Below are positions 1-64,000 of a stretch of 64,000 bases of DNA, piece after piece. The notes beneath the pieces were generated by a model, which had not been told where the DNA came from, did no database searches, and worked only from the letters and a program-made list of their open reading frames with translations. The stretch spans positions 1 through 64,000 of the forward strand of contig NZ_QEYD01000001.1 in assembly GCF_003122215.1 (NCBI RefSeq). The letters are read 5' to 3'. A program made the position numbers and the translations under genes. Origin of the DNA: Pararhodobacter marinus. Its GTDB lineage: Bacteria > Pseudomonadota > Alphaproteobacteria > Rhodobacterales > Rhodobacteraceae. The stretch's first letter is position 1. The number at the start of each line of letters is the position of its first letter.

Positions 1-173
1 ATCTCGCTCGCGACACCCTTCTCCTTCAGGCGGATCGCTTCCTCGACCGCGATCTCGTCGAACGGGTTCATCGACATTTTCACGTTCGCCAGATCGACAC
101 CCGAACCGTCCGCCTTAACGCGCACCTTCACGTTATAGTCGATCACCCGCTTCACGGGCACCAGGATTTTCAT
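1..173 (-). CDS. etfB: Electron transfer flavoprotein subunit beta, N-terminal part (runs off the window)
   Basis: The reverse strand from 173 encodes about 57 residues beginning [19 protein letters not shown] and containing [11 protein letters not shown], the characteristic start of the ETF beta subunit. ETF is the soluble heterodimeric FAD/AMP protein that takes electrons from acyl-CoA dehydrogenases and passes them to ETF-ubiquinone oxidoreductase. The rest of the gene, and probably etfA, lie beyond base 1. It fits the neighbourhood: the window encodes eight ACAD subunits that would all need ETF. Its upstream region (174-273) carries the 253-265 motif. Identification is firm although only the N-terminus is visible. 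Confidence 0.9.
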
Positions 174-252
174 GGGATTCTTCCGCCTAAAAACATGTCC
201 TCGCAAGAAGCCTGTGGCAGACACAGAGACGGCGCGCCAGCCGCACCTGCCG

Positions 253-265
253 TTCATCACATATC
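253..265 (-). promoter_or_regulatory. Recurrent 13-base motif TTCATCACATATC, upstream of etfB
   Basis: An exact copy of the motif lies 80 bases upstream of the etfB start and just beyond the end of the IclR gene. Read in the gene direction it is GATATGTGATGAA. The same word recurs upstream of other operons in the window (exact again at 32025). Function is inferred: an operator for a shared regulator, or a conserved promoter element. Confidence 0.5.
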
Positions 266-273
266 GGCTTCGA

Positions 274-1083
274 CTAGACCTCGGGCAGCCGAGAGATGTG
301 CTCGTCGAGCAGTGCCACCAGTTCTTCCTTGCGGGCGTTCATCGAACGGCTATGCCCGCAGATGGCGATGGCGAGCGGTGGCGAATGGGGCAGCAGCGGC
401 AAGGGCATGGCCAGCACCGCCCCGCCACGGGTGATGACGCTGCGCCCGACATAGGCGTACCCCGACCGCCGGACGTCCTCGACCGCGGCGAGCACATCGG
501 CCACGGAGACCGGAGGCTCGGCCTCGGGACGCTCGGCGTTGCTGCGCAGGACGATTCGGGTGATCTCGCTCTCCTTGAAGCGGGTCAGGATCGCGTAGCC
601 CGTCCCCGAGCGGATCAGCGGCCGCGTGGTCCCCATCATCAGGTGAATTGCGTCCGGACCCGGCGCTTGCTGGACGTGGATGTACTGCGACAGCAGGCCG
701 TTCTGCGCCGCCAGCATGATGGTCTCGCCCGTCGCCTCGCCCAGGGCCCGCAGGATCAGGCTGAGCCGTCCCTCGCCGAATACGTCGCGATTGACCCAAT
801 TGCCCAGCACCGATACGCGCGTCGTCGGGATATAGCTGCGCCGGTCAGGGATGTAGTGCAGGTAGCCTATCAGCTTCAGGCTGCGCAGAAGCGCCGCGCA
901 GCTCGATTGCGGATAGCCCAGGGCCTCGGCGATTTCGACCACCGTCGCGTCGCGCTGCAATTCGTCGAAAAGCTCGAGAATGCGGATGGTCCGCCCGGCG
1001 GACTTGACCACCGTCTCCGGCATCGGTCCGAGCGATCCGATCACCCGTGCGTTCTGTTCGATCCGGACCTTTGGTCGCGCCAT
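274..1083 (-). CDS. IclR-family transcriptional regulator (paralogue 1)
   Basis: A 269-residue protein with an N-terminal winged helix-turn-helix (about residues 30-88, with [15 protein letters not shown] as the recognition helix region) followed by an IclR-type effector domain. The ATG at 1083 (MARPKV) is preferred over one 48 bases upstream because AAGGAG sits just before it. It follows the OYE gene after 44 bases and is probably the last gene of the operon starting at 5284. It closely resembles the IclR proteins at 8483 and 18287 (shared VKSA..., PQSS and PT-RV segments). IclR proteins bind small aromatic or aliphatic acids; the ligand here is unknown. Confidence 0.88.
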
Positions 1084-1127
1084 CCCTGTCTCCTTCGCGC
1101 CCAGTGTCGCGCGCGAGGAAGCCGCGT

Positions 1128-2213
1128 TCAAGCGAGACGCGCGCGACTGGCCGGATCATAGGCCTCAAGGCGCAGCCCGCGGCGCAGCCGGTCCGGCAAG
1201 TCGGGGTGCTGCAGGAACTGGCGGCCCGCCGCAACGAGGTCGATCTCGCCTGAAGCGATCAGCGCTGCGGCACGCCCGGCGTCACCTGCGGGCGCGAAGC
1301 CGAAGCTGCCGACCGCGATGACCGGGCAGCCGGTCAGGTGCCGCGCCCAGCCCGCCAGAGTCCGGTCGGAGCCCTCGAATGCCGGCTCCCAGAAGCGCCG
1401 CGTGCTGGCGTCGAAGATGTCTACGCCGGCCTGGGCGAGAGGGGCGAGCAGGACCGCGAGTTGCACGGGCGTCTCGGCCAGGCGCGCCTTGTAATCCTGC
1501 TGCTTGTGCTGGGAAAAGCGGAAGATCACCGGGAAGCCGGGGCCCACCACCTTGCGGATCCGCTCCACCACCGCGACGGCAAAGCGCAGCCGCCCCTCGG
1601 CGGTGGCGCCCCAACGGTCGGTTCGACGATTGGCGCCGGGCCACAGGAAAGCGTCGATCAGATAGCCATGCGCGCCGTGGATCGCCACGCCATCGAAGCC
1701 GATGCGCCGGGCGGCCGCGGCGCCCTGTCCGAAGGCCTCGATCACATCGGCGATGTCTGACTCGGTCATCGGGCGGGTCGGGGCCTCGACAGCGCGCATA
1801 TGGGCGGCGTCATAGCTGGTGACGCCTGCCCTGCCCCAATGGCCGGATGGACGCATCGAAGTGCCCGGCGCCCGGGGATCGCGCAGCGGTCCCTGATGCC
1901 AGAGCTGCGGCACGATCCGCGCCCCCGCCGCCTGCACGCCCTCGACGACGCGACGCCAGCCTGCTTCGGGCCCCGGCAGGGCGATCTGCGGCAGGTCGGC
2001 GGCGTCAAGGGCAGCGGGATGCGGGATGCCGGTGCCCTCGGTCACGATCAGGCCCGCCCCTCCTTCGGCCCGCCGCCGGTAATAGGCGGCAACGTCGGCG
2101 CCCGGGACATGCCCGGGCGAGAAATGGCGCGTCATCGGCGCCATGACCAGACGGTTGCGCAGACGCAGACCGCCGCCCGAGAAGGGCCGGAACAGCGGCT
2201 CGACCGGGCTCAT
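1128..2213 (-). CDS. NADH:flavin oxidoreductase, Old Yellow Enzyme family
   Basis: A 361-residue FMN-dependent TIM-barrel enzyme. Family features visible are the N-terminal LRLRNRLVMAPMTR, the substrate-binding HGAHGYLIDAFLWPGANRRTD segment (kept short here: HGAHGYL then FLWP and N-R-D), and a C-terminal AAGRQFL phosphate-binding segment. Such enzymes reduce activated C=C bonds, for example of 2,4-dienoyl-CoA or enones, with NAD(P)H. The ATG at 2213 overlaps the crotonase stop as ATGA, so the two are translationally coupled. In a beta-oxidation operon a dienoyl-CoA or enone reductase role is likely, but the FeS/FAD domain of true 2,4-dienoyl-CoA reductase (FadH) is absent. Confidence 0.85.
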   Translation of the reverse strand: MSPVEPLFRPFSGGGLRLRNRLVMAPMTRHFSPGHVPGADVAAYYRRRAEGGAGLIVTEGTGIPHPAALDAADLPQIALPGPEAGWRRVVEGVQAAGARIVPQLWHQGPLRDPRAPGTSMRPSGHWGRAGVTSYDAAHMRAVEAPTRPMTESDIADVIEAFGQGAAAARRIGFDGVAIHGAHGYLIDAFLWPGANRRTDRWGATAEGRLRFAVAVVERIRKVVGPGFPVIFRFSQHKQQDYKARLAETPVQLAVLLAPLAQAGVDIFDASTRRFWEPAFEGSDRTLAGWARHLTGCPVIAVGSFGFAPAGDAGRAAALIASGEIDLVAAGRQFLQHPDLPDRLRRGLRLEAYDPASRARLA

Positions 2214-3004
2214 TTCCCGGTGAAGACGGGTTTGCGCTTCTCGACGAACGCCGTGACGGCTTCCTGATGGTCGGCGCTGACGTTGGCCAGCCCCTCGTAG
2301 GCCATCCCGACATCCATCGAGGTCGAGGCGATCTGCTTGAGGACTGAATTGATGGTCATTTTCGTGCCGACGATGGAGATTGTCGCGCCGGTGGCCATGC
2401 GGTTCGCCCATTTGTCGACCTCGGCATCGAGGTCGGCGGCGGGAACGGCGCTGGTCACAAGACCGATCTGGGCCGCCTCAGCCCCGCTGAGCAGGTCGCC
2501 GGTCAGGAGGTAGCGCCGGGCCCGCGCGAAACCGACCAATTGCGGCCAGATGACCGAACCGCCGTCGCCCGCGACGAGCCCCGCCTTGACATGGGGATCG
2601 CCGATCTTGGCGTCGTCAACCGCCACGGTAAAATCGCACATCACGGCGATGGTGCAACCCAGCCCCACGCAATCGCCGTTGATCCGGGCGATGATCGGTT
2701 TGGGGCAATCGAGGATCCCGTTGACGATGTGCTTGGCGTTGGGAATGCCGTCGAAATAGAGCGTCGGATCGTCGATCTTGGTCTGCATCTTGGGCAGATC
2801 GCCACCGACCGAGAACTTGTCGCCGGCGCCGGTCAGCACCACCGCCCGCGCCTCGGCATCGTTGGCGACATCGTAGAAGATGCGCCCCAGTTCAAGCTGC
2901 GTGGCATGGTCCAGCGCGTTGCGCTTTTCGGCGCGGTCAATGGTGATGCGCAGGATCGCGCCGTCACGCTCCACCTTGAGGTTCTTGTAGCGGCTGTAGT
3001 CCAT
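2210..3004 (-). CDS. Enoyl-CoA hydratase/isomerase family protein (crotonase 1)
   Basis: A 264-residue crotonase-fold protein with the CoA/oxyanion segments (EKRNAL, KFSVGGDL, GDCVGLGC) and the common C-terminus VEKRKPVFTGK. The two catalytic glutamates of rat crotonase are not conserved: the first site reads DPHV instead of PE-I/V and the second ARRYLLTG has Arg at the Glu position, while GDGG supplies an Asp. It may therefore be an isomerase, a C-C hydrolase or a specialised hydratase rather than a standard one. It lies between an OYE gene and an ACAD pair in a compact operon. Confidence 0.85.
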   Translation of the reverse strand: MDYSRYKNLKVERDGAILRITIDRAEKRNALDHATQLELGRIFYDVANDAEARAVVLTGAGDKFSVGGDLPKMQTKIDDPTLYFDGIPNAKHIVNGILDCPKPIIARINGDCVGLGCTIAVMCDFTVAVDDAKIGDPHVKAGLVAGDGGSVIWPQLVGFARARRYLLTGDLLSGAEAAQIGLVTSAVPAADLDAEVDKWANRMATGATISIVGTKMTINSVLKQIASTSMDVGMAYEGLANVSADHQEAVTAFVEKRKPVFTGK

Positions 3005-3005
3005 G

Positions 3006-4106
3006 TCAGGTCCTTTCGGGATCGGTCGCCGCCTCGAAGCGGCGCAGATGGAGGGGTTCGGCGCCGCGGACCAGCCCGAAGGTGGTCAGCGACAGGAAGT
3101 GATGTGCGACGGGCATCTCCTCGGACATGCCCATGCCGCCGTGAAGCTGAACGGCCTGCTGGCCGATGAAACGCGCCGAGCGGCCGACCTGGACCAGCGC
3201 GGCGGCAACGGCGGCGCGGCGGTCCGCTTCGGGGCGCTCGAAGGCCAGTGTCCCGTGCCAGCACAGGCTGCGGGCGCATTCAAGCGCGACAAACATGTCC
3301 GCCATGCGGTGCTGAAGCGCCTGGAAACTGGCCAGCGGCACGCCGTATTGCTCGCGCCCCCGCAGGTACTCGGGCGTCGCCTCCATCAGCGCGTCCATCT
3401 CGCCGACCGCCTGGGCGCAGGCGGCCATCGCGCCCCGGTCGAGCCCGAGGGACAGGAGCCGCGCGGCCTCGTCTCCCGACGCGACAAGCGTGCCGGGGCT
3501 GGAATCGAAAGTGACCTCGGCGATGCCGTGGCCGTCGATCCTGAGCGAGGAGGTGACGCTGACGCCCGGCGCGTCGGCCGCAACCAGCCACAGGGACAAG
3601 GCGCCGCCGTCCCGCGCGGTGACAAGGAAATGCGTCGCCGCGTCGCCCCCCTGCACCCAGCGCTTCGCGCCGCTGAGCATACCGCCGGACATAGGCAGCG
3701 CCACTGCGGTCACGTCCCACGGGTCGCGCGCCTGCCCTTCAAGCGTCGCCAGCGCCGGTCGCATCGTCCCCGTCGTCAGGGCCTCGGTGTGGTCAGGACC
3801 GAGGGTCGAGGCAGCAAGGATGGAGCCCGCCGTGACCATGCACTCCAGCACCGGGGCCAGTGCCATGTGGCGCCCCAACGGCCCGAACAGCGCCATCGTC
3901 TCGACCGGGCCGCCAAAGCCGCCTTGGTCCTCGTCGAAGAGCGCGCCGAACAGGCCAAGGTTCGCCAGGCCTTGCCACAGCATCTCGTCGAACCCGGCCG
4001 TCAGCGCGGCGCGGCGTCGGGCCGGAGGATAGTCGCGCTCTAGGAAGCGCGCGACGCTGTCGGCCAGCATTCCCTGATCTTCGGAAAAGACGTATGCAAC
4101 GGTCAT
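3006..4106 (-). CDS. Acyl-CoA dehydrogenase, short partner (ACAD pair A)
   Basis: A 366-residue ACAD-fold protein. The start at 4106 overlaps the upstream ACAD stop as ATGA. The N-terminal half is poorly conserved, while the C-terminal helical domain retains REQYGVPLASFQALQHRMADM and AVQLHGGMGM, which contact FAD across a dimer interface. It lacks the final GG-xxEI-RN segment of the long partner. Short/long adjacent ACAD genes are known to form alpha2beta2 heterotetramers in steroid side-chain catabolism (ChsE1-ChsE2, ChsE4-ChsE5 type), which is the probable arrangement here with the 4103-5284 product. Confidence 0.85.
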   Translation of the reverse strand: MTVAYVFSEDQGMLADSVARFLERDYPPARRRAALTAGFDEMLWQGLANLGLFGALFDEDQGGFGGPVETMALFGPLGRHMALAPVLECMVTAGSILAASTLGPDHTEALTTGTMRPALATLEGQARDPWDVTAVALPMSGGMLSGAKRWVQGGDAATHFLVTARDGGALSLWLVAADAPGVSVTSSLRIDGHGIAEVTFDSSPGTLVASGDEAARLLSLGLDRGAMAACAQAVGEMDALMEATPEYLRGREQYGVPLASFQALQHRMADMFVALECARSLCWHGTLAFERPEADRRAAVAAALVQVGRSARFIGQQAVQLHGGMGMSEEMPVAHHFLSLTTFGLVRGAEPLHLRRFEAATDPERT

Positions 4107-5284
4107 ATCTTCAGGATTCTCCGCGCGATGATGTTGCGTTGGATCTCGCTGCTGCCGCCGTAGATCGAGAGTTTCCGCCGGTCGAGATAGGTGGTCGCGG
4201 TCCACAGGAGCGCGTCCTCGTCCGCTGGCAGATCCAGCGGCTCCGCTCGCGGCGAGACGGCGGCGACGGGGCCCGCGGCCTCCATGATCGCTTCCGCCAG
4301 ATCCTGCTGGACGGCGGCGCCCTTCAACTTCAGGACCGAAACGACGGTCCCCGCCGGCTCGCCCGCCATCTCGGCGGCGAGAACCCGGTGCGCGGTGTAT
4401 TTCAACGCCAGAACATCGGTATGCAGCGCCGCCACCCGGTCGCGGAAGGCACGGTCCTCGGCCAGCGGCCCCGTTTTCAGCACATCGCGAAGGTGCTTGA
4501 GCAGGCGCTGCGAATGGCCGATGCCGGCGCCGACCAGACGCTCCAGCCCCAGCACATAGCCGGTCATCCGCCAGGCATCGCCTTCGGCGCCGATCAGGTT
4601 CGCGCCCGGCACCCGTACCTCGTCGAGGAACACCTGGTTGACCGCATGGACGCCCCCCAGCGTGATGATCGGCGTGACCGACACGCCGGGGCTGTCCATC
4701 GGGAACACCAGATACGAGATGCCGCCCTGCTTCTTCGGATGCTCCGAGGTCCGCACCAGCGCGAACATCCAGTTTGCGTTCTGCGCGTGGCTGGTCCACA
4801 GCTTGGTGCCCGTGACGATCCAGTCGTCCCCGTCGCGCAGGCCCCGTGTCCGCAGCGAGGCCAGGTCAGAACCCGCACCGGGCTCCGAGAACCCCTGACA
4901 CCACCAATCCTCGCTGCTCAGGATGCCGGGCAGCAGGCGGGCCTTCTGTTCCTCGGTGCCGAAGGTGCAGATCAGCGGACCGACCAGATCGATCGCCGGG
5001 ACATTGCCGCGCGGCGTGTCCATCAGCGCGGTTTCCTCATCGAAGATGAAGCGGCGGACCGAGTTCCAGCCGGCGCCGCCGTATTCCTTCGGCCAGTTCG
5101 GCGCCAGCCAGCCCTTCGCCGCCAGTTTGCGTTGCCACGCCTGGTGCTGGGCCTTGGTGACCGAGGCGCCCCGCCCGACGGCGTCGCGCACCGCGGGGTC
5201 CAGTTCGGCCTCGATGAAGGCGCGCAACTCGCTACGGAACGCCTCGTCCGCCTCCGTGAATCCCGGGTCGAGATGACGTGTCAA
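4103..5284 (-). CDS. Acyl-CoA dehydrogenase, long partner (ACAD pair A)
   Basis: A 393-residue flavoprotein with the ACAD order N-terminal helical domain, beta domain (WWCQGFSEPGAGSDLAS and GTKLWTSHAQ) and C-terminal helical domain ending YGGSSEIQRNIIARRIL. It would oxidise an acyl-CoA to the 2-enoyl-CoA with FAD and ETF. The MCAD-type catalytic Glu in YEGT is Gly here (YGGS), so the base must lie elsewhere, as in LCAD/IVD-like or heteromeric ACADs. It is the first gene of a leftward operon; its 190-base upstream region is shared divergently with the MaoC gene. Confidence 0.9.
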   Translation of the reverse strand: MTRHLDPGFTEADEAFRSELRAFIEAELDPAVRDAVGRGASVTKAQHQAWQRKLAAKGWLAPNWPKEYGGAGWNSVRRFIFDEETALMDTPRGNVPAIDLVGPLICTFGTEEQKARLLPGILSSEDWWCQGFSEPGAGSDLASLRTRGLRDGDDWIVTGTKLWTSHAQNANWMFALVRTSEHPKKQGGISYLVFPMDSPGVSVTPIITLGGVHAVNQVFLDEVRVPGANLIGAEGDAWRMTGYVLGLERLVGAGIGHSQRLLKHLRDVLKTGPLAEDRAFRDRVAALHTDVLALKYTAHRVLAAEMAGEPAGTVVSVLKLKGAAVQQDLAEAIMEAAGPVAAVSPRAEPLDLPADEDALLWTATTYLDRRKLSIYGGSSEIQRNIIARRILKI

Positions 5285-5370
5285 ACCTTTGCTCCTGCCG
5301 TCCTTGCGTCAGCGCAATCTTGCGCGATGCCTTCGGGCGGCACCAGTCACGGCCGTCCCGGGGGTGTCGA

Positions 5371-5383
5371 TCCATCGCATACC
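5371..5383. promoter_or_regulatory. Degenerate copy of the 13-base motif (TCCATCGCATACC) in a divergent promoter region
   Basis: Ten of 13 positions match TTCATCACATATC. It sits 87 bases upstream of the leftward ACAD start (5284) and 92 bases upstream of the rightward MaoC start (5475), a good position for one site to control both operons. The regulatory role is inferred. Confidence 0.35.
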
Positions 5384-5474
5384 TGTTCAGTGCCCGCCCT
5401 CGGCCGCCGGCCGCTGGCCTGAACGCGCCCAGAGCCACAAGTTGCGCCGGTGACACCGCAAGGGGAGAGCCTGG

Positions 5475-6332
5475 ATGCTTCACATCGATACGGTCATGGG
5501 CTGGAAGATCGAGCCGGTCGAGCAGACGATCACCGACACCGACTGCCTGCTCTACGCGCTGTCGCTGGGTTATGGCCGCGATCCGCTGGACCGGACCGAG
5601 CTTCCGTTCGTCTACGAGCAGGGTCTGCGCGTCGTGCCCAGCATCGCCAGCGTTCTCGCCCGTCCGCCGTTCTGGATGCGCGACCCGGCGACCGGCATCG
5701 ACTGGGTGAAGATCGTCCATGGCGAGCAGATCGGCCATTTCCACAAGCCCGTTCCAGTCGGGGCGACGGTGGTGGGCGAAACCCGCGTGACGGGCATCGA
5801 CGACAAGGGGACCGGGCGCGGCGCGCTGGTCTATACCGAGACGCAGATCTGGAACAAGGCGACGGGCGATCTGGTGGCGGTCAACGCGCGCTCGACCTTC
5901 TGTCGGGGCGATGGCGGCTGCGGCAGCGCGGGAACGGTGGCCAGCCAGGCGCCCACCCAGAAAGACCGCGCGCCCGACGCCGCGGTCACCTATGAAACCC
6001 AACCGGGGCAAGCCCTGCTGTACCGGCTCAACGGCGACCGCAATCCCTTGCATTCCGATCCCGACATCGCCCGGAAGGCCGGGTTCGAGCGGCCGATCCT
6101 GCATGGGCTCTGCACCTGGGGCATCGCCTGCCGCGCATTGCTGGCGCTCTGTTGCGAGAACGATCCGGCGCGATTGAAAAGCCTGCGCGCGCGCTTTTCC
6201 GCCCCGGTCATGCCGGGCGATTCGATCGAGACCCGGATCTGGCGCGAGGGCACCGGCGTCGCCTTCGAATCCCGCGTCCCCGGACGCGACGTGACGGTGC
6301 TGAAAGGCGGCTACGCCGATGTCGCGGCATGA
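5475..6332 (+). CDS. MaoC-family double-hotdog enoyl-CoA hydratase
   Basis: A 285-residue protein with two hotdog domains, resembling the hydratase-2 part of eukaryotic MFE-2. The C-terminal domain carries the hydratase-2 signature, LNGDRNPLHSDPDIARKAGF followed by PILHGLC, with Asp and His as catalytic residues; the N-terminal half is the degenerate substrate-binding repeat. It adds water to 2-enoyl-CoA to give (R)-3-hydroxyacyl-CoA, often for bulky substrates. AGGGGAGAG lies before the ATG. Its stop overlaps the next ACAD start, so hydratase and ACAD pair B form one operon. Confidence 0.9.
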   Translation: MLHIDTVMGWKIEPVEQTITDTDCLLYALSLGYGRDPLDRTELPFVYEQGLRVVPSIASVLARPPFWMRDPATGIDWVKIVHGEQIGHFHKPVPVGATVVGETRVTGIDDKGTGRGALVYTETQIWNKATGDLVAVNARSTFCRGDGGCGSAGTVASQAPTQKDRAPDAAVTYETQPGQALLYRLNGDRNPLHSDPDIARKAGFERPILHGLCTWGIACRALLALCCENDPARLKSLRARFSAPVMPGDSIETRIWREGTGVAFESRVPGRDVTVLKGGYADVAA

Positions 6333-7495
6333 GCGCCGCCCCCACCTTCGACTTTCTGCCGCCGCTGCTGCCTGCAAACGCCGGGTCGCTCAGGGCCGAA
6401 GTGCGCGACCTGGTGGCGCGCGAGCGGGCCGCCGGCCGTGTCGCGGTCAAGGATCGGATCGGCATGGCCTATAACGCCGGTTTCAGCCGAGCTTGTGGCG
6501 AGGCCGGGCTGATCGGCATGACCTGGCCCAAACGCTATGGCGGCCGCGAGGCGACGGCGATGGAGCGTTACGTGGTGACCGAGGAACTCCTCGCCGCCGA
6601 TGCGCCGGTTCGGGGGCACTGGGTCGCCGACCGGCAATCGGGCCCGGTGATCCTGCGCTACGGCACTGAGGCGCAGCGCGAGCGCTTCCTGCCCCCGATC
6701 ACCCGTGGCGAGTGCTTCTTCTGCATCGGCCTCAGCGAGCCCGATTCAGGCTCGGACCTGGCCGCCGTCCGCACCCGGGCGGTGCGCGAGGGGGCGGGCT
6801 GGCGGCTCAACGGCACCAAGCTGTGGACCACGAACGCGCAGAACAGCCAGTTCATGATCGCCATCTGCCGGACCACCCCGCAGGACATGAAAGACCGCTA
6901 TCATGGTTTGTCGCAGTTCATCATCGACCTGTCCCTGCCGGGTGTCAGCATCCGGCCGGTGATCAACATGGCCGGCGGGCACGAGTTCAACGAGGTGCAT
7001 TTCGAGGACGTGCCGCTGGCCGGAGACGCGCTGCTCGGCACGCTGGACGAGGGCTGGAAACAGGTGTCGGCCGAGCTGGCTTATGAGCGCAGTGGGCCCG
7101 AGCGCTGGTTGTCGACCTGGCAGGTGCTGGCCGAACTGAACGCGACCCTCGGCCCCGCACTGGGAGACGAGGCCGAGGACCGCATCGGCGCGCTTCTGGC
7201 CGAGACGCTGACCCTGCGCGAGATGTCCCTGTCGATTGCCGGCATGCTCGAACGCGGGATGACGCCCAACCTGGAAGCCGCCATCGTCAAGGACCTAGGC
7301 ACAAGGTTCGAACGACGCACCGTCGAGGTCACGCGCGATCTCGCCGAACTCGCGACCGAGAGGGGACTGGCGGTGCCCGTCCGGCTCGGCTCGCTTCTGG
7401 CCAGTGCCATCCTGATGATGCCGGCCTTCACCATCCGCGGCGGGACCACCGAAATCCTGCGCGGCACCATCGCCCGGGGGCTAGGCCTGAGATGA
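6329..7495 (+). CDS. Acyl-CoA dehydrogenase, long partner (ACAD pair B)
   Basis: A 388-residue ACAD. The start at 6329 overlaps the MaoC stop (ATGA). Flavin and substrate segments are clear: IGLSEPDSGSDLAAVRTRA, NGTKLWTTNAQ, AYERSGPERW and the C-terminal IRGGTTEILRGTIARGLGLR. As in the other long partners the MCAD-type YEGT Glu is replaced (RGGT). It is strikingly similar to the 13002-14150 product (shared TWP-YGGRE, HW-ADRQSGP and GLGLR segments), so pairs B and C look like duplicated modules. It should work with the following short ACAD. Confidence 0.9.
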   Translation: MSAAPTFDFLPPLLPANAGSLRAEVRDLVARERAAGRVAVKDRIGMAYNAGFSRACGEAGLIGMTWPKRYGGREATAMERYVVTEELLAADAPVRGHWVADRQSGPVILRYGTEAQRERFLPPITRGECFFCIGLSEPDSGSDLAAVRTRAVREGAGWRLNGTKLWTTNAQNSQFMIAICRTTPQDMKDRYHGLSQFIIDLSLPGVSIRPVINMAGGHEFNEVHFEDVPLAGDALLGTLDEGWKQVSAELAYERSGPERWLSTWQVLAELNATLGPALGDEAEDRIGALLAETLTLREMSLSIAGMLERGMTPNLEAAIVKDLGTRFERRTVEVTRDLAELATERGLAVPVRLGSLLASAILMMPAFTIRGGTTEILRGTIARGLGLR

Positions 7496-8463
7496 CATCT
7501 GAAACCGATCCCGTCTTTGAGGCCGCGTTGGCCGTGCTCGGCGACCATTGCCAGCCCCACTCCCTTGCCGCCTGGGAAGCAGGCGACATGCCTCAGGCAC
7601 TGTGGCGCGACCTCGATGAAACCGGCCTGTTGTCGCTGCTGCTGCCCGAGGACGCGGGCGGCATCGGTGCCGGGGCCGACACCTTCGCCGGGATCCTGCG
7701 CCTCGCAGGCCGGCTGGCCGCGCCCGGGCCATTGGCGGAAACCTGCGTCGGCCGCTGGCTGACCCATGCCGCCGGATTGCCGGTTCCCGCGGGCGCGATG
7801 AGCCTTTCGCTGGACGGCAACGAGGCGCCGGGCGGGGCCGACACAGAAACGTTGGGCGTGCTGACGGACGGCGGTCTCGTACTGCTGCCCGCCGCGGGCT
7901 CGACCCAACGGCGGAACCTTGCGGGCGAAGTGCGCCTGAGTCCGGCGGCGTCGAACCTCCGCCCCACGGCCTTGCCCGCCGAGCAGGCGGCGCGGGCCCG
8001 GGCGTTGGTGTCACTGGGGCGCGCGGCGATGATGCTCGGGGCGCTGGATCGGGTTCTGGTGCTCAGCCTCGCGCACGCGAACACGCGTGTCCAGTTCGGC
8101 CGGCCGATCGGCAAGTTTCAGGCTGTGCAACAGAACATGGCCGTGCTGGCGGGCGGCGTGGCCGCCGCCGCCGCCGTTGTCGCCGCCGCCGCGCGCGATG
8201 TCGATGCGGGCGGCCCGGGGCTGCTGCTGGCGGCAGCGCGCGCCCGGCTGGGCGAGATCTCGGTCGAGGCGGCGGGCATCGCCCATCAGGTGCACGGCGC
8301 CATCGGCACCACGCGCGAGTACGAGTTGCACTTCCACACCCGGCGCCTGTCCGCGTGGCGTGCCGAGCAGGGCACCCCGCGCGCGGCGCGGCGCCTCTTG
8401 GCCAGACGCTTTGCCGGGGCACCGGCCGGCGCGCTGTGGGAGACGCTGCTCGCGACCGGTTAG
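7492..8463 (+). CDS. Acyl-CoA dehydrogenase, short partner (ACAD pair B)
   Basis: A 323-residue ACAD-like protein overlapping the long partner by ATGA. The N-terminal and beta domains are reduced (about 320 against the usual 380 residues). The C-terminal domain keeps HANTRVQFGRPIGKFQAVQQ and HQVHGAIGTTREYELHFHTR, the FAD-contacting and dimer segments. Alone it lacks several elements of a working dehydrogenase, so it is best read as the beta subunit of a heteromeric enzyme. It is an evident homologue of the 12007-13005 product. Confidence 0.85.
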   Translation: MTSETDPVFEAALAVLGDHCQPHSLAAWEAGDMPQALWRDLDETGLLSLLLPEDAGGIGAGADTFAGILRLAGRLAAPGPLAETCVGRWLTHAAGLPVPAGAMSLSLDGNEAPGGADTETLGVLTDGGLVLLPAAGSTQRRNLAGEVRLSPAASNLRPTALPAEQAARARALVSLGRAAMMLGALDRVLVLSLAHANTRVQFGRPIGKFQAVQQNMAVLAGGVAAAAAVVAAAARDVDAGGPGLLLAAARARLGEISVEAAGIAHQVHGAIGTTREYELHFHTRRLSAWRAEQGTPRAARRLLARRFAGAPAGALWETLLATG

Positions 8464-8482
8464 GGCGGCCGCGAGCACAAGG

Positions 8483-9337
8483 TCAGAGCCCGGCCACCCG
8501 GGCTTGACAATAGCTCTCGATCCCGCCGTCGAAATCGAACACCCGCATCGCCGAGCGCATCAGCGAGGTCAGGCGGCGGGTCTCGCCCTCGATCATCTCG
8601 CGCGGGCCGCCAAGCGCCAGCGTCAGCGGCTGGGTCGGGTCCGAGCTGGGCAGGGCCATGGCAATACAGCCGGTGCGTGGCCCCTTCGGGGGCAGGGACA
8701 ATGCGTAGCCCTGCTTGCGGACCTGCTTGATCCGCTCCATCACCTCGGTGTGCGTGAAGCGGATCTCGTCGGGGGCTGACCAGGCATTGGTCGCCGTGAC
8801 AACGCGGCGGATCTCCGCGTCCGACAGGCCGGCGAGGATCACTTCACCCGCCGCGCAGCGGGTCAGGTTGCGTTCGGTACCCAGCGTCAGGTGGACTGAT
8901 CGCTCGGCCACCCGAGCGCAATTCGACTGGACGATCTCGATATACTTGGCGTTGCGCCCGTTGCGGGTGGCCAGCAGGACGATGGCGCCGGTCTGCTCGT
9001 TGAGGATATCCATCATCCGCCGCAGCTTCGACCGCCCGAACAGGTCGCCGTCGATCCACGACCCGAACAGCGCCACCCGCCGTGTCGGCACGAAGGTGCG
9101 CTTGCGGGGGTCGTGGTGCAGCAGGCCCATCGACACCAGCGTCCGCAGGATCGCCGACGTGCTGGACTGCGGGTAAGCGAGGCGCTTGCAGATTTCGATT
9201 ACCGTCGCCGGGCGCTGAAGTTCATCGAAGACCTCGAGGATCTGCACCACGCGGGCCGCGCTCTTGACGGCATCGTCGGGGATGTCGGGACGGCGGCCGA
9301 CAACGAACATGTCCTCGGGGATCCACTTTTTCGGCAT
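8483..9337 (-). CDS. IclR-family transcriptional regulator (paralogue 2)
   Basis: A 284-residue protein: winged HTH near residues 25-85 (VKSAARVVQILEVFDEL, then YPQSSTSAILRTL) and an IclR effector domain. The start at 9337 (MPKKW) has AGAGG eight bases upstream; an in-frame ATG 45 bases earlier has no comparable site. It converges on the end of ACAD pair B and lies just downstream of the long 17435-9477 operon, either of which it could control. The 139 bases upstream (9338-9476) contain a weak ATCACAT core at 9428. It is a close paralogue of the IclR proteins at 274 and 18287. Confidence 0.88.
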   Translation of the reverse strand: MPKKWIPEDMFVVGRRPDIPDDAVKSAARVVQILEVFDELQRPATVIEICKRLAYPQSSTSAILRTLVSMGLLHHDPRKRTFVPTRRVALFGSWIDGDLFGRSKLRRMMDILNEQTGAIVLLATRNGRNAKYIEIVQSNCARVAERSVHLTLGTERNLTRCAAGEVILAGLSDAEIRRVVTATNAWSAPDEIRFTHTEVMERIKQVRKQGYALSLPPKGPRTGCIAMALPSSDPTQPLTLALGGPREMIEGETRRLTSLMRSAMRVFDFDGGIESYCQARVAGL

Positions 9338-9476
9338 ATCTGGCACCTCTGGGTAGCGAACGCGTTGGTTTTTGATACCCATCAGAATGCCCCAGACTCG
9401 CCCGCGTGGAACAAGGCTGTCGCCAATATCACATCCATGAATGCCTCGCGGCTGCCCATGCGCGATCCGGACCGCG

Positions 9477-10265
9477 TCACAGCCCCTTGAAATCAGGCGC
9501 GCGCTTTTCCCGCCAGGCGGCATGGGCCTCGGCGCTGTCCTCGGTCTGCGCCAGCGCCATGAAGCGCCACAGGTCCGCCTCGGACGCATCGCGAAGGTTC
9601 GGGATGTCCATGCCCCGGTTCAGCGATTCCTTGGTCAGGCGCAGCGCCAGCGGCGGCATCGCGGCCAGTTCGCCCGCAACCTCCATCGCCTTGTCCAACA
9701 GCCGCTCATGCGGCACCAGCCATTGCGCGAGCCCGGTGCGATGGGCCTCGTCCGCGGTGATCGGGTACCCCAGCGAGGCGCGCATCGCGTTGCCCTTGCC
9801 GATCCAGCGCGCCAGCCGCACCGCCCCGCCATAGGCCGGCATGATCCCCAGTTTCACCTGTGGCATCCGCCATTCGGCGCGCTCGGAGGCGATGATCAGG
9901 TCGCAGGCCAGCGTGGCGATGAAGCCGACGCCGATGGCATAGCCGTTGACCGCGGCGATCACCGGCTTGGCGAAATCCGTCAGCTGGTTGGCGACGAAAT
10001 CGCGCCAGATGGTCATCCCCTCGATGGCCGCGCCCGGCGAGGCGACGGCATGCGTCTCGGCCTTGGTCAGGTTCGCACCGGCGGAGAATGCCCCGCCCAC
10101 CGGATCGCCCGTCAGTACCGCCACACGGATCACCCGGTCGCCCTCGAGATCGGCCAGGATCGTCTTCATCTCGGCGGTGAAATCCGAGCCCCAGGCGTTC
10201 CGGGCCTCGGGGCGGCTGATCGTGATGACGGCGACGGCGCCGCGTTTCTCGACGAGGAGGGGCAT
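9477..10265 (-). CDS. Enoyl-CoA hydratase/isomerase family protein (crotonase 2)
   Basis: A 262-residue crotonase with RPEARNAWG, AFSAGANL and NGYAIGVGF oxyanion-hole segments. Of the crotonase catalytic pair, the first Glu is Gln (MPQV) and the second is Arg (NAMRASLG), so simple hydratase activity is doubtful; isomerase, thioesterase or ring-hydrolase activity is possible. Its ATG overlaps the stop of the PanE-like gene by one base (TGATG), making it the last gene of the overlapping operon that begins at 17435. Confidence 0.85.
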   Translation of the reverse strand: MPLLVEKRGAVAVITISRPEARNAWGSDFTAEMKTILADLEGDRVIRVAVLTGDPVGGAFSAGANLTKAETHAVASPGAAIEGMTIWRDFVANQLTDFAKPVIAAVNGYAIGVGFIATLACDLIIASERAEWRMPQVKLGIMPAYGGAVRLARWIGKGNAMRASLGYPITADEAHRTGLAQWLVPHERLLDKAMEVAGELAAMPPLALRLTKESLNRGMDIPNLRDASEADLWRFMALAQTEDSAEAHAAWREKRAPDFKGL

Positions 10266-11269
10266 CAGGGTTCCTTTGGTCCGAGGGTTTGCGCCCGCAA
10301 GGCGGCGAGCGCGTGGATCTGCGCCAGCAGCGGCGCCGGGACGCCGAGGCGCTGCGCCAGGGCCAGCGGCGCGCCGAGGATCGGGCCGATCTCCATGGCG
10401 CGGCCGAGTTCGGCATCCTGCAGCATCGAGGGCTTCACGCCCGGGCGCTCGCGGAACGCGGCCAGCCGGGGTGGGATGCCGTCTTGCAGGCCGGGGATGC
10501 CGGCTGCCCCGGCAATGTCGGCCGCTTCATGCATCAGGGCCTCGACCATGCGGGCGGCCTCGGGATCGGCCATCAGCCGGTCCACCGGCACGCCGGTCAG
10601 CATGCACAGCGGGTTGAGTGCGATATTGCCCAGAAGCTTGGCCCAGACGGTGCGCCGGATCTCGGTATCGACCTTCGTCGGATTGCCGGGCACGTCCAGC
10701 GCGGCGGCCACGGCGGCGGCACGGCTCTGGTTGTGGTTGTGGTCCGCGGCGCCGACCAGCAGGCGCTTGCCCTGCATCGGCACCTCATGCACCCAGCCCG
10801 GCGCCCGCAGCGACGCGATCATGTAAAGCACGCCGCCCATCACGGGCAGATCCTCCATCGCGCCGGACAGCGCACCCTCGGGATCGACAGCGCCGGGCGG
10901 AAGGCCTGCCAGGGCCGGGATGCCACGTGGGTACCACCACGGGATTCCGTTCTGCGCAAAGACCAGCGCCGCCCCCCGGGCCGCCCGCTCTGCCAGCTCG
11001 AGAGCGAAGGGGGCGAGATGGTGGGCCTTCAGCGTAATGAGAATCACGCCTGCGTCGGGCAGCCGGTCCATGCGGTCAGTCACCGCAAGGCGGTGGAGCG
11101 TGTCGGTCCCGTCGTCCGCTGTCAGCCGCAGCCCCTGTGCGCGCATCGCCGTCAGATGCGCGCCTCGGGCCAGCGCCGCGACCGGGCGACCGGCAGCGGC
11201 CAGACGCGCAGCGATCAGGCTGCCGATGGCGCCGCAGCCGACGATGGCGATGGAGTCGGCGCCGCTCAA
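10265..11269 (-). CDS. Ketopantoate reductase (PanE/ApbA) family oxidoreductase
   Basis: A 334-residue protein with an N-terminal Rossmann motif (IAIVGCGAIGSLIAARLAA, residues about 6-24) and the family's C-terminal helical domain with KLLGNIALNPLCMLTG. The family reduces 2-keto acids with NADPH. No ATG fits: the reading frame opens with TTG at 11269, overlapping the SDR stop (TTGA), so translation is probably coupled. In this operon a role in reducing or oxidising a catabolic 2-oxo or 3-hydroxy acid is more likely than pantothenate synthesis, but that is inference. Confidence 0.85.
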   Translation of the reverse strand: MSGADSIAIVGCGAIGSLIAARLAAAGRPVAALARGAHLTAMRAQGLRLTADDGTDTLHRLAVTDRMDRLPDAGVILITLKAHHLAPFALELAERAARGAALVFAQNGIPWWYPRGIPALAGLPPGAVDPEGALSGAMEDLPVMGGVLYMIASLRAPGWVHEVPMQGKRLLVGAADHNHNQSRAAAVAAALDVPGNPTKVDTEIRRTVWAKLLGNIALNPLCMLTGVPVDRLMADPEAARMVEALMHEAADIAGAAGIPGLQDGIPPRLAAFRERPGVKPSMLQDAELGRAMEIGPILGAPLALAQRLGVPAPLLAQIHALAALRAQTLGPKEP

Positions 11270-12003
11270 TGATAGCTCCGCCCGCCGTCGACGGCGAGGC
11301 AGGCACCGGTCATGTAGCTGGACCGGGGCGAGGTGATGAACAGCAGCGCCTCGGCGATCTCCTCGGGGCGGGCGCTGCGTTGCAGGGCATAGGTACGGGC
11401 GGCGTGGGCCTGCCGTGCCTCGGGATCGGCGCCGCCCGTCGACATGGGCGTGTCGACCATGCCGGGCGCCACGGTGTTCACCCGCACCGCCGGCGCCAGT
11501 TCGATGGCGAGGTATTTCAGCAACATCGCCACCCCGGCCTTGGTGGCACCATAGGCTCCGCCGGCGGTCGATGGCAGTAACCCGCTGGCCGAGGCGACGG
11601 CGGCGATGGTCGCGCCGGCGCCAGCCGCCCTCATGGGCGCGATGGCGGCCTGGCAAAGGGCGAAGGTCCCGGTGAGGTTCACCGCGAGCAGGCGCTGCCA
11701 TTCGTCCAGTGGCAGGTCCTCCAGCCGGTGCCGGTCGGCGATGCCGGCGCAATGCACCAGCCCGTCGAGCCCCCCGAGCGCCCTGGCCGCCGCCGTAACC
11801 GCCCCGGCCGCCGCAAGCGGATCGGCAATATCGGCGACATGGGCGCTGGCACCCAAGGGTCCCGCCAGCGCTGCGAGGCCCTCCGCGTCGCGGTCCAGCA
11901 GCCCCAGATGCGCGCCCTGCCCCGCGAACATTCGCGCCGTGGCCTGACCGATGCCCGAGGCCGCGCCGGTGATCAGGATGCGCCGTCCGGCAAGCTCTCC
12001 CAT
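11266..12003 (-). CDS. Short-chain dehydrogenase/reductase (SDR 1)
   Basis: A 245-residue classical SDR. The cofactor motif TGAASGIG is at residues 12-19, Asp37 follows the second beta strand (LLDRD, suggesting NAD preference), and the catalytic residues are Ser140 region, Tyr151 and Lys155 (YGATK). The C-terminal VDTPM and GACLAVDGGRS are typical of beta-oxidation-like or FabG-like SDRs. A 3-hydroxyacyl-CoA dehydrogenase role is plausible given the adjacent ACADs and crotonases. It ends four bases into the TTG start of the PanE-like gene. Confidence 0.88.
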   Translation of the reverse strand: MGELAGRRILITGAASGIGQATARMFAGQGAHLGLLDRDAEGLAALAGPLGASAHVADIADPLAAAGAVTAAARALGGLDGLVHCAGIADRHRLEDLPLDEWQRLLAVNLTGTFALCQAAIAPMRAAGAGATIAAVASASGLLPSTAGGAYGATKAGVAMLLKYLAIELAPAVRVNTVAPGMVDTPMSTGGADPEARQAHAARTYALQRSARPEEIAEALLFITSPRSSYMTGACLAVDGGRSYH

Positions 12004-12006
12004 GGC

Positions 12007-13005
12007 TCAGCCCCCGCCCAGCGCGACGATATCCGCCCAGACCTGCGTCCCGCCCCGGGTCAGTACCGCATTGCCCAGACGTTCGGACCATGCATGCTCG
12101 GAGCCCGCCTCGTCGCGCCACTGCCAGAGCCGGCGGGTCAGGTGGTGCAGCGCGTGTTCCCCGGTGATACCGATGGCGCCATGGACCTCATGCGCGACCG
12201 CGGCACCCCGGCCGACCGCGCGCGAGGCACGGATCTTGGCGATGGCCGGCGCGCGCCAGTCGGCGCCCCGGTCCAGCGCGCGCAGCGCGAACTCGACCCC
12301 GGCGCGGGCCGCCCCTGCCTCGGCCGCAAGTTCGGCGACCAGGTGCTGGACCGCCTGGAACTTGCCGATCGGCCGGCCGAACTGCTGACGGGTATTGCCG
12401 TGCTCGATGGTCATGCCGAGGATCCGCGACAGCGCCCCGGCGATCTGCGCCGCCCGCAGGACGGCCAGCAGCGCCTCGGGCCCCGGACCATCCAGCGGCC
12501 GGATCGCCAGCGGTCGGGTGCCCGAAAGCATCAGCGCCACGCCCGGCTCCCGCGCGACCCCGTGCAGCGGGCGCGAGGTCCCGGCGCCGGCGGGAAGCAG
12601 TACCAGATGGCCGTCGCCTTCGGCGAGGACCGGCCGGTCGCCTGCCGACAACGGCACCGTCAGCGACCCCCAGGCACGGCCGTCCCTGACCGACAGCGCG
12701 CCGAACCCCAGCGCGGGCGCCGGGTCCGACACCGAGCCCAGCCGGGCCGCCAGCGCGTTGGCGATCAGCCGTTCGCCCAGCCCGCCGGGCGCCGCGTGAT
12801 AGCCCAGCGTCATGAACACGGGCCCGAGGTCCCGCCAGCCCAGCCCGGCACCGCCCTGCCCCTCGGGCACCAGCGCAAGGTCGAGACCCAGCTCCGCGAA
12901 CGCGCTTTCCAGCGCTGGCGAGTCCTCCGGGCGATTGGGGTCCAGAAGGGCGCCCAGCAGGCGGTCCAGCTGGTCGGCCAGCATCTGTCCGGTCTCATCG
13001 TTCAT
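12007..13005 (-). CDS. Acyl-CoA dehydrogenase, short partner (ACAD pair C)
   Basis: A 332-residue ACAD-like protein. The best conserved part is the C-terminal domain: HGNTRQQFGRPIGKFQAVQH and HEVHGAIGITGEHALHHLTR, almost the same as the pair B short partner. The middle beta domain is abbreviated and no terminal GG-xxEI-RG segment is present. Its ATG overlaps the long partner's stop (ATGA). It is probably the accessory subunit of a heterotetrameric ACAD. Confidence 0.85.
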   Translation of the reverse strand: MNDETGQMLADQLDRLLGALLDPNRPEDSPALESAFAELGLDLALVPEGQGGAGLGWRDLGPVFMTLGYHAAPGGLGERLIANALAARLGSVSDPAPALGFGALSVRDGRAWGSLTVPLSAGDRPVLAEGDGHLVLLPAGAGTSRPLHGVAREPGVALMLSGTRPLAIRPLDGPGPEALLAVLRAAQIAGALSRILGMTIEHGNTRQQFGRPIGKFQAVQHLVAELAAEAGAARAGVEFALRALDRGADWRAPAIAKIRASRAVGRGAAVAHEVHGAIGITGEHALHHLTRRLWQWRDEAGSEHAWSERLGNAVLTRGGTQVWADIVALGGG

Positions 13006-14150
13006 CGCAGGCCCAGCCCCCGGGCCATGATGCCCCGGACGATCTCTTTCGTACCGCCGCGCAGCGAGAACGCGGGCGCCAGTTGCAGCACTGCCTGATA
13101 GAGCGCCCCGAACTGGCCTGCGTCGCCCAGTGCCGCGCCCGGCCCGGCCACCGCGCGGGCGACTTCGGGCAAGCGCTGCTCGAAATCGACGCCGATGTCC
13201 TTGACAACGGCGGCCTCGTTGTTGGGCAACTCGCCCCGGTCCAGCATCCCGGCCACCGCCAGCGACATCGAGCGCAGCACCGCCGCATCGGCCACCGCGT
13301 CGCCCAGAACCCGCGCGGTGAGCCGATCGCCCGGCATCGCCGCGTCGACCGAGGCCGCGAGCAGCGGAAACGAGCTGAGATACCGCTCGGGCCCGCTGCG
13401 CTCGTAGGCCAGTTCCGCGGTGGCCTGCGCCCAGCCTGCGCCCTCGGTGCCGATCAGTGCCTCGGCGGGCAGGGACACGTCGTCGAAGGTGACCTCGTTG
13501 AAATGCGCGTCGCCCGCCATGTCGCGGATCTGGCGGATTTCGACCCCTGGCGCGTCCATCGGCACGATCACTTGCGACAGGCCCTTGTGCCGGTCCGCGG
13601 CCGTTCCCTCGGACCGGACAAGCGCGATCATGTAGCGCGAATGATGGGCGTTGGTCGTCCAGATCTTGCGGCCCGACAGACGCCAGCCCTCGCCGTCACG
13701 CTTCAGTCGCGTCCGTATCGCGGCAAGGTCCGAGCCGGCGTCGGGCTCGCTGAGACCGATGCAGAAACACGCCTCGCCCGAGGCGATCTGCGGCAGGTAG
13801 AAGCGCTTCTGCGCCTCGGTGCCCAGTTTCAGGATCAGGGGGCCCGACTGGCGGTCGGCGATCCAGTGAAAGCCCACCGGAGCCCCTACAGCCAGCATCT
13901 CCTCCAGCACCACGTAGCGTTCGAGCTGACTGCGCTCCCGCCCGCCATAGGCCCGGGGCCAGGTCATGCCGATCCAGCCCTCGGCTGCCATCCCTCGCGA
14001 AAAGGCCTGATCGACCCCCATCCAGGACAGGCCCTTCGTGTGGGCCGAAAACGCCCCCGCGCGAGGTGCAAGGAAGTCGCGCACCTGCGCGCGCAGCGCC
14101 AGGGCCTCGGGCGGAAGGTCGACAGGGTCGAAGCGAAACGGGGTGTCCAT
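13002..14150 (-). CDS. Acyl-CoA dehydrogenase, long partner (ACAD pair C)
   Basis: A 382-residue ACAD beginning MDTPFRFDP; the start at 14150 follows the CaiB stop by 11 bases. Segments IGLSEPDAGSDLAAIRTR, SGRKIWTTNAHHSRYM, AYERSGPERY and LRGGTKEIVRGIMARGLGLR mark the flavin and CoA sites. The YEGT-type Glu is again Gly. Sequence and gene pairing mirror 6329-7495 closely, supporting a duplication. It would oxidise the acyl-CoA made by the upstream CaiB-type transferase, passing electrons to ETF. Confidence 0.9.
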   Translation of the reverse strand: MDTPFRFDPVDLPPEALALRAQVRDFLAPRAGAFSAHTKGLSWMGVDQAFSRGMAAEGWIGMTWPRAYGGRERSQLERYVVLEEMLAVGAPVGFHWIADRQSGPLILKLGTEAQKRFYLPQIASGEACFCIGLSEPDAGSDLAAIRTRLKRDGEGWRLSGRKIWTTNAHHSRYMIALVRSEGTAADRHKGLSQVIVPMDAPGVEIRQIRDMAGDAHFNEVTFDDVSLPAEALIGTEGAGWAQATAELAYERSGPERYLSSFPLLAASVDAAMPGDRLTARVLGDAVADAAVLRSMSLAVAGMLDRGELPNNEAAVVKDIGVDFEQRLPEVARAVAGPGAALGDAGQFGALYQAVLQLAPAFSLRGGTKEIVRGIMARGLGLR

Positions 14151-14161
14151 GGCGCCGCTCC

Positions 14162-15397
14162 TCAGACGATGCCGCGGTCGCGAAGACCGGCGATCTGCTC
14201 GGGCGTGAGGGCCAGGAGCGTGCCCAGCACCGACTCGGTATCTTGCCCGATATCGGGCGGCGCGCTGCGATAGCTGACAGGGCTTGCCGCCAGCCGGACC
14301 GGATTGGCCAGCGCCCGGACCGCGCCATGACGCGGGTGCTGCATCGTCACAATATCCCCCCGCGCCCGCACATGCGGATCCGCCTCCAGGTCGGCGAGCG
14401 TGTTGATCGGCCCGCATGAGACGGTGCCGGCGTTCAGGATCTCCACCCATTCCGCCCGCGTCCGGCCCTTCAGGGCAGCGCTCACCTCGGCCTTCAGCGC
14501 GGCGCGGTTCGCCACGCGGTCGCCGTTTCTGGCAAACCGGGGATCCTCGGCCCAATCCGGGCGGCCCAAAACCTTTGCCAGCCGGCCGAATTCGCGGTCG
14601 TTGAAGGTCGCAATCAGAATGAAACCGTCGTCCACTGCGAAGACGCCGTAGGGTGCGGCGCTGGGATGGTCGTTGCCGGTACGGCCCAGGTCCTGCCCGG
14701 CATTGAGCCAGGCCGAGCCCGCGTTCATCGTGGCCGCGAGCTGCGCCTCGAACAGCGAGACGTCGACGTGCTGACCCTCGCCGGTGGCGTGGCGATGGGC
14801 GAGAGCGGCCAGGATGCCGATCGTCGCCTGCAACCCCGCGAGCGTATCTGCAAGGGGCACGCCCACCCGCATCGGACCCGCGCCGGGCTGGCCGTCAGGA
14901 TGCCCGGTCACGCTCATCGCCCCGGCCATGGCCTGCGCGAGGTAATCGTAACCCGAGCGCCCCGCATAAGGCCCGTCCTGCCCGAAGCCGGAGACCGAGC
15001 AATAGATCAGCCGCGGGTTCAGCGCGAGCATCTCGACCGGCCCCAGCCCGTGGCGGGTCAGAGTGCCGGGGCGGTAGTTTTCGACGAGCACATCGGCGTC
15101 GGCGATGAGTTGCTGCAGCAATGCGCAGCCCTCGGGTTCGGCGTAATTGACCGAGATGGACTTCTTGTTGCGATTCACCGCTTGGTAATAGGTCGACCGC
15201 CCGACCTCGGGCCTGCCGTCTGCGCCCGGCATCCAGGGCGGGCCGATGCGGCGGACATCGTCGCCCTCGCCCGGACGCTCGATTTTGATTACCTCGGCCC
15301 CGAAATCGCCCAGCGTCTGCGTGGCATAGGGGCCGGCGATGACCCGCGTCATGTCGATGACCCTGAGGCCCGACAGCGCTCCCGTCGCGTGTGTCAT
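14162..15397 (-). CDS. CaiB/BaiF family (class III) CoA-transferase
   Basis: A 411-residue protein of the formyl-CoA-transferase fold. Family segments are LRVIDMTRVIAGPYATQTLGDFGAEVIKIE (only its parts RVIAGPYA and DFGAEVIK are needed), SVNYAEPEG, ADVLVENYRPG, GQDGPYAGRSGYD and VPLADTLAG, where the Asp corresponds to the catalytic Asp169 of oxalate/formate FRC. It moves CoA from a donor thioester to an incoming acid in the cytoplasm. Its ATG overlaps the thioesterase stop (ATGA). It probably activates the substrate for ACAD pair C. Confidence 0.9.
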   Translation of the reverse strand: MTHATGALSGLRVIDMTRVIAGPYATQTLGDFGAEVIKIERPGEGDDVRRIGPPWMPGADGRPEVGRSTYYQAVNRNKKSISVNYAEPEGCALLQQLIADADVLVENYRPGTLTRHGLGPVEMLALNPRLIYCSVSGFGQDGPYAGRSGYDYLAQAMAGAMSVTGHPDGQPGAGPMRVGVPLADTLAGLQATIGILAALAHRHATGEGQHVDVSLFEAQLAATMNAGSAWLNAGQDLGRTGNDHPSAAPYGVFAVDDGFILIATFNDREFGRLAKVLGRPDWAEDPRFARNGDRVANRAALKAEVSAALKGRTRAEWVEILNAGTVSCGPINTLADLEADPHVRARGDIVTMQHPRHGAVRALANPVRLAASPVSYRSAPPDIGQDTESVLGTLLALTPEQIAGLRDRGIV

Positions 15398-15825
15398 CGT
15401 CTTTCCTCCGCGGGCGGGGCAACCGCCTTCCAGATACCGTTTGCCGCGACGAGCGGCGTCTCGCCGTCAAAGATCACGCCGCGCATGAAGAAGGTCGACC
15501 GCGTTCGATGGACGCATTCGGGACGCATGACCAGCAACCGGCCCAAAGGCGCGGCGGCCATGAATTGCACATCCAGTTGCGCCGTGACCTGAGCGGGCCG
15601 CCCGGTGCGCTCGGTCACGGCATTGCCCAGCGCACAATCGGCAAAACACATCAGCACCCCGCCGTGCGTGATGCCGCGACGGTTGGCGTGCCCCGCGCCC
15701 GGCAACAGCGCGTATTCGTGCCAGTCGCCGGCCTTGCGCCGCCAGACCGGACCGGCGACCTGCATGAAGGGCGCCAGGGTCGCCGTTTGCCAGCCGGCCG
15801 CCTGCATGTCGGGGAGCAAGGTCAT
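15394..15825 (-). CDS. PaaI-like hotdog acyl-CoA thioesterase
   Basis: A 143-residue single-domain hotdog protein. The segment GHANRRGITHGGVLMCFADCALGNA is the family's active-site helix (the HGG following GITHGGVL, with an acidic Asp near FADCAL). Members hydrolyse acyl- or aryl-CoA to release CoA and prevent its depletion during catabolism. It lies six bases after the crotonase 3 stop and overlaps the CaiB transferase. A housekeeping role in the pathway is inferred. Confidence 0.85.
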   Translation of the reverse strand: MTLLPDMQAAGWQTATLAPFMQVAGPVWRRKAGDWHEYALLPGAGHANRRGITHGGVLMCFADCALGNAVTERTGRPAQVTAQLDVQFMAAAPLGRLLVMRPECVHRTRSTFFMRGVIFDGETPLVAANGIWKAVAPPAEERR

Positions 15826-15831
15826 CCGCCG

Positions 15832-16629
15832 CTACCGACCCGAGAAATGAGGCTTGCGCTTCTCGGCAAAGGCCGCGCGCGCCTCCTTGTGGTCGGCAGT
15901 CATCGACATCATCGGCTGCTGGTGCGTCTCGATCCCGAGCACCCTTTCCAGATCGCCCGGCAGTTCCGCCATCGCCGCCTTGATCGAGGCAATCGAAAGG
16001 GGCGCCGTATCGAGGTAGCTTTCCGCCTTGGCGATGGCCCGATCCAGCGCCTGTCCCGCCCCGACAAGTTCGTCACAGAGCCCCAGTTCGACGGCCTCGG
16101 GCGCCTTGACACTGCGCCCGGTGAACAGCAGGTCGCGCGTCCGAACCGCGCCGATCCGCGGCGGCAGGGACCACAGGATGCCGCAATCCGCGGCCAGCCC
16201 GATCCGCCCGAAAGCGCCGCCGAACCGCGCCCCCTCGCCCGCAACGATCCAGTCGCAGGCACACAGGACCGACAGGCCGGCACCGAAAGCGGCCCCCTCG
16301 GTCGCAGCGACGACCGGCTTCGGTCCGGCGGCCAGCGCACGGATCACGTCGTGAAGCACTTTCATCCGGCGTTTGGAACGCAAGGGATCGGGCCCCGTCG
16401 AGGCCTGCATCTGCTTCACGTCCGCCCCGGCCGAGAATTGCCCCCCGGCGCCGGTCAGGACGAGGGCGCGTACACTCGCGTTTGAGCCGGCCTCGATCAA
16501 CGCCTCCAGCAACTGGTGGCGCAATCCGTCGCCGATGGGGTTCATCCGCTCGGGCTCGTTCATCGTCAGGATGCGGACCGGGCCGCGGTCCTCGACCAGA
16601 ACGTAGCGATGGCTGTCGGCGCCGGTCAT
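15832..16629 (-). CDS. Enoyl-CoA hydratase/isomerase family protein (crotonase 3)
   Basis: A 265-residue crotonase-fold protein with EPERMNPIG, QFSAGADVKQM, GAAFGAGLSVL and the C-terminal EKRKPHFSGR. The first catalytic-Glu site is AFGRIG (no Glu); GLAADCG carries an Asp, and the second site RTRDLLFTG has Asp in place of Glu. This pattern is found in crotonases that are isomerases or hydrolases rather than hydratases. Its ATG overlaps the stop of SDR 2. Reaction not assignable from sequence alone. Confidence 0.83.
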   Translation of the reverse strand: MTGADSHRYVLVEDRGPVRILTMNEPERMNPIGDGLRHQLLEALIEAGSNASVRALVLTGAGGQFSAGADVKQMQASTGPDPLRSKRRMKVLHDVIRALAAGPKPVVAATEGAAFGAGLSVLCACDWIVAGEGARFGGAFGRIGLAADCGILWSLPPRIGAVRTRDLLFTGRSVKAPEAVELGLCDELVGAGQALDRAIAKAESYLDTAPLSIASIKAAMAELPGDLERVLGIETHQQPMMSMTADHKEARAAFAEKRKPHFSGR

Positions 16630-17435
16630 AGCGTCATCTGGCTGCCGCCGTTGGCGGACAGTCTCTGGCCGGTGATGAACGAGGCGGCGGGCGACAGCAG
16701 GAAGCAGATCGGCCGCGCAGCTTCCTCGGGGCTGCTCCAGCGGTTGAGCGGGATGCGCGACAGATAGGTGTCGCGGAACTTCTCGCCGCGGATCGTCTCG
16801 GTCATCGGAGTTTCGACGACCCCGAACGAGACGGTATTGGCGCGGACGTTGTATTTCGCCAATTCCTTGGCCGCCGACATGGTCGCACCCAGCAGGCCCG
16901 ATTTCGCTGCGGCATAATTGATCTGGCCGATGGTGCCGCCGGTGCCCGCGTCTGACGAGATGTTGACGATGGCGCCGTCCAGTTCTTCACCCGCCTTGAA
17001 GCACTCGGCGGCATAGCGGCCGTAGGCCTGCATGAAGAGGAAGCTGCCGGTCAGGTGGATGTCGAGCACCGTCTTCCAGTCGGCCATCTCCATCCTGGTC
17101 AGCATGGCCGGGCGCGAAACGCCGGCATTGTTGACAAGCCCGTGCACCGCCCCGAAAGCCTCGGCCGCGCCGGCGATCACGCGCTGCGCAAGGTCCGGGT
17201 CGGCGACACTGCCGGCAGCGGTGACCACACGGTCGGCACCCAACGTCTCGCGCAGCGCGGCAAGCCCGGCCTCGTTCATGTCGACTGCGGCGACGTTGCC
17301 GCCCAGATCGGCGATCAGGGTCGACACCGCCAGGCCGATGCCCTGCGCAGCGCCGGTAACAATGATGGTGCGGCCAGACAGGGCCATCGGATTGACCCTC
17401 GCCTGTCTGACCCGCCCCTCTGTGGCTGTCGCCAT
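16626..17435 (-). CDS. Short-chain dehydrogenase/reductase (SDR 2)
   Basis: A 269-residue classical SDR; the ATG at 17435 has GAGGAG eight bases upstream, better than the in-frame GTG nine bases earlier. TGAAQGIG is at residues 27-34, VDMNE gives the cofactor Asp, and NYAAAK supplies catalytic Tyr and Lys after NISSDAG. The C-terminus ITGQRLSANGG is typical. It is the first gene of the 17435-9477 operon. It strongly resembles SDR 3 (36464): both share PMAL-G, GVVET-M, TIRG-KF and PICFLLS, so the two are recent paralogues serving parallel modules. Confidence 0.88.
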   Translation of the reverse strand: MATATEGRVRQARVNPMALSGRTIIVTGAAQGIGLAVSTLIADLGGNVAAVDMNEAGLAALRETLGADRVVTAAGSVADPDLAQRVIAGAAEAFGAVHGLVNNAGVSRPAMLTRMEMADWKTVLDIHLTGSFLFMQAYGRYAAECFKAGEELDGAIVNISSDAGTGGTIGQINYAAAKSGLLGATMSAAKELAKYNVRANTVSFGVVETPMTETIRGEKFRDTYLSRIPLNRWSSPEEAARPICFLLSPAASFITGQRLSANGGSQMTL

Positions 17436-17528
17436 CGGACACACTCCTCGACTTCGGTTGTGGAGAACCCTCGCAGCGCCGCGGGTCGGCCCGCAAGCAC
17501 GGTCCCGGATCGGGCCTCTATCTATCCG

Positions 17529-18287
17529 TCATGTGTTTTGTGCCGCCCGGTCGCCCGCGACAAAGGCGCCGGCGCGGGCCCGCAGTTCGTCCGAGCCGGC
17601 CAGGGGCCGCACCAGCCTGCGCTCCAGTGCCAGCCCCTCCGCGAGAGTCATCTCGACCCCTTCGCGGATCGCCCGGCAGGCAGCGGTCACCGCGGCGGCC
17701 GGATGCGCGGCGATCCGCGCGGCGATGGACAGCGCGGTGTCCAGCGCCTGCCCGGTGTCGGCACGTCTGGAAACGACCCCGAGGGTCAGCGCCTCGCCGA
17801 CCGTCATCGGTTCGGCGGCGAGAATCGCCAGCGCGGCACGGTGTCTCCCGGTGGCGCGGGCCAGCCGCTGTGTGCCCCCGCTGCCGGGGATGAAGCCATA
17901 GCGCACCTCGGGCAGGGCCAACACCGCATCGGATGCCGCGACGATGATGTCGCAGGCCAGCGCCAGCTCGAACCCGGCTCCCCAGGCGCCGCCTTCGATG
18001 GCCGCGACCACCGGCAGGTCGGTCTCGGCCATGACGCCGGCCAGACGGTCGACGCTGGCGAGCCGCTGGTCAACATGGCTCGTCGCGCTCTCGGCGAGGT
18101 CGGCCCCCGCCGAAAAGACCCCGCCTGCCCCCGACAGCACGATTACCCGGTCCGCTGCTTGCCGGGCGATGATCGCCTCGGCCAATGCATCGCGCAGCGG
18201 CATGGAGATGGCGTTGCGCTTCTCGGGGCGGTTCAGGGTCAAAAGCAGGATCCCCGGCCCCGGACGCGTCCTTTCCACCAGCGCCAT
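17529..18287 (-). CDS. Enoyl-CoA hydratase (crotonase 4)
   Basis: A 252-residue crotonase starting MALVERTRPG at 18287, overlapping the IclR stop by one base (TGATG). It retains RPEKRNAIS, VFSAGADLAE, GGAWGAGFE and the first catalytic Glu in LALPEVRYGFIPGSGGTQRL, which is the canonical hydratase pattern; the second Glu position is Leu (RAALAILAA). A hydratase or delta3-delta2 isomerase is likely. It is cotranscribed with IclR 3; a 93-base gap separates it from SDR 2. Confidence 0.87.
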   Translation of the reverse strand: MALVERTRPGPGILLLTLNRPEKRNAISMPLRDALAEAIIARQAADRVIVLSGAGGVFSAGADLAESATSHVDQRLASVDRLAGVMAETDLPVVAAIEGGAWGAGFELALACDIIVAASDAVLALPEVRYGFIPGSGGTQRLARATGRHRAALAILAAEPMTVGEALTLGVVSRRADTGQALDTALSIAARIAAHPAAAVTAACRAIREGVEMTLAEGLALERRLVRPLAGSDELRARAGAFVAGDRAAQNT

Positions 18288-19081
18288 CACGCTACTCTCG
18301 GGTGGCGGGCAAGCGTCCCGGCAGAGCCATGCAGTTGGTCCGAGAAACGGCGTTCGCAACTCCGGATCGCCTCGGGCGAGCCTTCGATGCCCAGCACCAG
18401 ATGCTGGCGGTCGCGCCCGCCGATGATCGCCAGTCCCGCGGTGCCCTCGGCGGCGCCAGGACCAGTGAAATATCCGCGCGCACGCTCGGCCTGCAGCGCG
18501 TCGAGGAAGGGGCGGATGGCGATGGGGGTGTCCTCGCCCGCACTCTCGGCGTTGAGCCGTCGCAGAATGGCGGCGACGTTGCTTTCCTCGGCCTGTGCCA
18601 GCAGTGCGCGTCCGGTAGCGGTTTTGGTGACGGGGTGCAGGGCGCCGATTGGTATTGGCGCCGCCTGCCGCGGTTGGGCGACGTAGATGTATTGCGCGAA
18701 AAGTCCGTTGGCGGTGGCCATCACCACCGTCTGCCCGGTGCGCAGCGCCAGGTCATCGACCGTTTCCAGCAGCCGCCCTTCCTGCACCGTCGCCGAATCG
18801 ACCCAATGTCCAAGAAGCGACACCCGTCGGGTCGGAAAATACGTACGGCTCAGGCGGTCCTGTTGAAGATATCCCAGCGATACGAGGCTTTGGAGCAGCG
18901 CCGAGGTGCTGGACTGCGGCAGCCCCAGCGCCCGCGCGACCTCCAGCACACTGGCTTCGCGCCGCACGGCGTCGAAGAACTCGAGGATCTGCAGGGTGCG
19001 GCCTGCGGACTTCACGACCGGTCCGAGGCAGCCGGTTCCGGTCGCGGCAACCCGGTCAGGCGCCACGGCGTGTAGTTGCAT
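18287..19081 (-). CDS. IclR-family transcriptional regulator (paralogue 3)
   Basis: A 264-residue regulator with an N-terminal winged HTH (VKSAGRTLQILEFFDAV, then LPQSSTSALLQSL at about residues 24-75) and IclR ligand domain. It has the same VKSA...PQSS...PTRRVSLLG spacing as the two other IclR proteins in the window. It is coupled to crotonase 4 by a TGATG overlap. A motif-like site (19210-19222) lies 129 bases upstream of its start, consistent with autoregulation. Ligand and target are not deducible. Confidence 0.88.
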   Translation of the reverse strand: MQLHAVAPDRVAATGTGCLGPVVKSAGRTLQILEFFDAVRREASVLEVARALGLPQSSTSALLQSLVSLGYLQQDRLSRTYFPTRRVSLLGHWVDSATVQEGRLLETVDDLALRTGQTVVMATANGLFAQYIYVAQPRQAAPIPIGALHPVTKTATGRALLAQAEESNVAAILRRLNAESAGEDTPIAIRPFLDALQAERARGYFTGPGAAEGTAGLAIIGGRDRQHLVLGIEGSPEAIRSCERRFSDQLHGSAGTLARHPRVA

Positions 19082-19451
19082 GATTCAGGTTCCTCCGTTC
19101 CGCGCGGGCCTTGCGCGGGGCCGGGCCGCGTTGCAGCCGGGCCTTTCCTTCGGATGACGCTATCGGGCGCGAGGAAGCCGGTAAAGCGGGGCCGGCGGCA
19201 CCCCGGATTTTCGACACATATGTAGATTGCCCGAACAGGCGACGTCATCGTGCCCGTCAGCGTACCATCCGGCGGATGAAGGCGAAGCGTAGGAAATCGC
19301 CAGAAAGTTGCGCGAAGGGTGCTGTGAGGCGTCCTCTCTCTTTCTCCTCCCGCGGCGAGGCCATTCCGCCAAGGATGTGATGAAGGACGGTTCGGGCTGG
19401 CCCGCGAGCCCGAACCGCGGGCAGGATACCGCAAACGGAATGGAGGGCTTC
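19082..19451. other. 370-base divergent intergenic region
   Basis: No convincing gene is seen between the leftward IclR 3 start and the rightward NAD-binding protein. It holds the motif-like site at 19210-19222, including the palindrome ACATATGT, and a GGAGG at 19442-19446 serving the 19452 start. It probably contains two divergent promoters; no clear -35/-10 pair could be assigned. Confidence 0.5.
19210..19222. promoter_or_regulatory. Motif-like site TTCGACACATATG upstream of IclR 3
   Basis: It matches TTCATCACATATC at 10 of 13 positions and extends into the palindrome ACATATGT. It is 129 bases upstream of the IclR 3 start. Proposed as a regulator-binding site; not demonstrated. Confidence 0.35.
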
Positions 19452-20135
19452 ATGCGAATCCTACTGATCGGCGCCACCGGCGACGTGGGCCGGGGCATTC
19501 TGCACGAGGCACTGGCGACGGGGCATTCAGTGACAGCCGTGGCGCGCACCGCCGCCGGCCTTGAGGGGCTGGAACCGCATCCGGCCATGCGGCTCCAGCC
19601 GGGCGACATCGGCACCGCTGAGGGCGCAATGGCGCTGGCCCGGACAGCCTGCGCCGACAAGCCGCCCGACGCGGTGGTGGTCGCCGTCAGCGTCGCGTCC
19701 GACAGAATCAAACTTACCGAGATCACCGGCGAGGACCTTTCGGCGGCGATCCTGGGCACTCTGCAGCCGCACCTTCACGCCGCGCACGCCTTCGGGCCGC
19801 TGTTGCCCGAGGGTAGTGTCTTCCTCGGCCTCGGCGGCGGCACCGCGGACGTGGTTATCCCGGGACTCGCGCCGGTCTCGATGGCGCAGGCGGCGCTGAG
19901 GGTGCTCTACCGGCACTTCGCCTGCGAACGCAGCATGGCGCGGGTGATCTGGCGCGAACTCCTGATCCGCTCGATGGTCAACGGCGGGAGGAAGCGCGAG
20001 ATCGCGACTGACGACTGGCTGACCGACCGCGAGATCGGCCGCCACGTCCTGGCGATCCTTACCGATCCCGCCGCCTTTGCCGGGCCAATTCTGACCATCG
20101 CCGCGCGGGAGGATATCGGTCGCGCCACCGGATGA
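19452..20135 (+). CDS. NAD(P)-binding short-chain-reductase-like protein (small SDR/Rossmann)
   Basis: A 227-residue protein beginning MRILLIGATGDVGRGILHEA, an atypical-SDR nucleotide-binding start with G-x-x-G-x-x-G. The start at 19452 is chosen for the GGAGG five bases before it. There is no clear Tyr-x-x-x-Lys, as in short atypical SDRs similar to NAD(P)H-binding epimerase-like proteins. It converges with crotonase 5, whose stop is only three bases away. Substrate unknown; it could reduce a ketone in the pathway or be an unrelated gene. Confidence 0.75.
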   Translation: MRILLIGATGDVGRGILHEALATGHSVTAVARTAAGLEGLEPHPAMRLQPGDIGTAEGAMALARTACADKPPDAVVVAVSVASDRIKLTEITGEDLSAAILGTLQPHLHAAHAFGPLLPEGSVFLGLGGGTADVVIPGLAPVSMAQAALRVLYRHFACERSMARVIWRELLIRSMVNGGRKREIATDDWLTDREIGRHVLAILTDPAAFAGPILTIAAREDIGRATG

Positions 20136-20138
20136 GAG

Positions 20139-20942
20139 CTATCGCCCGGTAAAGACAGCCGGGCGCTTTTCCAGGAAGGCCGTCACGGCCTCGCGATGAT
20201 CCTCGGTCTCGTGCATCAAGGCCTGGAACGCCGCCGACAGCTCCAGAATCGACGACAACTGTGCGTGCTCGCTTTCCCGCAGCAGCCGCTTGGCCAGTCG
20301 CAGCGCATGCGGCGGATTGACGGCGATGCGATGGGCCAGCGCCCTTGCCTCGTCCATCAGCGCAGCGTCGGGTACCACCTTGCTGACCAGTCCGATCGCC
20401 TTGGCCTCGGCCGCGTCGATCGCCTCGCCAGTGAAGCACAGCTCATAAGCCTTTGACGCACCAACGATACGCGGCAGGAAATAGGCGCCACCGTCCCCCG
20501 GAATGATGCCGACCCTGACGAAGCTCTCGGCAAATCTGGCGCTCTCGGCGGCGATGCGGATGTCGCACATGCAAGCCAGATCCAGCCCCGCACCGATCGC
20601 CGGGCCGTTCACAGCCGCGATGGTCGGTACCTCGAGGTTCCACAGCGCGAGCGGGATCCGCTGGATTGCTTCGCGGTAGCCGTAGCGTGTCTCGATGGGC
20701 GTTGCGCGCGGCGCGAAACCCGATCGGTCGAGCATCTTCTTGAGGTTACCCCCGGCGCTGAAGGCGCTGCCCGCGCCGGTCAGGATCACCGCGGCGATGC
20801 CCTTGTCGGCCTCGGCCTCGGCGCAGGCGGCCTCGAACTCGCGGCAATATTCCACTGTCGAGATGGCGTTGCGCTCTTCGGGGCGCTGCATCGTCAGGAT
20901 CAGCAGCGCACCCTCGCGCCGTAGGTCAAGGAAGGGCTGCAT
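20139..20942 (-). CDS. Enoyl-CoA hydratase/isomerase family protein (crotonase 5)
   Basis: A 267-residue crotonase starting at 20942 (MQPFLDLRREG). Visible are RPEERNAIS, AFSAGGNLKKM, GPAIGAGLDLA and the C-terminal EKRPAVFTGR. The first catalytic Glu is Phe (AESFVRVG), GIIPGDGG carries an Asp, and the second Glu is kept (KAYELCFTG). It is monocistronic by position, with a motif copy 74 bases upstream, and is divergent from the 21084 thioesterase. Hydratase or isomerase; uncertain. Confidence 0.85.
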   Translation of the reverse strand: MQPFLDLRREGALLILTMQRPEERNAISTVEYCREFEAACAEAEADKGIAAVILTGAGSAFSAGGNLKKMLDRSGFAPRATPIETRYGYREAIQRIPLALWNLEVPTIAAVNGPAIGAGLDLACMCDIRIAAESARFAESFVRVGIIPGDGGAYFLPRIVGASKAYELCFTGEAIDAAEAKAIGLVSKVVPDAALMDEARALAHRIAVNPPHALRLAKRLLRESEHAQLSSILELSAAFQALMHETEDHREAVTAFLEKRPAVFTGR

Positions 20943-21015
20943 GGAGGGCTCCGCAAGTTGGGGGGTCGGCCCGGAGGCTAGACCGCCGACGCGCGATAGG
21001 CAAACCGCGCCCGCG

Positions 21016-21028
21016 TTCATCACGTCCA
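21016..21028 (-). promoter_or_regulatory. Copy of the 13-base motif (TTCATCACGTCCA) upstream of crotonase 5
   Basis: The first eight bases are identical to TTCATCACATATC and the match is 10 of 13. It is 74 bases upstream of the crotonase 5 start and 56 bases upstream of the divergent thioesterase start. Regulatory role inferred from recurrence. Confidence 0.4.
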
Positions 21029-21083
21029 TGCGGAACGCGGGCCTGCCCGCGCGCGCGGACCGCAGGCATGCCAGAATGCTGCG

Positions 21084-21515
21084 ATGCGAGATGCACCGGC
21101 AAGAATGGCCGCCTTGGCGCGGGACGGATGGCGGGCGGTCGAGGCCGTCGGCGTCATGTCGCGCTTCGGCACCATCCTGCAGCGGGGCGATCCGGGCGAG
21201 GCGCGGTTCGGCATGCTGGTCGAGCCGCACCACCGGGGCGATGACGGATCGCTGGCGCAGGGGGCGCTGTTGATCTTCCTCGACTACGCCATCGGGCGGG
21301 CGGCTGTGCCGGCCCACGGTCTGGGCATCGTCACCCTGCAATTGCAAACGAATTTCATCGCGCCGGTGCCGGTGGGGGCCTTCCTGACCTCGGAAAGCCG
21401 GCTGATGGCGGCGGAGGGCGCGCTCTTGTACCTCAGGGCCAGCGTCATGGTCGGCGATCGGCTGGTCGCCACCGCCGACGGTGTTTGGAAGGTTCTGGCG
21501 TTGCCGCGGGAGTGA
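21084..21515 (+). CDS. PaaI-like hotdog acyl-CoA thioesterase
   Basis: A 143-residue hotdog protein of the PaaI/YbgC-like type with EPHHRGDDGSLAQGALLIFLDYAIGRAA (the helix with an acidic residue at LDYAIG) and the typical C-terminal ATADGVWKVL. Usual HGG is replaced by AQG, so the catalytic geometry may differ. It would hydrolyse an acyl-CoA intermediate. It is divergent from crotonase 5 and converges on the nitronate monooxygenase-like gene, with only a small CCCC-TGGA-GGGG hairpin between them. Confidence 0.8.
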   Translation: MRDAPARMAALARDGWRAVEAVGVMSRFGTILQRGDPGEARFGMLVEPHHRGDDGSLAQGALLIFLDYAIGRAAVPAHGLGIVTLQLQTNFIAPVPVGAFLTSESRLMAAEGALLYLRASVMVGDRLVATADGVWKVLALPRE

Positions 21516-21539
21516 CCGTGACCCCTGGAGGGGCGAAGA

Positions 21540-22478
21540 CTAGGAGGCGAAGGTATCGCGCGCCGCGCGGTCCATCGCCTGGCGATAGTCCCGGATGAGC
21601 CGCGCGCAGAGTTCGGCCACCGGCGGCAGGTCGTCGATGGAACCCACGCCCTGCCCTGCCGACCAAAGGTCGGCCCAGGCCCGGGTCCCGGGCTGGCTGC
21701 GCAGGACCTCGTGCGGCGGCAGAGCCAGCGGGTCGAGCCCCGCCGCGCGCAGCGACGGCACGAGGAAATTCGCAGGCACCCCGGAGATGTTCGGCGTATG
21801 CACGATATCGGCGGCCCGCGCCCCCAGCAGCATCCGCTTGTAGCCGTCGGGCGCGATGGACTCGGCCGTCGCCAGAAACCGGGTGCCCAGATAGGCCAGA
21901 TCGGCGCCCATCACCCGGGCGGCGGCGATATCAGCACCCGAGGACAGCGCGCCGCCGAGGACGATGGTGCCGCCAAAGAAGCGTTTGACCTCGGCCAGCA
22001 GGGCGAAGGGGCTGAGCGTCCCTCCGTGCCCACCCGCCCCGGCGGCGACAGCGATGATACCGTTGACCCCGGCCGCGGCGGCCCGTTCGGCATGGCGCGC
22101 GTTCACCACATCGTGGAACACCAGCCCGCCGTAACCGTGCACCGCCTCAACCACACCGCGGTCGGCGCCCAGCGAGGTGATGACCAGCGGCACGCGGTGG
22201 CGCACGACCCGGGCAAGATCCGCCTCGAAACGCGCGTTCGAACGCCGCACCACCAGATTGATACCAAAGGGCGCGTCGCCCGCAGCCGGGTCCAGCCGCG
22301 CGGCGATGATCTCGAGCCAGGCGTCCAGAGCCTCGCCGGTGCGGCAGTTCAAGGCCGGAAAGGTGCCGACTAGGCCCGCCTTGCAGGTCGCGATTACCAG
22401 ATCCGGACCCGAGCCCAGGAACATCGGCGCAGCGATAGCAGGGAGGGCGAGTTGGGCGAGGCTGGGGGGCAGCGGCAT
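21540..22478 (-). CDS. Nitronate monooxygenase-like FMN TIM-barrel protein
   Basis: A 312-residue protein of the 2-nitropropane dioxygenase/NMO family: PAIAAPMFLGSGPDLVIATCKAG at the N-terminus, GINLVV, FHDVVNARHAERAAAAGVNGII and AAGAGGHGG (FMN phosphate site), then GGALSSGADIAAARVMGADLAYLGTRFLAT (quoted in part). Family members oxidise nitronates or act as enoyl reductases and isomerases. The start at 22478 has GGAGC nearby; an ATG at 22499 adds seven residues and cannot be excluded. In a catabolic island an FMN-dependent enoyl-ACP/CoA-type activity is also possible. Confidence 0.82.
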   Translation of the reverse strand: MPLPPSLAQLALPAIAAPMFLGSGPDLVIATCKAGLVGTFPALNCRTGEALDAWLEIIAARLDPAAGDAPFGINLVVRRSNARFEADLARVVRHRVPLVITSLGADRGVVEAVHGYGGLVFHDVVNARHAERAAAAGVNGIIAVAAGAGGHGGTLSPFALLAEVKRFFGGTIVLGGALSSGADIAAARVMGADLAYLGTRFLATAESIAPDGYKRMLLGARAADIVHTPNISGVPANFLVPSLRAAGLDPLALPPHEVLRSQPGTRAWADLWSAGQGVGSIDDLPPVAELCARLIRDYRQAMDRAARDTFAS

Positions 22479-22706
22479 GCGGGGCTCCGTCGGGATCATT
22501 CTCGAGAAGCAACCACGACCGGCCCGCGGCGCGAAACCCCGGGCCAGTATTGACCATATCCTTGATGGAGGCCCCCACAGCTGCAGGCGCACGTTGCCGC
22601 TGCAAGGCCCCCGCGCGTAGGGTTCGGGCTGGACCGGCCCCCGCAGGCGCCTTTGGCGCCCGGGGCGTGGGGCCGGGCCATCCAGAACCGAAGGGAGGAG
22701 CCGTTC

Positions 22707-23234
22707 ATGCTCCAACGATTGACGACCAGAGATACACTTGGCGGTCTGCTCATGATCGCCCTCGGGCTCGCCGCCGCGGTGATCGGGCGAGGCTATGACC
22801 TGGGCACCCTGCGACAGATGGGCGCCGGATGGTTCCCGGTGGCGTTGGGCATACTCCTTGCCGTGCTCGGACTGGGCGTGATCCTGACCGGACGCCCGGG
22901 CCATAGCGTTCCGGCGCAGGACGCTCCGGCGCAGGAAACGGCCCTCACCCCCGAAACGGCGGACAGGAACGCCCTGCAAACCGACGGCGACGGCAGCGCC
23001 GGACCGAGCCCCCTGCGCAGCCTCTTCTTCGTGCTGGCGTCGATCGGCGCCTTCGCGCTGCTGATCCCGATCCTCGGGCTGATCCTGACAGTCCCGATAT
23101 CAGTCGGGCTCGCCTCGATGGCCGATCCCAAGTCGCGCCCGGTGCCGGTCCTGCTGCTGGGGCTGGGCCTTGCCGCGCTCACCTCGGCCATCTTCGTGCT
23201 TGGCCTGGGCTTGCAGATGGACCTGCTGCCATGA
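22707..23234 (+). CDS. tctB: Tripartite tricarboxylate transporter small membrane subunit TctB
   Basis: A 175-residue membrane protein with four predicted hydrophobic segments, the first at about residues 11-27 (LGGLLMIALGLAAAVIG) and the rest in the C-terminal half, separated by a polar loop rich in Ala/Pro/Glu. AAGGGAGGAG precedes the ATG. Its stop overlaps the TctA start. TctB is the four-helix subunit of TTT secondary carriers that import carboxylates with a periplasmic Bug receptor. Gene order here is B-A-C rather than the more common C-B-A. Confidence 0.88.
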   Translation: MLQRLTTRDTLGGLLMIALGLAAAVIGRGYDLGTLRQMGAGWFPVALGILLAVLGLGVILTGRPGHSVPAQDAPAQETALTPETADRNALQTDGDGSAGPSPLRSLFFVLASIGAFALLIPILGLILTVPISVGLASMADPKSRPVPVLLLGLGLAALTSAIFVLGLGLQMDLLP

Positions 23235-24760
23235 TGGAAATCCTCAACGGCCTGTCGCTGGGTCTCTCGGTCGCCTTCAGCGTCAGCACCTTGTTCTATT
23301 GCTTCGCCGGGGTCGCGGTCGGCACGTTGGTGGGCGTGCTGCCCGGCCTCGGCGGACTGGCCACCATCGCCATGCTGATGCCGTTGACCTACCATGTCGC
23401 GGCGGTTGACGCACTGGTGATGCTCTCGGGCATCTATTACGGAGCGGCCTACGGCGGCTCGACGGCGTCTATCCTGCTGAACCTTCCGGGTACCGCGAAC
23501 ACCGCCGTCACCTGCCTCGACGGTTACCCGATGACCAAGCAGGGCCGCGCCGGCGTCGCCCTATTCATGACAACCATCGCCAGCTTCGTCGGCGCCTTCA
23601 TCGGCCTGGTGGCACTGGTGGGTTTCGCCCCCTACCTGCTGGCGGCCGCGCGCAGCTTCTCGTCGCAGGAGTACTTTTCGCTGATGGTGCTGGGCCTGAT
23701 CGCGGCATCGGTGCTGTCGACCTCGTCGCCCCTCAAGGGCCTGGCCATGGTTACCCTCGGGCTAATCCTGGGACTCGTCGGCACCGACATCACGTCGGGC
23801 ACCAATCGCTTCACCTTCGGCAGCCTCAGGCTTTACGACGGACTGAACCTGGTGGCGCTGGCGATGGGGATGTTCGGGGTGCCGGAACTCATCGCCAATG
23901 CCGGACGCGTCCGGTCTAACATCGTCGATTCGAAGTCGATCACCTGGCGGTCGATGTGGCCAACGCGCGACGACTGGAAACGCTCGACCAACCCGATGCT
24001 GCGCGGCACCGGCATCGGTGCGGTGCTGGGCGCGCTGCCCGGGACCGGCGGCCTGCTGGCCTCATTTATGTCCTATGCGGTGGAAAAGCGCCTGGCCAAG
24101 GACCCGTCGCGCTTCGGCAACGGCGCCATCGAGGGCATTGCCGGCCCGGAAGCCGCCAACAACGCGGCGATCCAAACCGCGTTCATCCCGACCCTGACGC
24201 TGGGCATCCCCGGCGACGCGGTGATGGCGCTGATGATGGCGGCGATGATCATCCAGGGCATCGTCCCGGGCCCCGGACTGATGACCCAGCAGCCGGACCT
24301 GTTCTGGGGCGTCTGCGTCAGCTTCCTGATCGGCAACATCATGCTGCTGATCCTGAACATCCCGCTGATCGGCGTCTGGGTGAAGATCCTCGCCGTGCCC
24401 TACTGGATGCTGTTCCCGGCGGTGGTCATCTTCATCTGTGTCGGTGTCTATTCGATCAACTACTCCACGTTCGACGTGTTCTGGGTGATGATCTTCGGTT
24501 TCCTCGGCTACCTGCTCGCGGTCCTGAAATTCGAGGTCGCGCCGCTGCTGCTGGGCTTCATCCTGGGGCCGTTGATGGAGGAACACCTTCGCCGCTCGAT
24601 GCTGTTGTCGCGCGGCAGTTTCTCGACCTTTGTGGAGCGGCCGATCAGTGCCTCGTTCCTAGCGGCCGCTGCGCTGATCCTGCTGTGGCTCGCCTATGCC
24701 AGCCTGCGCGGCCGGGCCCGGGCGCGCGCCGCCAAACAGCACGCCGCGCTCAGCGAGTGA
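23231..24760 (+). CDS. tctA: Tripartite tricarboxylate transporter large permease TctA
   Basis: A 509-residue polytopic protein with the TctA family repeats: VGVLPGLGGLATIAMLMPLTY near residue 35-55, YGGSTASILLNLPGTANTAVT near 75-95, and a second-half PGTGGLLASFMSYAVEKRL. The C-terminal LLLGFILGPLMEEHLRRSML is a family hallmark, also seen in the remnant at 34070. It forms the sodium- or proton-coupled channel for the carboxylate delivered by TctC. Start overlaps tctB (ATGATG gives two possible starts). Confidence 0.92.
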   Translation: MMEILNGLSLGLSVAFSVSTLFYCFAGVAVGTLVGVLPGLGGLATIAMLMPLTYHVAAVDALVMLSGIYYGAAYGGSTASILLNLPGTANTAVTCLDGYPMTKQGRAGVALFMTTIASFVGAFIGLVALVGFAPYLLAAARSFSSQEYFSLMVLGLIAASVLSTSSPLKGLAMVTLGLILGLVGTDITSGTNRFTFGSLRLYDGLNLVALAMGMFGVPELIANAGRVRSNIVDSKSITWRSMWPTRDDWKRSTNPMLRGTGIGAVLGALPGTGGLLASFMSYAVEKRLAKDPSRFGNGAIEGIAGPEAANNAAIQTAFIPTLTLGIPGDAVMALMMAAMIIQGIVPGPGLMTQQPDLFWGVCVSFLIGNIMLLILNIPLIGVWVKILAVPYWMLFPAVVIFICVGVYSINYSTFDVFWVMIFGFLGYLLAVLKFEVAPLLLGFILGPLMEEHLRRSMLLSRGSFSTFVERPISASFLAAAALILLWLAYASLRGRARARAAKQHAALSE

Positions 24761-24768
24761 ACCGGATG

Positions 24769-24798
24769 CGCCCGGCCCCCGCTCTCGCGGGGCCGGGC
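24769..24798 (+). terminator. Strong GC hairpin between tctA and tctC
   Basis: GCCCGGCCCC pairs with GGGGCCGGGC across a short loop with one bulged base. There is no T-run, so it is more likely a partial terminator or mRNA-stabilising element separating the permease genes from the receptor gene than a full stop. Confidence 0.6.
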
Positions 24799-24959
24799 CA
24801 ACCCCGCTCGCAACACATTCCCGATGAATAGGGCGCTTTCGCCTCCCCTCGTTTGAGGCAGCGCCCGGGACTGACACGCTGGTCCAGCCAGCCGCACCGA
24901 CCGACGTCCAGGGCGCGGCGGGCGGCAGCACGAACTGACATCAGAGGGAGGAACTCGAC

Positions 24960-25931
24960 ATGCACCCCATGCTAGCCACCGTCGGCGCCGCGCTGATCGC
25001 CGGCCTCGCCGTCGCCGGGCCCGCCGCCGCGCAGGGCTTTCCCGACGGACAGGATATCCGCCTCATCGTGCCCTTCCCGCCGGGCGGGCCGACCGACACC
25101 ACCGCCCGGCTGATCGCCGACCAGATGCGCCAGAACCTGGGCGTGACGATCATCGTCGACAACGTCCCGGGCGCCGGCGGCACCATCGGCGTAACCGAGA
25201 TGACGCTGGCCGACCCCGACGGGCACACCATCGCCATCGTCGGCAGCGGCGCGGTCACACTGTCGCCCTTCACCATGCCCGACCTTCCCTGGGGCCCCGA
25301 GAACCTGACGCCGATCATCCATGTCGTCGACATCCCGTTGCTGATGACCGTGCCGGCCGGGTTCGAGGCCCAGACCTTCGGGGATTTCGTGAACTTGGTC
25401 ACCGCGCATCCGGGTGACTTCAACTACGGCTCGGACGGTCAGGGCAGCCTGACGCACATGTCCATGGAATGGCTGAAATCGCTGACCGGCATGGACCTGG
25501 TGCATATCCCGTACCGCGGGACCGCCGACATCATGCAGGCGATGCTCTCGGACACCATCCAGACCTCGCAAAGCGGCATCCTGGGCCCGCTGCCGCTCGT
25601 GCAGTCGGGCGAGCTGACCGCCATCGCAATCACCAGCGCCGAACGTTCGCCCGTGCTGCCGGACGTGCCGACGGTCCGCGAACTGGGGTTCGACGATTTC
25701 GTCGTGACCGCCTGGTTCGCCTTCTTCGCGCCCGAGGGGACGCCGGCCGAAATCGTCGACGCTCTGAACGCGTCGATCACGGCGGCGATGGAAAACCCGG
25801 ACGTGTCGTCGGCGATCAGCGGCTTCGGGTTCACGCCCCTGAACTCGACGCCCGCGGAACTTTCGCAGACCGTCGACTTCTACCTCGACCGCTGGGGCTC
25901 GCTGATCGAGGGCGGCCTGCAGGTCAACTGA
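24960..25931 (+). CDS. tctC: TTT transporter periplasmic receptor TctC (Bug family)
   Basis: A 323-residue secreted protein with a signal peptide (residues 1-25, cut after AAAQG region AGPAAAQ) and the Bug-family start DIRLIVPFPPGGPTDTTARL, where the PPGG loop binds a carboxylate through water bridges. Further family landmarks are VDNVPGAGGTIG and HIPYRGTADIMQA. GAGGGAGGAA lies before the ATG. It delivers an organic acid to the adjacent TctBA permease. It is followed by a perfect terminator at 25958. Substrate cannot be read from sequence. Confidence 0.92.
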   Translation: MHPMLATVGAALIAGLAVAGPAAAQGFPDGQDIRLIVPFPPGGPTDTTARLIADQMRQNLGVTIIVDNVPGAGGTIGVTEMTLADPDGHTIAIVGSGAVTLSPFTMPDLPWGPENLTPIIHVVDIPLLMTVPAGFEAQTFGDFVNLVTAHPGDFNYGSDGQGSLTHMSMEWLKSLTGMDLVHIPYRGTADIMQAMLSDTIQTSQSGILGPLPLVQSGELTAIAITSAERSPVLPDVPTVRELGFDDFVVTAWFAFFAPEGTPAEIVDALNASITAAMENPDVSSAISGFGFTPLNSTPAELSQTVDFYLDRWGSLIEGGLQVN

Positions 25932-25957
25932 CCCGGGCCGACCGCAAGGCAAAACGA

Positions 25958-25983
25958 AACCGGGGGCCTCGCGGCCCCCGGTT
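25958..25983. terminator. Bidirectional rho-independent terminator between convergent tctC and bicupin genes
   Basis: A perfect 11-base-pair stem (AACCGGGGGCC / GGCCCCCGGTT) with a TCGC loop. On the reverse strand it is followed by TTCGTTTTG, giving a reasonable U-tract for the bicupin gene ending at 26005; the plus-strand side serves tctC. A second small inverted repeat, CCCATTG-T-CAATGGG, follows at 25984-25998. Confidence 0.85.
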
Positions 25984-26004
25984 CCCATTGTCAATGGGGA
26001 TACG

Positions 26005-26913
26005 TCAGCCCGCTGTGGGCCCGGGCCACCGGAATCCGGTCGCCCGCAGGTGGTAGAACAGCGGCCCGTCCTGCACCACGAAGCTGCGCATCATCCCCGG
26101 CCCCTCGTTGTGGTGGGAATGCTGCTGGAGCGGCGGGGTCAGCATCACCGACCAGGGCAGCCAGTCGATCCGCGTCTCGCCGATCATCGAATGCACGCCC
26201 TCGCCCTGCAGCGATACGGTGATCGCCACGGCGTTGTGGATATGCGCCTTCTGCACGCCCCCCGCCTCGAGCGTGTTGATCGAGGCGAGCATGGTCGGCA
26301 TCAGCGTGCCCCGCACCGTCCGGTCCATCCCCCCGGTCGAGAAGGTGACGTATTTTCCCGCCGTCTTCACCGGCCCTTCGCGCACGTGCACCAGTCCCAG
26401 CGCCGCGTCGATCCTGTCTTGCCGGAACACGGCGGGCAGCAGGAAACTCTCGCTGGCAGGGACTGGCTGGGTGCGGAAATGCCGGTGGTGGGGCTCGTCC
26501 GTCGTGCTGACGATCAGAGTGTCCTCGTCCGCCTGATGAACCGTCTCGGCCCCACCCGGAAAGCAGAACCCGTCGCCCGCCCGCCATTCCAGCGTGACGC
26601 CGCCACTGGTGCTGCGCCCGGCGCCCTTCAACACATAATGCATCTCGCCGGTGGCTTGGAAGCGGTGGCTCAGGCGCTCGCCCGGACGGATCACCAGATA
26701 CCGCGCCAGCAGCTCTGGCGTAGTCGCGGGCCAGTCGATGTTCAGTGCCGCCGACAAATCCAGCAGGATGATCCCGGTCGGCGTAGCCGGGTCCAGCGCC
26801 CGCTCGCGCTCGGCATCGAAACGGTGGGCGGGGATGGGGGGCAATCCACGGTCGAAGGCGCCTTCGGGCGTGACATAGAAGGCGTTCGTCTCGGCAGTGT
26901 CAGCGGCGTTCAT
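26005..26913 (-). CDS. Bicupin protein, gentisate 1,2-dioxygenase-like
   Basis: A 302-residue two-domain cupin. The start at 26913 has AGGAGGAGG six bases before. Domain 1 (about 60-140) has RPGERLSHRFQATGEMHYVLKG but keeps only one His of the usual H-x-H. Domain 2 (about 190-290) has AHIHNAVAITVSLQGEG and LQQHSHHNEG, a plausible iron site. In gentisate dioxygenases the N-terminal cupin usually holds Fe(II), so the metal may have moved or the substrate differ. It is the last gene of the receptor-MDR-aldolase-ligase operon and overlaps the ligase by 14 bases. Confidence 0.75.
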   Translation of the reverse strand: MNAADTAETNAFYVTPEGAFDRGLPPIPAHRFDAERERALDPATPTGIILLDLSAALNIDWPATTPELLARYLVIRPGERLSHRFQATGEMHYVLKGAGRSTSGGVTLEWRAGDGFCFPGGAETVHQADEDTLIVSTTDEPHHRHFRTQPVPASESFLLPAVFRQDRIDAALGLVHVREGPVKTAGKYVTFSTGGMDRTVRGTLMPTMLASINTLEAGGVQKAHIHNAVAITVSLQGEGVHSMIGETRIDWLPWSVMLTPPLQQHSHHNEGPGMMRSFVVQDGPLFYHLRATGFRWPGPTAG

Positions 26914-29032
26914 GGTGTTCCTCCTCCTTGGCGCCAAGACTGGTCTCGATCACTGCGTCGAGGGCAACGAGACCCTGCGCCCGGACGACGACGGGGTTGA
27001 CCTCGATCGTGGCAAGGCGCGGGGTTGCGGCGAAGGCGCTCGAGAGGGCGGCGATCGCCCGGGCAAGGGCATCGACATCCAGCGCCGGGCTGCCCCGCCA
27101 GCCGGTCAGCAAGGGCGCGGTCCGCAGGGACAGGATCATCGCTTTGGCTGCGGCCTCGGTTACCGGGGCGCGGGCCACGGCGGTGTCCTTCAACAGCTCG
27201 ACCAGCGTGCCGCCCGCGCCGACCGTGACCATCGGACCGAAGATCGGATCGCGGGTCAGCCCCAACAGCATTTCCGCCCCGTCCGTGACCATTTCGGACA
27301 CCAGGAACCCGTCGAGCCGCGCCTCGGGCGCGGCCTGCGCCACCCGGGGCAGCATCGCCTCGGCGGCGGCGCGTACTGCGTCGGTGCCCGAGAGGCGCAG
27401 GGCGACGCCGCCGGCCTCGGTCTTGTGGGCGATGTCGGGCGAGACGATCTTCAGCGCAACCGCCCCGCCGATCCGCTCGGCCGCCGCTGCCGCGCCGGCC
27501 GCGTCCGCCGCCCGTTCCTCGCGCGGGGGGCGCAAGCCCAGCCCCGCCAGCAATGCCTTCGCCTTCGCCTCGTCCAGGCGCCCCGCGCCCTCGGGCAAGG
27601 CCACTGCCGGACCCGGGGCCATGAGCGCCGCGCGCTGCCCCGGTGTCGGCGCGCGCCACAGCGCCTTGAGCGCCGCGATGGCATCGGCCGGATCCTCGAA
27701 CGCAAGCACCCCGCCCCGTGAATAACCGGGCATCTCGTCTTCGGGCGCGGTCACCGACAGCAGGACCAGCGCCTCCGGATGCCGCTCCTGCGCGCGAATG
27801 ATGACATCGCGCAGCGGCTCTGCCATCGACGGCGTCATGCCGCAGATCCCCAGGAACACGACCACCGCGTCGAAGGCCCCCGAGGCGAGCGTCGCGTCCA
27901 TGGTCTTTTCCATCAGGTCGTGGTTCATCGACACCAGCCCGGTCATGTCGATCGGGTTGCGCGTCGAGGCCGCCGGAACCAGCGATGTCAGTTCCTGCCG
28001 AAGCGCATCGGGCGACACCCCCAGCGACAGGCCCGCATCGGCGACATAGTCGCAGATCTGCACGCCGACCCCGCCCGAGATGGACACAACGCCGACGCGG
28101 TCCCCGCGTGGCCGGCGCCCGCGTGACAGCGCATAGGTCATGTCCAGCAACTCGCGGGAGGTACTGGCGCGGATCACGCCGAATTCCTCGAAGACGGCGT
28201 CATAGATAGCGTCCTCGCCGGTCAGCGAGGCGGTGTGCGAGGCGGCGGCGACGCGCCCTTCCTCGGTCCGGCCGACCTTCATGGCAACGACCGGCTTGCC
28301 GGCGGCCTTCGCCGCCGCGAGCCCCTCGACGAAGGCCGCGCCGTTGCGCAGCCCCTCCAGATAGGTGACGATCACCTCGACATCGTCGTCGCCCGCGAGG
28401 TGCAGCATCAGTTCGCCCGCGTCGATGTCGGCCTCGTTCCCGGTCGTCGCCCAGGCGGCGACGCCGATCTCGCGCATGGCCGCGTGGCGCATGACATAGC
28501 CGCCATAACCGCCCGACTGGCTGACCAAGCCCACGTTGCCGGGCGGCGGGATCTGATCTTCGAACGTCACGGTAAAGGTGCCGTAGAAGCGATGGCCGGC
28601 GTGGAACGCGCCCATGCAATTGGGGCCGAGCAGGCGCATGCCGCTGGTCCGTGCGATGGCAACCATCTCGTCCTGAAGTGCCCGGCCCGCCGGCCCGTTC
28701 TCGGCGAAACCCGCGCTGAAGACGATGGCGGCCTTGACCCCCGCTTCGGCGCAGTCGCGGATCGCCGCCACCGTCTCGTCCGTCGGGACGGAGACCAGCG
28801 CGCAGTCGATGCTGTCACCGATCGCCGACAGCGTGGGATAAGCGCGCAGGCCCTGGATCACGTCCCGCGTGGGGTTCACGGGATAGATCGCGCCCTCGAA
28901 GCCTGCGCGCTTCATGTAGTCGATGGGCCTGCCGCCGAAGCGCAGGATGTTTGACGAGGCGCCGATCACGGCGACGGACTCGGGGCGGAACAGAGCCTTC
29001 AGCGAGGCGCTTCGTTCGGGTCGGATCAACAC
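26900..29032 (-). CDS. NDP-forming acyl-CoA synthetase (fused alpha-beta), ligase 1
   Basis: A 710-residue single-chain enzyme of the acetyl-CoA synthetase (ADP-forming) family. Order: CoA-binding Rossmann domain (SVAVIGASSN near residue 18), ligase/CoA domains with LVSQSGGYGG and the phospho-histidine loop ASHTASLTG, then an ATP-grasp domain (from about 480, with HKTEAGGVAL) ending in a segment IEVNPVVV. It makes acyl-CoA from an acid, CoA and ATP, releasing ADP and phosphate. It overlaps the aldolase stop by seven bases. It probably activates the acid imported by the receptor at the head of the same operon. Confidence 0.9.
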   Translation of the reverse strand: MLIRPERSASLKALFRPESVAVIGASSNILRFGGRPIDYMKRAGFEGAIYPVNPTRDVIQGLRAYPTLSAIGDSIDCALVSVPTDETVAAIRDCAEAGVKAAIVFSAGFAENGPAGRALQDEMVAIARTSGMRLLGPNCMGAFHAGHRFYGTFTVTFEDQIPPPGNVGLVSQSGGYGGYVMRHAAMREIGVAAWATTGNEADIDAGELMLHLAGDDDVEVIVTYLEGLRNGAAFVEGLAAAKAAGKPVVAMKVGRTEEGRVAAASHTASLTGEDAIYDAVFEEFGVIRASTSRELLDMTYALSRGRRPRGDRVGVVSISGGVGVQICDYVADAGLSLGVSPDALRQELTSLVPAASTRNPIDMTGLVSMNHDLMEKTMDATLASGAFDAVVVFLGICGMTPSMAEPLRDVIIRAQERHPEALVLLSVTAPEDEMPGYSRGGVLAFEDPADAIAALKALWRAPTPGQRAALMAPGPAVALPEGAGRLDEAKAKALLAGLGLRPPREERAADAAGAAAAAERIGGAVALKIVSPDIAHKTEAGGVALRLSGTDAVRAAAEAMLPRVAQAAPEARLDGFLVSEMVTDGAEMLLGLTRDPIFGPMVTVGAGGTLVELLKDTAVARAPVTEAAAKAMILSLRTAPLLTGWRGSPALDVDALARAIAALSSAFAATPRLATIEVNPVVVRAQGLVALDAVIETSLGAKEEEHHERR

Positions 29033-29820
29033 TTGTAGCTCTCATCCTCTCGGTCGAGACGACGCAACAGCGCCGCCCATTCCTTCTGTCCGTTGCGCGC
29101 GACATGCGCCTCGTTCGACGAGGGCGCGAACATGCGTGCGGTCCGCTCCTGCGCCTCTGTCGAGGGCCTGACGATGCCCGCCCCCGCCGCCATCAGATCC
29201 ACCTGGATCTGGCACGCGGTCTGGAACCGCTGCATCAGGTGAAACGCCTCGGCCACGCTGCGCCCGCAGACCAGCGCGCCGTGGTTGCGCAGGATCAGCG
29301 CGTCGTTCCGGCCCAGGTTGGCGACCAGAGCCTGCCGCTCGACCTCGTCGATCGCGGGGCCCTGGTAATCGTGATAGCCGGTGCGCCCGTGAAACCGCAG
29401 TGCCGTCTGGCTGATCGGCAACAGGCCGCAATCCATGGCCGAGACCGCCGCGTCCCAGCGGGTATGCGTGTGGATCACGCAGGCCGCATCCTCGCGCGCC
29501 GCATGGACCGCCGAGTGAATGACATAGCCCGCGCGGTTCACGCCGTTGTCGGGATCGCCGCGGCGGATGACATTTCCCTCCAGATCGACCACATGCAGGG
29601 ATGAGGCCGTCACCTCGTCGTAAAACCGCCCGTAGGGGTTGATGAGGAAATGCCCCGGCTCGCCCGGAACCGACAGGGTGATGTGGTTGTAGATCAAGTC
29701 GGTGAAGCCGAAGACCGCCATCAGCCGATAGCAGGCAGCGAGGTCTACCCGCGCCTCCCACTCCGCTTCGGTGACGGCTCCCTTCAGGTCCGGCGCCCTG
29801 AGAGGTGCAGCATGGCCCAT
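29026..29820 (-). CDS. Class II aldolase/adducin family protein
   Basis: A 264-residue protein of the zinc-dependent class II aldolase fold (AraD/FucA-like). The zinc-binding pattern is seen in CVIHTHTRWD and ILRNHGALVCG, and the N-terminal LIYNHITLSV is family-typical. Members cleave or epimerise hydroxy-keto acids or sugar phosphates, or decarboxylate. In this operon a retro-aldol or decarboxylation step on a carboxylate is a reasonable guess. The ATG is 101 bases after the MDR stop and is preceded by the motif at 29918, which may mark an internal promoter. Confidence 0.85.
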   Translation of the reverse strand: MGHAAPLRAPDLKGAVTEAEWEARVDLAACYRLMAVFGFTDLIYNHITLSVPGEPGHFLINPYGRFYDEVTASSLHVVDLEGNVIRRGDPDNGVNRAGYVIHSAVHAAREDAACVIHTHTRWDAAVSAMDCGLLPISQTALRFHGRTGYHDYQGPAIDEVERQALVANLGRNDALILRNHGALVCGRSVAEAFHLMQRFQTACQIQVDLMAAGAGIVRPSTEAQERTARMFAPSSNEAHVARNGQKEWAALLRRLDREDESYKC

Positions 29821-29917
29821 CGCGATCCCCTGTCTAATGCGTCTTGCGCTCAGCGCGTTGCGCGCAGTCTTTCAGGCCGTCGGCGCAGAGGCAAATCCCG
29901 CGCCGGTGCGCGGGGCA

Positions 29918-29930
29918 TCCATCACATATC
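29918..29930 (-). promoter_or_regulatory. Copy of the 13-base motif (TCCATCACATATC) upstream of the aldolase operon
   Basis: Twelve of 13 bases match the consensus. It lies 98 bases upstream of the aldolase ATG and overlaps the last codons of the MDR gene, so the last residues of that protein may be constrained by the site. Role inferred. Confidence 0.5.
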
Positions 29931-30953
29931 CGCCATTTCGAGGCTGAGAACATGTTTGCCGAACCCCGCGCCGGCGAGCATCGCCACGAAGGCCGCGGGA
30001 AGTGTCTCGAACCCATGATGGCGCGTGATGTGCCACTGCAAGCAACCTCGCGCAGCCATGTCGCGCAGCGCGGCGAGCGGTTCGGCATCATCTTGATCGT
30101 AAATCGAGAACGGCAGGATGCGGACCGCACGGGCCAGAAGCTGCCGGAAGTTGACCAAGGCGACCGGCTCATTGTCCTGATAATGTTGCTTCAGGCCGCA
30201 CAGCACGACGCGGCCAAAGCGCTTCATGGCGCCCAGCGCCGGGTCCAGCGTTGCGGCGCCGACATTTTCGAACATCAGGTCGAGGCCTTCAGGCGCGGCC
30301 TGCGCGAGTTGCGCCGTCAGGTCGCCGGACTGGTAGTCAAGGACGGCGTCGAACCCTGCGACTTCGCGCAGCCAACGGGCTTTCGCGGCGCCTCCGGCGA
30401 TGCCGATGACCCGGGCACCGCGGTCCCGCGCAATCTGGCCCGCGATGCTGCCCACCGCACCGGCCGCGCCGCTGACCAGCACCGTCTCGCCGGGCTGCAC
30501 CTGACCGATACGCACCATCCCCAGCCAGGCGGTGACGCCCGAATGGCCCAGCGCGCCGAGAAACGCGGCACCGTCTGCGGGTTCCTTCGGCAGCCTGCTC
30601 AGCGCTGCGGCGGGTCCGGTCACTAGCTCACGCCATTCCGCGAAGCCCAAGACCCGCGCGCCCGGTGCCAGAGCCGGATCGCGAGACGAGACGACACGCC
30701 CGACCACGCGACCGATCACCGGCTTCGGGTCGGGATCGGCATCGAATTCCATCGCCGCCATGCGCAGTGCCAGGTAGGGATCGAGCGAGATGTGTTCGAC
30801 TCTGACAATCGCGTCGCCGGGCCCGGGCGGGCGGACAGGGACCTCGGTCACGGCAAGATCCTCCGCCCGGATAAGACCGGCCGGAGGTCGGATCAGCCTG
30901 ACGGCCCGGGTGTGCGGCGGCTGGTCCGCGCCCCCGGGCCAATGCCCGGTCAC
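29922..30953 (-). CDS. NADP-dependent medium-chain (MDR) enone reductase family protein
   Basis: A 343-residue zinc-free MDR of the leukotriene-B4/prostaglandin reductase-like (CurA/YncB) group: LDPYLALRM near the N-terminus, VSGAAGAVGSIAGQIARDRG as nucleotide-binding motif (about residue 155-175), and FENVGAATLDPAL. No catalytic-zinc ligands are seen. It would reduce the C=C of an enone or 2-enal with NADPH. GTG start at 30953 overlaps the receptor stop as GTGA, so translation is coupled to an upstream transporter gene, an unusual pairing. Confidence 0.88.
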   Translation of the reverse strand: MTGHWPGGADQPPHTRAVRLIRPPAGLIRAEDLAVTEVPVRPPGPGDAIVRVEHISLDPYLALRMAAMEFDADPDPKPVIGRVVGRVVSSRDPALAPGARVLGFAEWRELVTGPAAALSRLPKEPADGAAFLGALGHSGVTAWLGMVRIGQVQPGETVLVSGAAGAVGSIAGQIARDRGARVIGIAGGAAKARWLREVAGFDAVLDYQSGDLTAQLAQAAPEGLDLMFENVGAATLDPALGAMKRFGRVVLCGLKQHYQDNEPVALVNFRQLLARAVRILPFSIYDQDDAEPLAALRDMAARGCLQWHITRHHGFETLPAAFVAMLAGAGFGKHVLSLEMADM

Positions 30954-31912
30954 AGCAGGCCGGCTTCGCGCAGGGCGGTATCCCAGACCTGGAAATCGTC
31001 CCGGATGCGAGCGTCGAGCTCGGCGGGCGTCGTGGTCATCGGCTCGAAGCCAAACCCGGCGATGCGCTCGGAAACCTCGGGCTGGGCGATGATGGCGGCG
31101 ATCTCGGTGCTCAGACGGTCCAGTATCGCCGCATCCGTCCCGGCGGGCGCGACGATGCCGAACCAGCTGCCGACGTCATAGCCCTCGACCCCGGCCTCCT
31201 GCAGCGTCGGCACGTCCGGCAGGGCGCTGATGCGCTCGGACGTACCGACGGCGACGATCTTCAGCTGCCCGTCGTTCATGTACTGGATCGGCGCCAGGGC
31301 GCCTGCGAAGGCGAGGTCGATGGCGCCGGACAGGATGTCGGTCATCATCGGCGCGGTGCCCTGATAGGGGATATGCTGCATCTCGATCCCGGCGCGTTCC
31401 TGGAACACCTCGCCGGCAAGATGTGTCAGCCCGCCCACGCCGTCCGAGCCGTAATTCAACTCGCCCGGGTGGTTGCGCGCATAGTCCAGCAGTTCCTGGA
31501 TGTTCGAGACCTCGAAGCTGTTGCTGACCGTCAGCACCAACGGCACCAGCGCCAGCATCGTCACGCCGCTGAAATCGTCGGGCGCGTAGGGCGGCGTCTC
31601 GCCGTGCAGGTCACGCACCCCGGCCATCGTCGACGAGGTGCCGAAAAGGATCGTGTAGCCATCGGCCTCGGCCTGCGACGCATGCACCGAGCCGATTGTG
31701 CCGGCCGCGCCAGGCATGTTCTCGACGATCACCGGCTGACCCAGCGCATCCGACAGCGGCGCCGCGACGAGGCGGGCGAGCGTATCGGTGTTGCCGCCAG
31801 CGGGATAGGGCACGACCAGGGTGACCGGCCGGCTTGGCCAGTCCTGCGCGATGGCGGGGCCTGCCATGAGGGCGAGCGACGCGGCGGCGGCGGCGTATTT
31901 CCACGATGACAT
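30950..31912 (-). CDS. tctC: Orphan TTT periplasmic receptor TctC (Bug family)
   Basis: A 320-residue secreted protein: signal peptide with AAAAASLALMAGPAIAQ, then VTLVVPYPAGGNTDTLARL and VENMPGAAGTIG of the Bug family. Two adjacent ATGs exist; the one at 31912 has GGGAGG at six-base spacing. No tctA or tctB lies in this operon, so it must use another locus's permease or act as a sensor receptor. It heads an operon with MDR, aldolase, ligase and bicupin, suggesting that its ligand is their substrate. Confidence 0.9.
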   Translation of the reverse strand: MSSWKYAAAAASLALMAGPAIAQDWPSRPVTLVVPYPAGGNTDTLARLVAAPLSDALGQPVIVENMPGAAGTIGSVHASQAEADGYTILFGTSSTMAGVRDLHGETPPYAPDDFSGVTMLALVPLVLTVSNSFEVSNIQELLDYARNHPGELNYGSDGVGGLTHLAGEVFQERAGIEMQHIPYQGTAPMMTDILSGAIDLAFAGALAPIQYMNDGQLKIVAVGTSERISALPDVPTLQEAGVEGYDVGSWFGIVAPAGTDAAILDRLSTEIAAIIAQPEVSERIAGFGFEPMTTTPAELDARIRDDFQVWDTALREAGLL

Positions 31913-32024
31913 CATGTTCCTCCCACGGATCAGGTCAAGGCGGCCCGGCAACCGGGCCCGGCCTCCGGGTGATTACCGCACGAAGGCCTCGGCCCTACTA
32001 GCGGCAGCACAGCGGGGCTGCGGC

Positions 32025-32037
32025 TTCATCACATATC
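32025..32037 (-). promoter_or_regulatory. Exact copy of the 13-base motif TTCATCACATATC upstream of the orphan tctC
   Basis: It is identical to the site at 253-265 and lies 113 bases upstream of the receptor start. Two identical 13-mers in 64 kb, both in promoter position, are very unlikely by chance (order of a few per thousand). Role inferred. Confidence 0.5.
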
Positions 32038-32071
32038 TGACGCAGACTTGGCTGGCGATGCCGCCAGAGCG

Positions 32072-33073
32072 TCAGGCACGATCATAGACTTCCGGGTTCA
32101 CGACGTGGGGCGGGCGGCGACCGGCCAGAACGGCGAACACCTGTTCGGCGTTGGAACGCGCGAGACCCAACGCCGAATAGAGCGACGGACCCGCCACATG
32201 CGGTGTGACAACAACGTTTTCCATATCGCGGAAGGGGCAATCGGCGGGCGGCGGCTCGGGATCGAAGACATCGAGCCCGGCGCCAGCCAGCTGACCCGTC
32301 CGCAAAGCGTCCACGAGCGCCGGCTGATCCACCAGTCCGCCCCGGGCGACGTTGATCAAGATTGCCGTCGGCTTCATCACCGCAAGTTCCGCCGTCCCCA
32401 GCAGCGGAGGCCGCCCCGCGCGATACGCGGCCGCAAGCAGGAGGACATCTGCGGTCGCGCACAAGTCCGCCATCGTTGCCGCGCGCCGGATGCCATGTTC
32501 CTGAAACACCGACTCGGCGACCGATGGGCTGAAGGCCGAAACGTCCATCCCCAGCCCTAGTCTGCAGATCCGTGCGGTATGCAATCCGACATGGCCCAGC
32601 CCGGCAATGCCCAGCCGCTGCCCGAAAAGAACCGTTCCATAGCGGTCCGAGACCCGGTCGAGGAAATGGTCCCGCGCGCGCCAGCCATCGCTTCTGAGAC
32701 GCCCGTCGATCTCGACGATCCGGCGCGAAAGGGCCAGCATCAGACCGACCGCATGTTCTGCGACGGACAGGAAGCCATGTCCGGGGTGATTGACGACGAC
32801 GACGCCGGCGCGGGTGGCGGCAGGAATGTCGATGTTCTGAAGTCCGACCCCGGCCGCCGAGATGACCCTGAGCTTCGGCAGGTGGGCGATGGTCTCGGCC
32901 CGCACCTCGCCCGGCAGGCGCGCCATGATGGCGGATATTCGGGATTCGGCACCGGGCGGGATCTGCGGGTCTGGCGCGGCGGGCACGACCAGGAACTCGG
33001 CCCCGGGCATCAGGTCTCGGACCAGCGGATGGGCGATCCGGTTGAGGACCAGAATGCAGGGGGCTTCGCTCAC
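32072..33073 (-). CDS. D-isomer-specific 2-hydroxyacid dehydrogenase
   Basis: A 333-residue NAD(P)-dependent dehydrogenase. The Rossmann motif is GIAGLGHVGLHTA, and the catalytic triad appears as Arg in NVARGGLVD, Glu in DVFDPEPP and His in TPHVAGPS. It interconverts a 2-keto acid and a D-2-hydroxy acid. GTG start at 33073 with no ATG close by. It lies downstream of a truncated receptor gene across a strong hairpin (33095) and upstream of the operon starting at 31912. Confidence 0.9.
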   Translation of the reverse strand: MSEAPCILVLNRIAHPLVRDLMPGAEFLVVPAAPDPQIPPGAESRISAIMARLPGEVRAETIAHLPKLRVISAAGVGLQNIDIPAATRAGVVVVNHPGHGFLSVAEHAVGLMLALSRRIVEIDGRLRSDGWRARDHFLDRVSDRYGTVLFGQRLGIAGLGHVGLHTARICRLGLGMDVSAFSPSVAESVFQEHGIRRAATMADLCATADVLLLAAAYRAGRPPLLGTAELAVMKPTAILINVARGGLVDQPALVDALRTGQLAGAGLDVFDPEPPPADCPFRDMENVVVTPHVAGPSLYSALGLARSNAEQVFAVLAGRRPPHVVNPEVYDRA

Positions 33074-33094
33074 GTCACTCTCCGGCGGTCTTGG

Positions 33095-33116
33095 CCCGCC
33101 CCGGGGACGGGGCGGG
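33095..33116 (-). terminator. GC hairpin after the truncated tctC
   Basis: Perfect 8-base-pair stem CCCGCCCC / GGGGCGGG with a six-base loop, between the receptor stop (33140) and the dehydrogenase start (33073). No T-run; likely an attenuator or processing hairpin. Confidence 0.55.
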
Positions 33117-33139
33117 AGAGGGAAGGCGGGATGCGGCTG

Positions 33140-34069
33140 TTACTCCAGCGCGATGCCCATGCGCTGAATGTCCTCGCGCCAGAGCGACATGTCGGCTTCG
33201 ATGAAGGCTGCGAAGCCGTCGGGCATGCGGATCGCGTAATGCCCGGCATCATTCAGCGTCTGGTCCATGGTGCTGCGGACCGCAGCAAAGGCCCGGGCCA
33301 GCCGGGTCACGACGGCTTCCGGGGTGCCGGCCGGGGCGAAAACGCCGAACCAGGTGCCGCCGACCATGGTGGGATAACCCAGTTCGGCGAAGGTCGGCAC
33401 GTCGGGGGTCAGCGCGATCCGTTCATCCCCCGCCACGGCGAGGATGTTCATGTTCGGGATGCTGGCCGAGTTCTGCGAGGCACCGGTCATCTGCATCTGC
33501 ACCCGGTTCGAGCTGAGATCCGGGATCGCCGCGCCCGAGCCCGGATACGGCACCCGCGTCAGTTCGATCCCCAGGGCATGTTGCAGCCGTCCGGCCAGCA
33601 ATTCCGTGGGCGAGGCCTGGCCAAGCGAGACATAGTTGATCTCGGCAGGGTGCGCCTGCGCGTAGGCCACGAAACCCGGAATGTCGTCGAACGGCATCTC
33701 TCGGTTCATGATCAGGAAATACGGCTGTTGCGAGACCGGGGCGACCGGCACCAGATCGTCCATCGTATAGAGCGGACTGCGGTAGGCCAGCGTGTTCAGC
33801 GTCACCACCGAGGTGGTGAACAGCAGTTCGTAGCCATCGGGCCCGGCGCGTGTCACGCGCTCGGTGCCGACCAGCGTGCCACCGCCGCTGGCATTCTCGA
33901 TGATGATCGGCACGCCCAGTTCCTCGCTCAGCGCGGGCTGGATCATCCGTGCCAGCACATCGGTCCCGCCGCCCGCGGCATAAGGCACGACCAGCGTGAT
34001 CGCGCGGTCGGGAAAGGCGTCCTGCGCACCGGCCGGACCGGCGGCGACGACCAGCGCGGTGAGGGCGGG
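33140..34069 (-). pseudogene. tctC: Bug-family receptor (TctC) with truncated signal peptide
   Basis: The mature protein is complete: FPDRAITLVVPYAAGGGTDV through SLWREDIQRMGIALE. However, the signal peptide begins abruptly (IPALTALVVAAGPAGAQ): its Met and basic n-region are missing. The only ATG in frame (34147) lies inside an antisense tctA remnant and would give a polar leader HHRAQNEAQKHRRGG, unlike a signal sequence. The break is at about 34068-34070. As it stands the protein is unlikely to be exported normally, although Arg residues plus the remaining hydrophobic stretch might still work by chance. Confidence 0.7.
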
Positions 34070-34297
34070 TATGCGATGCGGGTCTTCGCCTTCCCCGCCG
34101 CGCCGATGCTTCTGGGCTTCGTTTTGGGCCCGATGATGGAGGAGCATTTCCGGCGCGCCATGATCTTGTCACGCGGGGACCTGATGACCTTCGTCGAGCG
34201 CCCGATCAGCGGGACGATCATCGCCGTTACCCTGCTGATTCTGCTTGCAAGCGGCTGGTCTGCCCTGCGCCGGTGGCGCCGGGCCCGCGCCGCCTAG
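34070..34297 (+). pseudogene. tctA: C-terminal remnant of a TctA permease
   Basis: The plus strand encodes about 75 residues, GYAMRVFAFPAAPMLLGF..., continuing through LGPMMEEHFRRAMILSRGD and ending ALRRWRRARAA. This is the end of TctA, closely like the intact protein at 23231 (LLLGFILGPLMEEHLRRSM). The first five-sixths of the gene are gone. It begins exactly where the reverse-strand tctC begins, so both were cut at one recombination breakpoint. Its stop overlaps the ACAD stop on the other strand. Confidence 0.85.
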
Positions 34298-35445
34298 TCC
34301 CTGAGGGGCAGCAGGCTGCGGGCCATGATGTTGCGTTGCACCTCGGCGGTGCCGCCAAAGATCGTGTAGGGGCGCGACATCAGATAGACCCGCGCCGCCT
34401 CGTCGATCCGGGCGGCGCTGACGCCGCAGCCGGGACGCGCCCGGGCCTCGGCAGCGAGGTCCTGCAAGCACTCGGTCATCGCCTGAAAGAGCTCGGCCGC
34501 GACCAGCTTGGCGATGGGCAGCGAGTCGCCCAGATCCGCGCCCGAGGCGACTCCGGCGCAATTCTCGGCATAGAGCGCATCGGCATCGGACAGGTCGCAG
34601 CCCAGCCGGGCGATCCGGTCGGCGAAGGCCGGATCGTCGAACGCGCCCAACGGCCCCGCCATCGCGCACAGCAACCGGTACGTATGGCGCGCCAGCGCCG
34701 GGCTGCCCTGCGCGAACCGCTCGTGACCCAGCAGCGCCTTGGCCACCGTCCAGCCCTGATCGACGGCTCCGACCACGGCATCGGCGGGGACCAGCAGATC
34801 GTCGAAGAACACCTCGTAGAACTCACGCTCGCCCAGCAGGTTGCGGATCGGTCTGACGGTGATCCCCGGCGCGTCGCGGCGCACGAGGAACAGCGAGATC
34901 CCCATCTGCTTCTTCGGCGCCGCCGAGGTCCGCGCGAGGAAATAGAGATGCGTCGATTCCTCGGCCTGCGTGGTCCAGATCTTCTGCCCGTTGACGCGGA
35001 AGCTGTCGCCTTCGCGTTCGGCCCGGGTCCGCAACGCCGCCAGATCCGAGCCAGCGCCGGGTTCGGAATAGCCCTGGCACCAGGTCTGTGTCCCCTCCAG
35101 GATTGGCCGCAGGCAGGCCGCCCGCTGCGCCTCGGTCCCGTATTGAACCAGGATCGGGCCTACCTGTTTGACGCCGTGATCCAGCGTCCGCGCGATGCCG
35201 AAATCCTCGGTCACGCGGTGATAGAGGATCAGCTTTTCGACGCTCAGCCCCAGCCCGCCATGCTCGCGGGGCCAAGCGGGCGCGCGCCAGCCGTCCTGCC
35301 ATTGCCGCGCGTACCACCATTCCGCGTCCCGGCCCCGGAGCCTCAGCACCGGATCGCGCCAGTGGGGCGGATAGACCGCCTCCAGCCAGGCACGAAGCTC
35401 GGCCGCGAAATCGGCGTCGGACATGGCATTGCGGTCAGGCTGCAT
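34294..35445 (-). CDS. Acyl-CoA dehydrogenase, long partner (ACAD pair D)
   Basis: A 383-residue ACAD. Visible are GYSEPGAGSDLAALRTRAE, NGQKIWTTQAEES and the C-terminal TIFGGTAEVQRNIMARSLL. The MCAD-type YEGT Glu is Gly (FGGT). I choose the ATG at 35445, with GAGG at good spacing and 11 bases of overlap with the partner gene; another ATG at 35424 is possible. It would form a heteromer with the 35435-36460 product and use ETF as acceptor. It resembles pair A more than pairs B and C. Confidence 0.9.
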   Translation of the reverse strand: MQPDRNAMSDADFAAELRAWLEAVYPPHWRDPVLRLRGRDAEWWYARQWQDGWRAPAWPREHGGLGLSVEKLILYHRVTEDFGIARTLDHGVKQVGPILVQYGTEAQRAACLRPILEGTQTWCQGYSEPGAGSDLAALRTRAEREGDSFRVNGQKIWTTQAEESTHLYFLARTSAAPKKQMGISLFLVRRDAPGITVRPIRNLLGEREFYEVFFDDLLVPADAVVGAVDQGWTVAKALLGHERFAQGSPALARHTYRLLCAMAGPLGAFDDPAFADRIARLGCDLSDADALYAENCAGVASGADLGDSLPIAKLVAAELFQAMTECLQDLAAEARARPGCGVSAARIDEAARVYLMSRPYTIFGGTAEVQRNIMARSLLPLRD

Positions 35446-36460
35446 TGCGGGCCTCGCGGCTGAGACGGGCATGGGCGGTCCGGTGCGCGGCTTCGCTGCC
35501 GAAAGCCTGCGCGTGATGCATCGCCAGCTTCAGGTACAGGCCGATCGCTGCCTCATCGGTAAAGCCGAGCGCGCCGTGCAGCTGCACGGCCTGCCGCGTC
35601 GTCGCGCTGGCGACGGCCGAAGCCCGGGCCTTTGCAGCGTGGAGGCGCATCCGGTCCTCCGGCGCGGCAAGCGCCGCGCCGAGGGCGGCCTCGGCCAGCC
35701 GGACGCCGATCCTGAGGTCGACGACCCGGTGTTGCAGGACCTGAAACTGCGCCAGCTTCTGCCCGAACTGCTCGCGCTGCAGCAGATGCTCGACCGACAG
35801 CGCCAGCGCCTGCCGCGCGAGGCCCGTCAAGTAGCCTGCCGTGACCAGCGCGGCCTCGTCCCGTGCCTTTTGCCAGAGGCCCAACGCCGCAGACCCGGCC
35901 AACAGCACGTCCGCTGCCGCCAGATCTCGCGCCGTGACGCTGACCCGCCCGCCGGCCCCCCCGTCCGCGCGCAGTTCGGGGGCGATGGCAAGCCGAAGGA
36001 GGAGAATCTCGGCGCCATTGCCTCGATCCGCCAACAGCAGGATCTCGCCGCCCGGCACTGTGGCACCCACAGCCACCTCCGCCGGGCCCCTTAGGGGAAC
36101 CTCGCCCTCCATCACCGCGACGCCGATCTCGCCCGTGGCCAGCGCCGCGCCGACGTCCGAGTCACCCAGCAGGACCGCCGGCAGATGGCAGGCGGCGACA
36201 TAGGGGTCGGGCACCGCGTGGCGGCCCATGACCTCGGCCAGCGCCACCGCCGCCGCCGCACCCAGATCGCTACCGCCAGCCGCCTCGGGCAGCCGCAGGC
36301 CCAGCCAGCCTGCGTCGCCCATCAGCCGCCAGAACCCGGCATCGAAGGCGATGCCCTGATCCCTGAGCCGCCGCAGCCGCGCACCGTTATGGGCGCGGGC
36401 CAGCAAGGTCTCGGCGCTGTCGACCAGCATCTGCCGGTCATCGGATGAGAGGGCGGCCAT
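35435..36460 (-). CDS. Acyl-CoA dehydrogenase, short partner (ACAD pair D)
   Basis: A 341-residue ACAD-like protein with a degenerate front half (LRLPEAAGGSDLG) and a conserved C-terminal domain: REQFGQKLAQFQVLQHRVVDL and AVQLHGALGFTDEAAIGLYLK. It lacks the terminal long-partner motif. It lies three bases after SDR 3, forming the module SDR-short ACAD-long ACAD, parallel to genes in the 17435-9477 operon. Predicted accessory subunit of a heteromeric ACAD. Confidence 0.85.
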   Translation of the reverse strand: MAALSSDDRQMLVDSAETLLARAHNGARLRRLRDQGIAFDAGFWRLMGDAGWLGLRLPEAAGGSDLGAAAAVALAEVMGRHAVPDPYVAACHLPAVLLGDSDVGAALATGEIGVAVMEGEVPLRGPAEVAVGATVPGGEILLLADRGNGAEILLLRLAIAPELRADGGAGGRVSVTARDLAAADVLLAGSAALGLWQKARDEAALVTAGYLTGLARQALALSVEHLLQREQFGQKLAQFQVLQHRVVDLRIGVRLAEAALGAALAAPEDRMRLHAAKARASAVASATTRQAVQLHGALGFTDEAAIGLYLKLAMHHAQAFGSEAAHRTAHARLSREARNAA

Positions 36461-36463
36461 GAC

Positions 36464-37237
36464 TCAGACGCTCTGGAAAGCGCCGCCGTCGATGGACATC
36501 ACTTGCCCGGTGATGAAGCTCGCCGCCTCGGACAGCAGGAAACAGATCGGCGAGGCTGCCTCGTCCGGGGTCGAGAAGCGGCCCATCGGGATCTTGGCCA
36601 GCACGGTCTGTCGGAACTTGTTGCCGCGGATGGTGGTGGTCATCTCGGTCTCCACGACACCGAAACAGACCGAGTTGATGCGAATACCCAGCTTGGCCCA
36701 TTCGTGCGAGGCGCTGAGCGTCATCCCCAGAAGCGAGGCCTTGGCGGCGGCATAGTTGATCTGGCCGATGCTGCCCTTGCGGCCGGCATTGGACGAGACA
36801 TTGACAATCGCGCCCGGCTCTGGCTGTCCCGCCTCGGCCTGTTTCATCATCTGCAGGCCGACCGTCTTCAGACACTGGAACACCGCCGTCTGGTTCACCC
36901 GGATCACCGCGTCCCAGTCATCCAGCGTCATGTTCTTGATCATCGCCGGCCGGGTGATGCCGGCGTTGTTCACCAGACCGTCAATCGCGCCGAAGGTCTC
37001 GACCGCCCTGACCACCATCGCGTCCAGAAATGCCTGATCGCAGACATCGCCCCGCAGCGCCAGCACCCGGTCGGCGCCGAACCGCAAGGCGAGATCCTCG
37101 ATCCCCTCCGGCTTCAGGTCGACGGCGACAACCGATCCCCCCAGCTCCAGCACCATCTCGGCCGTTGCCAGCCCGATCCCCTGCCCGGCCCCGGTGATGA
37201 CCACCGCCTTGCCTGCCAATGCCATCGGGTTCTTCAT
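36464..37237 (-). CDS. Short-chain dehydrogenase/reductase (SDR 3)
   Basis: A 257-residue classical SDR. GGAGG lies five bases before the ATG at 37237. TGAGQGIG is at residues 15-22, VDLKPE provides the cofactor Asp, and NYAAAK after NVSSNAG supplies Tyr and Lys. GVVETEM, TIRGNKF and PICFLLSEAASFITGQ are shared nearly word for word with SDR 2, marking recent paralogy. The likely reaction is oxidation of a 3-hydroxyacyl-CoA. A motif copy is 100 bases upstream, so it probably heads its own operon. Confidence 0.88.
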   Translation of the reverse strand: MKNPMALAGKAVVITGAGQGIGLATAEMVLELGGSVVAVDLKPEGIEDLALRFGADRVLALRGDVCDQAFLDAMVVRAVETFGAIDGLVNNAGITRPAMIKNMTLDDWDAVIRVNQTAVFQCLKTVGLQMMKQAEAGQPEPGAIVNVSSNAGRKGSIGQINYAAAKASLLGMTLSASHEWAKLGIRINSVCFGVVETEMTTTIRGNKFRQTVLAKIPMGRFSTPDEAASPICFLLSEAASFITGQVMSIDGGAFQSV

Positions 37238-37336
37238 CGCATCCTCCACGGGTGTCCTTTCGGCGTGGCCTTGCCTTCTGCCAAAGCCTAGCGCCTCCTC
37301 GGGCGCGACCACCGCGAATACGGCGGCGGCCCGACA

Positions 37337-37349
37337 TTCATCACATACG
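37337..37349 (-). promoter_or_regulatory. Copy of the 13-base motif (TTCATCACATACG) upstream of SDR 3
   Basis: Eleven of 13 bases match. It is 100 bases upstream of the SDR 3 start, in the short gap after the thiolase-like gene. Role inferred. Confidence 0.45.
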
Positions 37350-37369
37350 CATCGCGCGGCGAACCGGCG

Positions 37370-38527
37370 CTAGAGCGCGGCCGCGGTCCCCAGCACCAGC
37401 AACGCCTGGCTGGACAACACGCCGCCGTTGCCGTGCGACACTGCCAGCTCCGCCCCTGCCACCTGCCGCCGACCGGCCGTCCCGTTCAGCTGCCGCGTTG
37501 CCTCGACCATGGTGAACAGGCCGTACATGCCGGGATGCACGCACGAAAGGCCGCCGCCATTGGTGTTGACCGGCAACCGCCCGCCGGGGGCGATGGCACC
37601 GTCCGCGACGAAGCGCCCGCCCTCGCCCTTGGGGCAGAACCCCAGATCCTCCAGCATCAGGATCGTGTTGATGGTGAAAGCGTCGTAGAGTTCCACAACG
37701 TCGACATCCGCCGCCGACACCCCCGCCTGAGCATAGGCCCGCCGCGCCGCTTCGGCGGTGCCCGAAACCGTGAGATCCGGCATCTGGCTGATCCAGCGAT
37801 GCGTCGTCTCGGCGGCACCGCCCAGCAGGTAGACGGGCTTCTGCCTCAGGTCCCGGGCACGTTCGGCGCTGACCATGACCACCGCGGCGCCGCCGTCGGT
37901 GACAAGGCAGCAATCGCGCACGCCCAGCGGGCTGGAGACCTGCCGCGCGCCCAGCACGTCCTCGATGCTCAGATCGTCCCGCATGAACGCGTCGGGGTTC
38001 AGCTGCGCCCATTTCCGCGCGCTTACGGCGACCTCGGCCAGCTGCTCGCGGGTGGTGCCGAACTGGTGCATGTGGCGCGAGGCCGCCAGCGCATAGGCCG
38101 AGATCGGCGTCAGCGGCCTGTAGCGCGTCTCGTAGAGGAAGGGCGTCGAGGCGCTGACCAGCTTGCCCGACGCCGACCGCTGGTTCGAGGCATAGGCGAT
38201 CAGCGCCACGTCGCATTGCCCGGCCTCAATGGCCATTGCCGCCAGGATAGCGTGGGTCTGGAAGGACGAGCCGCCGACACGGTTGTTGTCGGTGATGCGC
38301 GGCGAGATGCCCAGGTATTCGCTGATCGACAGGCCCGCGAACATGTCGTCGGGCAGGCAGCCGAACACGCCGTCGAGGTCCGAGGGCGCAAGCCCCGCGT
38401 CGGCCAGCGCCGCAAGGCTGGCCTGGGCGGCGATTTCCAGCGACGACAGGCCCGGCGCTTCGCCCATGCCCCAGGTGCCGGTGCCGACGATGGCCGTGCG
38501 GCCGCGGGGGAAACGGTCCTCGCTCAT
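37370..38527 (-). CDS. Thiolase-superfamily (SCP2/Ltp2-like) protein, probable retro-aldolase subunit
   Basis: A 385-residue thiolase-fold protein of the lipid-transfer/SCP2-thiolase group. The nucleophilic Cys of thiolases is absent: the site reads NNRVGGSSFQTH (residues 81-92), and the C-terminal Cys is replaced by SHGNGG (His365). ELYDAFT (Tyr281) and CVHPGMYG are retained. The pattern matches Ltp2-type aldolases, which cleave 17-hydroxy side-chain thioesters of steroids together with a DUF35 protein. A DUF35 gene directly precedes it (ATGA overlap). Aldolase function is inferred; a non-catalytic or condensing role remains possible. Confidence 0.82.
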   Translation of the reverse strand: MSEDRFPRGRTAIVGTGTWGMGEAPGLSSLEIAAQASLAALADAGLAPSDLDGVFGCLPDDMFAGLSISEYLGISPRITDNNRVGGSSFQTHAILAAMAIEAGQCDVALIAYASNQRSASGKLVSASTPFLYETRYRPLTPISAYALAASRHMHQFGTTREQLAEVAVSARKWAQLNPDAFMRDDLSIEDVLGARQVSSPLGVRDCCLVTDGGAAVVMVSAERARDLRQKPVYLLGGAAETTHRWISQMPDLTVSGTAEAARRAYAQAGVSAADVDVVELYDAFTINTILMLEDLGFCPKGEGGRFVADGAIAPGGRLPVNTNGGGLSCVHPGMYGLFTMVEATRQLNGTAGRRQVAGAELAVSHGNGGVLSSQALLVLGTAAAL

Positions 38528-38898
38528 GCGCCGGCCTCCACCGGGTCGAAGACCACCAGCGGCAGATCGCCGTCATCGACGATCCGGGCCTTGACGCGCA
38601 TCCCGATGGTCACCGCCTCGGCGGGCAGGCCCTCGACCCGGCTCATCATCCGGACGCCCTCGTCCAGATCGACGAGCGAGACGTTGTAGGGCCCCTGCGG
38701 CGGTTTCCGACTGATCGCGGTCGCGGCGTAGACGGTGCCGAAGCCCGACACCTCGGCCCATTCCAGCGGCTTGCCAGTCCCGGGCTCGGCGAAACGGGGG
38801 TAATAGACGAACCTGCCGCTTTCGACGCCGCGCTGGATCATCAGACGGCCGTCGCGCAGGTGGTTGAAGAACTCGGTATCGGGCGAGGGGGTCTGCAT
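38524..38898 (-). CDS. DUF35/OB-fold acyl-CoA-associated protein
   Basis: A 124-residue protein with the DUF35 layout: N-terminal helix (FFNHLRDGRLMIQR), a rubredoxin-like loop and a C-terminal OB-fold (GFGTVYAATAI, VRMMSRVEG, VKARI). The usual four zinc-binding Cys are missing (ESGRFVYYPRFAEPGTG stands in their place), so the zinc finger is lost though the fold may remain. DUF35 proteins are partner subunits of thiolase-like enzymes and MaoC hydratases in steroid side-chain degradation. It is sandwiched by overlaps with ligase 2 (TGATG) and the thiolase-like gene. Confidence 0.85.
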   Translation of the reverse strand: MQTPSPDTEFFNHLRDGRLMIQRGVESGRFVYYPRFAEPGTGKPLEWAEVSGFGTVYAATAISRKPPQGPYNVSLVDLDEGVRMMSRVEGLPAEAVTIGMRVKARIVDDGDLPLVVFDPVEAGA

Positions 38899-41015
38899 CA
38901 GCGCACTCCTGCGTTGCTGTCGACGAAAAGCGTGTCCACGACCATCGCGCCTTGCCCTTCGGGGTAGAGGATGACCGGGTTGAGGTCGATTTCGGCAAAG
39001 CGGTCGCCGGTCTGCGTGACCAGCGCCGAGACCCCCGCGACAATCCCCGCCAGCGCCTCCAGATCGACGGGCGGACGGCCGCGCGCGCCCTGCAGGATCT
39101 CGATCCCCTTCAGCGAGTGGATCATGCCCAGCGCCTCGTCCCTGCCGACCGGCAGCGGCAGCACGGCAGAATCCCGCAGGATTTCGACATAGACGCCGCC
39201 GAAACCCAGCATGACGACCGGACCGAAGTCCGCGTCGCGGGTCATGCCGACCACCATTTCAATGCCCGCAGGCGCCATCTTCTGCACCTGCACACCGTCG
39301 ATGCGGGCGCCCGGCGCGGCCTGTGCCACATTGGCCAGGATCGTCGCGTACCCACGGCGCGCGGCCTCGGGATCGGCGACGTTCAGGAAGACGCCGCCCG
39401 CCTCGGTCTTGTGGGCGATGTCGGGGCTCTCGATCTTCAGCACCACCGGGAAGCCCATCTCCTCGGCCAGCGCCGCCGCCGCATCCGCCGAGGTGGCGAG
39501 ACCCACGGGAGGGGTCGGGATCGCGTAGGCCTTCAGCAGGTCGGCCGGCGGGGCACCGGGATCGACCGTCGCTGCGGGGACCAGCGGGCCGCGGCCCTGC
39601 TCCCGCGCGGCGAGGAACGCGCCATAGCCCGCCAACGCCCGCAACCCGCGTCCGGCAGCGCCGAGCGTCTGGTAGAGCCCGCCGATCTCGTCCAGTGCCT
39701 CCAGGTTCTCGGGATGCGGCAGCCCGGCGGAATGGAACAGGATCGGTATGCGCCGCGCCGCCAGCAGCGGCGCCAGAACCGCGCGCATTCCCTTGACGCG
39801 GCCGGGGGCCGAGAACGAGACGATCACCAGCGCCGCGTCGAACTCGCCCGAGGCCTCGACCTCCTGCAACACGGCGCCGAGCCCCGCGCCGCCATCCTCG
39901 ACCACCGCCGCGGTCACGTCGATCGGATTGGCCGACGAGCCATAGCCCGGGATTATCGCATCGAGCCGCTTGCGCAGCGCGGGCGACGGCTCGGGCACCT
40001 CCAGCCCCTCGCCCGAGACGATGTCGGCCGCCCAGCCGCCTGTCCCGCCCGAAGTGGTGACCACCGCGACCCGCCTGCCGCGCGCAGGCGGCAGCTTCGC
40101 GAGGGCGGCGGCGGCGGCGAGCATTTCCTCGGGCGTTGACACGCGGATCATGCCGAGGCGCCGGAACACCGCGTCGTAAATGGCGTCAGAGCCGGTCAGA
40201 TGCGCGGTGTGCGAGATCGCCGCCCGCTGACCGGCGTCCGACTTGCCGATCTTGTTGATGATGATGGGCACGCCCTGCGCCGCCGCCTTTTCCGCCAGCG
40301 ACTCCAGCGCATCGACGTTCTTGAACCCTTCCACAAACATCAGGATTCCGCGCGAACCGCCCGTCGAGAGCAGGTAATCCGCTACCTCGATGGCGCCGAG
40401 ATCGGCCTCGTTGCCGGTCGTCACCACATGGCGCACCGGAATCCGCTCCAGCAGGGCGCGAACGTGCAGCGCAAAGCCCAAGCCCCCGCTCTGGCAGACG
40501 ATATCGACACCCTCGGTGCAGGGCCGATACGCGGGTCCCCGCGCGCGTATCCATTCAGTGATGATCGGGCTGAAGCTGGCTGCGACCCCGTTCGCATCGC
40601 TGTAAAAGCCCAGCGTGTTCGGCCCCAGGATCCGCATGCCGCTCTGCGCCGCGATCTCGGCCATGCGGTGCTCGGCATGGGCATTGCCGCCCTCGGCAAA
40701 ACCCGAGGCGAAGACCAGCGCCCCGCCGACGCCCCGCGCCGCACAATCCTCGAGCGCCTCGATCACCTTGTCGGCGCCGATGACGATGATCGCCAGGTCG
40801 ACCGCCTCGGGCACCTCGGCCAGCGAGGCGAAGGTCTTCAGGCCCAGGATCTCGTCGGTGCTGCGGCTGATGGGATATATCCGCGCCGCAGTCGCGCAAT
40901 CAGTCAGGGCGCGCATGATGCGGCCCCGGATCTTGGTCAGGTCGGCCGACGCGCCGATCACGGCGATAGACCCGGGATTGAACAATCTTTCCAGTCCGGA
41001 CACAGTATTCTCCAT
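38898..41015 (-). CDS. NDP-forming acyl-CoA synthetase (fused alpha-beta), ligase 2
   Basis: A 705-residue enzyme: CoA-binding domain with SIAVIGASADLTK near residue 16, central ligase domain with IVCQSGGLGFAL and the phospho-His loop ISHTAHLTG, and ATP-grasp domain with HKTEAGGVFL ending IDLNPVIL. It would form acyl-CoA with ATP to ADP. The ATG at 41015 has only a weak ribosome site. It leads the operon ligase-DUF35-thiolase-like, so it likely activates the acid whose side chain those two shorten. Related to but clearly distinct from ligases 1 and 3. Confidence 0.9.
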   Translation of the reverse strand: MENTVSGLERLFNPGSIAVIGASADLTKIRGRIMRALTDCATAARIYPISRSTDEILGLKTFASLAEVPEAVDLAIIVIGADKVIEALEDCAARGVGGALVFASGFAEGGNAHAEHRMAEIAAQSGMRILGPNTLGFYSDANGVAASFSPIITEWIRARGPAYRPCTEGVDIVCQSGGLGFALHVRALLERIPVRHVVTTGNEADLGAIEVADYLLSTGGSRGILMFVEGFKNVDALESLAEKAAAQGVPIIINKIGKSDAGQRAAISHTAHLTGSDAIYDAVFRRLGMIRVSTPEEMLAAAAALAKLPPARGRRVAVVTTSGGTGGWAADIVSGEGLEVPEPSPALRKRLDAIIPGYGSSANPIDVTAAVVEDGGAGLGAVLQEVEASGEFDAALVIVSFSAPGRVKGMRAVLAPLLAARRIPILFHSAGLPHPENLEALDEIGGLYQTLGAAGRGLRALAGYGAFLAAREQGRGPLVPAATVDPGAPPADLLKAYAIPTPPVGLATSADAAAALAEEMGFPVVLKIESPDIAHKTEAGGVFLNVADPEAARRGYATILANVAQAAPGARIDGVQVQKMAPAGIEMVVGMTRDADFGPVVMLGFGGVYVEILRDSAVLPLPVGRDEALGMIHSLKGIEILQGARGRPPVDLEALAGIVAGVSALVTQTGDRFAEIDLNPVILYPEGQGAMVVDTLFVDSNAGVR

Positions 41016-41099
41016 GACGGGCCGAGAGCCTCGGCCATGTGGGGGCGACCCTAGACCCGGCCGCCCCTGTCGCAACCGGAATGGCCCCAGACACCCCCG

Positions 41100-41112
41100 T
41101 TCAGCAGATACG
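41100..41112 (-). promoter_or_regulatory. Weak motif-like site (TTCAGCAGATACG) upstream of ligase 2
   Basis: Nine of 13 bases match the consensus and its position (85 bases upstream of the ligase start) fits the other sites. It also lies in a small CAGCA/TGCTG inverted repeat. Low confidence. Confidence 0.25.
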
Positions 41113-41132
41113 TGCTGGCTGCCGCAGGGGGG

Positions 41133-42356
41133 TCAGGCGAGCCGCTCGAACACCGCGGCAAGGCCCTGCCCGCCGCCGATGCACATGGTTTCCAGCCCGT
41201 AGCGAACCTCGCGCCGCGCCATCTCGCGCAGAAGCGTCGCCAGGATGCGCCCGCCCGTCGCGCCGACAGGATGACCCAGCGAAATGCCCGAGCCGTTGAC
41301 GTTCAGCCGCTCGAAATCGGCAGGGCCGAAACCCCATTCGCGGGTGCAGGCGAGGACCTGCGCAGCGAAGGCCTCGTTCAGCTCGATCAGGTCGATGTCG
41401 GCCAACGTCAGGCCGACCCGCACCAGCGCCTTCGCTGTCGCGGGAACCGGACCGATGCCCATCCGTTTGGGCGGCACTCCGGCAACGGCCCAGGACACCA
41501 GCCGCGCGAAGGGCCGGAGCCCCAGCGCCTCAGCCGTGGCGCGGGTGGTGACGATGGCCGCCGAGGCGCCGTCGTTCTGGCCGCTGGCATTGCCCGCCGT
41601 CACCGTCGCGCCGGGGTCCTCGCGGCCCAGGATCGGGCGCAGCATCGACAGGCTCTCGACCGTGGTGCCGGGCCGCGGGTGTTCGTCGCGGTCGATCCGC
41701 AGCACCGCACCGTTGCGGCTGGGCACATCGACCGGCACGATCTCCTCGGCAAATCGCCCGTCCTCCTGCGCCGCCATGGCCCTCCTGTGCGAGGTTGCGG
41801 CCAGCGCATCCTGTTCCTCTCGCGGGATGGCGTGGTCGCGGCGCAGGTTTTCGGCACTTTCCAGCATGCCTCCAGGGACAGGATAGTGCCGTCCGCCTGC
41901 CGTCACCCGTCCCCGCGCAAGCGAATCGTGCAACTCAAGCGCCGCCCCCCGGATTCCCCAGCGCGCGCTGGTCGAGAAAAAGGGCGCGTTGCTCATCGAT
42001 TCCGCGCCGCCCGCGATCACCAGATCCGACGCCCCCGTTGCCACCTGCATTGCCGCGTAGATCACCGCCTGCAGGCCCGAGCCGCAGCGCCGGTCCAGTT
42101 GCAGCCCCCCGGTCTCCACGGGAAGACCCGCATCCAGCCCGACCACACGGCCCAGCGCCGGCGCGTCCATCGACGGGTAGCATTGCGCGAAAATGACGTC
42201 GTCGACGCGCTCGGGCGGCAGACCTGTCCGCGCCAGCAATCCGCGCAGGACCGCCGCGCCCAGCGCCTCAGGGGGCAAGTCGCGGAATTGCCCACCGAAG
42301 CGCCCGACCGCGGTGCGCATCGGTTCGCAAATCACCACCTCGGCCAGCGCGTTCAT
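41133..42356 (-). CDS. Acetyl-CoA acyltransferase (thiolase)
   Basis: A 407-residue thiolase with all catalytic residues: nucleophile Cys91 (RRCGSGLQA), His362 (GHPVGATGGR) and Cys392 (CIGGGQG), plus NEAFAAQV. It cleaves 3-ketoacyl-CoA with CoA to acetyl- or propionyl-CoA and a shortened acyl-CoA, the last step of beta-oxidation. The start at 42356 overlaps the crotonase 6 stop (ATGA), with GGGAGC as ribosome site. In contrast with the neighbouring thiolase-like protein this one should be a normal thiolase. Confidence 0.93.
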   Translation of the reverse strand: MNALAEVVICEPMRTAVGRFGGQFRDLPPEALGAAVLRGLLARTGLPPERVDDVIFAQCYPSMDAPALGRVVGLDAGLPVETGGLQLDRRCGSGLQAVIYAAMQVATGASDLVIAGGAESMSNAPFFSTSARWGIRGAALELHDSLARGRVTAGGRHYPVPGGMLESAENLRRDHAIPREEQDALAATSHRRAMAAQEDGRFAEEIVPVDVPSRNGAVLRIDRDEHPRPGTTVESLSMLRPILGREDPGATVTAGNASGQNDGASAAIVTTRATAEALGLRPFARLVSWAVAGVPPKRMGIGPVPATAKALVRVGLTLADIDLIELNEAFAAQVLACTREWGFGPADFERLNVNGSGISLGHPVGATGGRILATLLREMARREVRYGLETMCIGGGQGLAAVFERLA

Positions 42357-43126
42357 TGCTCCCACCGCGGCGCCCGATGCTCGACAATCGCGCGCGCGGC
42401 CTCCTTCGCGTCAGGCGAGGCATTGCCGATCGTGGTGTAGAGTTGCTCGACGCGGTAGCCTTCGGCGAGCGGCAGTTCCGCCGTCAGGCGCAGGCTTTCC
42501 TTACGCAGCCGCATCAACACTGGGCTCTTTGCCGCAAGGCTGTCGGCGACCTGATACGCGGTCGCCAGAAGGTCGCATTGGGGGACCACCTGGTGCACGA
42601 CGCCGAAACGCTCCAGATAGGAAGCATCGACGCGTTCCCCGGTCAGTGCCATGTATTCCACCACCTTGCGCGGCAGAACCCGGCCAATGTGGACTGATCC
42701 GCCCAGCACGCCCACATTGATCTCGGGCAGCGCGAACGTGGCAGTATCGGCGGCGATCAGGATGTTACATTGCGCGGCGATGATGAAGCCCGCCCCCATC
42801 GCTGGCCCGTTGATCGCCGCGACGACCGGAACCGCGCATTCCTGCACCGCGCGATATGTCCGGCGGCTTCCTTGCAGGCGCGTGCGCGCCATCTCCGGCG
42901 TGCGCTGGCTCAGCGCCTTCGTGTCGGCACCGGCAATGAAAGCGCGGTCCCCGGCGCCGGTCAGGATCACCACGCGCACCTCTGGGCGGTTCTCGATCCC
43001 TTCGAAGATCTCGGAGAGCAGGCGGTAGACATCGACGCTCATGGCGTTGACTGGCGGGCGGTCGATTGTGATCAGGAGAACCCCCGGATGGGCGTCCGAC
43101 ATCTCCTCGCGAACGTTCCCATCCAT
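42353..43126 (-). CDS. Enoyl-CoA hydratase (crotonase 6)
   Basis: A 257-residue crotonase starting at 43126 (MDGNVREEM) with AGGAGG nine bases upstream; an in-frame TTG 30 bases earlier is less likely. It has RPPVNAMSV, AFIAGADTKAL and NGPAMGAGF, and keeps the first catalytic Glu (ALPEINVG); the second Glu is shifted by one residue (VVEYMALTG). With the coupled thiolase it makes a two-gene beta-oxidation unit. The upstream region has a motif copy 86 bases from the start. Confidence 0.87.
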   Translation of the reverse strand: MDGNVREEMSDAHPGVLLITIDRPPVNAMSVDVYRLLSEIFEGIENRPEVRVVILTGAGDRAFIAGADTKALSQRTPEMARTRLQGSRRTYRAVQECAVPVVAAINGPAMGAGFIIAAQCNILIAADTATFALPEINVGVLGGSVHIGRVLPRKVVEYMALTGERVDASYLERFGVVHQVVPQCDLLATAYQVADSLAAKSPVLMRLRKESLRLTAELPLAEGYRVEQLYTTIGNASPDAKEAARAIVEHRAPRWEQ

Positions 43127-43445
43127 GGTCGTTTGCCTCCTCGCTGGCCAGATCAATGGAGCTGAGCAAACAACGCGAACTTGGGCCAGCGATCAAGAAC
43201 GGAGACCCGCGTTCAATCACATATCTGCAAAGCGCGGTCAACCGATCACACGAGCGTCCTCTTCTCGGGCGTAATTTCTGGCTGACGCCGAGAGGCTCGA
43301 TGGCGTGGTCGTCTGGGGCTGTTCGGACATACTACTTTCCTGCCGTTGCTCAAAAAGTTGGTGTCACCTTTTCCTCGATCCGCAAATTTCTCGGAGCCGC
43401 CCCGCGGCAACGCAACATCAGAACCGGAGGATGCGATCGGATATC
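43127..43445. other. 320-base AT-richer non-coding stretch: promoter region plus foreign DNA
   Basis: No supported gene. The right-to-left reading start holds the crotonase 6 promoter and its motif (43212-43225). From about 43230 the base composition drops (28 G+C of 60 in 43321-43380, against roughly 40 of 60 around), consistent with imported DNA flanking the gene fragment that ends at 43446. No inverted terminal repeats or transposase were found. Confidence 0.55.
43212..43225 (-). promoter_or_regulatory. Copy of the motif with one inserted base (TTCAATCACATATC) upstream of crotonase 6
   Basis: It equals the consensus with one extra A after TTCA, keeping the ATCACATATC core. It is 86 bases upstream of the crotonase 6 start. 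TTGACC stands 12 bases further upstream (gene direction), giving no well-spaced sigma70 promoter. Role inferred. Confidence 0.45.
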
Positions 43446-43968
43446 TCACGATAGGAAGTCGAAACTGGCTGCCGGATGGTTCTGCGCGAGGCCACGGGCG
43501 CGCAAAGAAGCGTCGGCGCCGGAGTAACCGGCCCTCAGAAGCAGGCGCTGTTCGTCAGGGGAGAACGGGTTCAGGCGGGTCCGCAGAGAAGCGGCAGCCA
43601 TAGCCTCCTCAGCAGTGAGCGGCAGAGCGTCCGGCACTGCATAGTGGGCTGATGCCGCATCGATACTCCAGTACGCTACCTGGCGTTGCCGACCATCATG
43701 ACCAGCGACTGGAAAAGCGATGACAAGCGCAATACGGGCCTGAAGACGCCGGACGGCTGCGGAATCCACGCCAGCCCACTCTATCACGCGTTCGCGAAGT
43801 TCTGCGACAAGATCAATGCCGCATTCGTGTAGCTGCTGCGCGAGCGCGTCGAGTGTCTGCGGCGCGTGTTGCAGCCGCCGCATGCCCTGGGGGGCAGCGC
43901 GCAAGGGGACGACTACGAACATCGGATCATTCTTGTTGCCGCCTTGCCTTACCACCTCGGTGACGATG
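43446..43968 (-). pseudogene. C-terminal fragment of a foreign gene, possibly patatin-like phospholipase
   Basis: About 170 codons are open on the reverse strand, ending normally at 43446 with HPAASFDFLS. The start is lost: the frame runs without a start into the fadB-like remnant at about 43968 (a GTG in [10 protein letters not shown] is the only candidate). The tail TRLNPFSPDEQRLLLRAGY then GADASLRARG resembles the end of patatin-like phospholipases, whose C-terminus usually has TRL...LINWGYA..DAALR; this is from memory and weak. Base composition is lower in G+C than the surroundings. Probably the 3' end of a horizontally acquired gene. Confidence 0.45.
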
Positions 43969-44714
43969 ATACGAGGTATTGGTGGCGAGGATGGCTTCCG
44001 CCGGCAGCACGGCATCGAGCCGAGCAAAGACCTCGCGCTTGACCGCCATGTCCTCGAACACCGCCTCGATGACCAGCGGGCAAGGAGCGAGGGCGGCGTA
44101 ATCCGTGCCGGTCTCCACCGGGCGCGCGAGCGTCGGAAGCGGCGGCGTCTGTGCCAGTTCACGTGCCAACGCACAGGCCTCGGTCAGCAGATCACCGGCA
44201 GCCAACCGGTCCACCAACCCCAAAGCCAGCGCCCTATCGGCGCCGATCGGCTTGCCCCCGTCGCCAGCGCAATCGCCGCCGCCATCGGCACCAGCAGCGG
44301 CAGCGGCACGGTACCGCCCGAGCCGGGAATGATCCCCAGCCCGACCTCGGGCAGCCCCAGCCGCGCGCCCGCAGTGGCGATCCGCGCGCGGCAGGCCATG
44401 GCCAGCTCCAGCCCGCCGCCCGGCGCAACGCCGCCGATGGCCGCGATCCAGGGCATCGGTGCGCCCTCGATGGCGGCAAGGAGATCGGGCAGGAAAGGTG
44501 TCAGGGGCTGACCCAACTCGCGGATATCGGCGCCGCCCACGAAGGCCCGACCGCGCCCGGTCAGCACCACCGCCGCCAGATCGCCCCGCGCCGAGAGGCT
44601 GCGGCAGGCCTCCAGCAGTTAAGCGCGCAGCGCCTGACCCAGGGCGTTCACCGGCGGATTGTCGAGCGTGACGATCGCCAGAGGTTCCGCGATCTCGATC
44701 GTGACCAGAGCCAT
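43969..44714 (-). pseudogene. Wrecked fadB/fadJ-like multifunctional beta-oxidation gene
   Basis: Reading from the ATG at 44714 ([20 protein letters not shown]), an enoyl-CoA hydratase domain can be followed: [30 protein letters not shown] (in part) and [17 protein letters not shown] with its catalytic Glu. Three lesions break it. An in-frame TAA at 44619-44621 (ALRA-stop-LLEACRS). A missing G in the run at 44255-44259, where the frame moves to [17 protein letters not shown]. Truncation at about 43969 within the dehydrogenase domain, just after [12 protein letters not shown] and ATNTSY. The remaining roughly 450 residues of a FadB-type protein are gone. Confidence 0.88.
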
Positions 44715-44858
44715 GGCCGCTTCCTTTTGGGGTTGGAGCTGTCTTCGCGGGCTGTATAGGGACCGGGGCCTTGGGCGTGACCCAACAATAGGTTGGGTCC
44801 GAAGGCAGGTGACATACGCTAGGGTCGGAGCAGCCGAGGCAACCGACAGGATTTGAGC

Positions 44859-45263
44859 ATGAGCCGCGAAGACCCGCCCCCGACGCAGGACAGCCCGACG
44901 ATCCGCACCATCGCCATGCCCGCCGACACGAACCCGGCCGGCGACATCTTCGGCGGCTGGCTTATGAGCCAGATGGACCTTGCCGCCGGCAATGTCGCGG
45001 CGCTGACCTCGGGAGGGCGCAGTGCCACTTTGTCCGTGGAAGGGATGATCTTCCACCGCCCGGTCAAGGTGGGGGATGAGGTCTCGCTCTATGCGCGGTT
45101 GGTGAAGGTGGGGCGGACCTCGATGGTGATCCATGTCGATGCCTGGCGCCGTCCGCGCCAATCGGCGCAAAGCGAGAAGGTCACCGAGGCCCGCTTCACC
45201 TTCGTCGCCCTCGATGCCGATGGGCGACCGACCCCGGTGCGCCCCGTCTCGCCGCAACCGTGA
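44859..45263 (+). CDS. YciA-type acyl-CoA thioesterase
   Basis: A 134-residue hotdog thioesterase with [26 protein letters not shown], where the Asn-x-x-G-D-x-F-G-G signature of the YciA/BACH family is exact and the Asp is catalytic. [16 protein letters not shown] is the second conserved segment. The ATG at 44859 has AGGA at seven-base spacing; a TTG two codons earlier is less likely. It hydrolyses short to long acyl-CoAs. It is separated from the tctBAC operon downstream by 116 bases, and is divergent from the fadB-like pseudogene. Confidence 0.9.
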
Positions 45264-45379
45264 TCTAAGCGAAGCGTGGGGCTGGGCTGAGTAATAGTTG
45301 GTTCACACACGGCGCCCGGCGGGGGATTACACATCACAATTGCGGCTTGCCCTGCAGGCCCGTCCGGGAGGAGGAACCC

Positions 45380-45883
45380 ATGTCCGCTGAAATGCCCGAA
45401 CCGCCAGGCCGGCGGTTTGACGCCGAGATCATACGCCAACCCCTGCGGCTGCTGGAGATCATCGGCTGTGTCATCGTCATCGGTGTCTTCGGCTATTACC
45501 TGCGCGCCGCGCTGTCGCTGCCGGCGCCCTTCAACGACATGGATATCGGCGCGGGCGGTTTTCCCAAGCTGGTCGCCGTCGCCACCCTTGTCGCGACGGT
45601 TCTGGTAGCCCTGACCGCCATCGTGAAGAGCCTGCTGCGTCTTCCCTATACGCTGGTCGCGCTCAAGCGGCCGGTGATGGTACTGCTGGCGATGGTGGCG
45701 CTGGTGGTGCAGGCGCTGCTCTTTACCCGGATCGGCGCGCTGGCGACCACCGGCCTTTTCGCCCTGCTCACCATGCTGATCTGCGGCGAGCGTCGCCTGC
45801 CGCATCTGATCGCCTCGCCGGTCCTGCTGGTCGGTTTCATCTATCTGGTCTTTGTCGTCGCCTTCGGCGTGCGGCTTCCCTGA
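45380..45883 (+). CDS. tctB: Tripartite tricarboxylate transporter small subunit TctB
   Basis: A 167-residue membrane protein with four hydrophobic segments: residues about 26-44 (LLEIIGCVIVIGVFGYYL), 63-80, 92-110 and 120-160. GGAGGAGG precedes the ATG at 45380. The first extracytoplasmic loop FNDMDIGAGGFPKL is family-typical. It is part of the second complete TTT transporter, with order B-A-C like the first. The upstream region has an imperfect motif-like word at 45330-45342 (8 of 13). Confidence 0.87.
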   Translation: MSAEMPEPPGRRFDAEIIRQPLRLLEIIGCVIVIGVFGYYLRAALSLPAPFNDMDIGAGGFPKLVAVATLVATVLVALTAIVKSLLRLPYTLVALKRPVMVLLAMVALVVQALLFTRIGALATTGLFALLTMLICGERRLPHLIASPVLLVGFIYLVFVVAFGVRLP

Positions 45884-45893
45884 GGAGACAGTC

Positions 45894-47396
45894 ATGCTCG
45901 ACCATATTCTGCTTGGCTTTTCCGCCTTCGGAGACCCGATGATCTGGGCCGCTCTCGTCTTCGGGGCGCTCATGGGCTACCTGATCGGTGCCATTCCCGG
46001 CCTCGGCCCCAGCCTGGGCGTCGCCCTGCTGATCCCCTTCACCTACGGGCTCGACCCGGTGGTCTCCATCGTCGGGCTGGTGGCGCTCTATGCCGCGGCC
46101 GAATATGGCGGGGCGATCTCGGGCGTGCTGATCAACTCGCCGGGAACCGCCGCGGCGGTGGCCACCGCCTGGGACGGTTATCCGCTGACCAAGCAGGGCC
46201 GCGCCAGCGAAGCACTCGGCGTGTCGATCCTGGCCTCGGGCGTCGGCATCTTCCTGTCCACCGCCTTCCTGATCGCCACCGCGGTGCCATTGTCCGAATT
46301 CGCCTTGCGCTTCGGCCCGACCGAGTATTTCGCGCTGGCGCTGGTCGGCCTCAGTCTGGTCGCCGGCCTGTCCGAGGGCTCGCCCATGAAAGGCGCGGTC
46401 GCGATGGGGATCGGTCTGGCGCTGGCGACCATCGGGCTGGACGTGCAGACCGGCGTGCCGCGCTTCACAGGGGGTGAGCCCGAGTTCTTCGAGGGCCTGC
46501 CGCTGGTGCCGGTTCTCCTGGGCCTCTACGCGCTGTCGGAAGTGCTGATCATGATCGAGGACGGCCCGGCCGACAAGGTGCGCAACACCCTGCTCACCGG
46601 CGGCATGGCGGCGCCCTTCCGTCTGGTCGGCAAGCTCAAGGTCGTCATCCTGCGCAGCACGGTCATCGGCTATATCGTCGGCGTAATTCCCGGTGCTGGG
46701 GCCTCGATAGCCTCGTTCATCTCCTATGCCGTGAGCAAGCGCTTCTCGAAGACACCCGAGCTGTTCGGCAAGGGCGCCGTAGAAGGCGTGGCCTCGTCGG
46801 AATCCGCCAACAATTCGGCCGTCTCCGGGGCTCTCGCGCCGCTGCTGGCCCTGGGCATCCCGGGCTCGGCCACCACAGCGGTGCTGATCGGCGCCTTGAA
46901 CATCCACGGCATCCAGCCCGGCCCGCTGCTCTTCACCCGCAACCCCGAGATCCCCTACACGATCTTCGCCTCGCTCTGGATCGGGGTGCCGGTCATGGTG
47001 CTGATCGGGCTTCTGGGCATCCGCCTCTGGGCGCAGGTCGCCAATATCCCGCGCCCGGCAATCGCCGCCATCGTCGCCGGTATCTGCTTTGTCGGTGCCT
47101 ATGCCTCGGAAAACTCGATGTTCCCGGTCTGGGTCATGCTGGCCTGCGGCATCATGGGCTATGTGCTGCGCAAGATGCGCTTCCCGCTGGCCCCGGTGAT
47201 CCTGGCCATGGTGCTGGGCGAGATGATGGAGACCAATTTCCGCCGCGCCCTGATCACCGCGCGGGGCGACTGGACGGTGTTCTTCACCTCACCGCTGACC
47301 GTTGTCCTCCTCGTCGTGGCGGCTCTGGCCTTCCTTCTGCCGGGCATCGCCATCCTGCGCAGCCTCAGCCGCAGGGTCCGCCGCGCCCAGACCTAA
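45894..47396 (+). CDS. tctA: Tripartite tricarboxylate transporter large permease TctA
   Basis: A 500-residue polytopic membrane protein with GAIPGLGPSLGVALLIPFTYG, YGGAISGVLINSPGTAAAVAT and, in the second half, GVIPGAGASIASFISYAVSKR and SESANNSAVSGALAPLLALG, all TctA family landmarks. TGAGGAGACAGTC provides the ribosome site right after tctB. It carries the acid delivered by the following TctC. Sequence differs clearly from the TctA at 23231, so the two systems probably serve different substrates. Confidence 0.92.
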   Translation: MLDHILLGFSAFGDPMIWAALVFGALMGYLIGAIPGLGPSLGVALLIPFTYGLDPVVSIVGLVALYAAAEYGGAISGVLINSPGTAAAVATAWDGYPLTKQGRASEALGVSILASGVGIFLSTAFLIATAVPLSEFALRFGPTEYFALALVGLSLVAGLSEGSPMKGAVAMGIGLALATIGLDVQTGVPRFTGGEPEFFEGLPLVPVLLGLYALSEVLIMIEDGPADKVRNTLLTGGMAAPFRLVGKLKVVILRSTVIGYIVGVIPGAGASIASFISYAVSKRFSKTPELFGKGAVEGVASSESANNSAVSGALAPLLALGIPGSATTAVLIGALNIHGIQPGPLLFTRNPEIPYTIFASLWIGVPVMVLIGLLGIRLWAQVANIPRPAIAAIVAGICFVGAYASENSMFPVWVMLACGIMGYVLRKMRFPLAPVILAMVLGEMMETNFRRALITARGDWTVFFTSPLTVVLLVVAALAFLLPGIAILRSLSRRVRRAQT

Positions 47397-47504
47397 CATT
47401 AGGTAAGGCGCGGCCGGTCTAACCCTCAGTTCAACCCATCCGCCAACCCCGCCACTATCGCGCCGTGGGCCGGTTCTGGCCATCACATCCCGGGAGGAGA
47501 AACC

Positions 47505-48500
47505 ATGAAATTCGATACTTTGCGCCGCTCGATTCTCGCTGGCGCCGCAATGGCTGCCTTTCTGCACGTCGCACCTGTCGCCCATGCTCAGGAGACGGGG
47601 TGGCAGCCCGCGGGTCCCGTCACCTTCGCGCTGCATACGCGCCCCGGTGGCGGCACCGATGTCTTTGTCCGCACCCTGGCGCAATCCCTGGAGCCGATGA
47701 TCGGCCAGCCTGTCGTGATCAACAACCTGCCGGGCGGCGGCGGTGCCGTGCAGATGGCCAATGTCCGCGCAGCCGCACCCGACGGCCTGACCCTCGGCGT
47801 GAACACGGTGACCCATTTCACCGGCATGCTCACCAACCTGCAGGGTGTCTTCGCCCCTGATGACTTCGCCTGGATTGCGCTGTCGCAGGTCGACCCGATC
47901 CTGTTCTTCGCCGAAATCAATTCCGATCTGAACAGCATGACCGACCTTGTCGAGCGCGCCCGCGCCAATGAGGGCCAGGTCAATATCGGCGGTTTCGGCC
48001 CGGTCGGCTCGATGCAGAACATCGCCATGGAGATGCTCGAGGGTGAGACCGGCGTGACCTTCAACTGGGTCGCCTTCGAATCCACGCCCGACATCATCGC
48101 CGCCGTGCTGGGCGGGCATGTCGATGTCGGCGTGGCGAATCTGGGGCCGGCGCTGTCCTTCTTCGAGGCCGGGCGTCTGAAGGGTCTCGGCGTGCTGGGT
48201 GACGAGCGGCTCGATACACTGCCCGAGATGCAGACCTGGGCCGAACAAGGCTATGACGTGGACACGAGCTGGCTTCAGGTGCGCGGCGTCTTCGGCCCGG
48301 CAGATATGGATCCGGCACTGCAACAGCAGATCGCCGATGCGATCCATCAGGCGATGCAAGCCGAGGCCTATCAGCAATATGCCCGCGCCTCGGGTGTGCT
48401 GGACAGCGATTTCGGCCCGCAGGAATACACCGAATTCGTCGATGGACTGATGACGCTGGCCGAAGAGCAGCTGCAAGCCGCTGGCCTTCTGGGCAACTGA
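47505..48500 (+). CDS. tctC: TTT periplasmic receptor TctC (Bug family)
   Basis: A 331-residue secreted protein: signal peptide MKFDTLRRSILAGAAMAAFL then AHAQ-ETG, followed by VTFALHTRPGGGTDVFVRTL, in which the usual VPFPPGG loop is changed to HTRPGG. INNLPGGGGAVQMANV follows the family pattern. GGGAGGAG lies before the ATG, and GCCATCACATCCC (9 of 13 to the motif) overlaps the leader at 47479. The Arg in the ligand loop suggests a different or more anionic ligand than the other receptors. Confidence 0.9.
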   Translation: MKFDTLRRSILAGAAMAAFLHVAPVAHAQETGWQPAGPVTFALHTRPGGGTDVFVRTLAQSLEPMIGQPVVINNLPGGGGAVQMANVRAAAPDGLTLGVNTVTHFTGMLTNLQGVFAPDDFAWIALSQVDPILFFAEINSDLNSMTDLVERARANEGQVNIGGFGPVGSMQNIAMEMLEGETGVTFNWVAFESTPDIIAAVLGGHVDVGVANLGPALSFFEAGRLKGLGVLGDERLDTLPEMQTWAEQGYDVDTSWLQVRGVFGPADMDPALQQQIADAIHQAMQAEAYQQYARASGVLDSDFGPQEYTEFVDGLMTLAEEQLQAAGLLGN

Positions 48501-48509
48501 ACGACCCCG

Positions 48510-48566
48510 CCCCGCCCGCAAGCGGCGGGGTGGAATCCGGGGGCCCGTGCACCGACGCACGGGTCC
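48510..48566 (+). terminator. Two tandem GC hairpins after tctC
   Basis: First CCCCGCC / GGCGGGG (48510-48530), then CCCGTGC / GCACGGG extended by three further pairs (48541-48566). Neither is followed by a T-run, so read-through into the PrpD-family gene is likely; they may lower expression downstream or protect the tctC mRNA. Confidence 0.5.
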
Positions 48567-48590
48567 TCGACCCTGGCCTCCGGCGGAGAG

Positions 48591-49937
48591 ATGAGCGTGA
48601 CCAACCCCTTGCTGACATTCGCGGATCTCGCCCTTGGCTGGCACTCGCGCCCGCTGGACGAGGCGGTGCAGAAAGCGGTCCGGCACGCCTTGCTGGACTG
48701 GTTCGCCACAACCATCCCGGGCACGGTCCGCGCGCCCGCCACGCTCTTGGCCAATGCGGATATGGGCACCGGCAGCGGCGGGGCGATCTGCCTCACCTCG
48801 GGACGGGCGACCAGCCCGCGTCAGGCCGCTTTCGTCAATGCCGCGGCCAGCCATACTGTAGAATTCGACGACATTTTCCGCGACGGCGGCTACCATCCCG
48901 GCTCGCCCACCATCGCCGCCGCCTTGGCGCTGGCGCAAGACCGCAACCTGCCGCGCGAGGCGTTCGACCGCGCGGTGATCGCGGGCTATGAGGTCGGCTG
49001 CCGCCTCGCTTTGGCACTGCAACCGGCGCATTACGAATATTGGCATATCACCGCGACGCTGGGCACGATCGGCGCCGCCACATCCGCTGCGCTGCTTCTC
49101 GGTTGTGACCGGGATCAGATCGCGCATGCCATCGCCATCGCCAGCAGCTTTGCCGGCGGACACCAGCAGAACCTGCAGGGCGCCGGCACGGCCAAGGCGC
49201 TGCATCCCGGCCACGCGGCCGAGGCAGGCCTTCTCGCCGCCTATGCGGCAAGGGCCGGGGCGACCGGATCGCTGGACGCGCTGCACGGCCAGCACGGCTA
49301 TGCCGCCGCCACCGGCGCCGGAACCGGCAATTGGGAGGCGGCCTTCGCCGGGGCCGGTGACTGGACGCCGATCACCCGCATGACCGTCAAGATCCATGGC
49401 TGCTGCGGCCATGTCTTCCCCGCGCTCGACGGGATCGGGGCGCTGCGCCAACAGCACGGCTTTGCGTTTGAGGATATCGAAGCGCTGCTTGTCGAGGGCT
49501 ACGGCGCCACGAAATCCATGTGCGACCGCCCGGACCCGCAGGGCGCGCAAGAGGCGCGCTTCAGCCTGCAATACTGCCTCGCCGCCCAGCTCGTCTTGAG
49601 GAGCGTGCGGCTCGATGCCTTCGAAGAGGCCGCGTTGACCAATTCAAATATCCGGGCGCTGATGCGGCGCATCAAGGTCGAGAGGGCCGAGGATCTGGCC
49701 GCCGCGTATCCAGCCCGCCGCATGGCAAGGCTTCATCTGCGGCTGAAGGACGGGCGTGCCCTCGACCATTTCCAGCCCTCGCGCAAGGGCGACCCCGAGG
49801 ATCCGGTCACACCAGCGGAACTGGTCGCGAAGTTCGACGAACTCGCCGGCTCGGTGCTGGACGCTGCCTCGGTCGAGGCCCTGCGGTTCCGCATCCTCGA
49901 CGACGATCATCTGCCAGCGGGCCTGCGCCCCCTGTGA
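48591..49937 (+). CDS. MmgE/PrpD family protein (2-methylcitrate dehydratase-like)
   Basis: A 448-residue protein. FVNAAASHTVEFDDIF is the family's active-site helix (Asp-Asp), followed by HPGSPTIAAALALAQ, AIAIASSFAGG and KIHGCCGHVFPALDG. Family members dehydrate methylcitrate or related hydroxy-tricarboxylates, or act on cis-aconitate and itaconate. No prpB or prpC is near, so it need not belong to propionate metabolism; position between a carboxylate transporter and a CoA ligase suggests a hydroxy-di- or tricarboxylate substrate. It ends before a good terminator. Confidence 0.87.
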   Translation: MSVTNPLLTFADLALGWHSRPLDEAVQKAVRHALLDWFATTIPGTVRAPATLLANADMGTGSGGAICLTSGRATSPRQAAFVNAAASHTVEFDDIFRDGGYHPGSPTIAAALALAQDRNLPREAFDRAVIAGYEVGCRLALALQPAHYEYWHITATLGTIGAATSAALLLGCDRDQIAHAIAIASSFAGGHQQNLQGAGTAKALHPGHAAEAGLLAAYAARAGATGSLDALHGQHGYAAATGAGTGNWEAAFAGAGDWTPITRMTVKIHGCCGHVFPALDGIGALRQQHGFAFEDIEALLVEGYGATKSMCDRPDPQGAQEARFSLQYCLAAQLVLRSVRLDAFEEAALTNSNIRALMRRIKVERAEDLAAAYPARRMARLHLRLKDGRALDHFQPSRKGDPEDPVTPAELVAKFDELAGSVLDAASVEALRFRILDDDHLPAGLRPL

Positions 49938-49961
49938 CCTCAGACACCGCCGCCGCCCCAT

Positions 49962-49983
49962 AGGGGCGACAGCCCCTCATTTT
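49962..49983 (+). terminator. Rho-independent terminator after the PrpD-family gene
   Basis: AGGGGC pairs with GCCCCT across a GACA loop and is followed by CATTTTC. A short but well-formed intrinsic terminator on the plus strand; the crotonase 7 gene begins 38 bases later and may have its own promoter or depend on read-through. Confidence 0.7.
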
Positions 49984-50020
49984 CACGACGGCCGGATGAC
50001 GGCAGATGGAAGGAAGACGC

Positions 50021-50821
50021 ATGGATATTGTAGCCCAAGACTACTCATACCTTCTGGTTTCGGACCTCAACGGGGTCCGCACCATTACCCTGAACCGCCC
50101 CGAGGTCCGCAACGCCATCCATGACGCCATGCGTGCCGAGCTGATCGACGCCTTCGCCCAGGCCGAGGCCGATACCGCGGTCAAGGCGATCATCATGACC
50201 GGCGCCGGCAAGGGCTTCTGTTCGGGCGGCGATATCGGCGGGATGCGGGCGCGGTTGGATGCGCCGCAGGATCAGGTCGCCTTCAACGGCTGGAAGCGCC
50301 AGAAGAGCACCCATCGCGGCGTGGCGGCCATTCACGGGGTTTCCAAGCCGGTGATCGCCGCCGTCAACGGCGCGGCCTTCGGGCTGGGGCTGGACATGGC
50401 GCTGGCCTGCGATTTTATCATCGCCGCCGAGGGTGTGAAACTGTCAATGAGCTTCATCAAGCGTGGTCTCGTCTCGGATGGGGGCGGGATGTATTTCCTG
50501 CCGCGTCGCGTTGGCCTGTCGCGCGCCAAGGAGCTGATCTTCTCGGCCCGCATCGTCGAGACCCCCGAGGCTTTGGCCATCGGCATGATCGACCGCTGCG
50601 TGGCACCCGAAGCGCTGGCCGAGGCCGCGCAGGCTTGGGCCGAGCAGTTGAGTTTCGGCTCTTCGACCGCGCTGGCGCTGAGCAAGCAGATCCTCGACAA
50701 GACCTTCGAATCCAGCGACGAGCAGGTCTTTGCGCTCGGTCGCGAGGCGCAGGCGATCTGCTACACGACGGCCGAACATCGCGCCTCCGTCGAAGCCTTC
50801 CTCAACAAGACCGCGAAGTGA
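50021..50821 (+). CDS. Enoyl-CoA hydratase/isomerase family protein (crotonase 7)
   Basis: A 266-residue crotonase; the ATG at 50021 has AAGGAAG close upstream and is preferred over one 15 bases earlier. It shows RPEVRNAIH, GFCSGGDIGGM, NGAAFGLGLDMA. The first catalytic Glu is Phe (MSFIKRG), GLVSDGGG provides Asp, and the second Glu is kept (RAKELIFSA), the same pattern as crotonase 5. It is followed after seven bases by ligase 3. Isomerase or hydratase, not resolved. Confidence 0.85.
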   Translation: MDIVAQDYSYLLVSDLNGVRTITLNRPEVRNAIHDAMRAELIDAFAQAEADTAVKAIIMTGAGKGFCSGGDIGGMRARLDAPQDQVAFNGWKRQKSTHRGVAAIHGVSKPVIAAVNGAAFGLGLDMALACDFIIAAEGVKLSMSFIKRGLVSDGGGMYFLPRRVGLSRAKELIFSARIVETPEALAIGMIDRCVAPEALAEAAQAWAEQLSFGSSTALALSKQILDKTFESSDEQVFALGREAQAICYTTAEHRASVEAFLNKTAK

Positions 50822-50828
50822 GCCGCCG

Positions 50829-52895
50829 ATGAGTGCCCTGGCCCCCCTTCTGAACCCCCGCAGCGTTGCCGTCGTCGGCGCCTCGAACGATCCCGCCAAG
50901 CTGACCGGCCGCCCCATCGCCTTTCTGCAAGAGCAGGGCTATGACGGCGCGATCTATCCGGTCAATCCGCGCTCGGAAACCGTGGCGGGGCTGAAGAGCT
51001 ATGCCAGCATCGCCGACCTTCCCGAAGCGCCCGATCTGGGCCTGATCTTGCTGGGCGCGAACCGGGTCATCGATGCGGTGCGCGACCTGTCGGGGCGCGG
51101 CTGCAAGGCGGCGGTGGTGCTGGCCTCGGGCTTTGGCGAGGCGGGCGAGGAGGGGCGCGCGCTGCAGGAGGAATTGCGCGCGGCGGCAGGGGGGATGCGC
51201 ATCCTGGGCCCCAATACCATCGGCCTGGTGAACCTGACCGACCGCATTCCGCTGACCGCCAGCGGTGCGATGGAGATGACCGATTTCCCGGTCGGCCATG
51301 TCGCCCTGCTGTCGCAAAGCGGCGGCATCCTGGGCTCGCTGCTGTCGAGGGCGGTGGCGCGGGGCATCGGGTTTTCGAAACTGGTCGCCACCGGCAACGA
51401 GGTGGATCTGGAGATCGCCGATTTCCTCGACGCGCTGGCCGACGATCCCGAGACGCGGGTCTGCGCGCTCTATCTGGAAACCATCCGTGACATCGACCGC
51501 TTCCGCAAGGCGGCGCGGCGGGTCATCGCGGCGGGCAAGACCATCGTCGCCTACAAGGTCGGGCGCTCGGAATCCGGCGCGCGGTCGGCGGTATCGCATA
51601 CCGGCGCTCTGGCCGGCGCCTATGAGGTTTACGAGGCGCTGTTTGCCCAGCTCGACATCCTGCAGGCGCAGAGCTTCAACGAACTCCTGGACCTACCCGC
51701 GGCGCTGGCGCAAGGACGGCGCATGGCGGGCAAACGCGTCGCCATCGTCACGTCGACCGGCGGCGCGGCGACGGTGGTCGCGGATAATGTCGGGCTGATC
51801 GGCCTCGACATGCCGGCGCCCGATGAGGAAACCGCCCGCAAGCTGCTGGCGCTGGAGCTGAAGGAAGCCTCGCTCGACCGTAACCCGATCGACGTGACGC
51901 TGGCCGGGCTGCGCCCCGATCTCTTCCGCGCGATCCTGAAGATTCTGGCGGAAAGCCCGTCCTACGACGCGATTGCCGTTGTTGCCGGCTCGTCCTCGAT
52001 TGCGCAGCCCGATCTGGTTGCCGCGCCGGTGCTGGATTCCATGGGCCTGACCGACAAGCCGATGCTGGTCTATGTCAGCCCCGAGGCGCCCAATATCGTC
52101 AACCACCTGAACCGCCGCGGCATTCCCGCCTTTGCCACGCCCGAAAGCTGCGCCGCGGCGCTGGCGGCGTTGACCCCGCGCGCGGCGAGCGACAACGGAC
52201 CCGTCTCCGACCTGCCCGAGGTCGATTGCTCGGACATCACCGCGGGATCCTTGAACGAGGCCGAAGCAAAGGCGCTGTTCGCCCGCTTCGGCGTACCCGT
52301 CACCCGCGAGATCACGGCCGAGACGCCCGAAGGCGCCGCCGCCGCTGCGGGCGATTTCTCCGCGCCGGTGGTGGTCAAGATCTTGTCCAGCGAGATCCTG
52401 CACAAATCCGAAGTCGGCGGGGTGGCGCTGAATGTCAGCCCGGATGCGGTGGGCGAAACCTGCCGCGCCATGCTGGAGCGAGTGAAGTCCCGAACTTCGG
52501 CGCGGGTCGACGGCTTTCTGGTGCAAGAGATGATCCACGGCGCGGTCGAGATGATCCTCGGCTTCAACCGCGATCCGCAGTTGGGTTCTTATGTGCTGCT
52601 GGGCGCGGGCGGGGTGACGACCGAGCTTTACAAGGATGTCGCCATCCGCCTGCTGCCCCTGACCCGCGAGAGCGCGCGCTCGATGATCGACGAGCTGATC
52701 TGCGGCGCCCTGCTCAAGGGGTTCCGCGGCCGCCCGCTGGCCGATGTCGAGGCGCTGGTCGCCACGATCCTCGCCTTCGCCGGCATGGTTCAGGCACTTG
52801 GCGACCGTCTGCAGGAGGCCGAGATCAACCCGGTCTTCGTGCTGCCGCAGGGCCAAGGCGCGCGGGCGGGTGACAGTCTGGTTGTGCTGAACTGA
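50829..52895 (+). CDS. NDP-forming acyl-CoA synthetase (fused alpha-beta), ligase 3
   Basis: A 688-residue enzyme of the ADP-forming acetyl-CoA synthetase family: SVAVVGASNDPAKL near residue 13, LLSQSGGILGSLL, the phospho-His loop VSHTGALAGAYEV (the closest of the three to classical ACD), and an ATP-grasp domain with HKSEVGGVAL ending AEINPVFV. It activates an acid to its CoA ester. Strong hairpin at 52904 follows. Gene order crotonase-ligase-hydrolase suggests that the acyl-CoA is hydrated and then hydrolysed or cleaved. Confidence 0.9.
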   Translation: MSALAPLLNPRSVAVVGASNDPAKLTGRPIAFLQEQGYDGAIYPVNPRSETVAGLKSYASIADLPEAPDLGLILLGANRVIDAVRDLSGRGCKAAVVLASGFGEAGEEGRALQEELRAAAGGMRILGPNTIGLVNLTDRIPLTASGAMEMTDFPVGHVALLSQSGGILGSLLSRAVARGIGFSKLVATGNEVDLEIADFLDALADDPETRVCALYLETIRDIDRFRKAARRVIAAGKTIVAYKVGRSESGARSAVSHTGALAGAYEVYEALFAQLDILQAQSFNELLDLPAALAQGRRMAGKRVAIVTSTGGAATVVADNVGLIGLDMPAPDEETARKLLALELKEASLDRNPIDVTLAGLRPDLFRAILKILAESPSYDAIAVVAGSSSIAQPDLVAAPVLDSMGLTDKPMLVYVSPEAPNIVNHLNRRGIPAFATPESCAAALAALTPRAASDNGPVSDLPEVDCSDITAGSLNEAEAKALFARFGVPVTREITAETPEGAAAAAGDFSAPVVVKILSSEILHKSEVGGVALNVSPDAVGETCRAMLERVKSRTSARVDGFLVQEMIHGAVEMILGFNRDPQLGSYVLLGAGGVTTELYKDVAIRLLPLTRESARSMIDELICGALLKGFRGRPLADVEALVATILAFAGMVQALGDRLQEAEINPVFVLPQGQGARAGDSLVVLN

Positions 52896-52903
52896 CGGAC
52901 TTC

Positions 52904-52929
52904 GCGCGGGCCGGCACCCCGGCCCGCGC
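52904..52929 (+). terminator. Perfect 11-base-pair hairpin after ligase 3
   Basis: GCGCGGGCCGG / CCGGCCCGCGC with a CACC loop, immediately followed by the hydrolase leader. No T-run. Probably an attenuator or transcript-end signal between ligase 3 and the hydrolase-AbrB pair. Confidence 0.65.
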
Positions 52930-52949
52930 CGCTATGAAGGCGGATAGAC

Positions 52950-53765
52950 GTGACCCAGCCGCGCGACCTGGCCTATGACGCCGATCCCGAAAGCGACCGG
53001 CCGCCGCTGCTGATGGTGCATGGCTTCCTGTCCAGCCGCCAGCAATGGCTGCCCAATGCCGCCCTGTCGCGAGATTTTCGGCTGGTGCGCGTCGATCTCC
53101 CGGGACACGGCGCCTCGCCCCCGCCGCGGAATGCGGGCGAGGCCAGCCCCGAGTATCTGGTGGGCCAGCTCGACCGCCTGCGTCAGGCGTTGGACATAGA
53201 GCGCTGGCATCTCTGCGGCCACAGTTTCGGCGCCGGGCTGACCCTGCGCTATGCGCTGGACTTCCCCCACCATTGCGGGGGCCATGTCTTCACCAACGCC
53301 AATGCCGCGCTGCGCGGTGCTCTCACCGAGGCCGAGCGCGCGGCCTATGCCGCGCAACTGGCCGATCTGCGGGCCGGGGGCGCGCCGGCGCTGGCGCGGA
53401 TGCGCTATCATCCCCGACATGCGCGGGGCCTCGACCCCGCTTTGCAGGCGCGGCTGGTTGCCGATGCCGACAAGGTCGACCCTGAGGGTTTTGCGCTGCT
53501 GCTGGAGCATGTCCTGCCCCGGCTTTCCGTGCGCGAGCGGCTGGAAGGGCTGCGGGTGCCGGTGCTGCTGGTCAACGGTCTGCGCGAGCGGCGCTTCCAG
53601 CCGCTCCGCCACTGGCTGGCCGGGGCGCAGCCGCGGATCCGTATCCTCGATCTCGACGGCGGCCATTCGATCAACCTTGACTGCGCCGGCGCGTTCAACG
53701 AGGCGGTGCGGGATTTCCTGCTGCCGCTCACCACCGACGCCCTAAAGGACCCGCCCCATGCATAG
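52950..53765 (+). CDS. Alpha/beta hydrolase
   Basis: A 271-residue alpha/beta hydrolase: LLMVHGFLSSRQQW (oxyanion hole), DLPGHGAS, nucleophile elbow GHSFGAG (about residue 91) and GGHSINLDCAGAFN with the catalytic His. The acid is probably the Asp in the NGLRERR or adjacent loop region, not certain. GTG start at 52950 after GAAGGCGG. Similar to MhpC/MenH-like or lactone hydrolases; it might cleave an enol-lactone, ester or acyl-CoA. Overlaps the AbrB gene by eight bases. Confidence 0.85.
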   Translation: MTQPRDLAYDADPESDRPPLLMVHGFLSSRQQWLPNAALSRDFRLVRVDLPGHGASPPPRNAGEASPEYLVGQLDRLRQALDIERWHLCGHSFGAGLTLRYALDFPHHCGGHVFTNANAALRGALTEAERAAYAAQLADLRAGGAPALARMRYHPRHARGLDPALQARLVADADKVDPEGFALLLEHVLPRLSVRERLEGLRVPVLLVNGLRERRFQPLRHWLAGAQPRIRILDLDGGHSINLDCAGAFNEAVRDFLLPLTTDALKDPPHA

Positions 53766-54813
53766 ACTGGCCCCGCTGACCTGGCTGCTTCCGCTCTACG
53801 CCGCGGGGGCGCTGGCGGGCTGGGCCTTTGCCGGGGCGCGGATGCCGCTGCCCTGGATGCTGGGGCCGCTGTTCCTGACCGGACTTCTGTATCTGAGCGG
53901 CAAGCTGGATCGAAAGGTGCCGGTCATCACCCGCCCCTTCGGCCAGATGACGGTGGCGGCGCAGGTCGGGCTGGCCTTCTCGCCGCAGGCCTTCGCCGCG
54001 CTGCTGTCGCTGGCGCCACTGCTGGTCGGCACCGCGCTGCTGACCGGGATCACGGCGCTGACCGTGGGCTATCTGCTGGCCCGGCGCTCGCGATTGCCGC
54101 TGGCGCAGGCGGTGCTGGCGACCTTTCCCACCAGCCCGGTCGAGGCCGCGGTGCTGGCGGAGCGCCATGGCTTCGAACCCGCGCCGGTGGTTCTGGCACA
54201 GACCATCCGCATCGCGCTGGTCGTGTTCAGCGTGCCCATGGCCATCTATGCCATCGACGGCTGGCCCGAGCGAGCACCTGTCGCGGGCAACGGGGTCTTT
54301 GATCCGATGGGCTGGACGCTTCTGGCGCTGATCGCCCTGGTCGGGGCGCGGCTCTTTCGTTTGCTGGGCCTATCCAACCCGTACTTTCTGGGGCCGCTGA
54401 TGGTGGTGGCGGCGATCAGCGCCTTCGGGGTCGATCTCGCTGCCTTCCCCGCGCCGCTGATGGCCATGGCGCAGATCGTGCTGGGGACATGGCTGGGCTC
54501 GACCTTCCGGCGCGAGATCTTCGTGGGGGGCGGACGGCAGGTGCTCACGCTTCTGGGCAATGCAGCACTTCTTCTGGCCATCGTCTCGGGTTTCGCGCTG
54601 GGTCTGGCGCGGCTGGCCGGTCAGCCCTGGGAAGTGCTTGTGCTGGGTGCTGCGCCGGGCGGCGTCACCGAGATGGCGCTGACGGCGAAATATCTCGGCA
54701 CCGATCTGGCGCTGGTGACGGCGTTTCAGCTCACGCGCATCGTGCTCTTCATGCCCAACATGCCCTGGATCGTGGCACTGGTGAACCGCATGGAACACCG
54801 GGACCCTCGCTGA
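53758..54813 (+). CDS. AbrB-family membrane protein (PF05145 type permease)
   Basis: A 351-residue polytopic protein with about ten hydrophobic segments and the internal duplication of this family: MPLPWMLGPLFLTGL in the first half and NPYFLGPLMVVAAISAFG in the second, and GAAPGGVTEMALTAKYLGTD (in part) near the end. Members are linked to ammonia- or carboxylate-associated transport, with functions mostly unproven. Overlap with the hydrolase suggests cotranscription, so it might import or export a pathway intermediate. Confidence 0.82.
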   Translation: MHRLAPLTWLLPLYAAGALAGWAFAGARMPLPWMLGPLFLTGLLYLSGKLDRKVPVITRPFGQMTVAAQVGLAFSPQAFAALLSLAPLLVGTALLTGITALTVGYLLARRSRLPLAQAVLATFPTSPVEAAVLAERHGFEPAPVVLAQTIRIALVVFSVPMAIYAIDGWPERAPVAGNGVFDPMGWTLLALIALVGARLFRLLGLSNPYFLGPLMVVAAISAFGVDLAAFPAPLMAMAQIVLGTWLGSTFRREIFVGGGRQVLTLLGNAALLLAIVSGFALGLARLAGQPWEVLVLGAAPGGVTEMALTAKYLGTDLALVTAFQLTRIVLFMPNMPWIVALVNRMEHRDPR

Positions 54814-54962
54814 AGGCGCACAACTCTCTTGTATCGCAAGCCGGTAGACCCGATAACAACAGGCGGACAATCGCTCGTCCGGGAGGAGATGATGGGGACC
54901 TGCAGTCTCATCAACTGGGACACCGGCCATGGGAAGCGCGACGACGGGGGCGGGCTCGACCG

Positions 54963-55856
54963 TTGAAGACCCCGTTCCCCCCGCTGAACCCGCTGAAGAC
55001 CTTCGAGGTCGCCGCCCGGCTGAGCAATCTCACCCTGGCGGCCGAAGAGCTGGGCGTCAGCCAGGTCGCCGTCAGCCGTCAGGTGCGTGTGCTCGAGGAA
55101 TTCCTGGGTGTCACGCTGTTCAAGCGCCTGCACCGGGGGCTGGAGCTGACCGATGAGGGCAAGCTCTTGGCCAACGGCATTTCCCGCGCCTTTCAGGACA
55201 TCCACAACGCCACGCGGCTGGTTTCGCGTCGGGGTCGGCGCGACATTCTGGCGATCCAGTCCTATACGACCTTCTCGCAGCGCTGGCTGATCCCTCGGCT
55301 GACGGATTTCCACGACGCCTTTCCGCGCATCGAGATCCGGCTCAGCTCGTCCATCGCGCCCGTCGATTTCGAGACCCAGAATCTCGATGCGGCGATCCGG
55401 GCGGGCAAGGGCGACTGGCCCGACCTGCATAGCGAAAAGCTCACGGATATCGAGCTGACCCCGATCTGCTCACCCGCCTTCCAGAAACAGCACAAGCTGC
55501 GCGTGCCCGACGATCTGCGCCGCGTGCGGCTGTTGCATTCCATGGCGCGGCCGACGGATTGGGCAGCCTGGATCAAGCGGGTCGGTGCCAATGTCGATCC
55601 CGACCCCGGCATCCGTTTTGAAAGCTCGGCCCTGGCCTATGAGGCGGCGGCGATGGATAGCGGTGTCGCGCTGGCGGTGAAGGTCTTCGTGCGCCAGAAT
55701 CTGCAGAACGGCACGCTGGTCGCGCCCTTCGACGCGTCCTGCTACAGCGGCGAGGGGTATTTCCTGACTTGGCCCACGGCGATCCCGCCCTCGCAACCGC
55801 TGATGAAATTTCTTGACTGGATGCGCCAGCAGCTTGCCTCGGACACCGATGCCTGA
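54963..55856 (+). CDS. LysR-family regulator, GcvA-like (intact paralogue)
   Basis: A 297-residue LTTR: HTH at about residues 8-66 (NPLKTFEVAARLSNLTLAAE and VSQVAVSRQVRVLEEFLG), and a periplasmic-binding-like effector domain with LHSMARPTDWAAW. No ATG is available in frame; the TTG at 54963 fits the usual distance to the HTH. The GcvA-type N-terminus (PPLN-LK-FE-AAR) is clear. It follows the AbrB gene in the same direction and faces its frameshifted paralogue tail to tail. It probably controls the 44859-54813 genes or the pair's own neighbours. Confidence 0.82.
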   Translation: MKTPFPPLNPLKTFEVAARLSNLTLAAEELGVSQVAVSRQVRVLEEFLGVTLFKRLHRGLELTDEGKLLANGISRAFQDIHNATRLVSRRGRRDILAIQSYTTFSQRWLIPRLTDFHDAFPRIEIRLSSSIAPVDFETQNLDAAIRAGKGDWPDLHSEKLTDIELTPICSPAFQKQHKLRVPDDLRRVRLLHSMARPTDWAAWIKRVGANVDPDPGIRFESSALAYEAAAMDSGVALAVKVFVRQNLQNGTLVAPFDASCYSGEGYFLTWPTAIPPSQPLMKFLDWMRQQLASDTDA

Positions 55857-55881
55857 CCCTGTCGGCTGAGCCGGTGACCCG

Positions 55882-56846
55882 TCACTCCGGTTGATCAGGC
55901 ACCACCACATCGGGAGCCGTCTTCCCCTGCGCCGCGGCCTCGGCGGCGGCGGTTTCAGCGGCGATCTGGGCCAGGATCCAGTCGAGGAATTTCAGCAGCG
56001 GTTGCGAGGGCGTGCGCTCGCGCGGCCATGTCAGGTAATAGCTCTCGCCAGTCCGGCAGCCATGATCAAAGGGGATCACCAGAAGCCCGCCCTTGATCTG
56101 GCCCTGCACGAAATGCCGGTTGGCGACGGCCACGCCCAGCCCCATCATCGCCCCCTCATAGGCCAGCGAGCTGTTTTCGAAGAGAAGCCGGTTGCGCGGC
56201 TCGAACCCGGCCTGCGCCGAGTCCAGCCATTTGCGCCAGTCGTCGGGCCGGGCCATGGAATGCAGCAGCTTCACGCGGGCCAGATCCTTGACGTCCCGCA
56301 GGTCGTTCTCGGCCATGAAAGCGGGCGAGCAGACCGGCACCAGTTCCATATCCGCCAGTTTCTCGGCATGCAGCTCGGGCCAGTTGCCGCCGCCGCCGCG
56401 GATCGCCGCATCCATATTGTCGGTGGCGAAATCCGCGGGCAAAGGGGACGAGGACAGCCGCACCTCGATGCGCGGATGCGCGGCATGGAAGGCAGCAGAC
56501 GCGGCATCAGCCAGCGGTGCGACAGCGTAACATAGGGTTGAATCGCCAGGATATTCCGCTGCCCCCGGCGAGAGACATGGCGGGTCGCGGTCTCGATCTG
56601 CTCGAAGGCCTTGCCGATGCCGTTATAAAGCGCCTTGCCCTCGCGCGTCAGCTCGATCCCCCGGCTCTGGCGGCGGAACAGCGTGACTTCCAGGAAATCC
56701 TCCAGCCCCCGCACCTGCCGGCTGACCGCTACCTGGCTGACATTCAGCTCGTCGGCGGCCTCGGTCAGGCTTTCATGGCGCGCGGCGGCCTCGAAAGCCT
56801 TCAGTGGATTCATCGGAGGAAGCGCGCGGCGCGAGCTGTTGGTCAT
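55882..56846 (-). pseudogene. LysR-family regulator, GcvA-like, interrupted by a frameshift
   Basis: From the ATG at 56846 (MTNSSRRALPPMNPLKAFEAAAR...) the HTH and linker are intact up to SHRWLMPRL. Then the frame moves by one base near 56491-56501 and continues as AFHAAHPRIEVRLSSSPLP to the natural end VVVPDQPE. The intact paralogue shows SQRWLIPRLTDFHDAFPRIE at the same place, so one base is missing here. HTH and effector domains would be separated. It might be a sequencing error or a real loss; otherwise both halves are well preserved. Confidence 0.85.
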
Positions 56847-56966
56847 CGGGATCCTGCCCTGCATCTGCGTCGCGCCCTGCCTGACCGGGCAAGGCGCGAA
56901 GGTCGAAAACGACCTGCGAATACTGCGATGCGCCTCGGAAGGCGTCAAGGGCCCGCCCCGCCGGCT

Positions 56967-58663
56967 TCAGATACCGAAGGGCAGCCCGCAAGAGGCGTCG
57001 ACGGGGCTTTGCCCCCGAAAGGGGATCCTGCCGGTCAGCGCCTCGACCAACGCTTCCTGCACCGGCAGGACGGCGGCATAGGCGTTTATGTAGGTCGGGC
57101 ATTCCGGCATGTGGAACAGCAGGAAGGGCGACCCGAGCGAGACATAGAGCGTCGGCAGGTGGTGCCACATCCGCTGCATGGTCAGGGGAAAGCGGCCGTG
57201 CAGCTTTTGCCAATGCGGACCCAGCACTTCCTTGCCCGACAGACCCTCGTCGGCCATCAGATAAAGGCCGACATCCTGCCCCTCGGGGTTCAGGGGTTCG
57301 CCCGGCACTGCGCGGGTGACGATGAAGCCGCGGTCTTCCAGCATCCGGGCGATCTGCAGCGCCGGCATCGGGGCCGAGGGGCGGTGCGCTCAGGCAATTC
57401 GGCCAGCAGGATGCGGCGATGGCGCTCGGGCGAGAGGGGCAGCAGGTTCTGGCGGTCCTTGACCAGCGTGAGCGCCTGTTCCGAGACCCCGCGCGACCAT
57501 TCCCCATGCTCCTCGGTGCCCAGCATGAGGCCACGGGCGGCCTCGGACGGCAGCGGATCGCCGCCGCGATGCAGGCCCATCGAGGCCTTCAGCGCCAGCA
57601 CCCGCAGCACCGCCTCGTCCAGCCGTTGTTGCGAAAGCGCCCCGGTTTCGAGGCCTGCGCGCAGGAACCCGATATCTTCTTCGATCTCCTGCGGGAACAG
57701 CAGGAGGTCGCGGCCGCTTTCGATGCAACGCGGCACCAGATCAGCGCGAGCCCCCCGGGCGGTGAAGCCCACCATCCCCGTCGCATCCGACACGATCACC
57801 CCGTTGAAGCCCAGCTCGCCCCGCAGCAATCCCTGCAGAAGGTCAGCGTTCAGCGAGGCGGGCTGTTCCGGCCCGGCAAGCTCGGCCTCGCCCCGTTCGG
57901 CGGCATAGGCGGCCAGGGTGATATGCCCGGCCATGATCAGCCGCGCATCACGCGCAATCGCGGCCTCGTAGATGCGCCCGAAGCTGGCGCGCCATTCGGG
58001 CATCTGCATCGAATTATGCGTGGTCACGAAATGCTGGTCGCGCTCGTCCAGCCCGTCGCCGGGGAAATGCTTGACGCAGGCCACCATGCCATTGTCGTGC
58101 ATCCCCTCGATATAGGCGGTCACATAATCGAGAGTCTGCTGAACCCCGGCGCTGAAGGCGCGGGTATTGACCACGTTCGAGCGGAAATTCAGCGCCAGGT
58201 CCGCCACCGGCGTCCAACTGATGCCGAAGCCCAGAAAACCGGCCTCGCGCGCGGCCAGCGCACCCATGCGCCAGGCGTTCTGCGTCTCCCCTGTGGCGGC
58301 GACGGCCATCTGGTTGGGAAAGGGCGTGCCCGCCTTGACGCTGGCCTTTTCCGACATCTCGATATCGCCGGTCAGCAGCGGCGGGATGGCGCATTGCGCG
58401 AAAAGGTGCCGGGCCGAGCGGCGCAAATCCGCCTCGGCATAGCTGGGAAAGCGGTGCATGCCGCCCAGCCCCCGCGCGGCCAGCGCATCGAGCGCATCCT
58501 CTGACAGGTCGCGGCAGGCGGGGATGACGATCTGCGCCAGCTTCGCTTCAGTCTCCATGCCGGCATGGGTCCGGCGCACCCAGTCGACGGCCTCGGCATC
58601 CAGGTGAAAGGGCGCCGCCATCAGATGGGCGTTGGTGAGGTTGTTTGCGGGGGCTATGGTCAT
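56967..58663 (-). pseudogene. Glycoside hydrolase family 3 (beta-N-acetylhexosaminidase/glucosidase-like), frameshifted
   Basis: The GH3 catalytic domain is intact: LLTGDIE, ACVKHFPGDG (Lys198-His199) and the nucleophile Asp293 in GVIVSDATGM. The C-terminal sandwich domain (ALTLVKDRQNLLPL) is entered, but at the G-run 57378-57381 one base is missing and the frame jumps from ELPERTAP to SAPMPALQIARMLEDRGF, which continues to a natural end at 56967. A repaired product would be about 565 residues. Homopolymer location makes sequencing error possible. It converges on the LysR pseudogene's upstream side and is divergent from the CaiB gene. Confidence 0.85.
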
Positions 58664-58848
58664 CGATGCCTGCGCTGCAAGGGGGTCTTCCTCTGACTAT
58701 AGCCACCACGCCGGCGGGCTTAAGGGCGGAATAGTCAGGCCTGCGCGAACTTTTGGGCCGTGGAAACCGGGGCCCTGGTCGGGGAAGCTGGGGGGTGAAG
58801 GGTCTCGCCGCCACAACGCCCGAGCCCGCTGCAAATCAGGAGAAGAGC

Positions 58849-60042
58849 ATGACCAGAGCTTTCGAGGGCTACCGGATCGTCGACACGACCCATGTGCTGG
58901 CCGGCCCTTTCGCGGCCTTCCAGCTGGCGACTTTGGGCGCCGAGGTGATCAAGGTCGAGAAGCCCGACGAACCCGACCAGGCCCGCGCGCAGGGGCCGGA
59001 CCGGGCGATGAACGATGCCGGCATGGGCACCGCCTTTCTGGGCCAGGGGTCGAACAAGGATTGCATCGCGCTGAACCTCAAGCACCTCGAGGGGCGCGAG
59101 GCCATGCTGCGGCTTCTCGATACCGCCGATGTACTGGTTGAGAATTACCGCCCGGGCGCTTTCGAGGCGCTGGGTCTGGGCTATGACGTCCTGAAAGCCC
59201 GCAATCCGCGGCTGATCTATTGCTCGCTCTCGGCCTTCGGTTCGACCGGGCCGCGGCGCGAATTGCGCGGCTATGACAATGTCATCCAGGCGTTTTCCGG
59301 CATCATGGCGATGACCGGCGACGATCCCGCGAAGCCATTCAAATCCGGCGCGCCGGTGATGGATTACGCGGCCGGCACCACCGCCGCCTATGCCATCGCC
59401 GCTGCCCTGTTGCAGCGCGAGCGCAATGGTGGGCAGGGGACGCGTATCGACGTATCGATGCTGGATGTGGCGCTCTTGTTCTCCACCTCGCATGTCGCCT
59501 CGTATTACTGGGGCGGCAACGTGCCCAAGGCCAAGGGCAACACCTTCCCCTTCGCCACGATCGGCATGTATCACGCCTCGGACGCACCGGTGATGGTGGC
59601 CGCCTCGAACCTGCGCCAGCAGCGCCGGCTCTGGACCCTGCTGGGCCGGCCGGAACTGGCCAAGGACAACAACAACCAGCGGCTGGACGACCATCCCCGC
59701 GAAAGCGCCGCGCTGGCCGAGGTGATCGGCACAAAGCCGGCGGCGCATTGGGAGGAATTCCTGCAATCGAACGGTATCCCCTGCGCCCGCATCCGGCGTC
59801 TGGACGAGGCGCTGGCCGATCCGCAGGTACAGGCGCGCCGCGCGCTGCATCGCTTTGACGGACCAGCCGGCACCCCCGAGGGCATGACCACGACGCTGGC
59901 CGGTTTCACCTTCGCCGAGGGGGGCCCGACGCTGAGCCGTCCGCCGCAGCCGCACGGGGCGCAGACCGACGAGATCCTGACCAGCCTCGGCTATGACGCG
60001 GCGGCGATTGCGGCGCTCAGAGACGCCGGCGCCATCGGCTGA
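58849..60042 (+). CDS. CaiB/BaiF family (class III) CoA-transferase
   Basis: A 397-residue class III CoA-transferase: YRIVDTTHVLAGPFAAFQLA, LGAEVIKVE, TADVLVENYRPGAFE, FGSTGPRRELRGYDN and APVMDYAAGTTAAYA, where the Asp is the expected catalytic aspartate. CAGGAGAAGAGC is a good ribosome site for the ATG at 58849. It swaps CoA between acids. It is distinct from the 14162 homologue. No obvious partner enzyme is adjacent; the next genes encode a sugar-type ABC transporter. Confidence 0.9.
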   Translation: MTRAFEGYRIVDTTHVLAGPFAAFQLATLGAEVIKVEKPDEPDQARAQGPDRAMNDAGMGTAFLGQGSNKDCIALNLKHLEGREAMLRLLDTADVLVENYRPGAFEALGLGYDVLKARNPRLIYCSLSAFGSTGPRRELRGYDNVIQAFSGIMAMTGDDPAKPFKSGAPVMDYAAGTTAAYAIAAALLQRERNGGQGTRIDVSMLDVALLFSTSHVASYYWGGNVPKAKGNTFPFATIGMYHASDAPVMVAASNLRQQRRLWTLLGRPELAKDNNNQRLDDHPRESAALAEVIGTKPAAHWEEFLQSNGIPCARIRRLDEALADPQVQARRALHRFDGPAGTPEGMTTTLAGFTFAEGGPTLSRPPQPHGAQTDEILTSLGYDAAAIAALRDAGAIG

Positions 60043-60224
60043 GCGCGATTACCACTCGCAAAAGCCACGTAATTTCAGAGGCATGTACAAAATGTTTCAC
60101 ATCAGCAAAGTTCGCCTGCATTGACCCAAAGCCCCCTCTGACGGACCCTTGCAGACAGAAGAACGCGGCACCTGGCACAGTTCAGCATCCGCGCCGACAT
60201 CCAGCAATCAGGAGGAAGAACCCC

Positions 60225-61449
60225 ATGAGAAAGTCCACATTCGGCGCGCTGGCGCTTTGCGCCGCTCATCCGGCCCTGGCCACCGATCTCGAGGTCACAC
60301 ATTGGTGAACTTCGGGGTTCCGAGGCCGCGGCGATCCGCGTTCTCGCTGACGGCTTTGCGGCCTTGGGCGATAGCTGGATCGACGGCGCCATCGCCGGGG
60401 CCGGCGGCGTGGCGCGGCCGCTGATCACCAGCCGCATCATCGGCGGCAATCCGATGGGCGCCACTCAGTTCACCCATGGCCAGGCGATCCGCGAGTTGAT
60501 TGAGGCCGGCTATATGCGCGATGTGACCGAGCTGGCCGAGGCCGAGGGCTGGATGGAGGCGGTTTTCCCGACCTCGCTCCTGGACAGCTGCATGTATGAG
60601 GGCCGGCTCTATTGCGTGCCCTCGAACATCCATTCGCAGCAATGGCTGTGGCTCAACAACGACGTCTTCACCGAAGCCGGCCTCGCCGTGCCGTAGAACT
60701 GGAGCGAGTTCGTTGCCGCCGCACCGGCGTTGCGCGAGCGTGGCATCGTGCCCTTGGCCCAGGGTCAGCAGGCCTGGCAGAAGCAGCTCATGTTCAACGT
60801 GCTGATGGTGTCGATCGGTGGGCCCGAGACCTTCCTGCGGCTCTATCGCGACCGCGACGCCGAATTCGCCGAAGGGCCTGAAGTCGCCACGGTGTTCCAG
60901 GCGCTTGCCGATGCCCGCGTGATGACCGAAGGCTCGAATGCTCAGGAATGGAACATCGCCGCGCGCATGGTGATCGAAGGTCAGGCCGGCGGGCAGATCA
61001 TGGGCGACTGGGTGCAGGGCGAATTCACCCAGGCCGGTCTTGCCGCGGGCGAGGATTTCACCTGCCTTCTGGGGCTGGGCGAGCATGAATACATCGCCGC
61101 CGCCGGCGACGCCTTCTATTTCCCGCTGATCGAGGATCCCGCGGTCGTCGAGGCGCAGGACAATGTCGCCCGCGTCATCCTCGATCCCGCAACGCAGGTC
61201 GCCTTCACCGCCGCCAAGGGCGCGCTGCCGGTGCGCCGCGATGTCGAATTGCAGGATCCCACCCCCTGCATGCAGGCGGGTATCGAGGCGCTGCAGGCCG
61301 GTCAGGTCGTCGACAGCGTGAACAGCCTCGTGTCGCCCGACACTCTGGGCCAGATCACCGATCTGGTGGTCGAGTTCCTCGCCGATCCCGATTTCTCGGT
61401 CGAAGAGTCCCAGGCCGAATTCGCGCAGATCATCGCAACCGCAGACTGA
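60225..61449 (+). pseudogene. Sugar ABC transporter substrate-binding protein, three lesions
   Basis: Translation from ATG 60225 (AGGAGGAAG upstream) gives a signal peptide MRKSTFGALALCAAHPALA and DLEVTHW, then TGA at 60306-60308 where Trp is expected (THWW). A second lesion follows at the GGGG of 60314-60317 (two bases missing), after which the frame reads SEAAAIRVLADGFAALGDSW and the rest of a family 1 binding protein. TAG at 60694-60696 interrupts AVP-stop-NWSEF. From there it is open to ATAD at 61449. Three independent lesions make a real pseudogene far more likely than error. Confidence 0.92.
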
Positions 61450-61458
61450 TCCGGCACC

Positions 61459-61483
61459 GGGCGGGGCCTCAAAGGCCCCGTCC
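61459..61483 (+). terminator. Hairpin between binding-protein and permease genes
   Basis: CGGGGCC / GGCCCCG with a TCAAA loop, extended by three weaker pairs. Such hairpins between the receptor and permease genes of ABC operons usually lower downstream expression and stabilise the receptor mRNA. Confidence 0.65.
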
Positions 61484-61515
61484 CTCGGCCGGAGAGGCAT
61501 GAAACAGAGGATCCG

Positions 61516-62409
61516 ATGCCGGACATTGCGAGTCGACGCTCCCTCGTCAAGAACCTGAACGCCAAGATTGCGGCGATCCCGATGATGCTGACCGCCACCG
61601 TCGTCTTCGTCGGCTGCACGCTTTGGACGGTGGTCTATTCCTTCACCAACTCGCGCCTTCTGCCCGGTGGCGACTGGGTCGGGCTGGCGCAGTACGAAAG
61701 GCTCTGGGGAACCCGCCGCTGGCTGATCTCGGTCGAGAATCTGGCGATCTACGGCTTTCTGATGCTGGTCTTCTCGCTGGTGATCGGCTTCCTGCTGGCC
61801 GCGATCATCGACCAGCGCATCCGCTTCGAGGATGCCTTCCGCACCATTTTCCTCTATCCCTACGCGCTCAGCTTCATCGTCACCGGCCTTGTCTGGCAAT
61901 GGCTGCTGAACCCCGAATTCGGCATCCAGGCGGCGGTGCGCAGCATGGGGTTCGAGACTTTCGCCTTCGACCCGCTCTACAATTCCGACCTGGTGCTCTA
62001 CGGCGTCATCGTCGCCGGGTTGTGGCACGGCACGGGGCTGGTCATGTGCCTAATGCTGGCCGGGTTGCGCGGTATTGACGAGGATGTCTGGAAAGCCTCG
62101 CGCGTCGACGGGATCCCGGCCTGGAAGACCTATATCTTCATCGTCATCCCGATGATGCGCCCGGTCTTTGTCACCACTTTGGTGCTGATCACCGCCTCGA
62201 TCATCAAGCTTTACGATCTGGTCATCGCCCAGACCGGCGGCGGGCCCGGCCTGTCGTCCGAGGTGCCGGCGAAATTCGTCTTCGACGCGATGTTCGTTTC
62301 GCAGAACCTCGCGCAGGGCTTTGCCGCCTCGACGATGATGCTGGTCGCCGTGATCTTCGTGATCATCCCCTGGGCCTATCTCGAATTCGGAGGAAAGAAG
62401 CGTGGCTGA
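61516..62409 (+). CDS. Sugar ABC transporter permease (MalF/UgpA type)
   Basis: A 297-residue inner-membrane permease with six hydrophobic segments (first at about residues 19-41) and the EAA loop, here ASRVDGIPAWKTYIFIVIPM, that binds the ATPase. It is followed, with an eight-base overlap, by the second permease. It appears intact, in contrast with the binding-protein gene before it. Substrates of this CUT1 family are oligosaccharides or polyol phosphates. Confidence 0.92.
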   Translation: MPDIASRRSLVKNLNAKIAAIPMMLTATVVFVGCTLWTVVYSFTNSRLLPGGDWVGLAQYERLWGTRRWLISVENLAIYGFLMLVFSLVIGFLLAAIIDQRIRFEDAFRTIFLYPYALSFIVTGLVWQWLLNPEFGIQAAVRSMGFETFAFDPLYNSDLVLYGVIVAGLWHGTGLVMCLMLAGLRGIDEDVWKASRVDGIPAWKTYIFIVIPMMRPVFVTTLVLITASIIKLYDLVIAQTGGGPGLSSEVPAKFVFDAMFVSQNLAQGFAASTMMLVAVIFVIIPWAYLEFGGKKRG

Positions 62410-63319
62410 TCAGACCGCTCCCGCCCCCAGCCGGGGGATCGCCGAGGCCGTGGGCCCGCGCCCGCGCCGCGCCTTGTCGGTCCGCAACATCGTGATCTAC
62501 GGCATCCTCGCCCTGCTCTCGGTCTATTACCTGCTGCCGATCTGGGTGATGATCATGACCTCACTGAAGGGCATGCCGGAAATCCAGATGGGCAACATCT
62601 TTGCCCCGCCCGTCGAGCTGACCTTCGAGCCCTGGATCCGCGCCTGGTCCTCGGTCTGCACCGGTCTCACCTGCGAGGGGATTTCGACCGGTTTCCTGAA
62701 CTCGGTCATCATCACCGTGCCCTCGGTCGTGCTGTCCATAGCCGTCGCCTCGGTCAACGGCTATGCGCTGTCGCTGTGGCGCTTCCGCGGGGCGAATGTC
62801 TTCTTCACCATCCTGATCATCGGCGCCTTCATCCCCTATCAGGTGATGATCTATCCCATCGTGATCATCTTGCGCGAGATCGGGCTTTACGGCGATCTGG
62901 CCGGGCTGGTGCTGGTGCATACGGTTTTCGGCATGCCGATCCTGACCCTGCTGTTTCGCAACGACTTCTACTCGGTGCCCGAGGAATTGTTCATGGCCGC
63001 GCGCATCGATGGCGCCGGTTTCTGGACCATCTTCCTGAAGATCATGGCGCCGATGGCCCTGCCGATGTTCGTGGTGGCGGTGATCCTGCAATCCACGGCG
63101 ATCTGGAACGACTTCTTGTTCGGCGTGATCTTCAGCACGCCGCAGAACTATCCGATGACCGTGCAGCTCAACAACATCGTCAATTCGGTGCAGGGCGTGC
63201 GGGAATACAACGTCAACATGGCCGCGACCCTGCTGTCCGGTCTGGTGCCGCTGACCATCTACCTCGTCTCCGGCAAGCTCTTCGTGCGCGGCATCGCAGC
63301 CGGCGCCGTGAAAGGTTGA
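62402..63319 (+). CDS. Sugar ABC transporter permease (MalG/UgpE type)
   Basis: A 305-residue permease with six membrane segments and the EAA motif AARIDGAGFWTIFLKIMAPM. LPIWVMIMTSLKG near the N-terminus and the C-terminal KLFVRGIAAGAVKG are typical of MalG-like proteins. GTG start at 62402 lies within the last codons of the first permease, so translation is coupled. Pairs with the preceding permease and the following ATPase. Confidence 0.92.
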   Translation: MADQTAPAPSRGIAEAVGPRPRRALSVRNIVIYGILALLSVYYLLPIWVMIMTSLKGMPEIQMGNIFAPPVELTFEPWIRAWSSVCTGLTCEGISTGFLNSVIITVPSVVLSIAVASVNGYALSLWRFRGANVFFTILIIGAFIPYQVMIYPIVIILREIGLYGDLAGLVLVHTVFGMPILTLLFRNDFYSVPEELFMAARIDGAGFWTIFLKIMAPMALPMFVVAVILQSTAIWNDFLFGVIFSTPQNYPMTVQLNNIVNSVQGVREYNVNMAATLLSGLVPLTIYLVSGKLFVRGIAAGAVKG

Positions 63320-63323
63320 ACCC

Positions 63324-64000
63324 ATGCAGCCCAGCGTTTCCATCCGCAACCTGAAATTGGATTTCGGCGCCATCCAGGTGCTGAAGGACCTCAATCTCGA
63401 CATCGGCAAGGGCGAGTTCCTGGTGCTGCTCGGTTCCTCAGGCTGCGGCAAGTCCACGCTCCTGAACTGCATCGCCGGGCTTCTGGAGCCCACCGATGGC
63501 AGCATCTTCATCAACGGCGACAACGTGACCTGGGCCGAACCGTCCGAGCGCGGCATCGGCATGGTCTTCCAGTCCTACGCGCTTTATCCGCAGATGACGG
63601 TGAAGGGGAACCTCAGCTTCGGGCTGAAGAACGCCCGCGTTCCGAAGGACGAGATCGAGCGTCGGGTAGCCCGCGCCGCCGATATCCTGCAGATCGGCCC
63701 GCTTCTGGGTCGCAAGCCCGCCGCCCTGTCCGGCGGTCAGCGTCAGCGCGTGGCCATCGGCCGGGCACTGGTGCGCGATGTCGAGGTGTTCCTGTTCGAC
63801 GAGCCGCTGTCGAACCTCGACGCCAAGCTGCGCGCCGAGCTGCGCGTCGAGCTCAAGCGCCTGCACAACAACCTCGGCAACACCATGATCTATGTGACAC
63901 ATGATCAGGTCGAGGCGATGACCCTGGCCGACCGCATCGCCATCATGAAGGGCGGGCTGGTGATGCAGCTGGGCTCGCCGGCCGAGATCTACGGCCGGCC
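63324..64000 (+). CDS. Sugar ABC transporter ATP-binding protein (MalK/UgpC type), partial at window end
   Basis: The first 225 residues are present: Walker A GSSGCGKST at 38-46, Q-loop MVFQSYALYPQ near 80-90, signature LSGGQRQR at 135-142, Walker B VFLFDEP with Glu160 and the H-loop His193 in VTHDQ. The C-terminal TOBE/MalK-like domain lies outside the window. It would energise the two permeases before it and could be shared with other CUT1 systems. Starts at 63324, four bases after the permease stop. Confidence 0.93.
   Translation, partial: MQPSVSIRNLKLDFGAIQVLKDLNLDIGKGEFLVLLGSSGCGKSTLLNCIAGLLEPTDGSIFINGDNVTWAEPSERGIGMVFQSYALYPQMTVKGNLSFGLKNARVPKDEIERRVARAADILQIGPLLGRKPAALSGGQRQRVAIGRALVRDVEVFLFDEPLSNLDAKLRAELRVELKRLHNNLGNTMIYVTHDQVEAMTLADRIAIMKGGLVMQLGSPAEIYGR

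Follow-up and report, generated by a model that had tools for sequence, protein, structure and literature searches.

Predicted operator of an IclR subfamily in the promoter gaps of an acyl-CoA catabolic gene cluster of Pararhodobacter marinus

Introduction

Is the short word that recurs upstream of gene groups along 43 kb of the Pararhodobacter marinus genome a shared regulatory element, and, if it is, which protein is likely to read it? The stretch of DNA analysed here, referred to below as the window, consists of 64,000 nt (NZ_QEYD01000001.1, GCF_003122215.1, positions 1-64,000) and makes up 1.4% of the 4.49 Mb genome. An earlier note had picked out a 13-base word in this sequence, had described it as marking operon starts across 43 kb, and had proposed that it is the shared operator of one regulon, perhaps read by the IclR paralogues encoded there.

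Results

The word and its sites

A mismatch search confirms that the copies at 253 and 32025 are exact and that those at 29918 and 37337 carry one mismatch (12/13) and two (11/13), respectively. The copy with one inserted base at 43212 is also recovered, with an ungapped alternative at 43213 that has two mismatches, and the site at 41100 matches at 9/13 as described. Three copies had been given as 10/13; this is correct for those at 5371 and 19210 (three mismatches each), while the one at 21016 (TTCATCACGTCCA) has four mismatches and is therefore 9/13.

Alignment of the sites yields the 15-mer TTCATCACATATnTG, which is composed of a palindromic core, CACATATSTG, and a single TYCR arm. The alignment is sharply bounded at 15 bp, and the flanks have no sequence in common. 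Among 18 aligned sites the first arm position is T in 16 and the third is C in 16, and the second and fourth are Y and R throughout (18/18 each); in the window the arm reads TYCRW and lies on one side of the core. The dyad symmetry of the window sites is weak (3-7 of 10 pairs); in relatives it reaches 10/10 pairs at one Rhizobium site and up to 9/10 in Tistrella.

The acyl-CoA cluster (positions 1-43,300) has 16 non-coding gaps, totalling 2,803 bases with gene starts assigned within the analysis, and nine of them contain ten sites between them. The sites are listed with their leave-one-out matrix scores.

253..267, + strand, predicted operator site TTCATCACATATCGG, arm-first on the + strand; between IclR1 and a - strand gene (start ~173) called etfB in the earlier note; 21.9
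5371..5385, + strand, predicted operator site TCCATCGCATACCTG; divergent gap, acyl-CoA dehydrogenase (-) / MaoC (+); 18.0
19210..19224, + strand, predicted operator site TTCGACACATATGTA; upstream of IclR3; 13.6
19370..19384, - strand, predicted operator site TTCATCACATCCTTG; upstream of an NmrA-like + strand gene (start ~19440); 19.0
21016..21030, + strand, predicted operator site TTCATCACGTCCATG; upstream of the crotonase gene ending at 20139; 13.3
29918..29932, + strand, predicted operator site TCCATCACATATCCG; upstream of a class II aldolase gene; 21.4
32025..32039, + strand, predicted operator site TTCATCACATATCTG; upstream of the orphan tctC, 30950-31951; 27.2
37337..37351, + strand, predicted operator site TTCATCACATACGCA; upstream of the SDR gene, 36464-37312; 20.4
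41100..41114, + strand, predicted operator site TTCAGCAGATACGTG; upstream of an acetate--CoA-ligase-type gene, 38898-41075; 15.2
43213..43227, + strand, predicted operator site TCAATCACATATCTG; upstream of the crotonase gene, 42353-43156; 20.1

The site at 32025 has both the top score and the highest symmetry in the window (dyad 7/10). The site at 29918 overlaps the stop codon of a zinc-type dehydrogenase gene (29922-30953), and its gap was widened to 29935 in the leave-one-out scoring so that it is counted. To judge from gene order, the site at 5371 would lead an ACAD-ACAD-crotonase-OYE-IclR1 operon. The 57-residue fragment of the so-called etfB has no Pfam match. The site at 19370 is absent from the earlier note.

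The description of the word as a marker of operon starts thus holds for nine gaps and fails for the other seven, which lack a good site: those before tctBAC (22653 onward) and before the tctC receptor gene (33140-34147), and five more, one of which lies upstream of IclR2. This last gap contains a candidate with a partial core and no arm, whose matrix score of 6.7 lies below all cuts applied elsewhere.

9425..9439, + strand, weak candidate AATATCACATCCATG; gap upstream of IclR2

From 43.3 to 64 kb, the window contains no site of comparable matrix score.

Statistical significance of the word

The supposition that the copies are unlikely to have arisen by chance is borne out by shuffling. With up to three mismatches, the 64 kb contain 15 matches compared to 5.18 in shuffles, none of 100 shuffles reaching 15, and the 16 gaps contain 7 compared to 0.285 expected, none of 400 reaching 7. 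In an open search in which all words compete, no other word is as strongly over-represented in the 16 cluster gaps as the 13-mer. This search, weighted by composition, corrects for the choice of the word after it had been seen: at widths 9, 11 and 13 the best observed word is matched in 0 of 40 shuffles. Cruder, unweighted counts depend on the mismatch level: at up to two mismatches the word is found in seven gaps against a null maximum of six in 60 shuffles; at up to one, its four gaps are not outstanding, as one of 60 shuffles also gives four; and at up to three, a GC-rich word wins with 11 gaps, a value equalled or exceeded in 11 of 60 shuffles.

The frequency of the word across the 4.49 Mb genome is not that of a background pattern. 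The exact 13-mer occurs twice, both times within the window; all three matches with up to one mismatch are likewise in the window; and of the 42 matches with up to two mismatches (reversed control, one), six are in the window and 11 represent a different word, GATATTTGAGGAA.

The IclR proteins of the cluster

Three proteins encoded in the cluster are candidate readers of the word on the basis of their Pfam HTH_IclR and IclR_C domains, for which all three exceed the cut-offs, and of a subfamily alignment.

274..1131, - strand, IclR1
8483..9262, - strand, IclR2 (start taken from the alignment; the open frame extends to 9589)
18287..19081, - strand, IclR3

Against the BhcR, PcaR/PcaU/PobR, IclR, KdgR and AllR models their best score is 67 bits, the cut-offs being 251-406. 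The subfamily to which they belong recurs in acyl-CoA clusters of Variovorax, Sulfitobacter-type, Paracoccus, Tistrella and Rhizobium plasmids. The Tistrella members have recognition helices of the PVSS/PISS type. Within the genus no close orthologue of IclR3 was found (best 41%), and at E <= 1e-45 this protein has matches in two of 394 family genomes, its own included.

Conservation of the word in other bacteria

The exact core or word is found in promoter gaps of clusters with the same kind of IclR gene in Variovorax PBL-E5 and SRS16, Tistrella pTM1, Pseudosulfitobacter, Paracoccus and Pontibrevibacter. In Variovorax sp. SRS16, sites stand before the ligase and ACAD genes. A matrix built from the window sites alone gives seven gap matches scoring at least 17 in eight annotated clusters that carry the IclR gene, compared to 0.18 in shuffles (0 of 200), a count that includes two related plasmids, L083 and L091, with two sites in common; outside the gaps of these clusters there is one match in 184 kb. 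Four similar clusters without the IclR gene give no gap match, the expectation being 0.13 by shuffling and about 5, as computed by hand, at the rate of the IclR-carrying clusters. Strong intragenic scores do occur: L129 has one of 19.3, and the control L092 has one of 20.4 at a position not included in the count for the clusters without IclR.

The exact core was also counted in a larger set. It has 19 matches, several of them orthologous copies, in 26 IclR-carrying loci (705 kb; 0.71 expected), which amount to about 22 distinct regions, since three were read as two halves and L088 repeats one of these. In 16 control loci (371 kb), 10 of which had been chosen around matches of the word, there is one match (0.41 expected). 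Stretches around pattern matches in G000:C4, G003:C48, G004, G009, G013, G080 and G137 served as controls only. The exact core is absent from 14 of the 26 IclR-carrying loci, including Tistrella regions whose IclR scores highest against the model, and the pTM1 site has changed in a sister Tistrella whose region is 95% identical. The positions of the sites and their co-occurrence with the regulator gene are established, and the word has the general traits of an operator, being over-represented in promoter gaps and shared by relatives with the regulator gene, if not at every locus.

Three new loci were chosen as a test of prediction, and two of them have the exact core in promoter gaps. In Rhizobium gallicum the IclR frame is immediately preceded by a perfect 20 bp palindrome, and another exact core lies in a divergent gap; in Sulfitobacter pontiacus the IclR/ACAD gap contains an exact core and, 21 bp away, a one-off copy, CACATATGTA. 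The third locus, from Roseovarius, has CATATATGTG only. The aldolase loci of Pelagibius and Hyphomicrobiaceae yield only two-mismatch matches to TATGTGATGAA. Two centres in Pseudosulfitobacter are 25 bp apart and are not claimed as a tandem.

Conservation within the genus is slight: GATATGTGATGNA occurs in 6 of 18 genomes, as a single copy in each apart from the genome studied here. Across the family RTATGTGATGRA has a match in 131 of 248 genomes, counted as presence regardless of position; its reversed control is zero except in about 14 rows (by eye), so that the word is common in itself and the count is uninformative.

Distance to putative promoters

Four window sites are followed by a hexamer of the form TAGNNT, which may serve as a -10 element.

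37285..37290, - strand, -10-like TAGGCT, putative promoter element; 46 nt downstream of the 37337 site
41048..41053, - strand, -10-like TAGGGT, putative promoter element; 46 nt downstream of the 41100 site
19157..19162, - strand, -10-like TAGCGT, putative promoter element; 47 nt downstream of the 19210 site
20975..20980, - strand, -10-like TAGCCT, putative promoter element; 35 nt downstream of the 21016 site

A TTG-type -35 at the usual spacing is missing from two of these four putative promoters, those of the SDR gene and IclR3; the other two carry TTGCCT and TTGCGA, the 21016 site being followed by TTGCCT-17-TAGCCT. One Variovorax site also has TAGNNT at 46 nt. No TAGNNT lies within 110 nt of the remaining seven of the 12 sites examined, which comprise five of the nine window sites before - strand genes, the 19370 site before a + strand gene, and the Variovorax ACAD site. 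A shift test of the spacing over 11 sites gives p = 0.046, and among 13 further rows only the SRS16 ligase (45 nt, near copy) and Tistrella (48 nt, TACAGT) come near it. The occurrence of TAGNNT 46-47 nt beyond some sites faintly hints at activation.

Discussion

Since the word stands before about nine gene groups and recurs elsewhere with the same kind of IclR protein, it is very probably the docking site of that regulator, and we identify it on this comparative evidence as the predicted operator of the IclR subfamily. Neither a background frequency across the genome nor a lack of conservation upstream of orthologous operons was found, sites in related clusters being far commoner where the same subfamily is present, and the involvement of IclR has thereby moved from the guess of the earlier note to a strong inference from co-occurrence. 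The subfamily, with its three members in the cluster, would recognise an operator of which the word represents the core and a single arm; this operator is predicted to consist of the palindromic CACATATSTG with a TYCRW arm that is one-sided in the window and completed to a full 20 bp palindrome in some relatives. It would occupy the promoter gaps of about nine putative operons in one 43 kb acyl-CoA catabolic cluster, and its presence before IclR3 and, by gene order, before the operon carrying IclR1 points to a single local and self-regulated regulon. The effector is expected to come from the pathway, as a CoA ester or a free acid. If TAGNNT is the -10 element, the centre of the site would lie at about -68 (or -57) from the transcription start, the position of an upstream activator, a placement for which we judge the chances to be evenly poised.

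The same operator and the same IclR readers could instead act by repression, with RNA polymerase blocked until an acyl-CoA inducer frees the protein, a possibility to be taken seriously if on balance a doubtful one. The IclR family spans repressors, activators and dual regulators (PMC8222616), and the Sulfitobacter pontiacus and Rhizobium sites, at most ~70 bp from the IclR start, and the Pseudosulfitobacter site, 42 bp from the MmgE start, could overlap the promoter. In the window, however, the sites with a -10-like hexamer stand 35-47 nt upstream of it, and with half of these promoters lacking a TTG-type -35, activation fits somewhat better.

It is improbable that the word is the operator of another regulator associated with the cluster, such as a LysR or TetR protein. 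A LysR gene does adjoin the IclR gene in Variovorax, and LysR-type genes lie at ~54-56 kb of the window, but the latter are in its site-free half; the three IclR proteins are the only DNA-binding regulators among 40 frames of 1-43.3 kb scanned against Pfam (small frames being partly covered), and in Rhizobium and Sulfitobacter the core immediately precedes the IclR gene. More improbable still is a promoter element recognised by a sigma factor, whether special or general: the TAGNNT at 46-47 nt in four of 12 sites and at 35 nt in a fifth could be taken to favour it, but the word is nearly confined to this cluster in the genome, tracks the IclR gene across classes, has a palindromic core that is perfect in some relatives, and points its arm towards the gene in the window and away from the gene in Tistrella and Pseudosulfitobacter. 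A small dispersed repeat or chance similarity, as might be suspected of a short word picked by eye for which one crude count is not outstanding, is made very unlikely, and is the least probable reading of all, by the gap shuffles, which never reach the observed counts, by the open word search, by the alignment that ends sharply at 15 bp between unlike flanks, and by the matrix scan of related clusters, in which the word recurs in other species. The sigma-factor element, the dispersed repeat and chance were all dropped on this evidence.

The predicted IclR operator can be compared with the two classes described in a survey of the family (Suvorova and Gelfand 2021, PMC8222616), in which group 1 sites read GKTYCRYW3-4RYGRAMC, with the half-box KTYCRY, group 2 sites read TGRAACAN1-2TGTTYCA, and tandem sites are spaced by 18-22. 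The TYCR arm of the window is part of the group 1 half-box, although conservation does not extend to the leading K, and T, A or G occupies the last position; the core is palindromic, a trait in common with group 1, and group 2 sites are palindromes too; the sites stand, as in group 1, before adjacent operons and before the gene of the regulator itself; and the 21 bp of the Sulfitobacter tandem fall inside the published spacing (PMC8222616). The arm differs from the group 1 half-box in that it flanks a conserved 10 bp CACATATSTG in place of 3-4 A/T bases, and conservation is stronger in the core than in the far arm. The W3-4 box spacing of group 1 and, by a loose pattern, the box order and sequence of group 2 are each found in none of the 10 window sites, and a loose pattern of either group in three of 24 sites from relatives. 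In core and box spacing, the predicted operator differs from both published classes.

Word searches of open-licence literature returned no report pairing the core with IclR (motifs shown only as logos escape such searches) and, for the core paired with 'transcriptional regulator', only seemingly unrelated contexts. MhpR, PcaU and PobR are IclR-type activators that act positively on a catabolic operon from a site upstream of it, which is the mechanism proposed here. The motifs listed for them are of another type (PMC8222616), and the scores of the window proteins come nowhere near the NCBIfam cut-off for PcaR/PcaU/PobR.

An IclR subfamily for which no described operator was found here would gain a predicted operator and a predicted regulon of about nine co-regulated operons, and, if the spacing holds, an operator architecture would be added to a family whose published motifs belong mainly to two classes. 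We advance, as a tentative conjecture, that the three IclR paralogues share one operator code through which differing acyl-CoA or acid signals converge on nine or ten promoters, and that TYCRW-CACATATSTG is a third IclR operator architecture, its boxes spread by a conserved 10 bp core, which moves together with the subfamily, in many cases on plasmids, between Alpha- and Betaproteobacteria. The predicted operator and regulon would offer a way into large acyl-CoA catabolic clusters for which the sequence did not name a substrate.

Rarity and over-representation of the motif

The earlier note had proposed that a 13-base motif, TTCATCACATATC, is a shared operator or promoter element. Its only exact copies in the genome (4,486,134 bases) are those at 253 and 32025, and the three genome matches with at most one mismatch all lie inside the window, which places the motif above background genome-wide. 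Allowing two mismatches gives 42 genome matches, 6 of them in the window (1.4% of the genome) and 11 of them another word, GATATTTGAGGAA. Loci were read for 24 of the 36 matches outside the window; a reading-frame heuristic gave little or no coding signal at 6 of these, five of which are of the GATATTTGAGGAA and not the TTCATCACATATC type.

The first 43.3 kb contain 16 non-coding gaps of at least 30 bp, delimited by gene starts that were placed with the help of reading frames and the extent of Pfam domains, and comprising 2,803 non-coding bases. Within them the motif matches 7 times when up to three mismatches are allowed, compared with 0.285 in dinucleotide shuffles, none of 400 of which reached the observed count. 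Because the 13-mer had been picked after the sequence was seen, every gap word was allowed to compete: with weighting for composition, the 13-mer and its neighbours came top for each of the three word widths, with no close result in 40 shuffles, while a cruder unweighted word count agreed only at two mismatches.

Site architecture and distribution

The predicted sites, by window start coordinate, and the IclR genes are as follows.

253: site, exact 13-mer
5371: site, gap between acyl-CoA dehydrogenase (ACAD) and MaoC genes
19210: site, IclR3 directly behind
19370: site (19370-19384), other strand
21016: site, four mismatches
29918: site, aldolase
32025: site, exact 13-mer, orphan tctC
37337: site, SDR
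41100: site, ligase
43213: site
274-1131 (-): IclR1
8483-9262 (-): IclR2
18287-19081 (-): IclR3

The two exact copies stand as originally described; the site at 19370 had been overlooked, and the match count for 21016 had been wrong. Alignment of 18 sites (10 from the window, 8 from relatives) yields a sharply bounded 15-mer, TYCRWCACATATnTG, with flanking information at noise level on both sides. Its positions 6-15, CACATATSTG, form a palindrome, with a TTCAT arm on one side. The arm-first word is on the + strand in nine of the ten window sites, facing a - strand gene, and the tenth faces a + strand gene. Leave-one-out scores for the ten range from 13.3 to 27.2. The gaps divide into nine with sites (full-matrix score at least 19) and seven whose best score is at most 10.8, the aldolase gap having been widened to take in a site that overlaps a stop codon. 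That site (29918-29932) shares bases with the stop codon of a dehydrogenase gene at 29922-30953.

A matrix scan found no site scoring above 12.4 beyond 43.3 kb, and the regulon therefore seems to end near 43.2 kb. The stretch 43300-64000 carries a second tctBAC, CoA ligase, crotonase, MmgE/PrpD and CoA-transferase set, with LysR-type regulator genes. At the other end (1-173), the contig end cuts the first gene, previously called etfB, to 57 residues without a Pfam match, and further cluster genes may lie on a different contig. A 143-residue open frame with high third-position GC (21084-21515, +) lies inside a stretch counted as gap; should this frame be a real gene, the promoter gap with the 21016 site would be a divergent one.

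Co-occurrence with an IclR subfamily

The only DNA-binding regulators among the 40 frames given to Pfam (1-43.3 kb) are the three IclR proteins, which align with IclR proteins from other acyl-CoA clusters and have in common with them the recognition helix type PQSSTSALL. A test with IclR3 did not find the cluster conserved in the genus.

A matrix built from the window sites alone was applied to annotated gaps with a cut of 17 bits. Eight clusters with the IclR subfamily gave seven gap matches, compared with 0.18 in shuffles (none of 200 reaching seven), and one non-gap match in 184 kb; the related plasmids L083 and L091 have two of the sites in common. The seven are spread over five clusters; the clusters of Tistrella pTM2, Variovorax boronicumulans and Sphingomonas gave no gap match at this cut. 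Four similar clusters without the subfamily (Paraburkholderia, Comamonas, Terrarubrum, and Azospirillum with a distant IclR) gave none, where 0.13 would be expected by shuffling and about 5 if gap matches were as frequent as in the eight clusters.

In 26 IclR-subfamily loci (window included; about 22 distinct regions), the exact core CACATATSTG was counted 19 times, some copies being orthologous, where 0.71 would be expected; the 16 control loci, 10 of them chosen around matches of the word, gave a single copy where 0.41 would be expected. At least one exact core is found in 12 of the 26 loci and none in the other 14, among them the Tistrella regions with the best-scoring IclR. This absence counts against the operator reading, as do strong matrix scores within genes (19.3 in the stretch L129, 20.4 in the control L092).

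The occurrence of gap sites upstream of related operons with the subfamily, and in none of the four clusters without it, supports the suggestion that IclR proteins read a shared operator. The motif is very probably a real, conserved operator of this subfamily, a prediction in which co-occurrence points to the regulator. Since gene order places IclR1 in an operon that has the 5371 site at its head, and since IclR3 lies directly behind the 19210 site, self-regulation is likely; IclR2 has only a weak candidate site, at 9425.

Sites in related clusters

A recognisably similar, plasmid-borne cluster in Variovorax sp. PBL-E5 (tctC, thiolase, OB-fold protein, two acetate--CoA ligases, SDR, crotonases, paired acyl-CoA dehydrogenases, MaoC, IclR and nitronate monooxygenase) has TTCATCACATATGTG in its dehydrogenase/crotonase gap (score 27.3), with weaker sites upstream of ligase (14.2), tctC (13.9) and monooxygenase (10.1) and in the MaoC-IclR gap (14.2). 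The 15-mer of the window tctC site recurs unchanged on Tistrella mobilis pTM1, where it precedes a TRAP-MmgE-ACAD-CoA-transferase gene row closing with an IclR gene of the same subfamily; in one sister Tistrella the pTM1 site is altered, a further point against the operator reading.

The prediction was tested on three previously unexamined loci, picked as the least alike of those remaining, and held in two. In Sulfitobacter pontiacus the ACAD/IclR gap contains an exact core together with a one-off copy at a distance of 21 bp. In Rhizobium gallicum, TTTAACACATATGTGTTAAA immediately precedes the IclR frame and CACATATGTG lies in a different divergent gap. The Roseovarius indicus locus shows only CATATATGTG, located in the gap that follows IclR.

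Tistrella species also show core pairs 42 bp apart (L130, 6026/6068; L133, 14851/14893; L134, 15084/15126), one core of each within TCCACATATGTGGA, even though the recognition helix of their IclR differs (PVSS). In Variovorax boronicumulans (L085, 14053-14140), the ABC-transporter/MmgE gap contains a 20-mer with CACATACGTG in two inverted copies; separated by about 68 bp, they are possibly a variant of the same operator for a more distant IclR.

Possible mode of action and known IclR operators

Of 12 sites examined, 5 have a -10-like TAGNNT within 110 nt downstream: the distances are 46, 46, 47 and 35 nt for the four window sites and 46 nt for the Variovorax site. The other 7 have none in that range. 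A shift test with a -10 matrix on 11 sites gave a best common distance of 46 nt (p = 0.046). Another 13 rows, from relatives and opposite strands, yielded just two distances near 46, namely 45 for a near copy and 48 for Tistrella (TACAGT). Were TAGNNT the -10 element (-12 to -7), the site centre would fall near -68 and in one case near -57, positions that differ by about one helical turn and suit an upstream activator. Activation has about even odds. Spacing is the weakest link, and its recount lowered the weight placed on it and left confidence in the operator unchanged. Use of the same operator for repression is possible, most of all in those relatives whose site lies near the start codon.

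A survey of 1,340 IclR proteins (PMC8222616) distinguishes two main classes of operator. The arm of the window sites, TYCR, equals part of the published group 1 half-box, but neither the group 1 box spacing of 3-4 A/T bases nor the group 2 pattern appears in any of the ten window sites, and the tandem spacing of 18-22 bp given in the survey (PMC8222616) is matched once, by the 21 bp of Sulfitobacter. According to the survey (PMC8222616), an IclR protein generally controls its own gene and one or two neighbouring operons, whereas nine site-bearing gaps occur here in 43 kb. No mention of the core together with IclR was found among the open-licence papers searched.

A second dispersed word

The 11 genome copies of GATATTTGAGGAA constitute a second dispersed word. 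The ten read (1501-1513 of the stretches L005, L008, L010, L014, L020, L021, L023, L026, L027 and L029) are followed by CAAAGA or CAAATA and preceded mostly by CCCCCGG or CCCCCGAG, and not all copies fall within reading frames.
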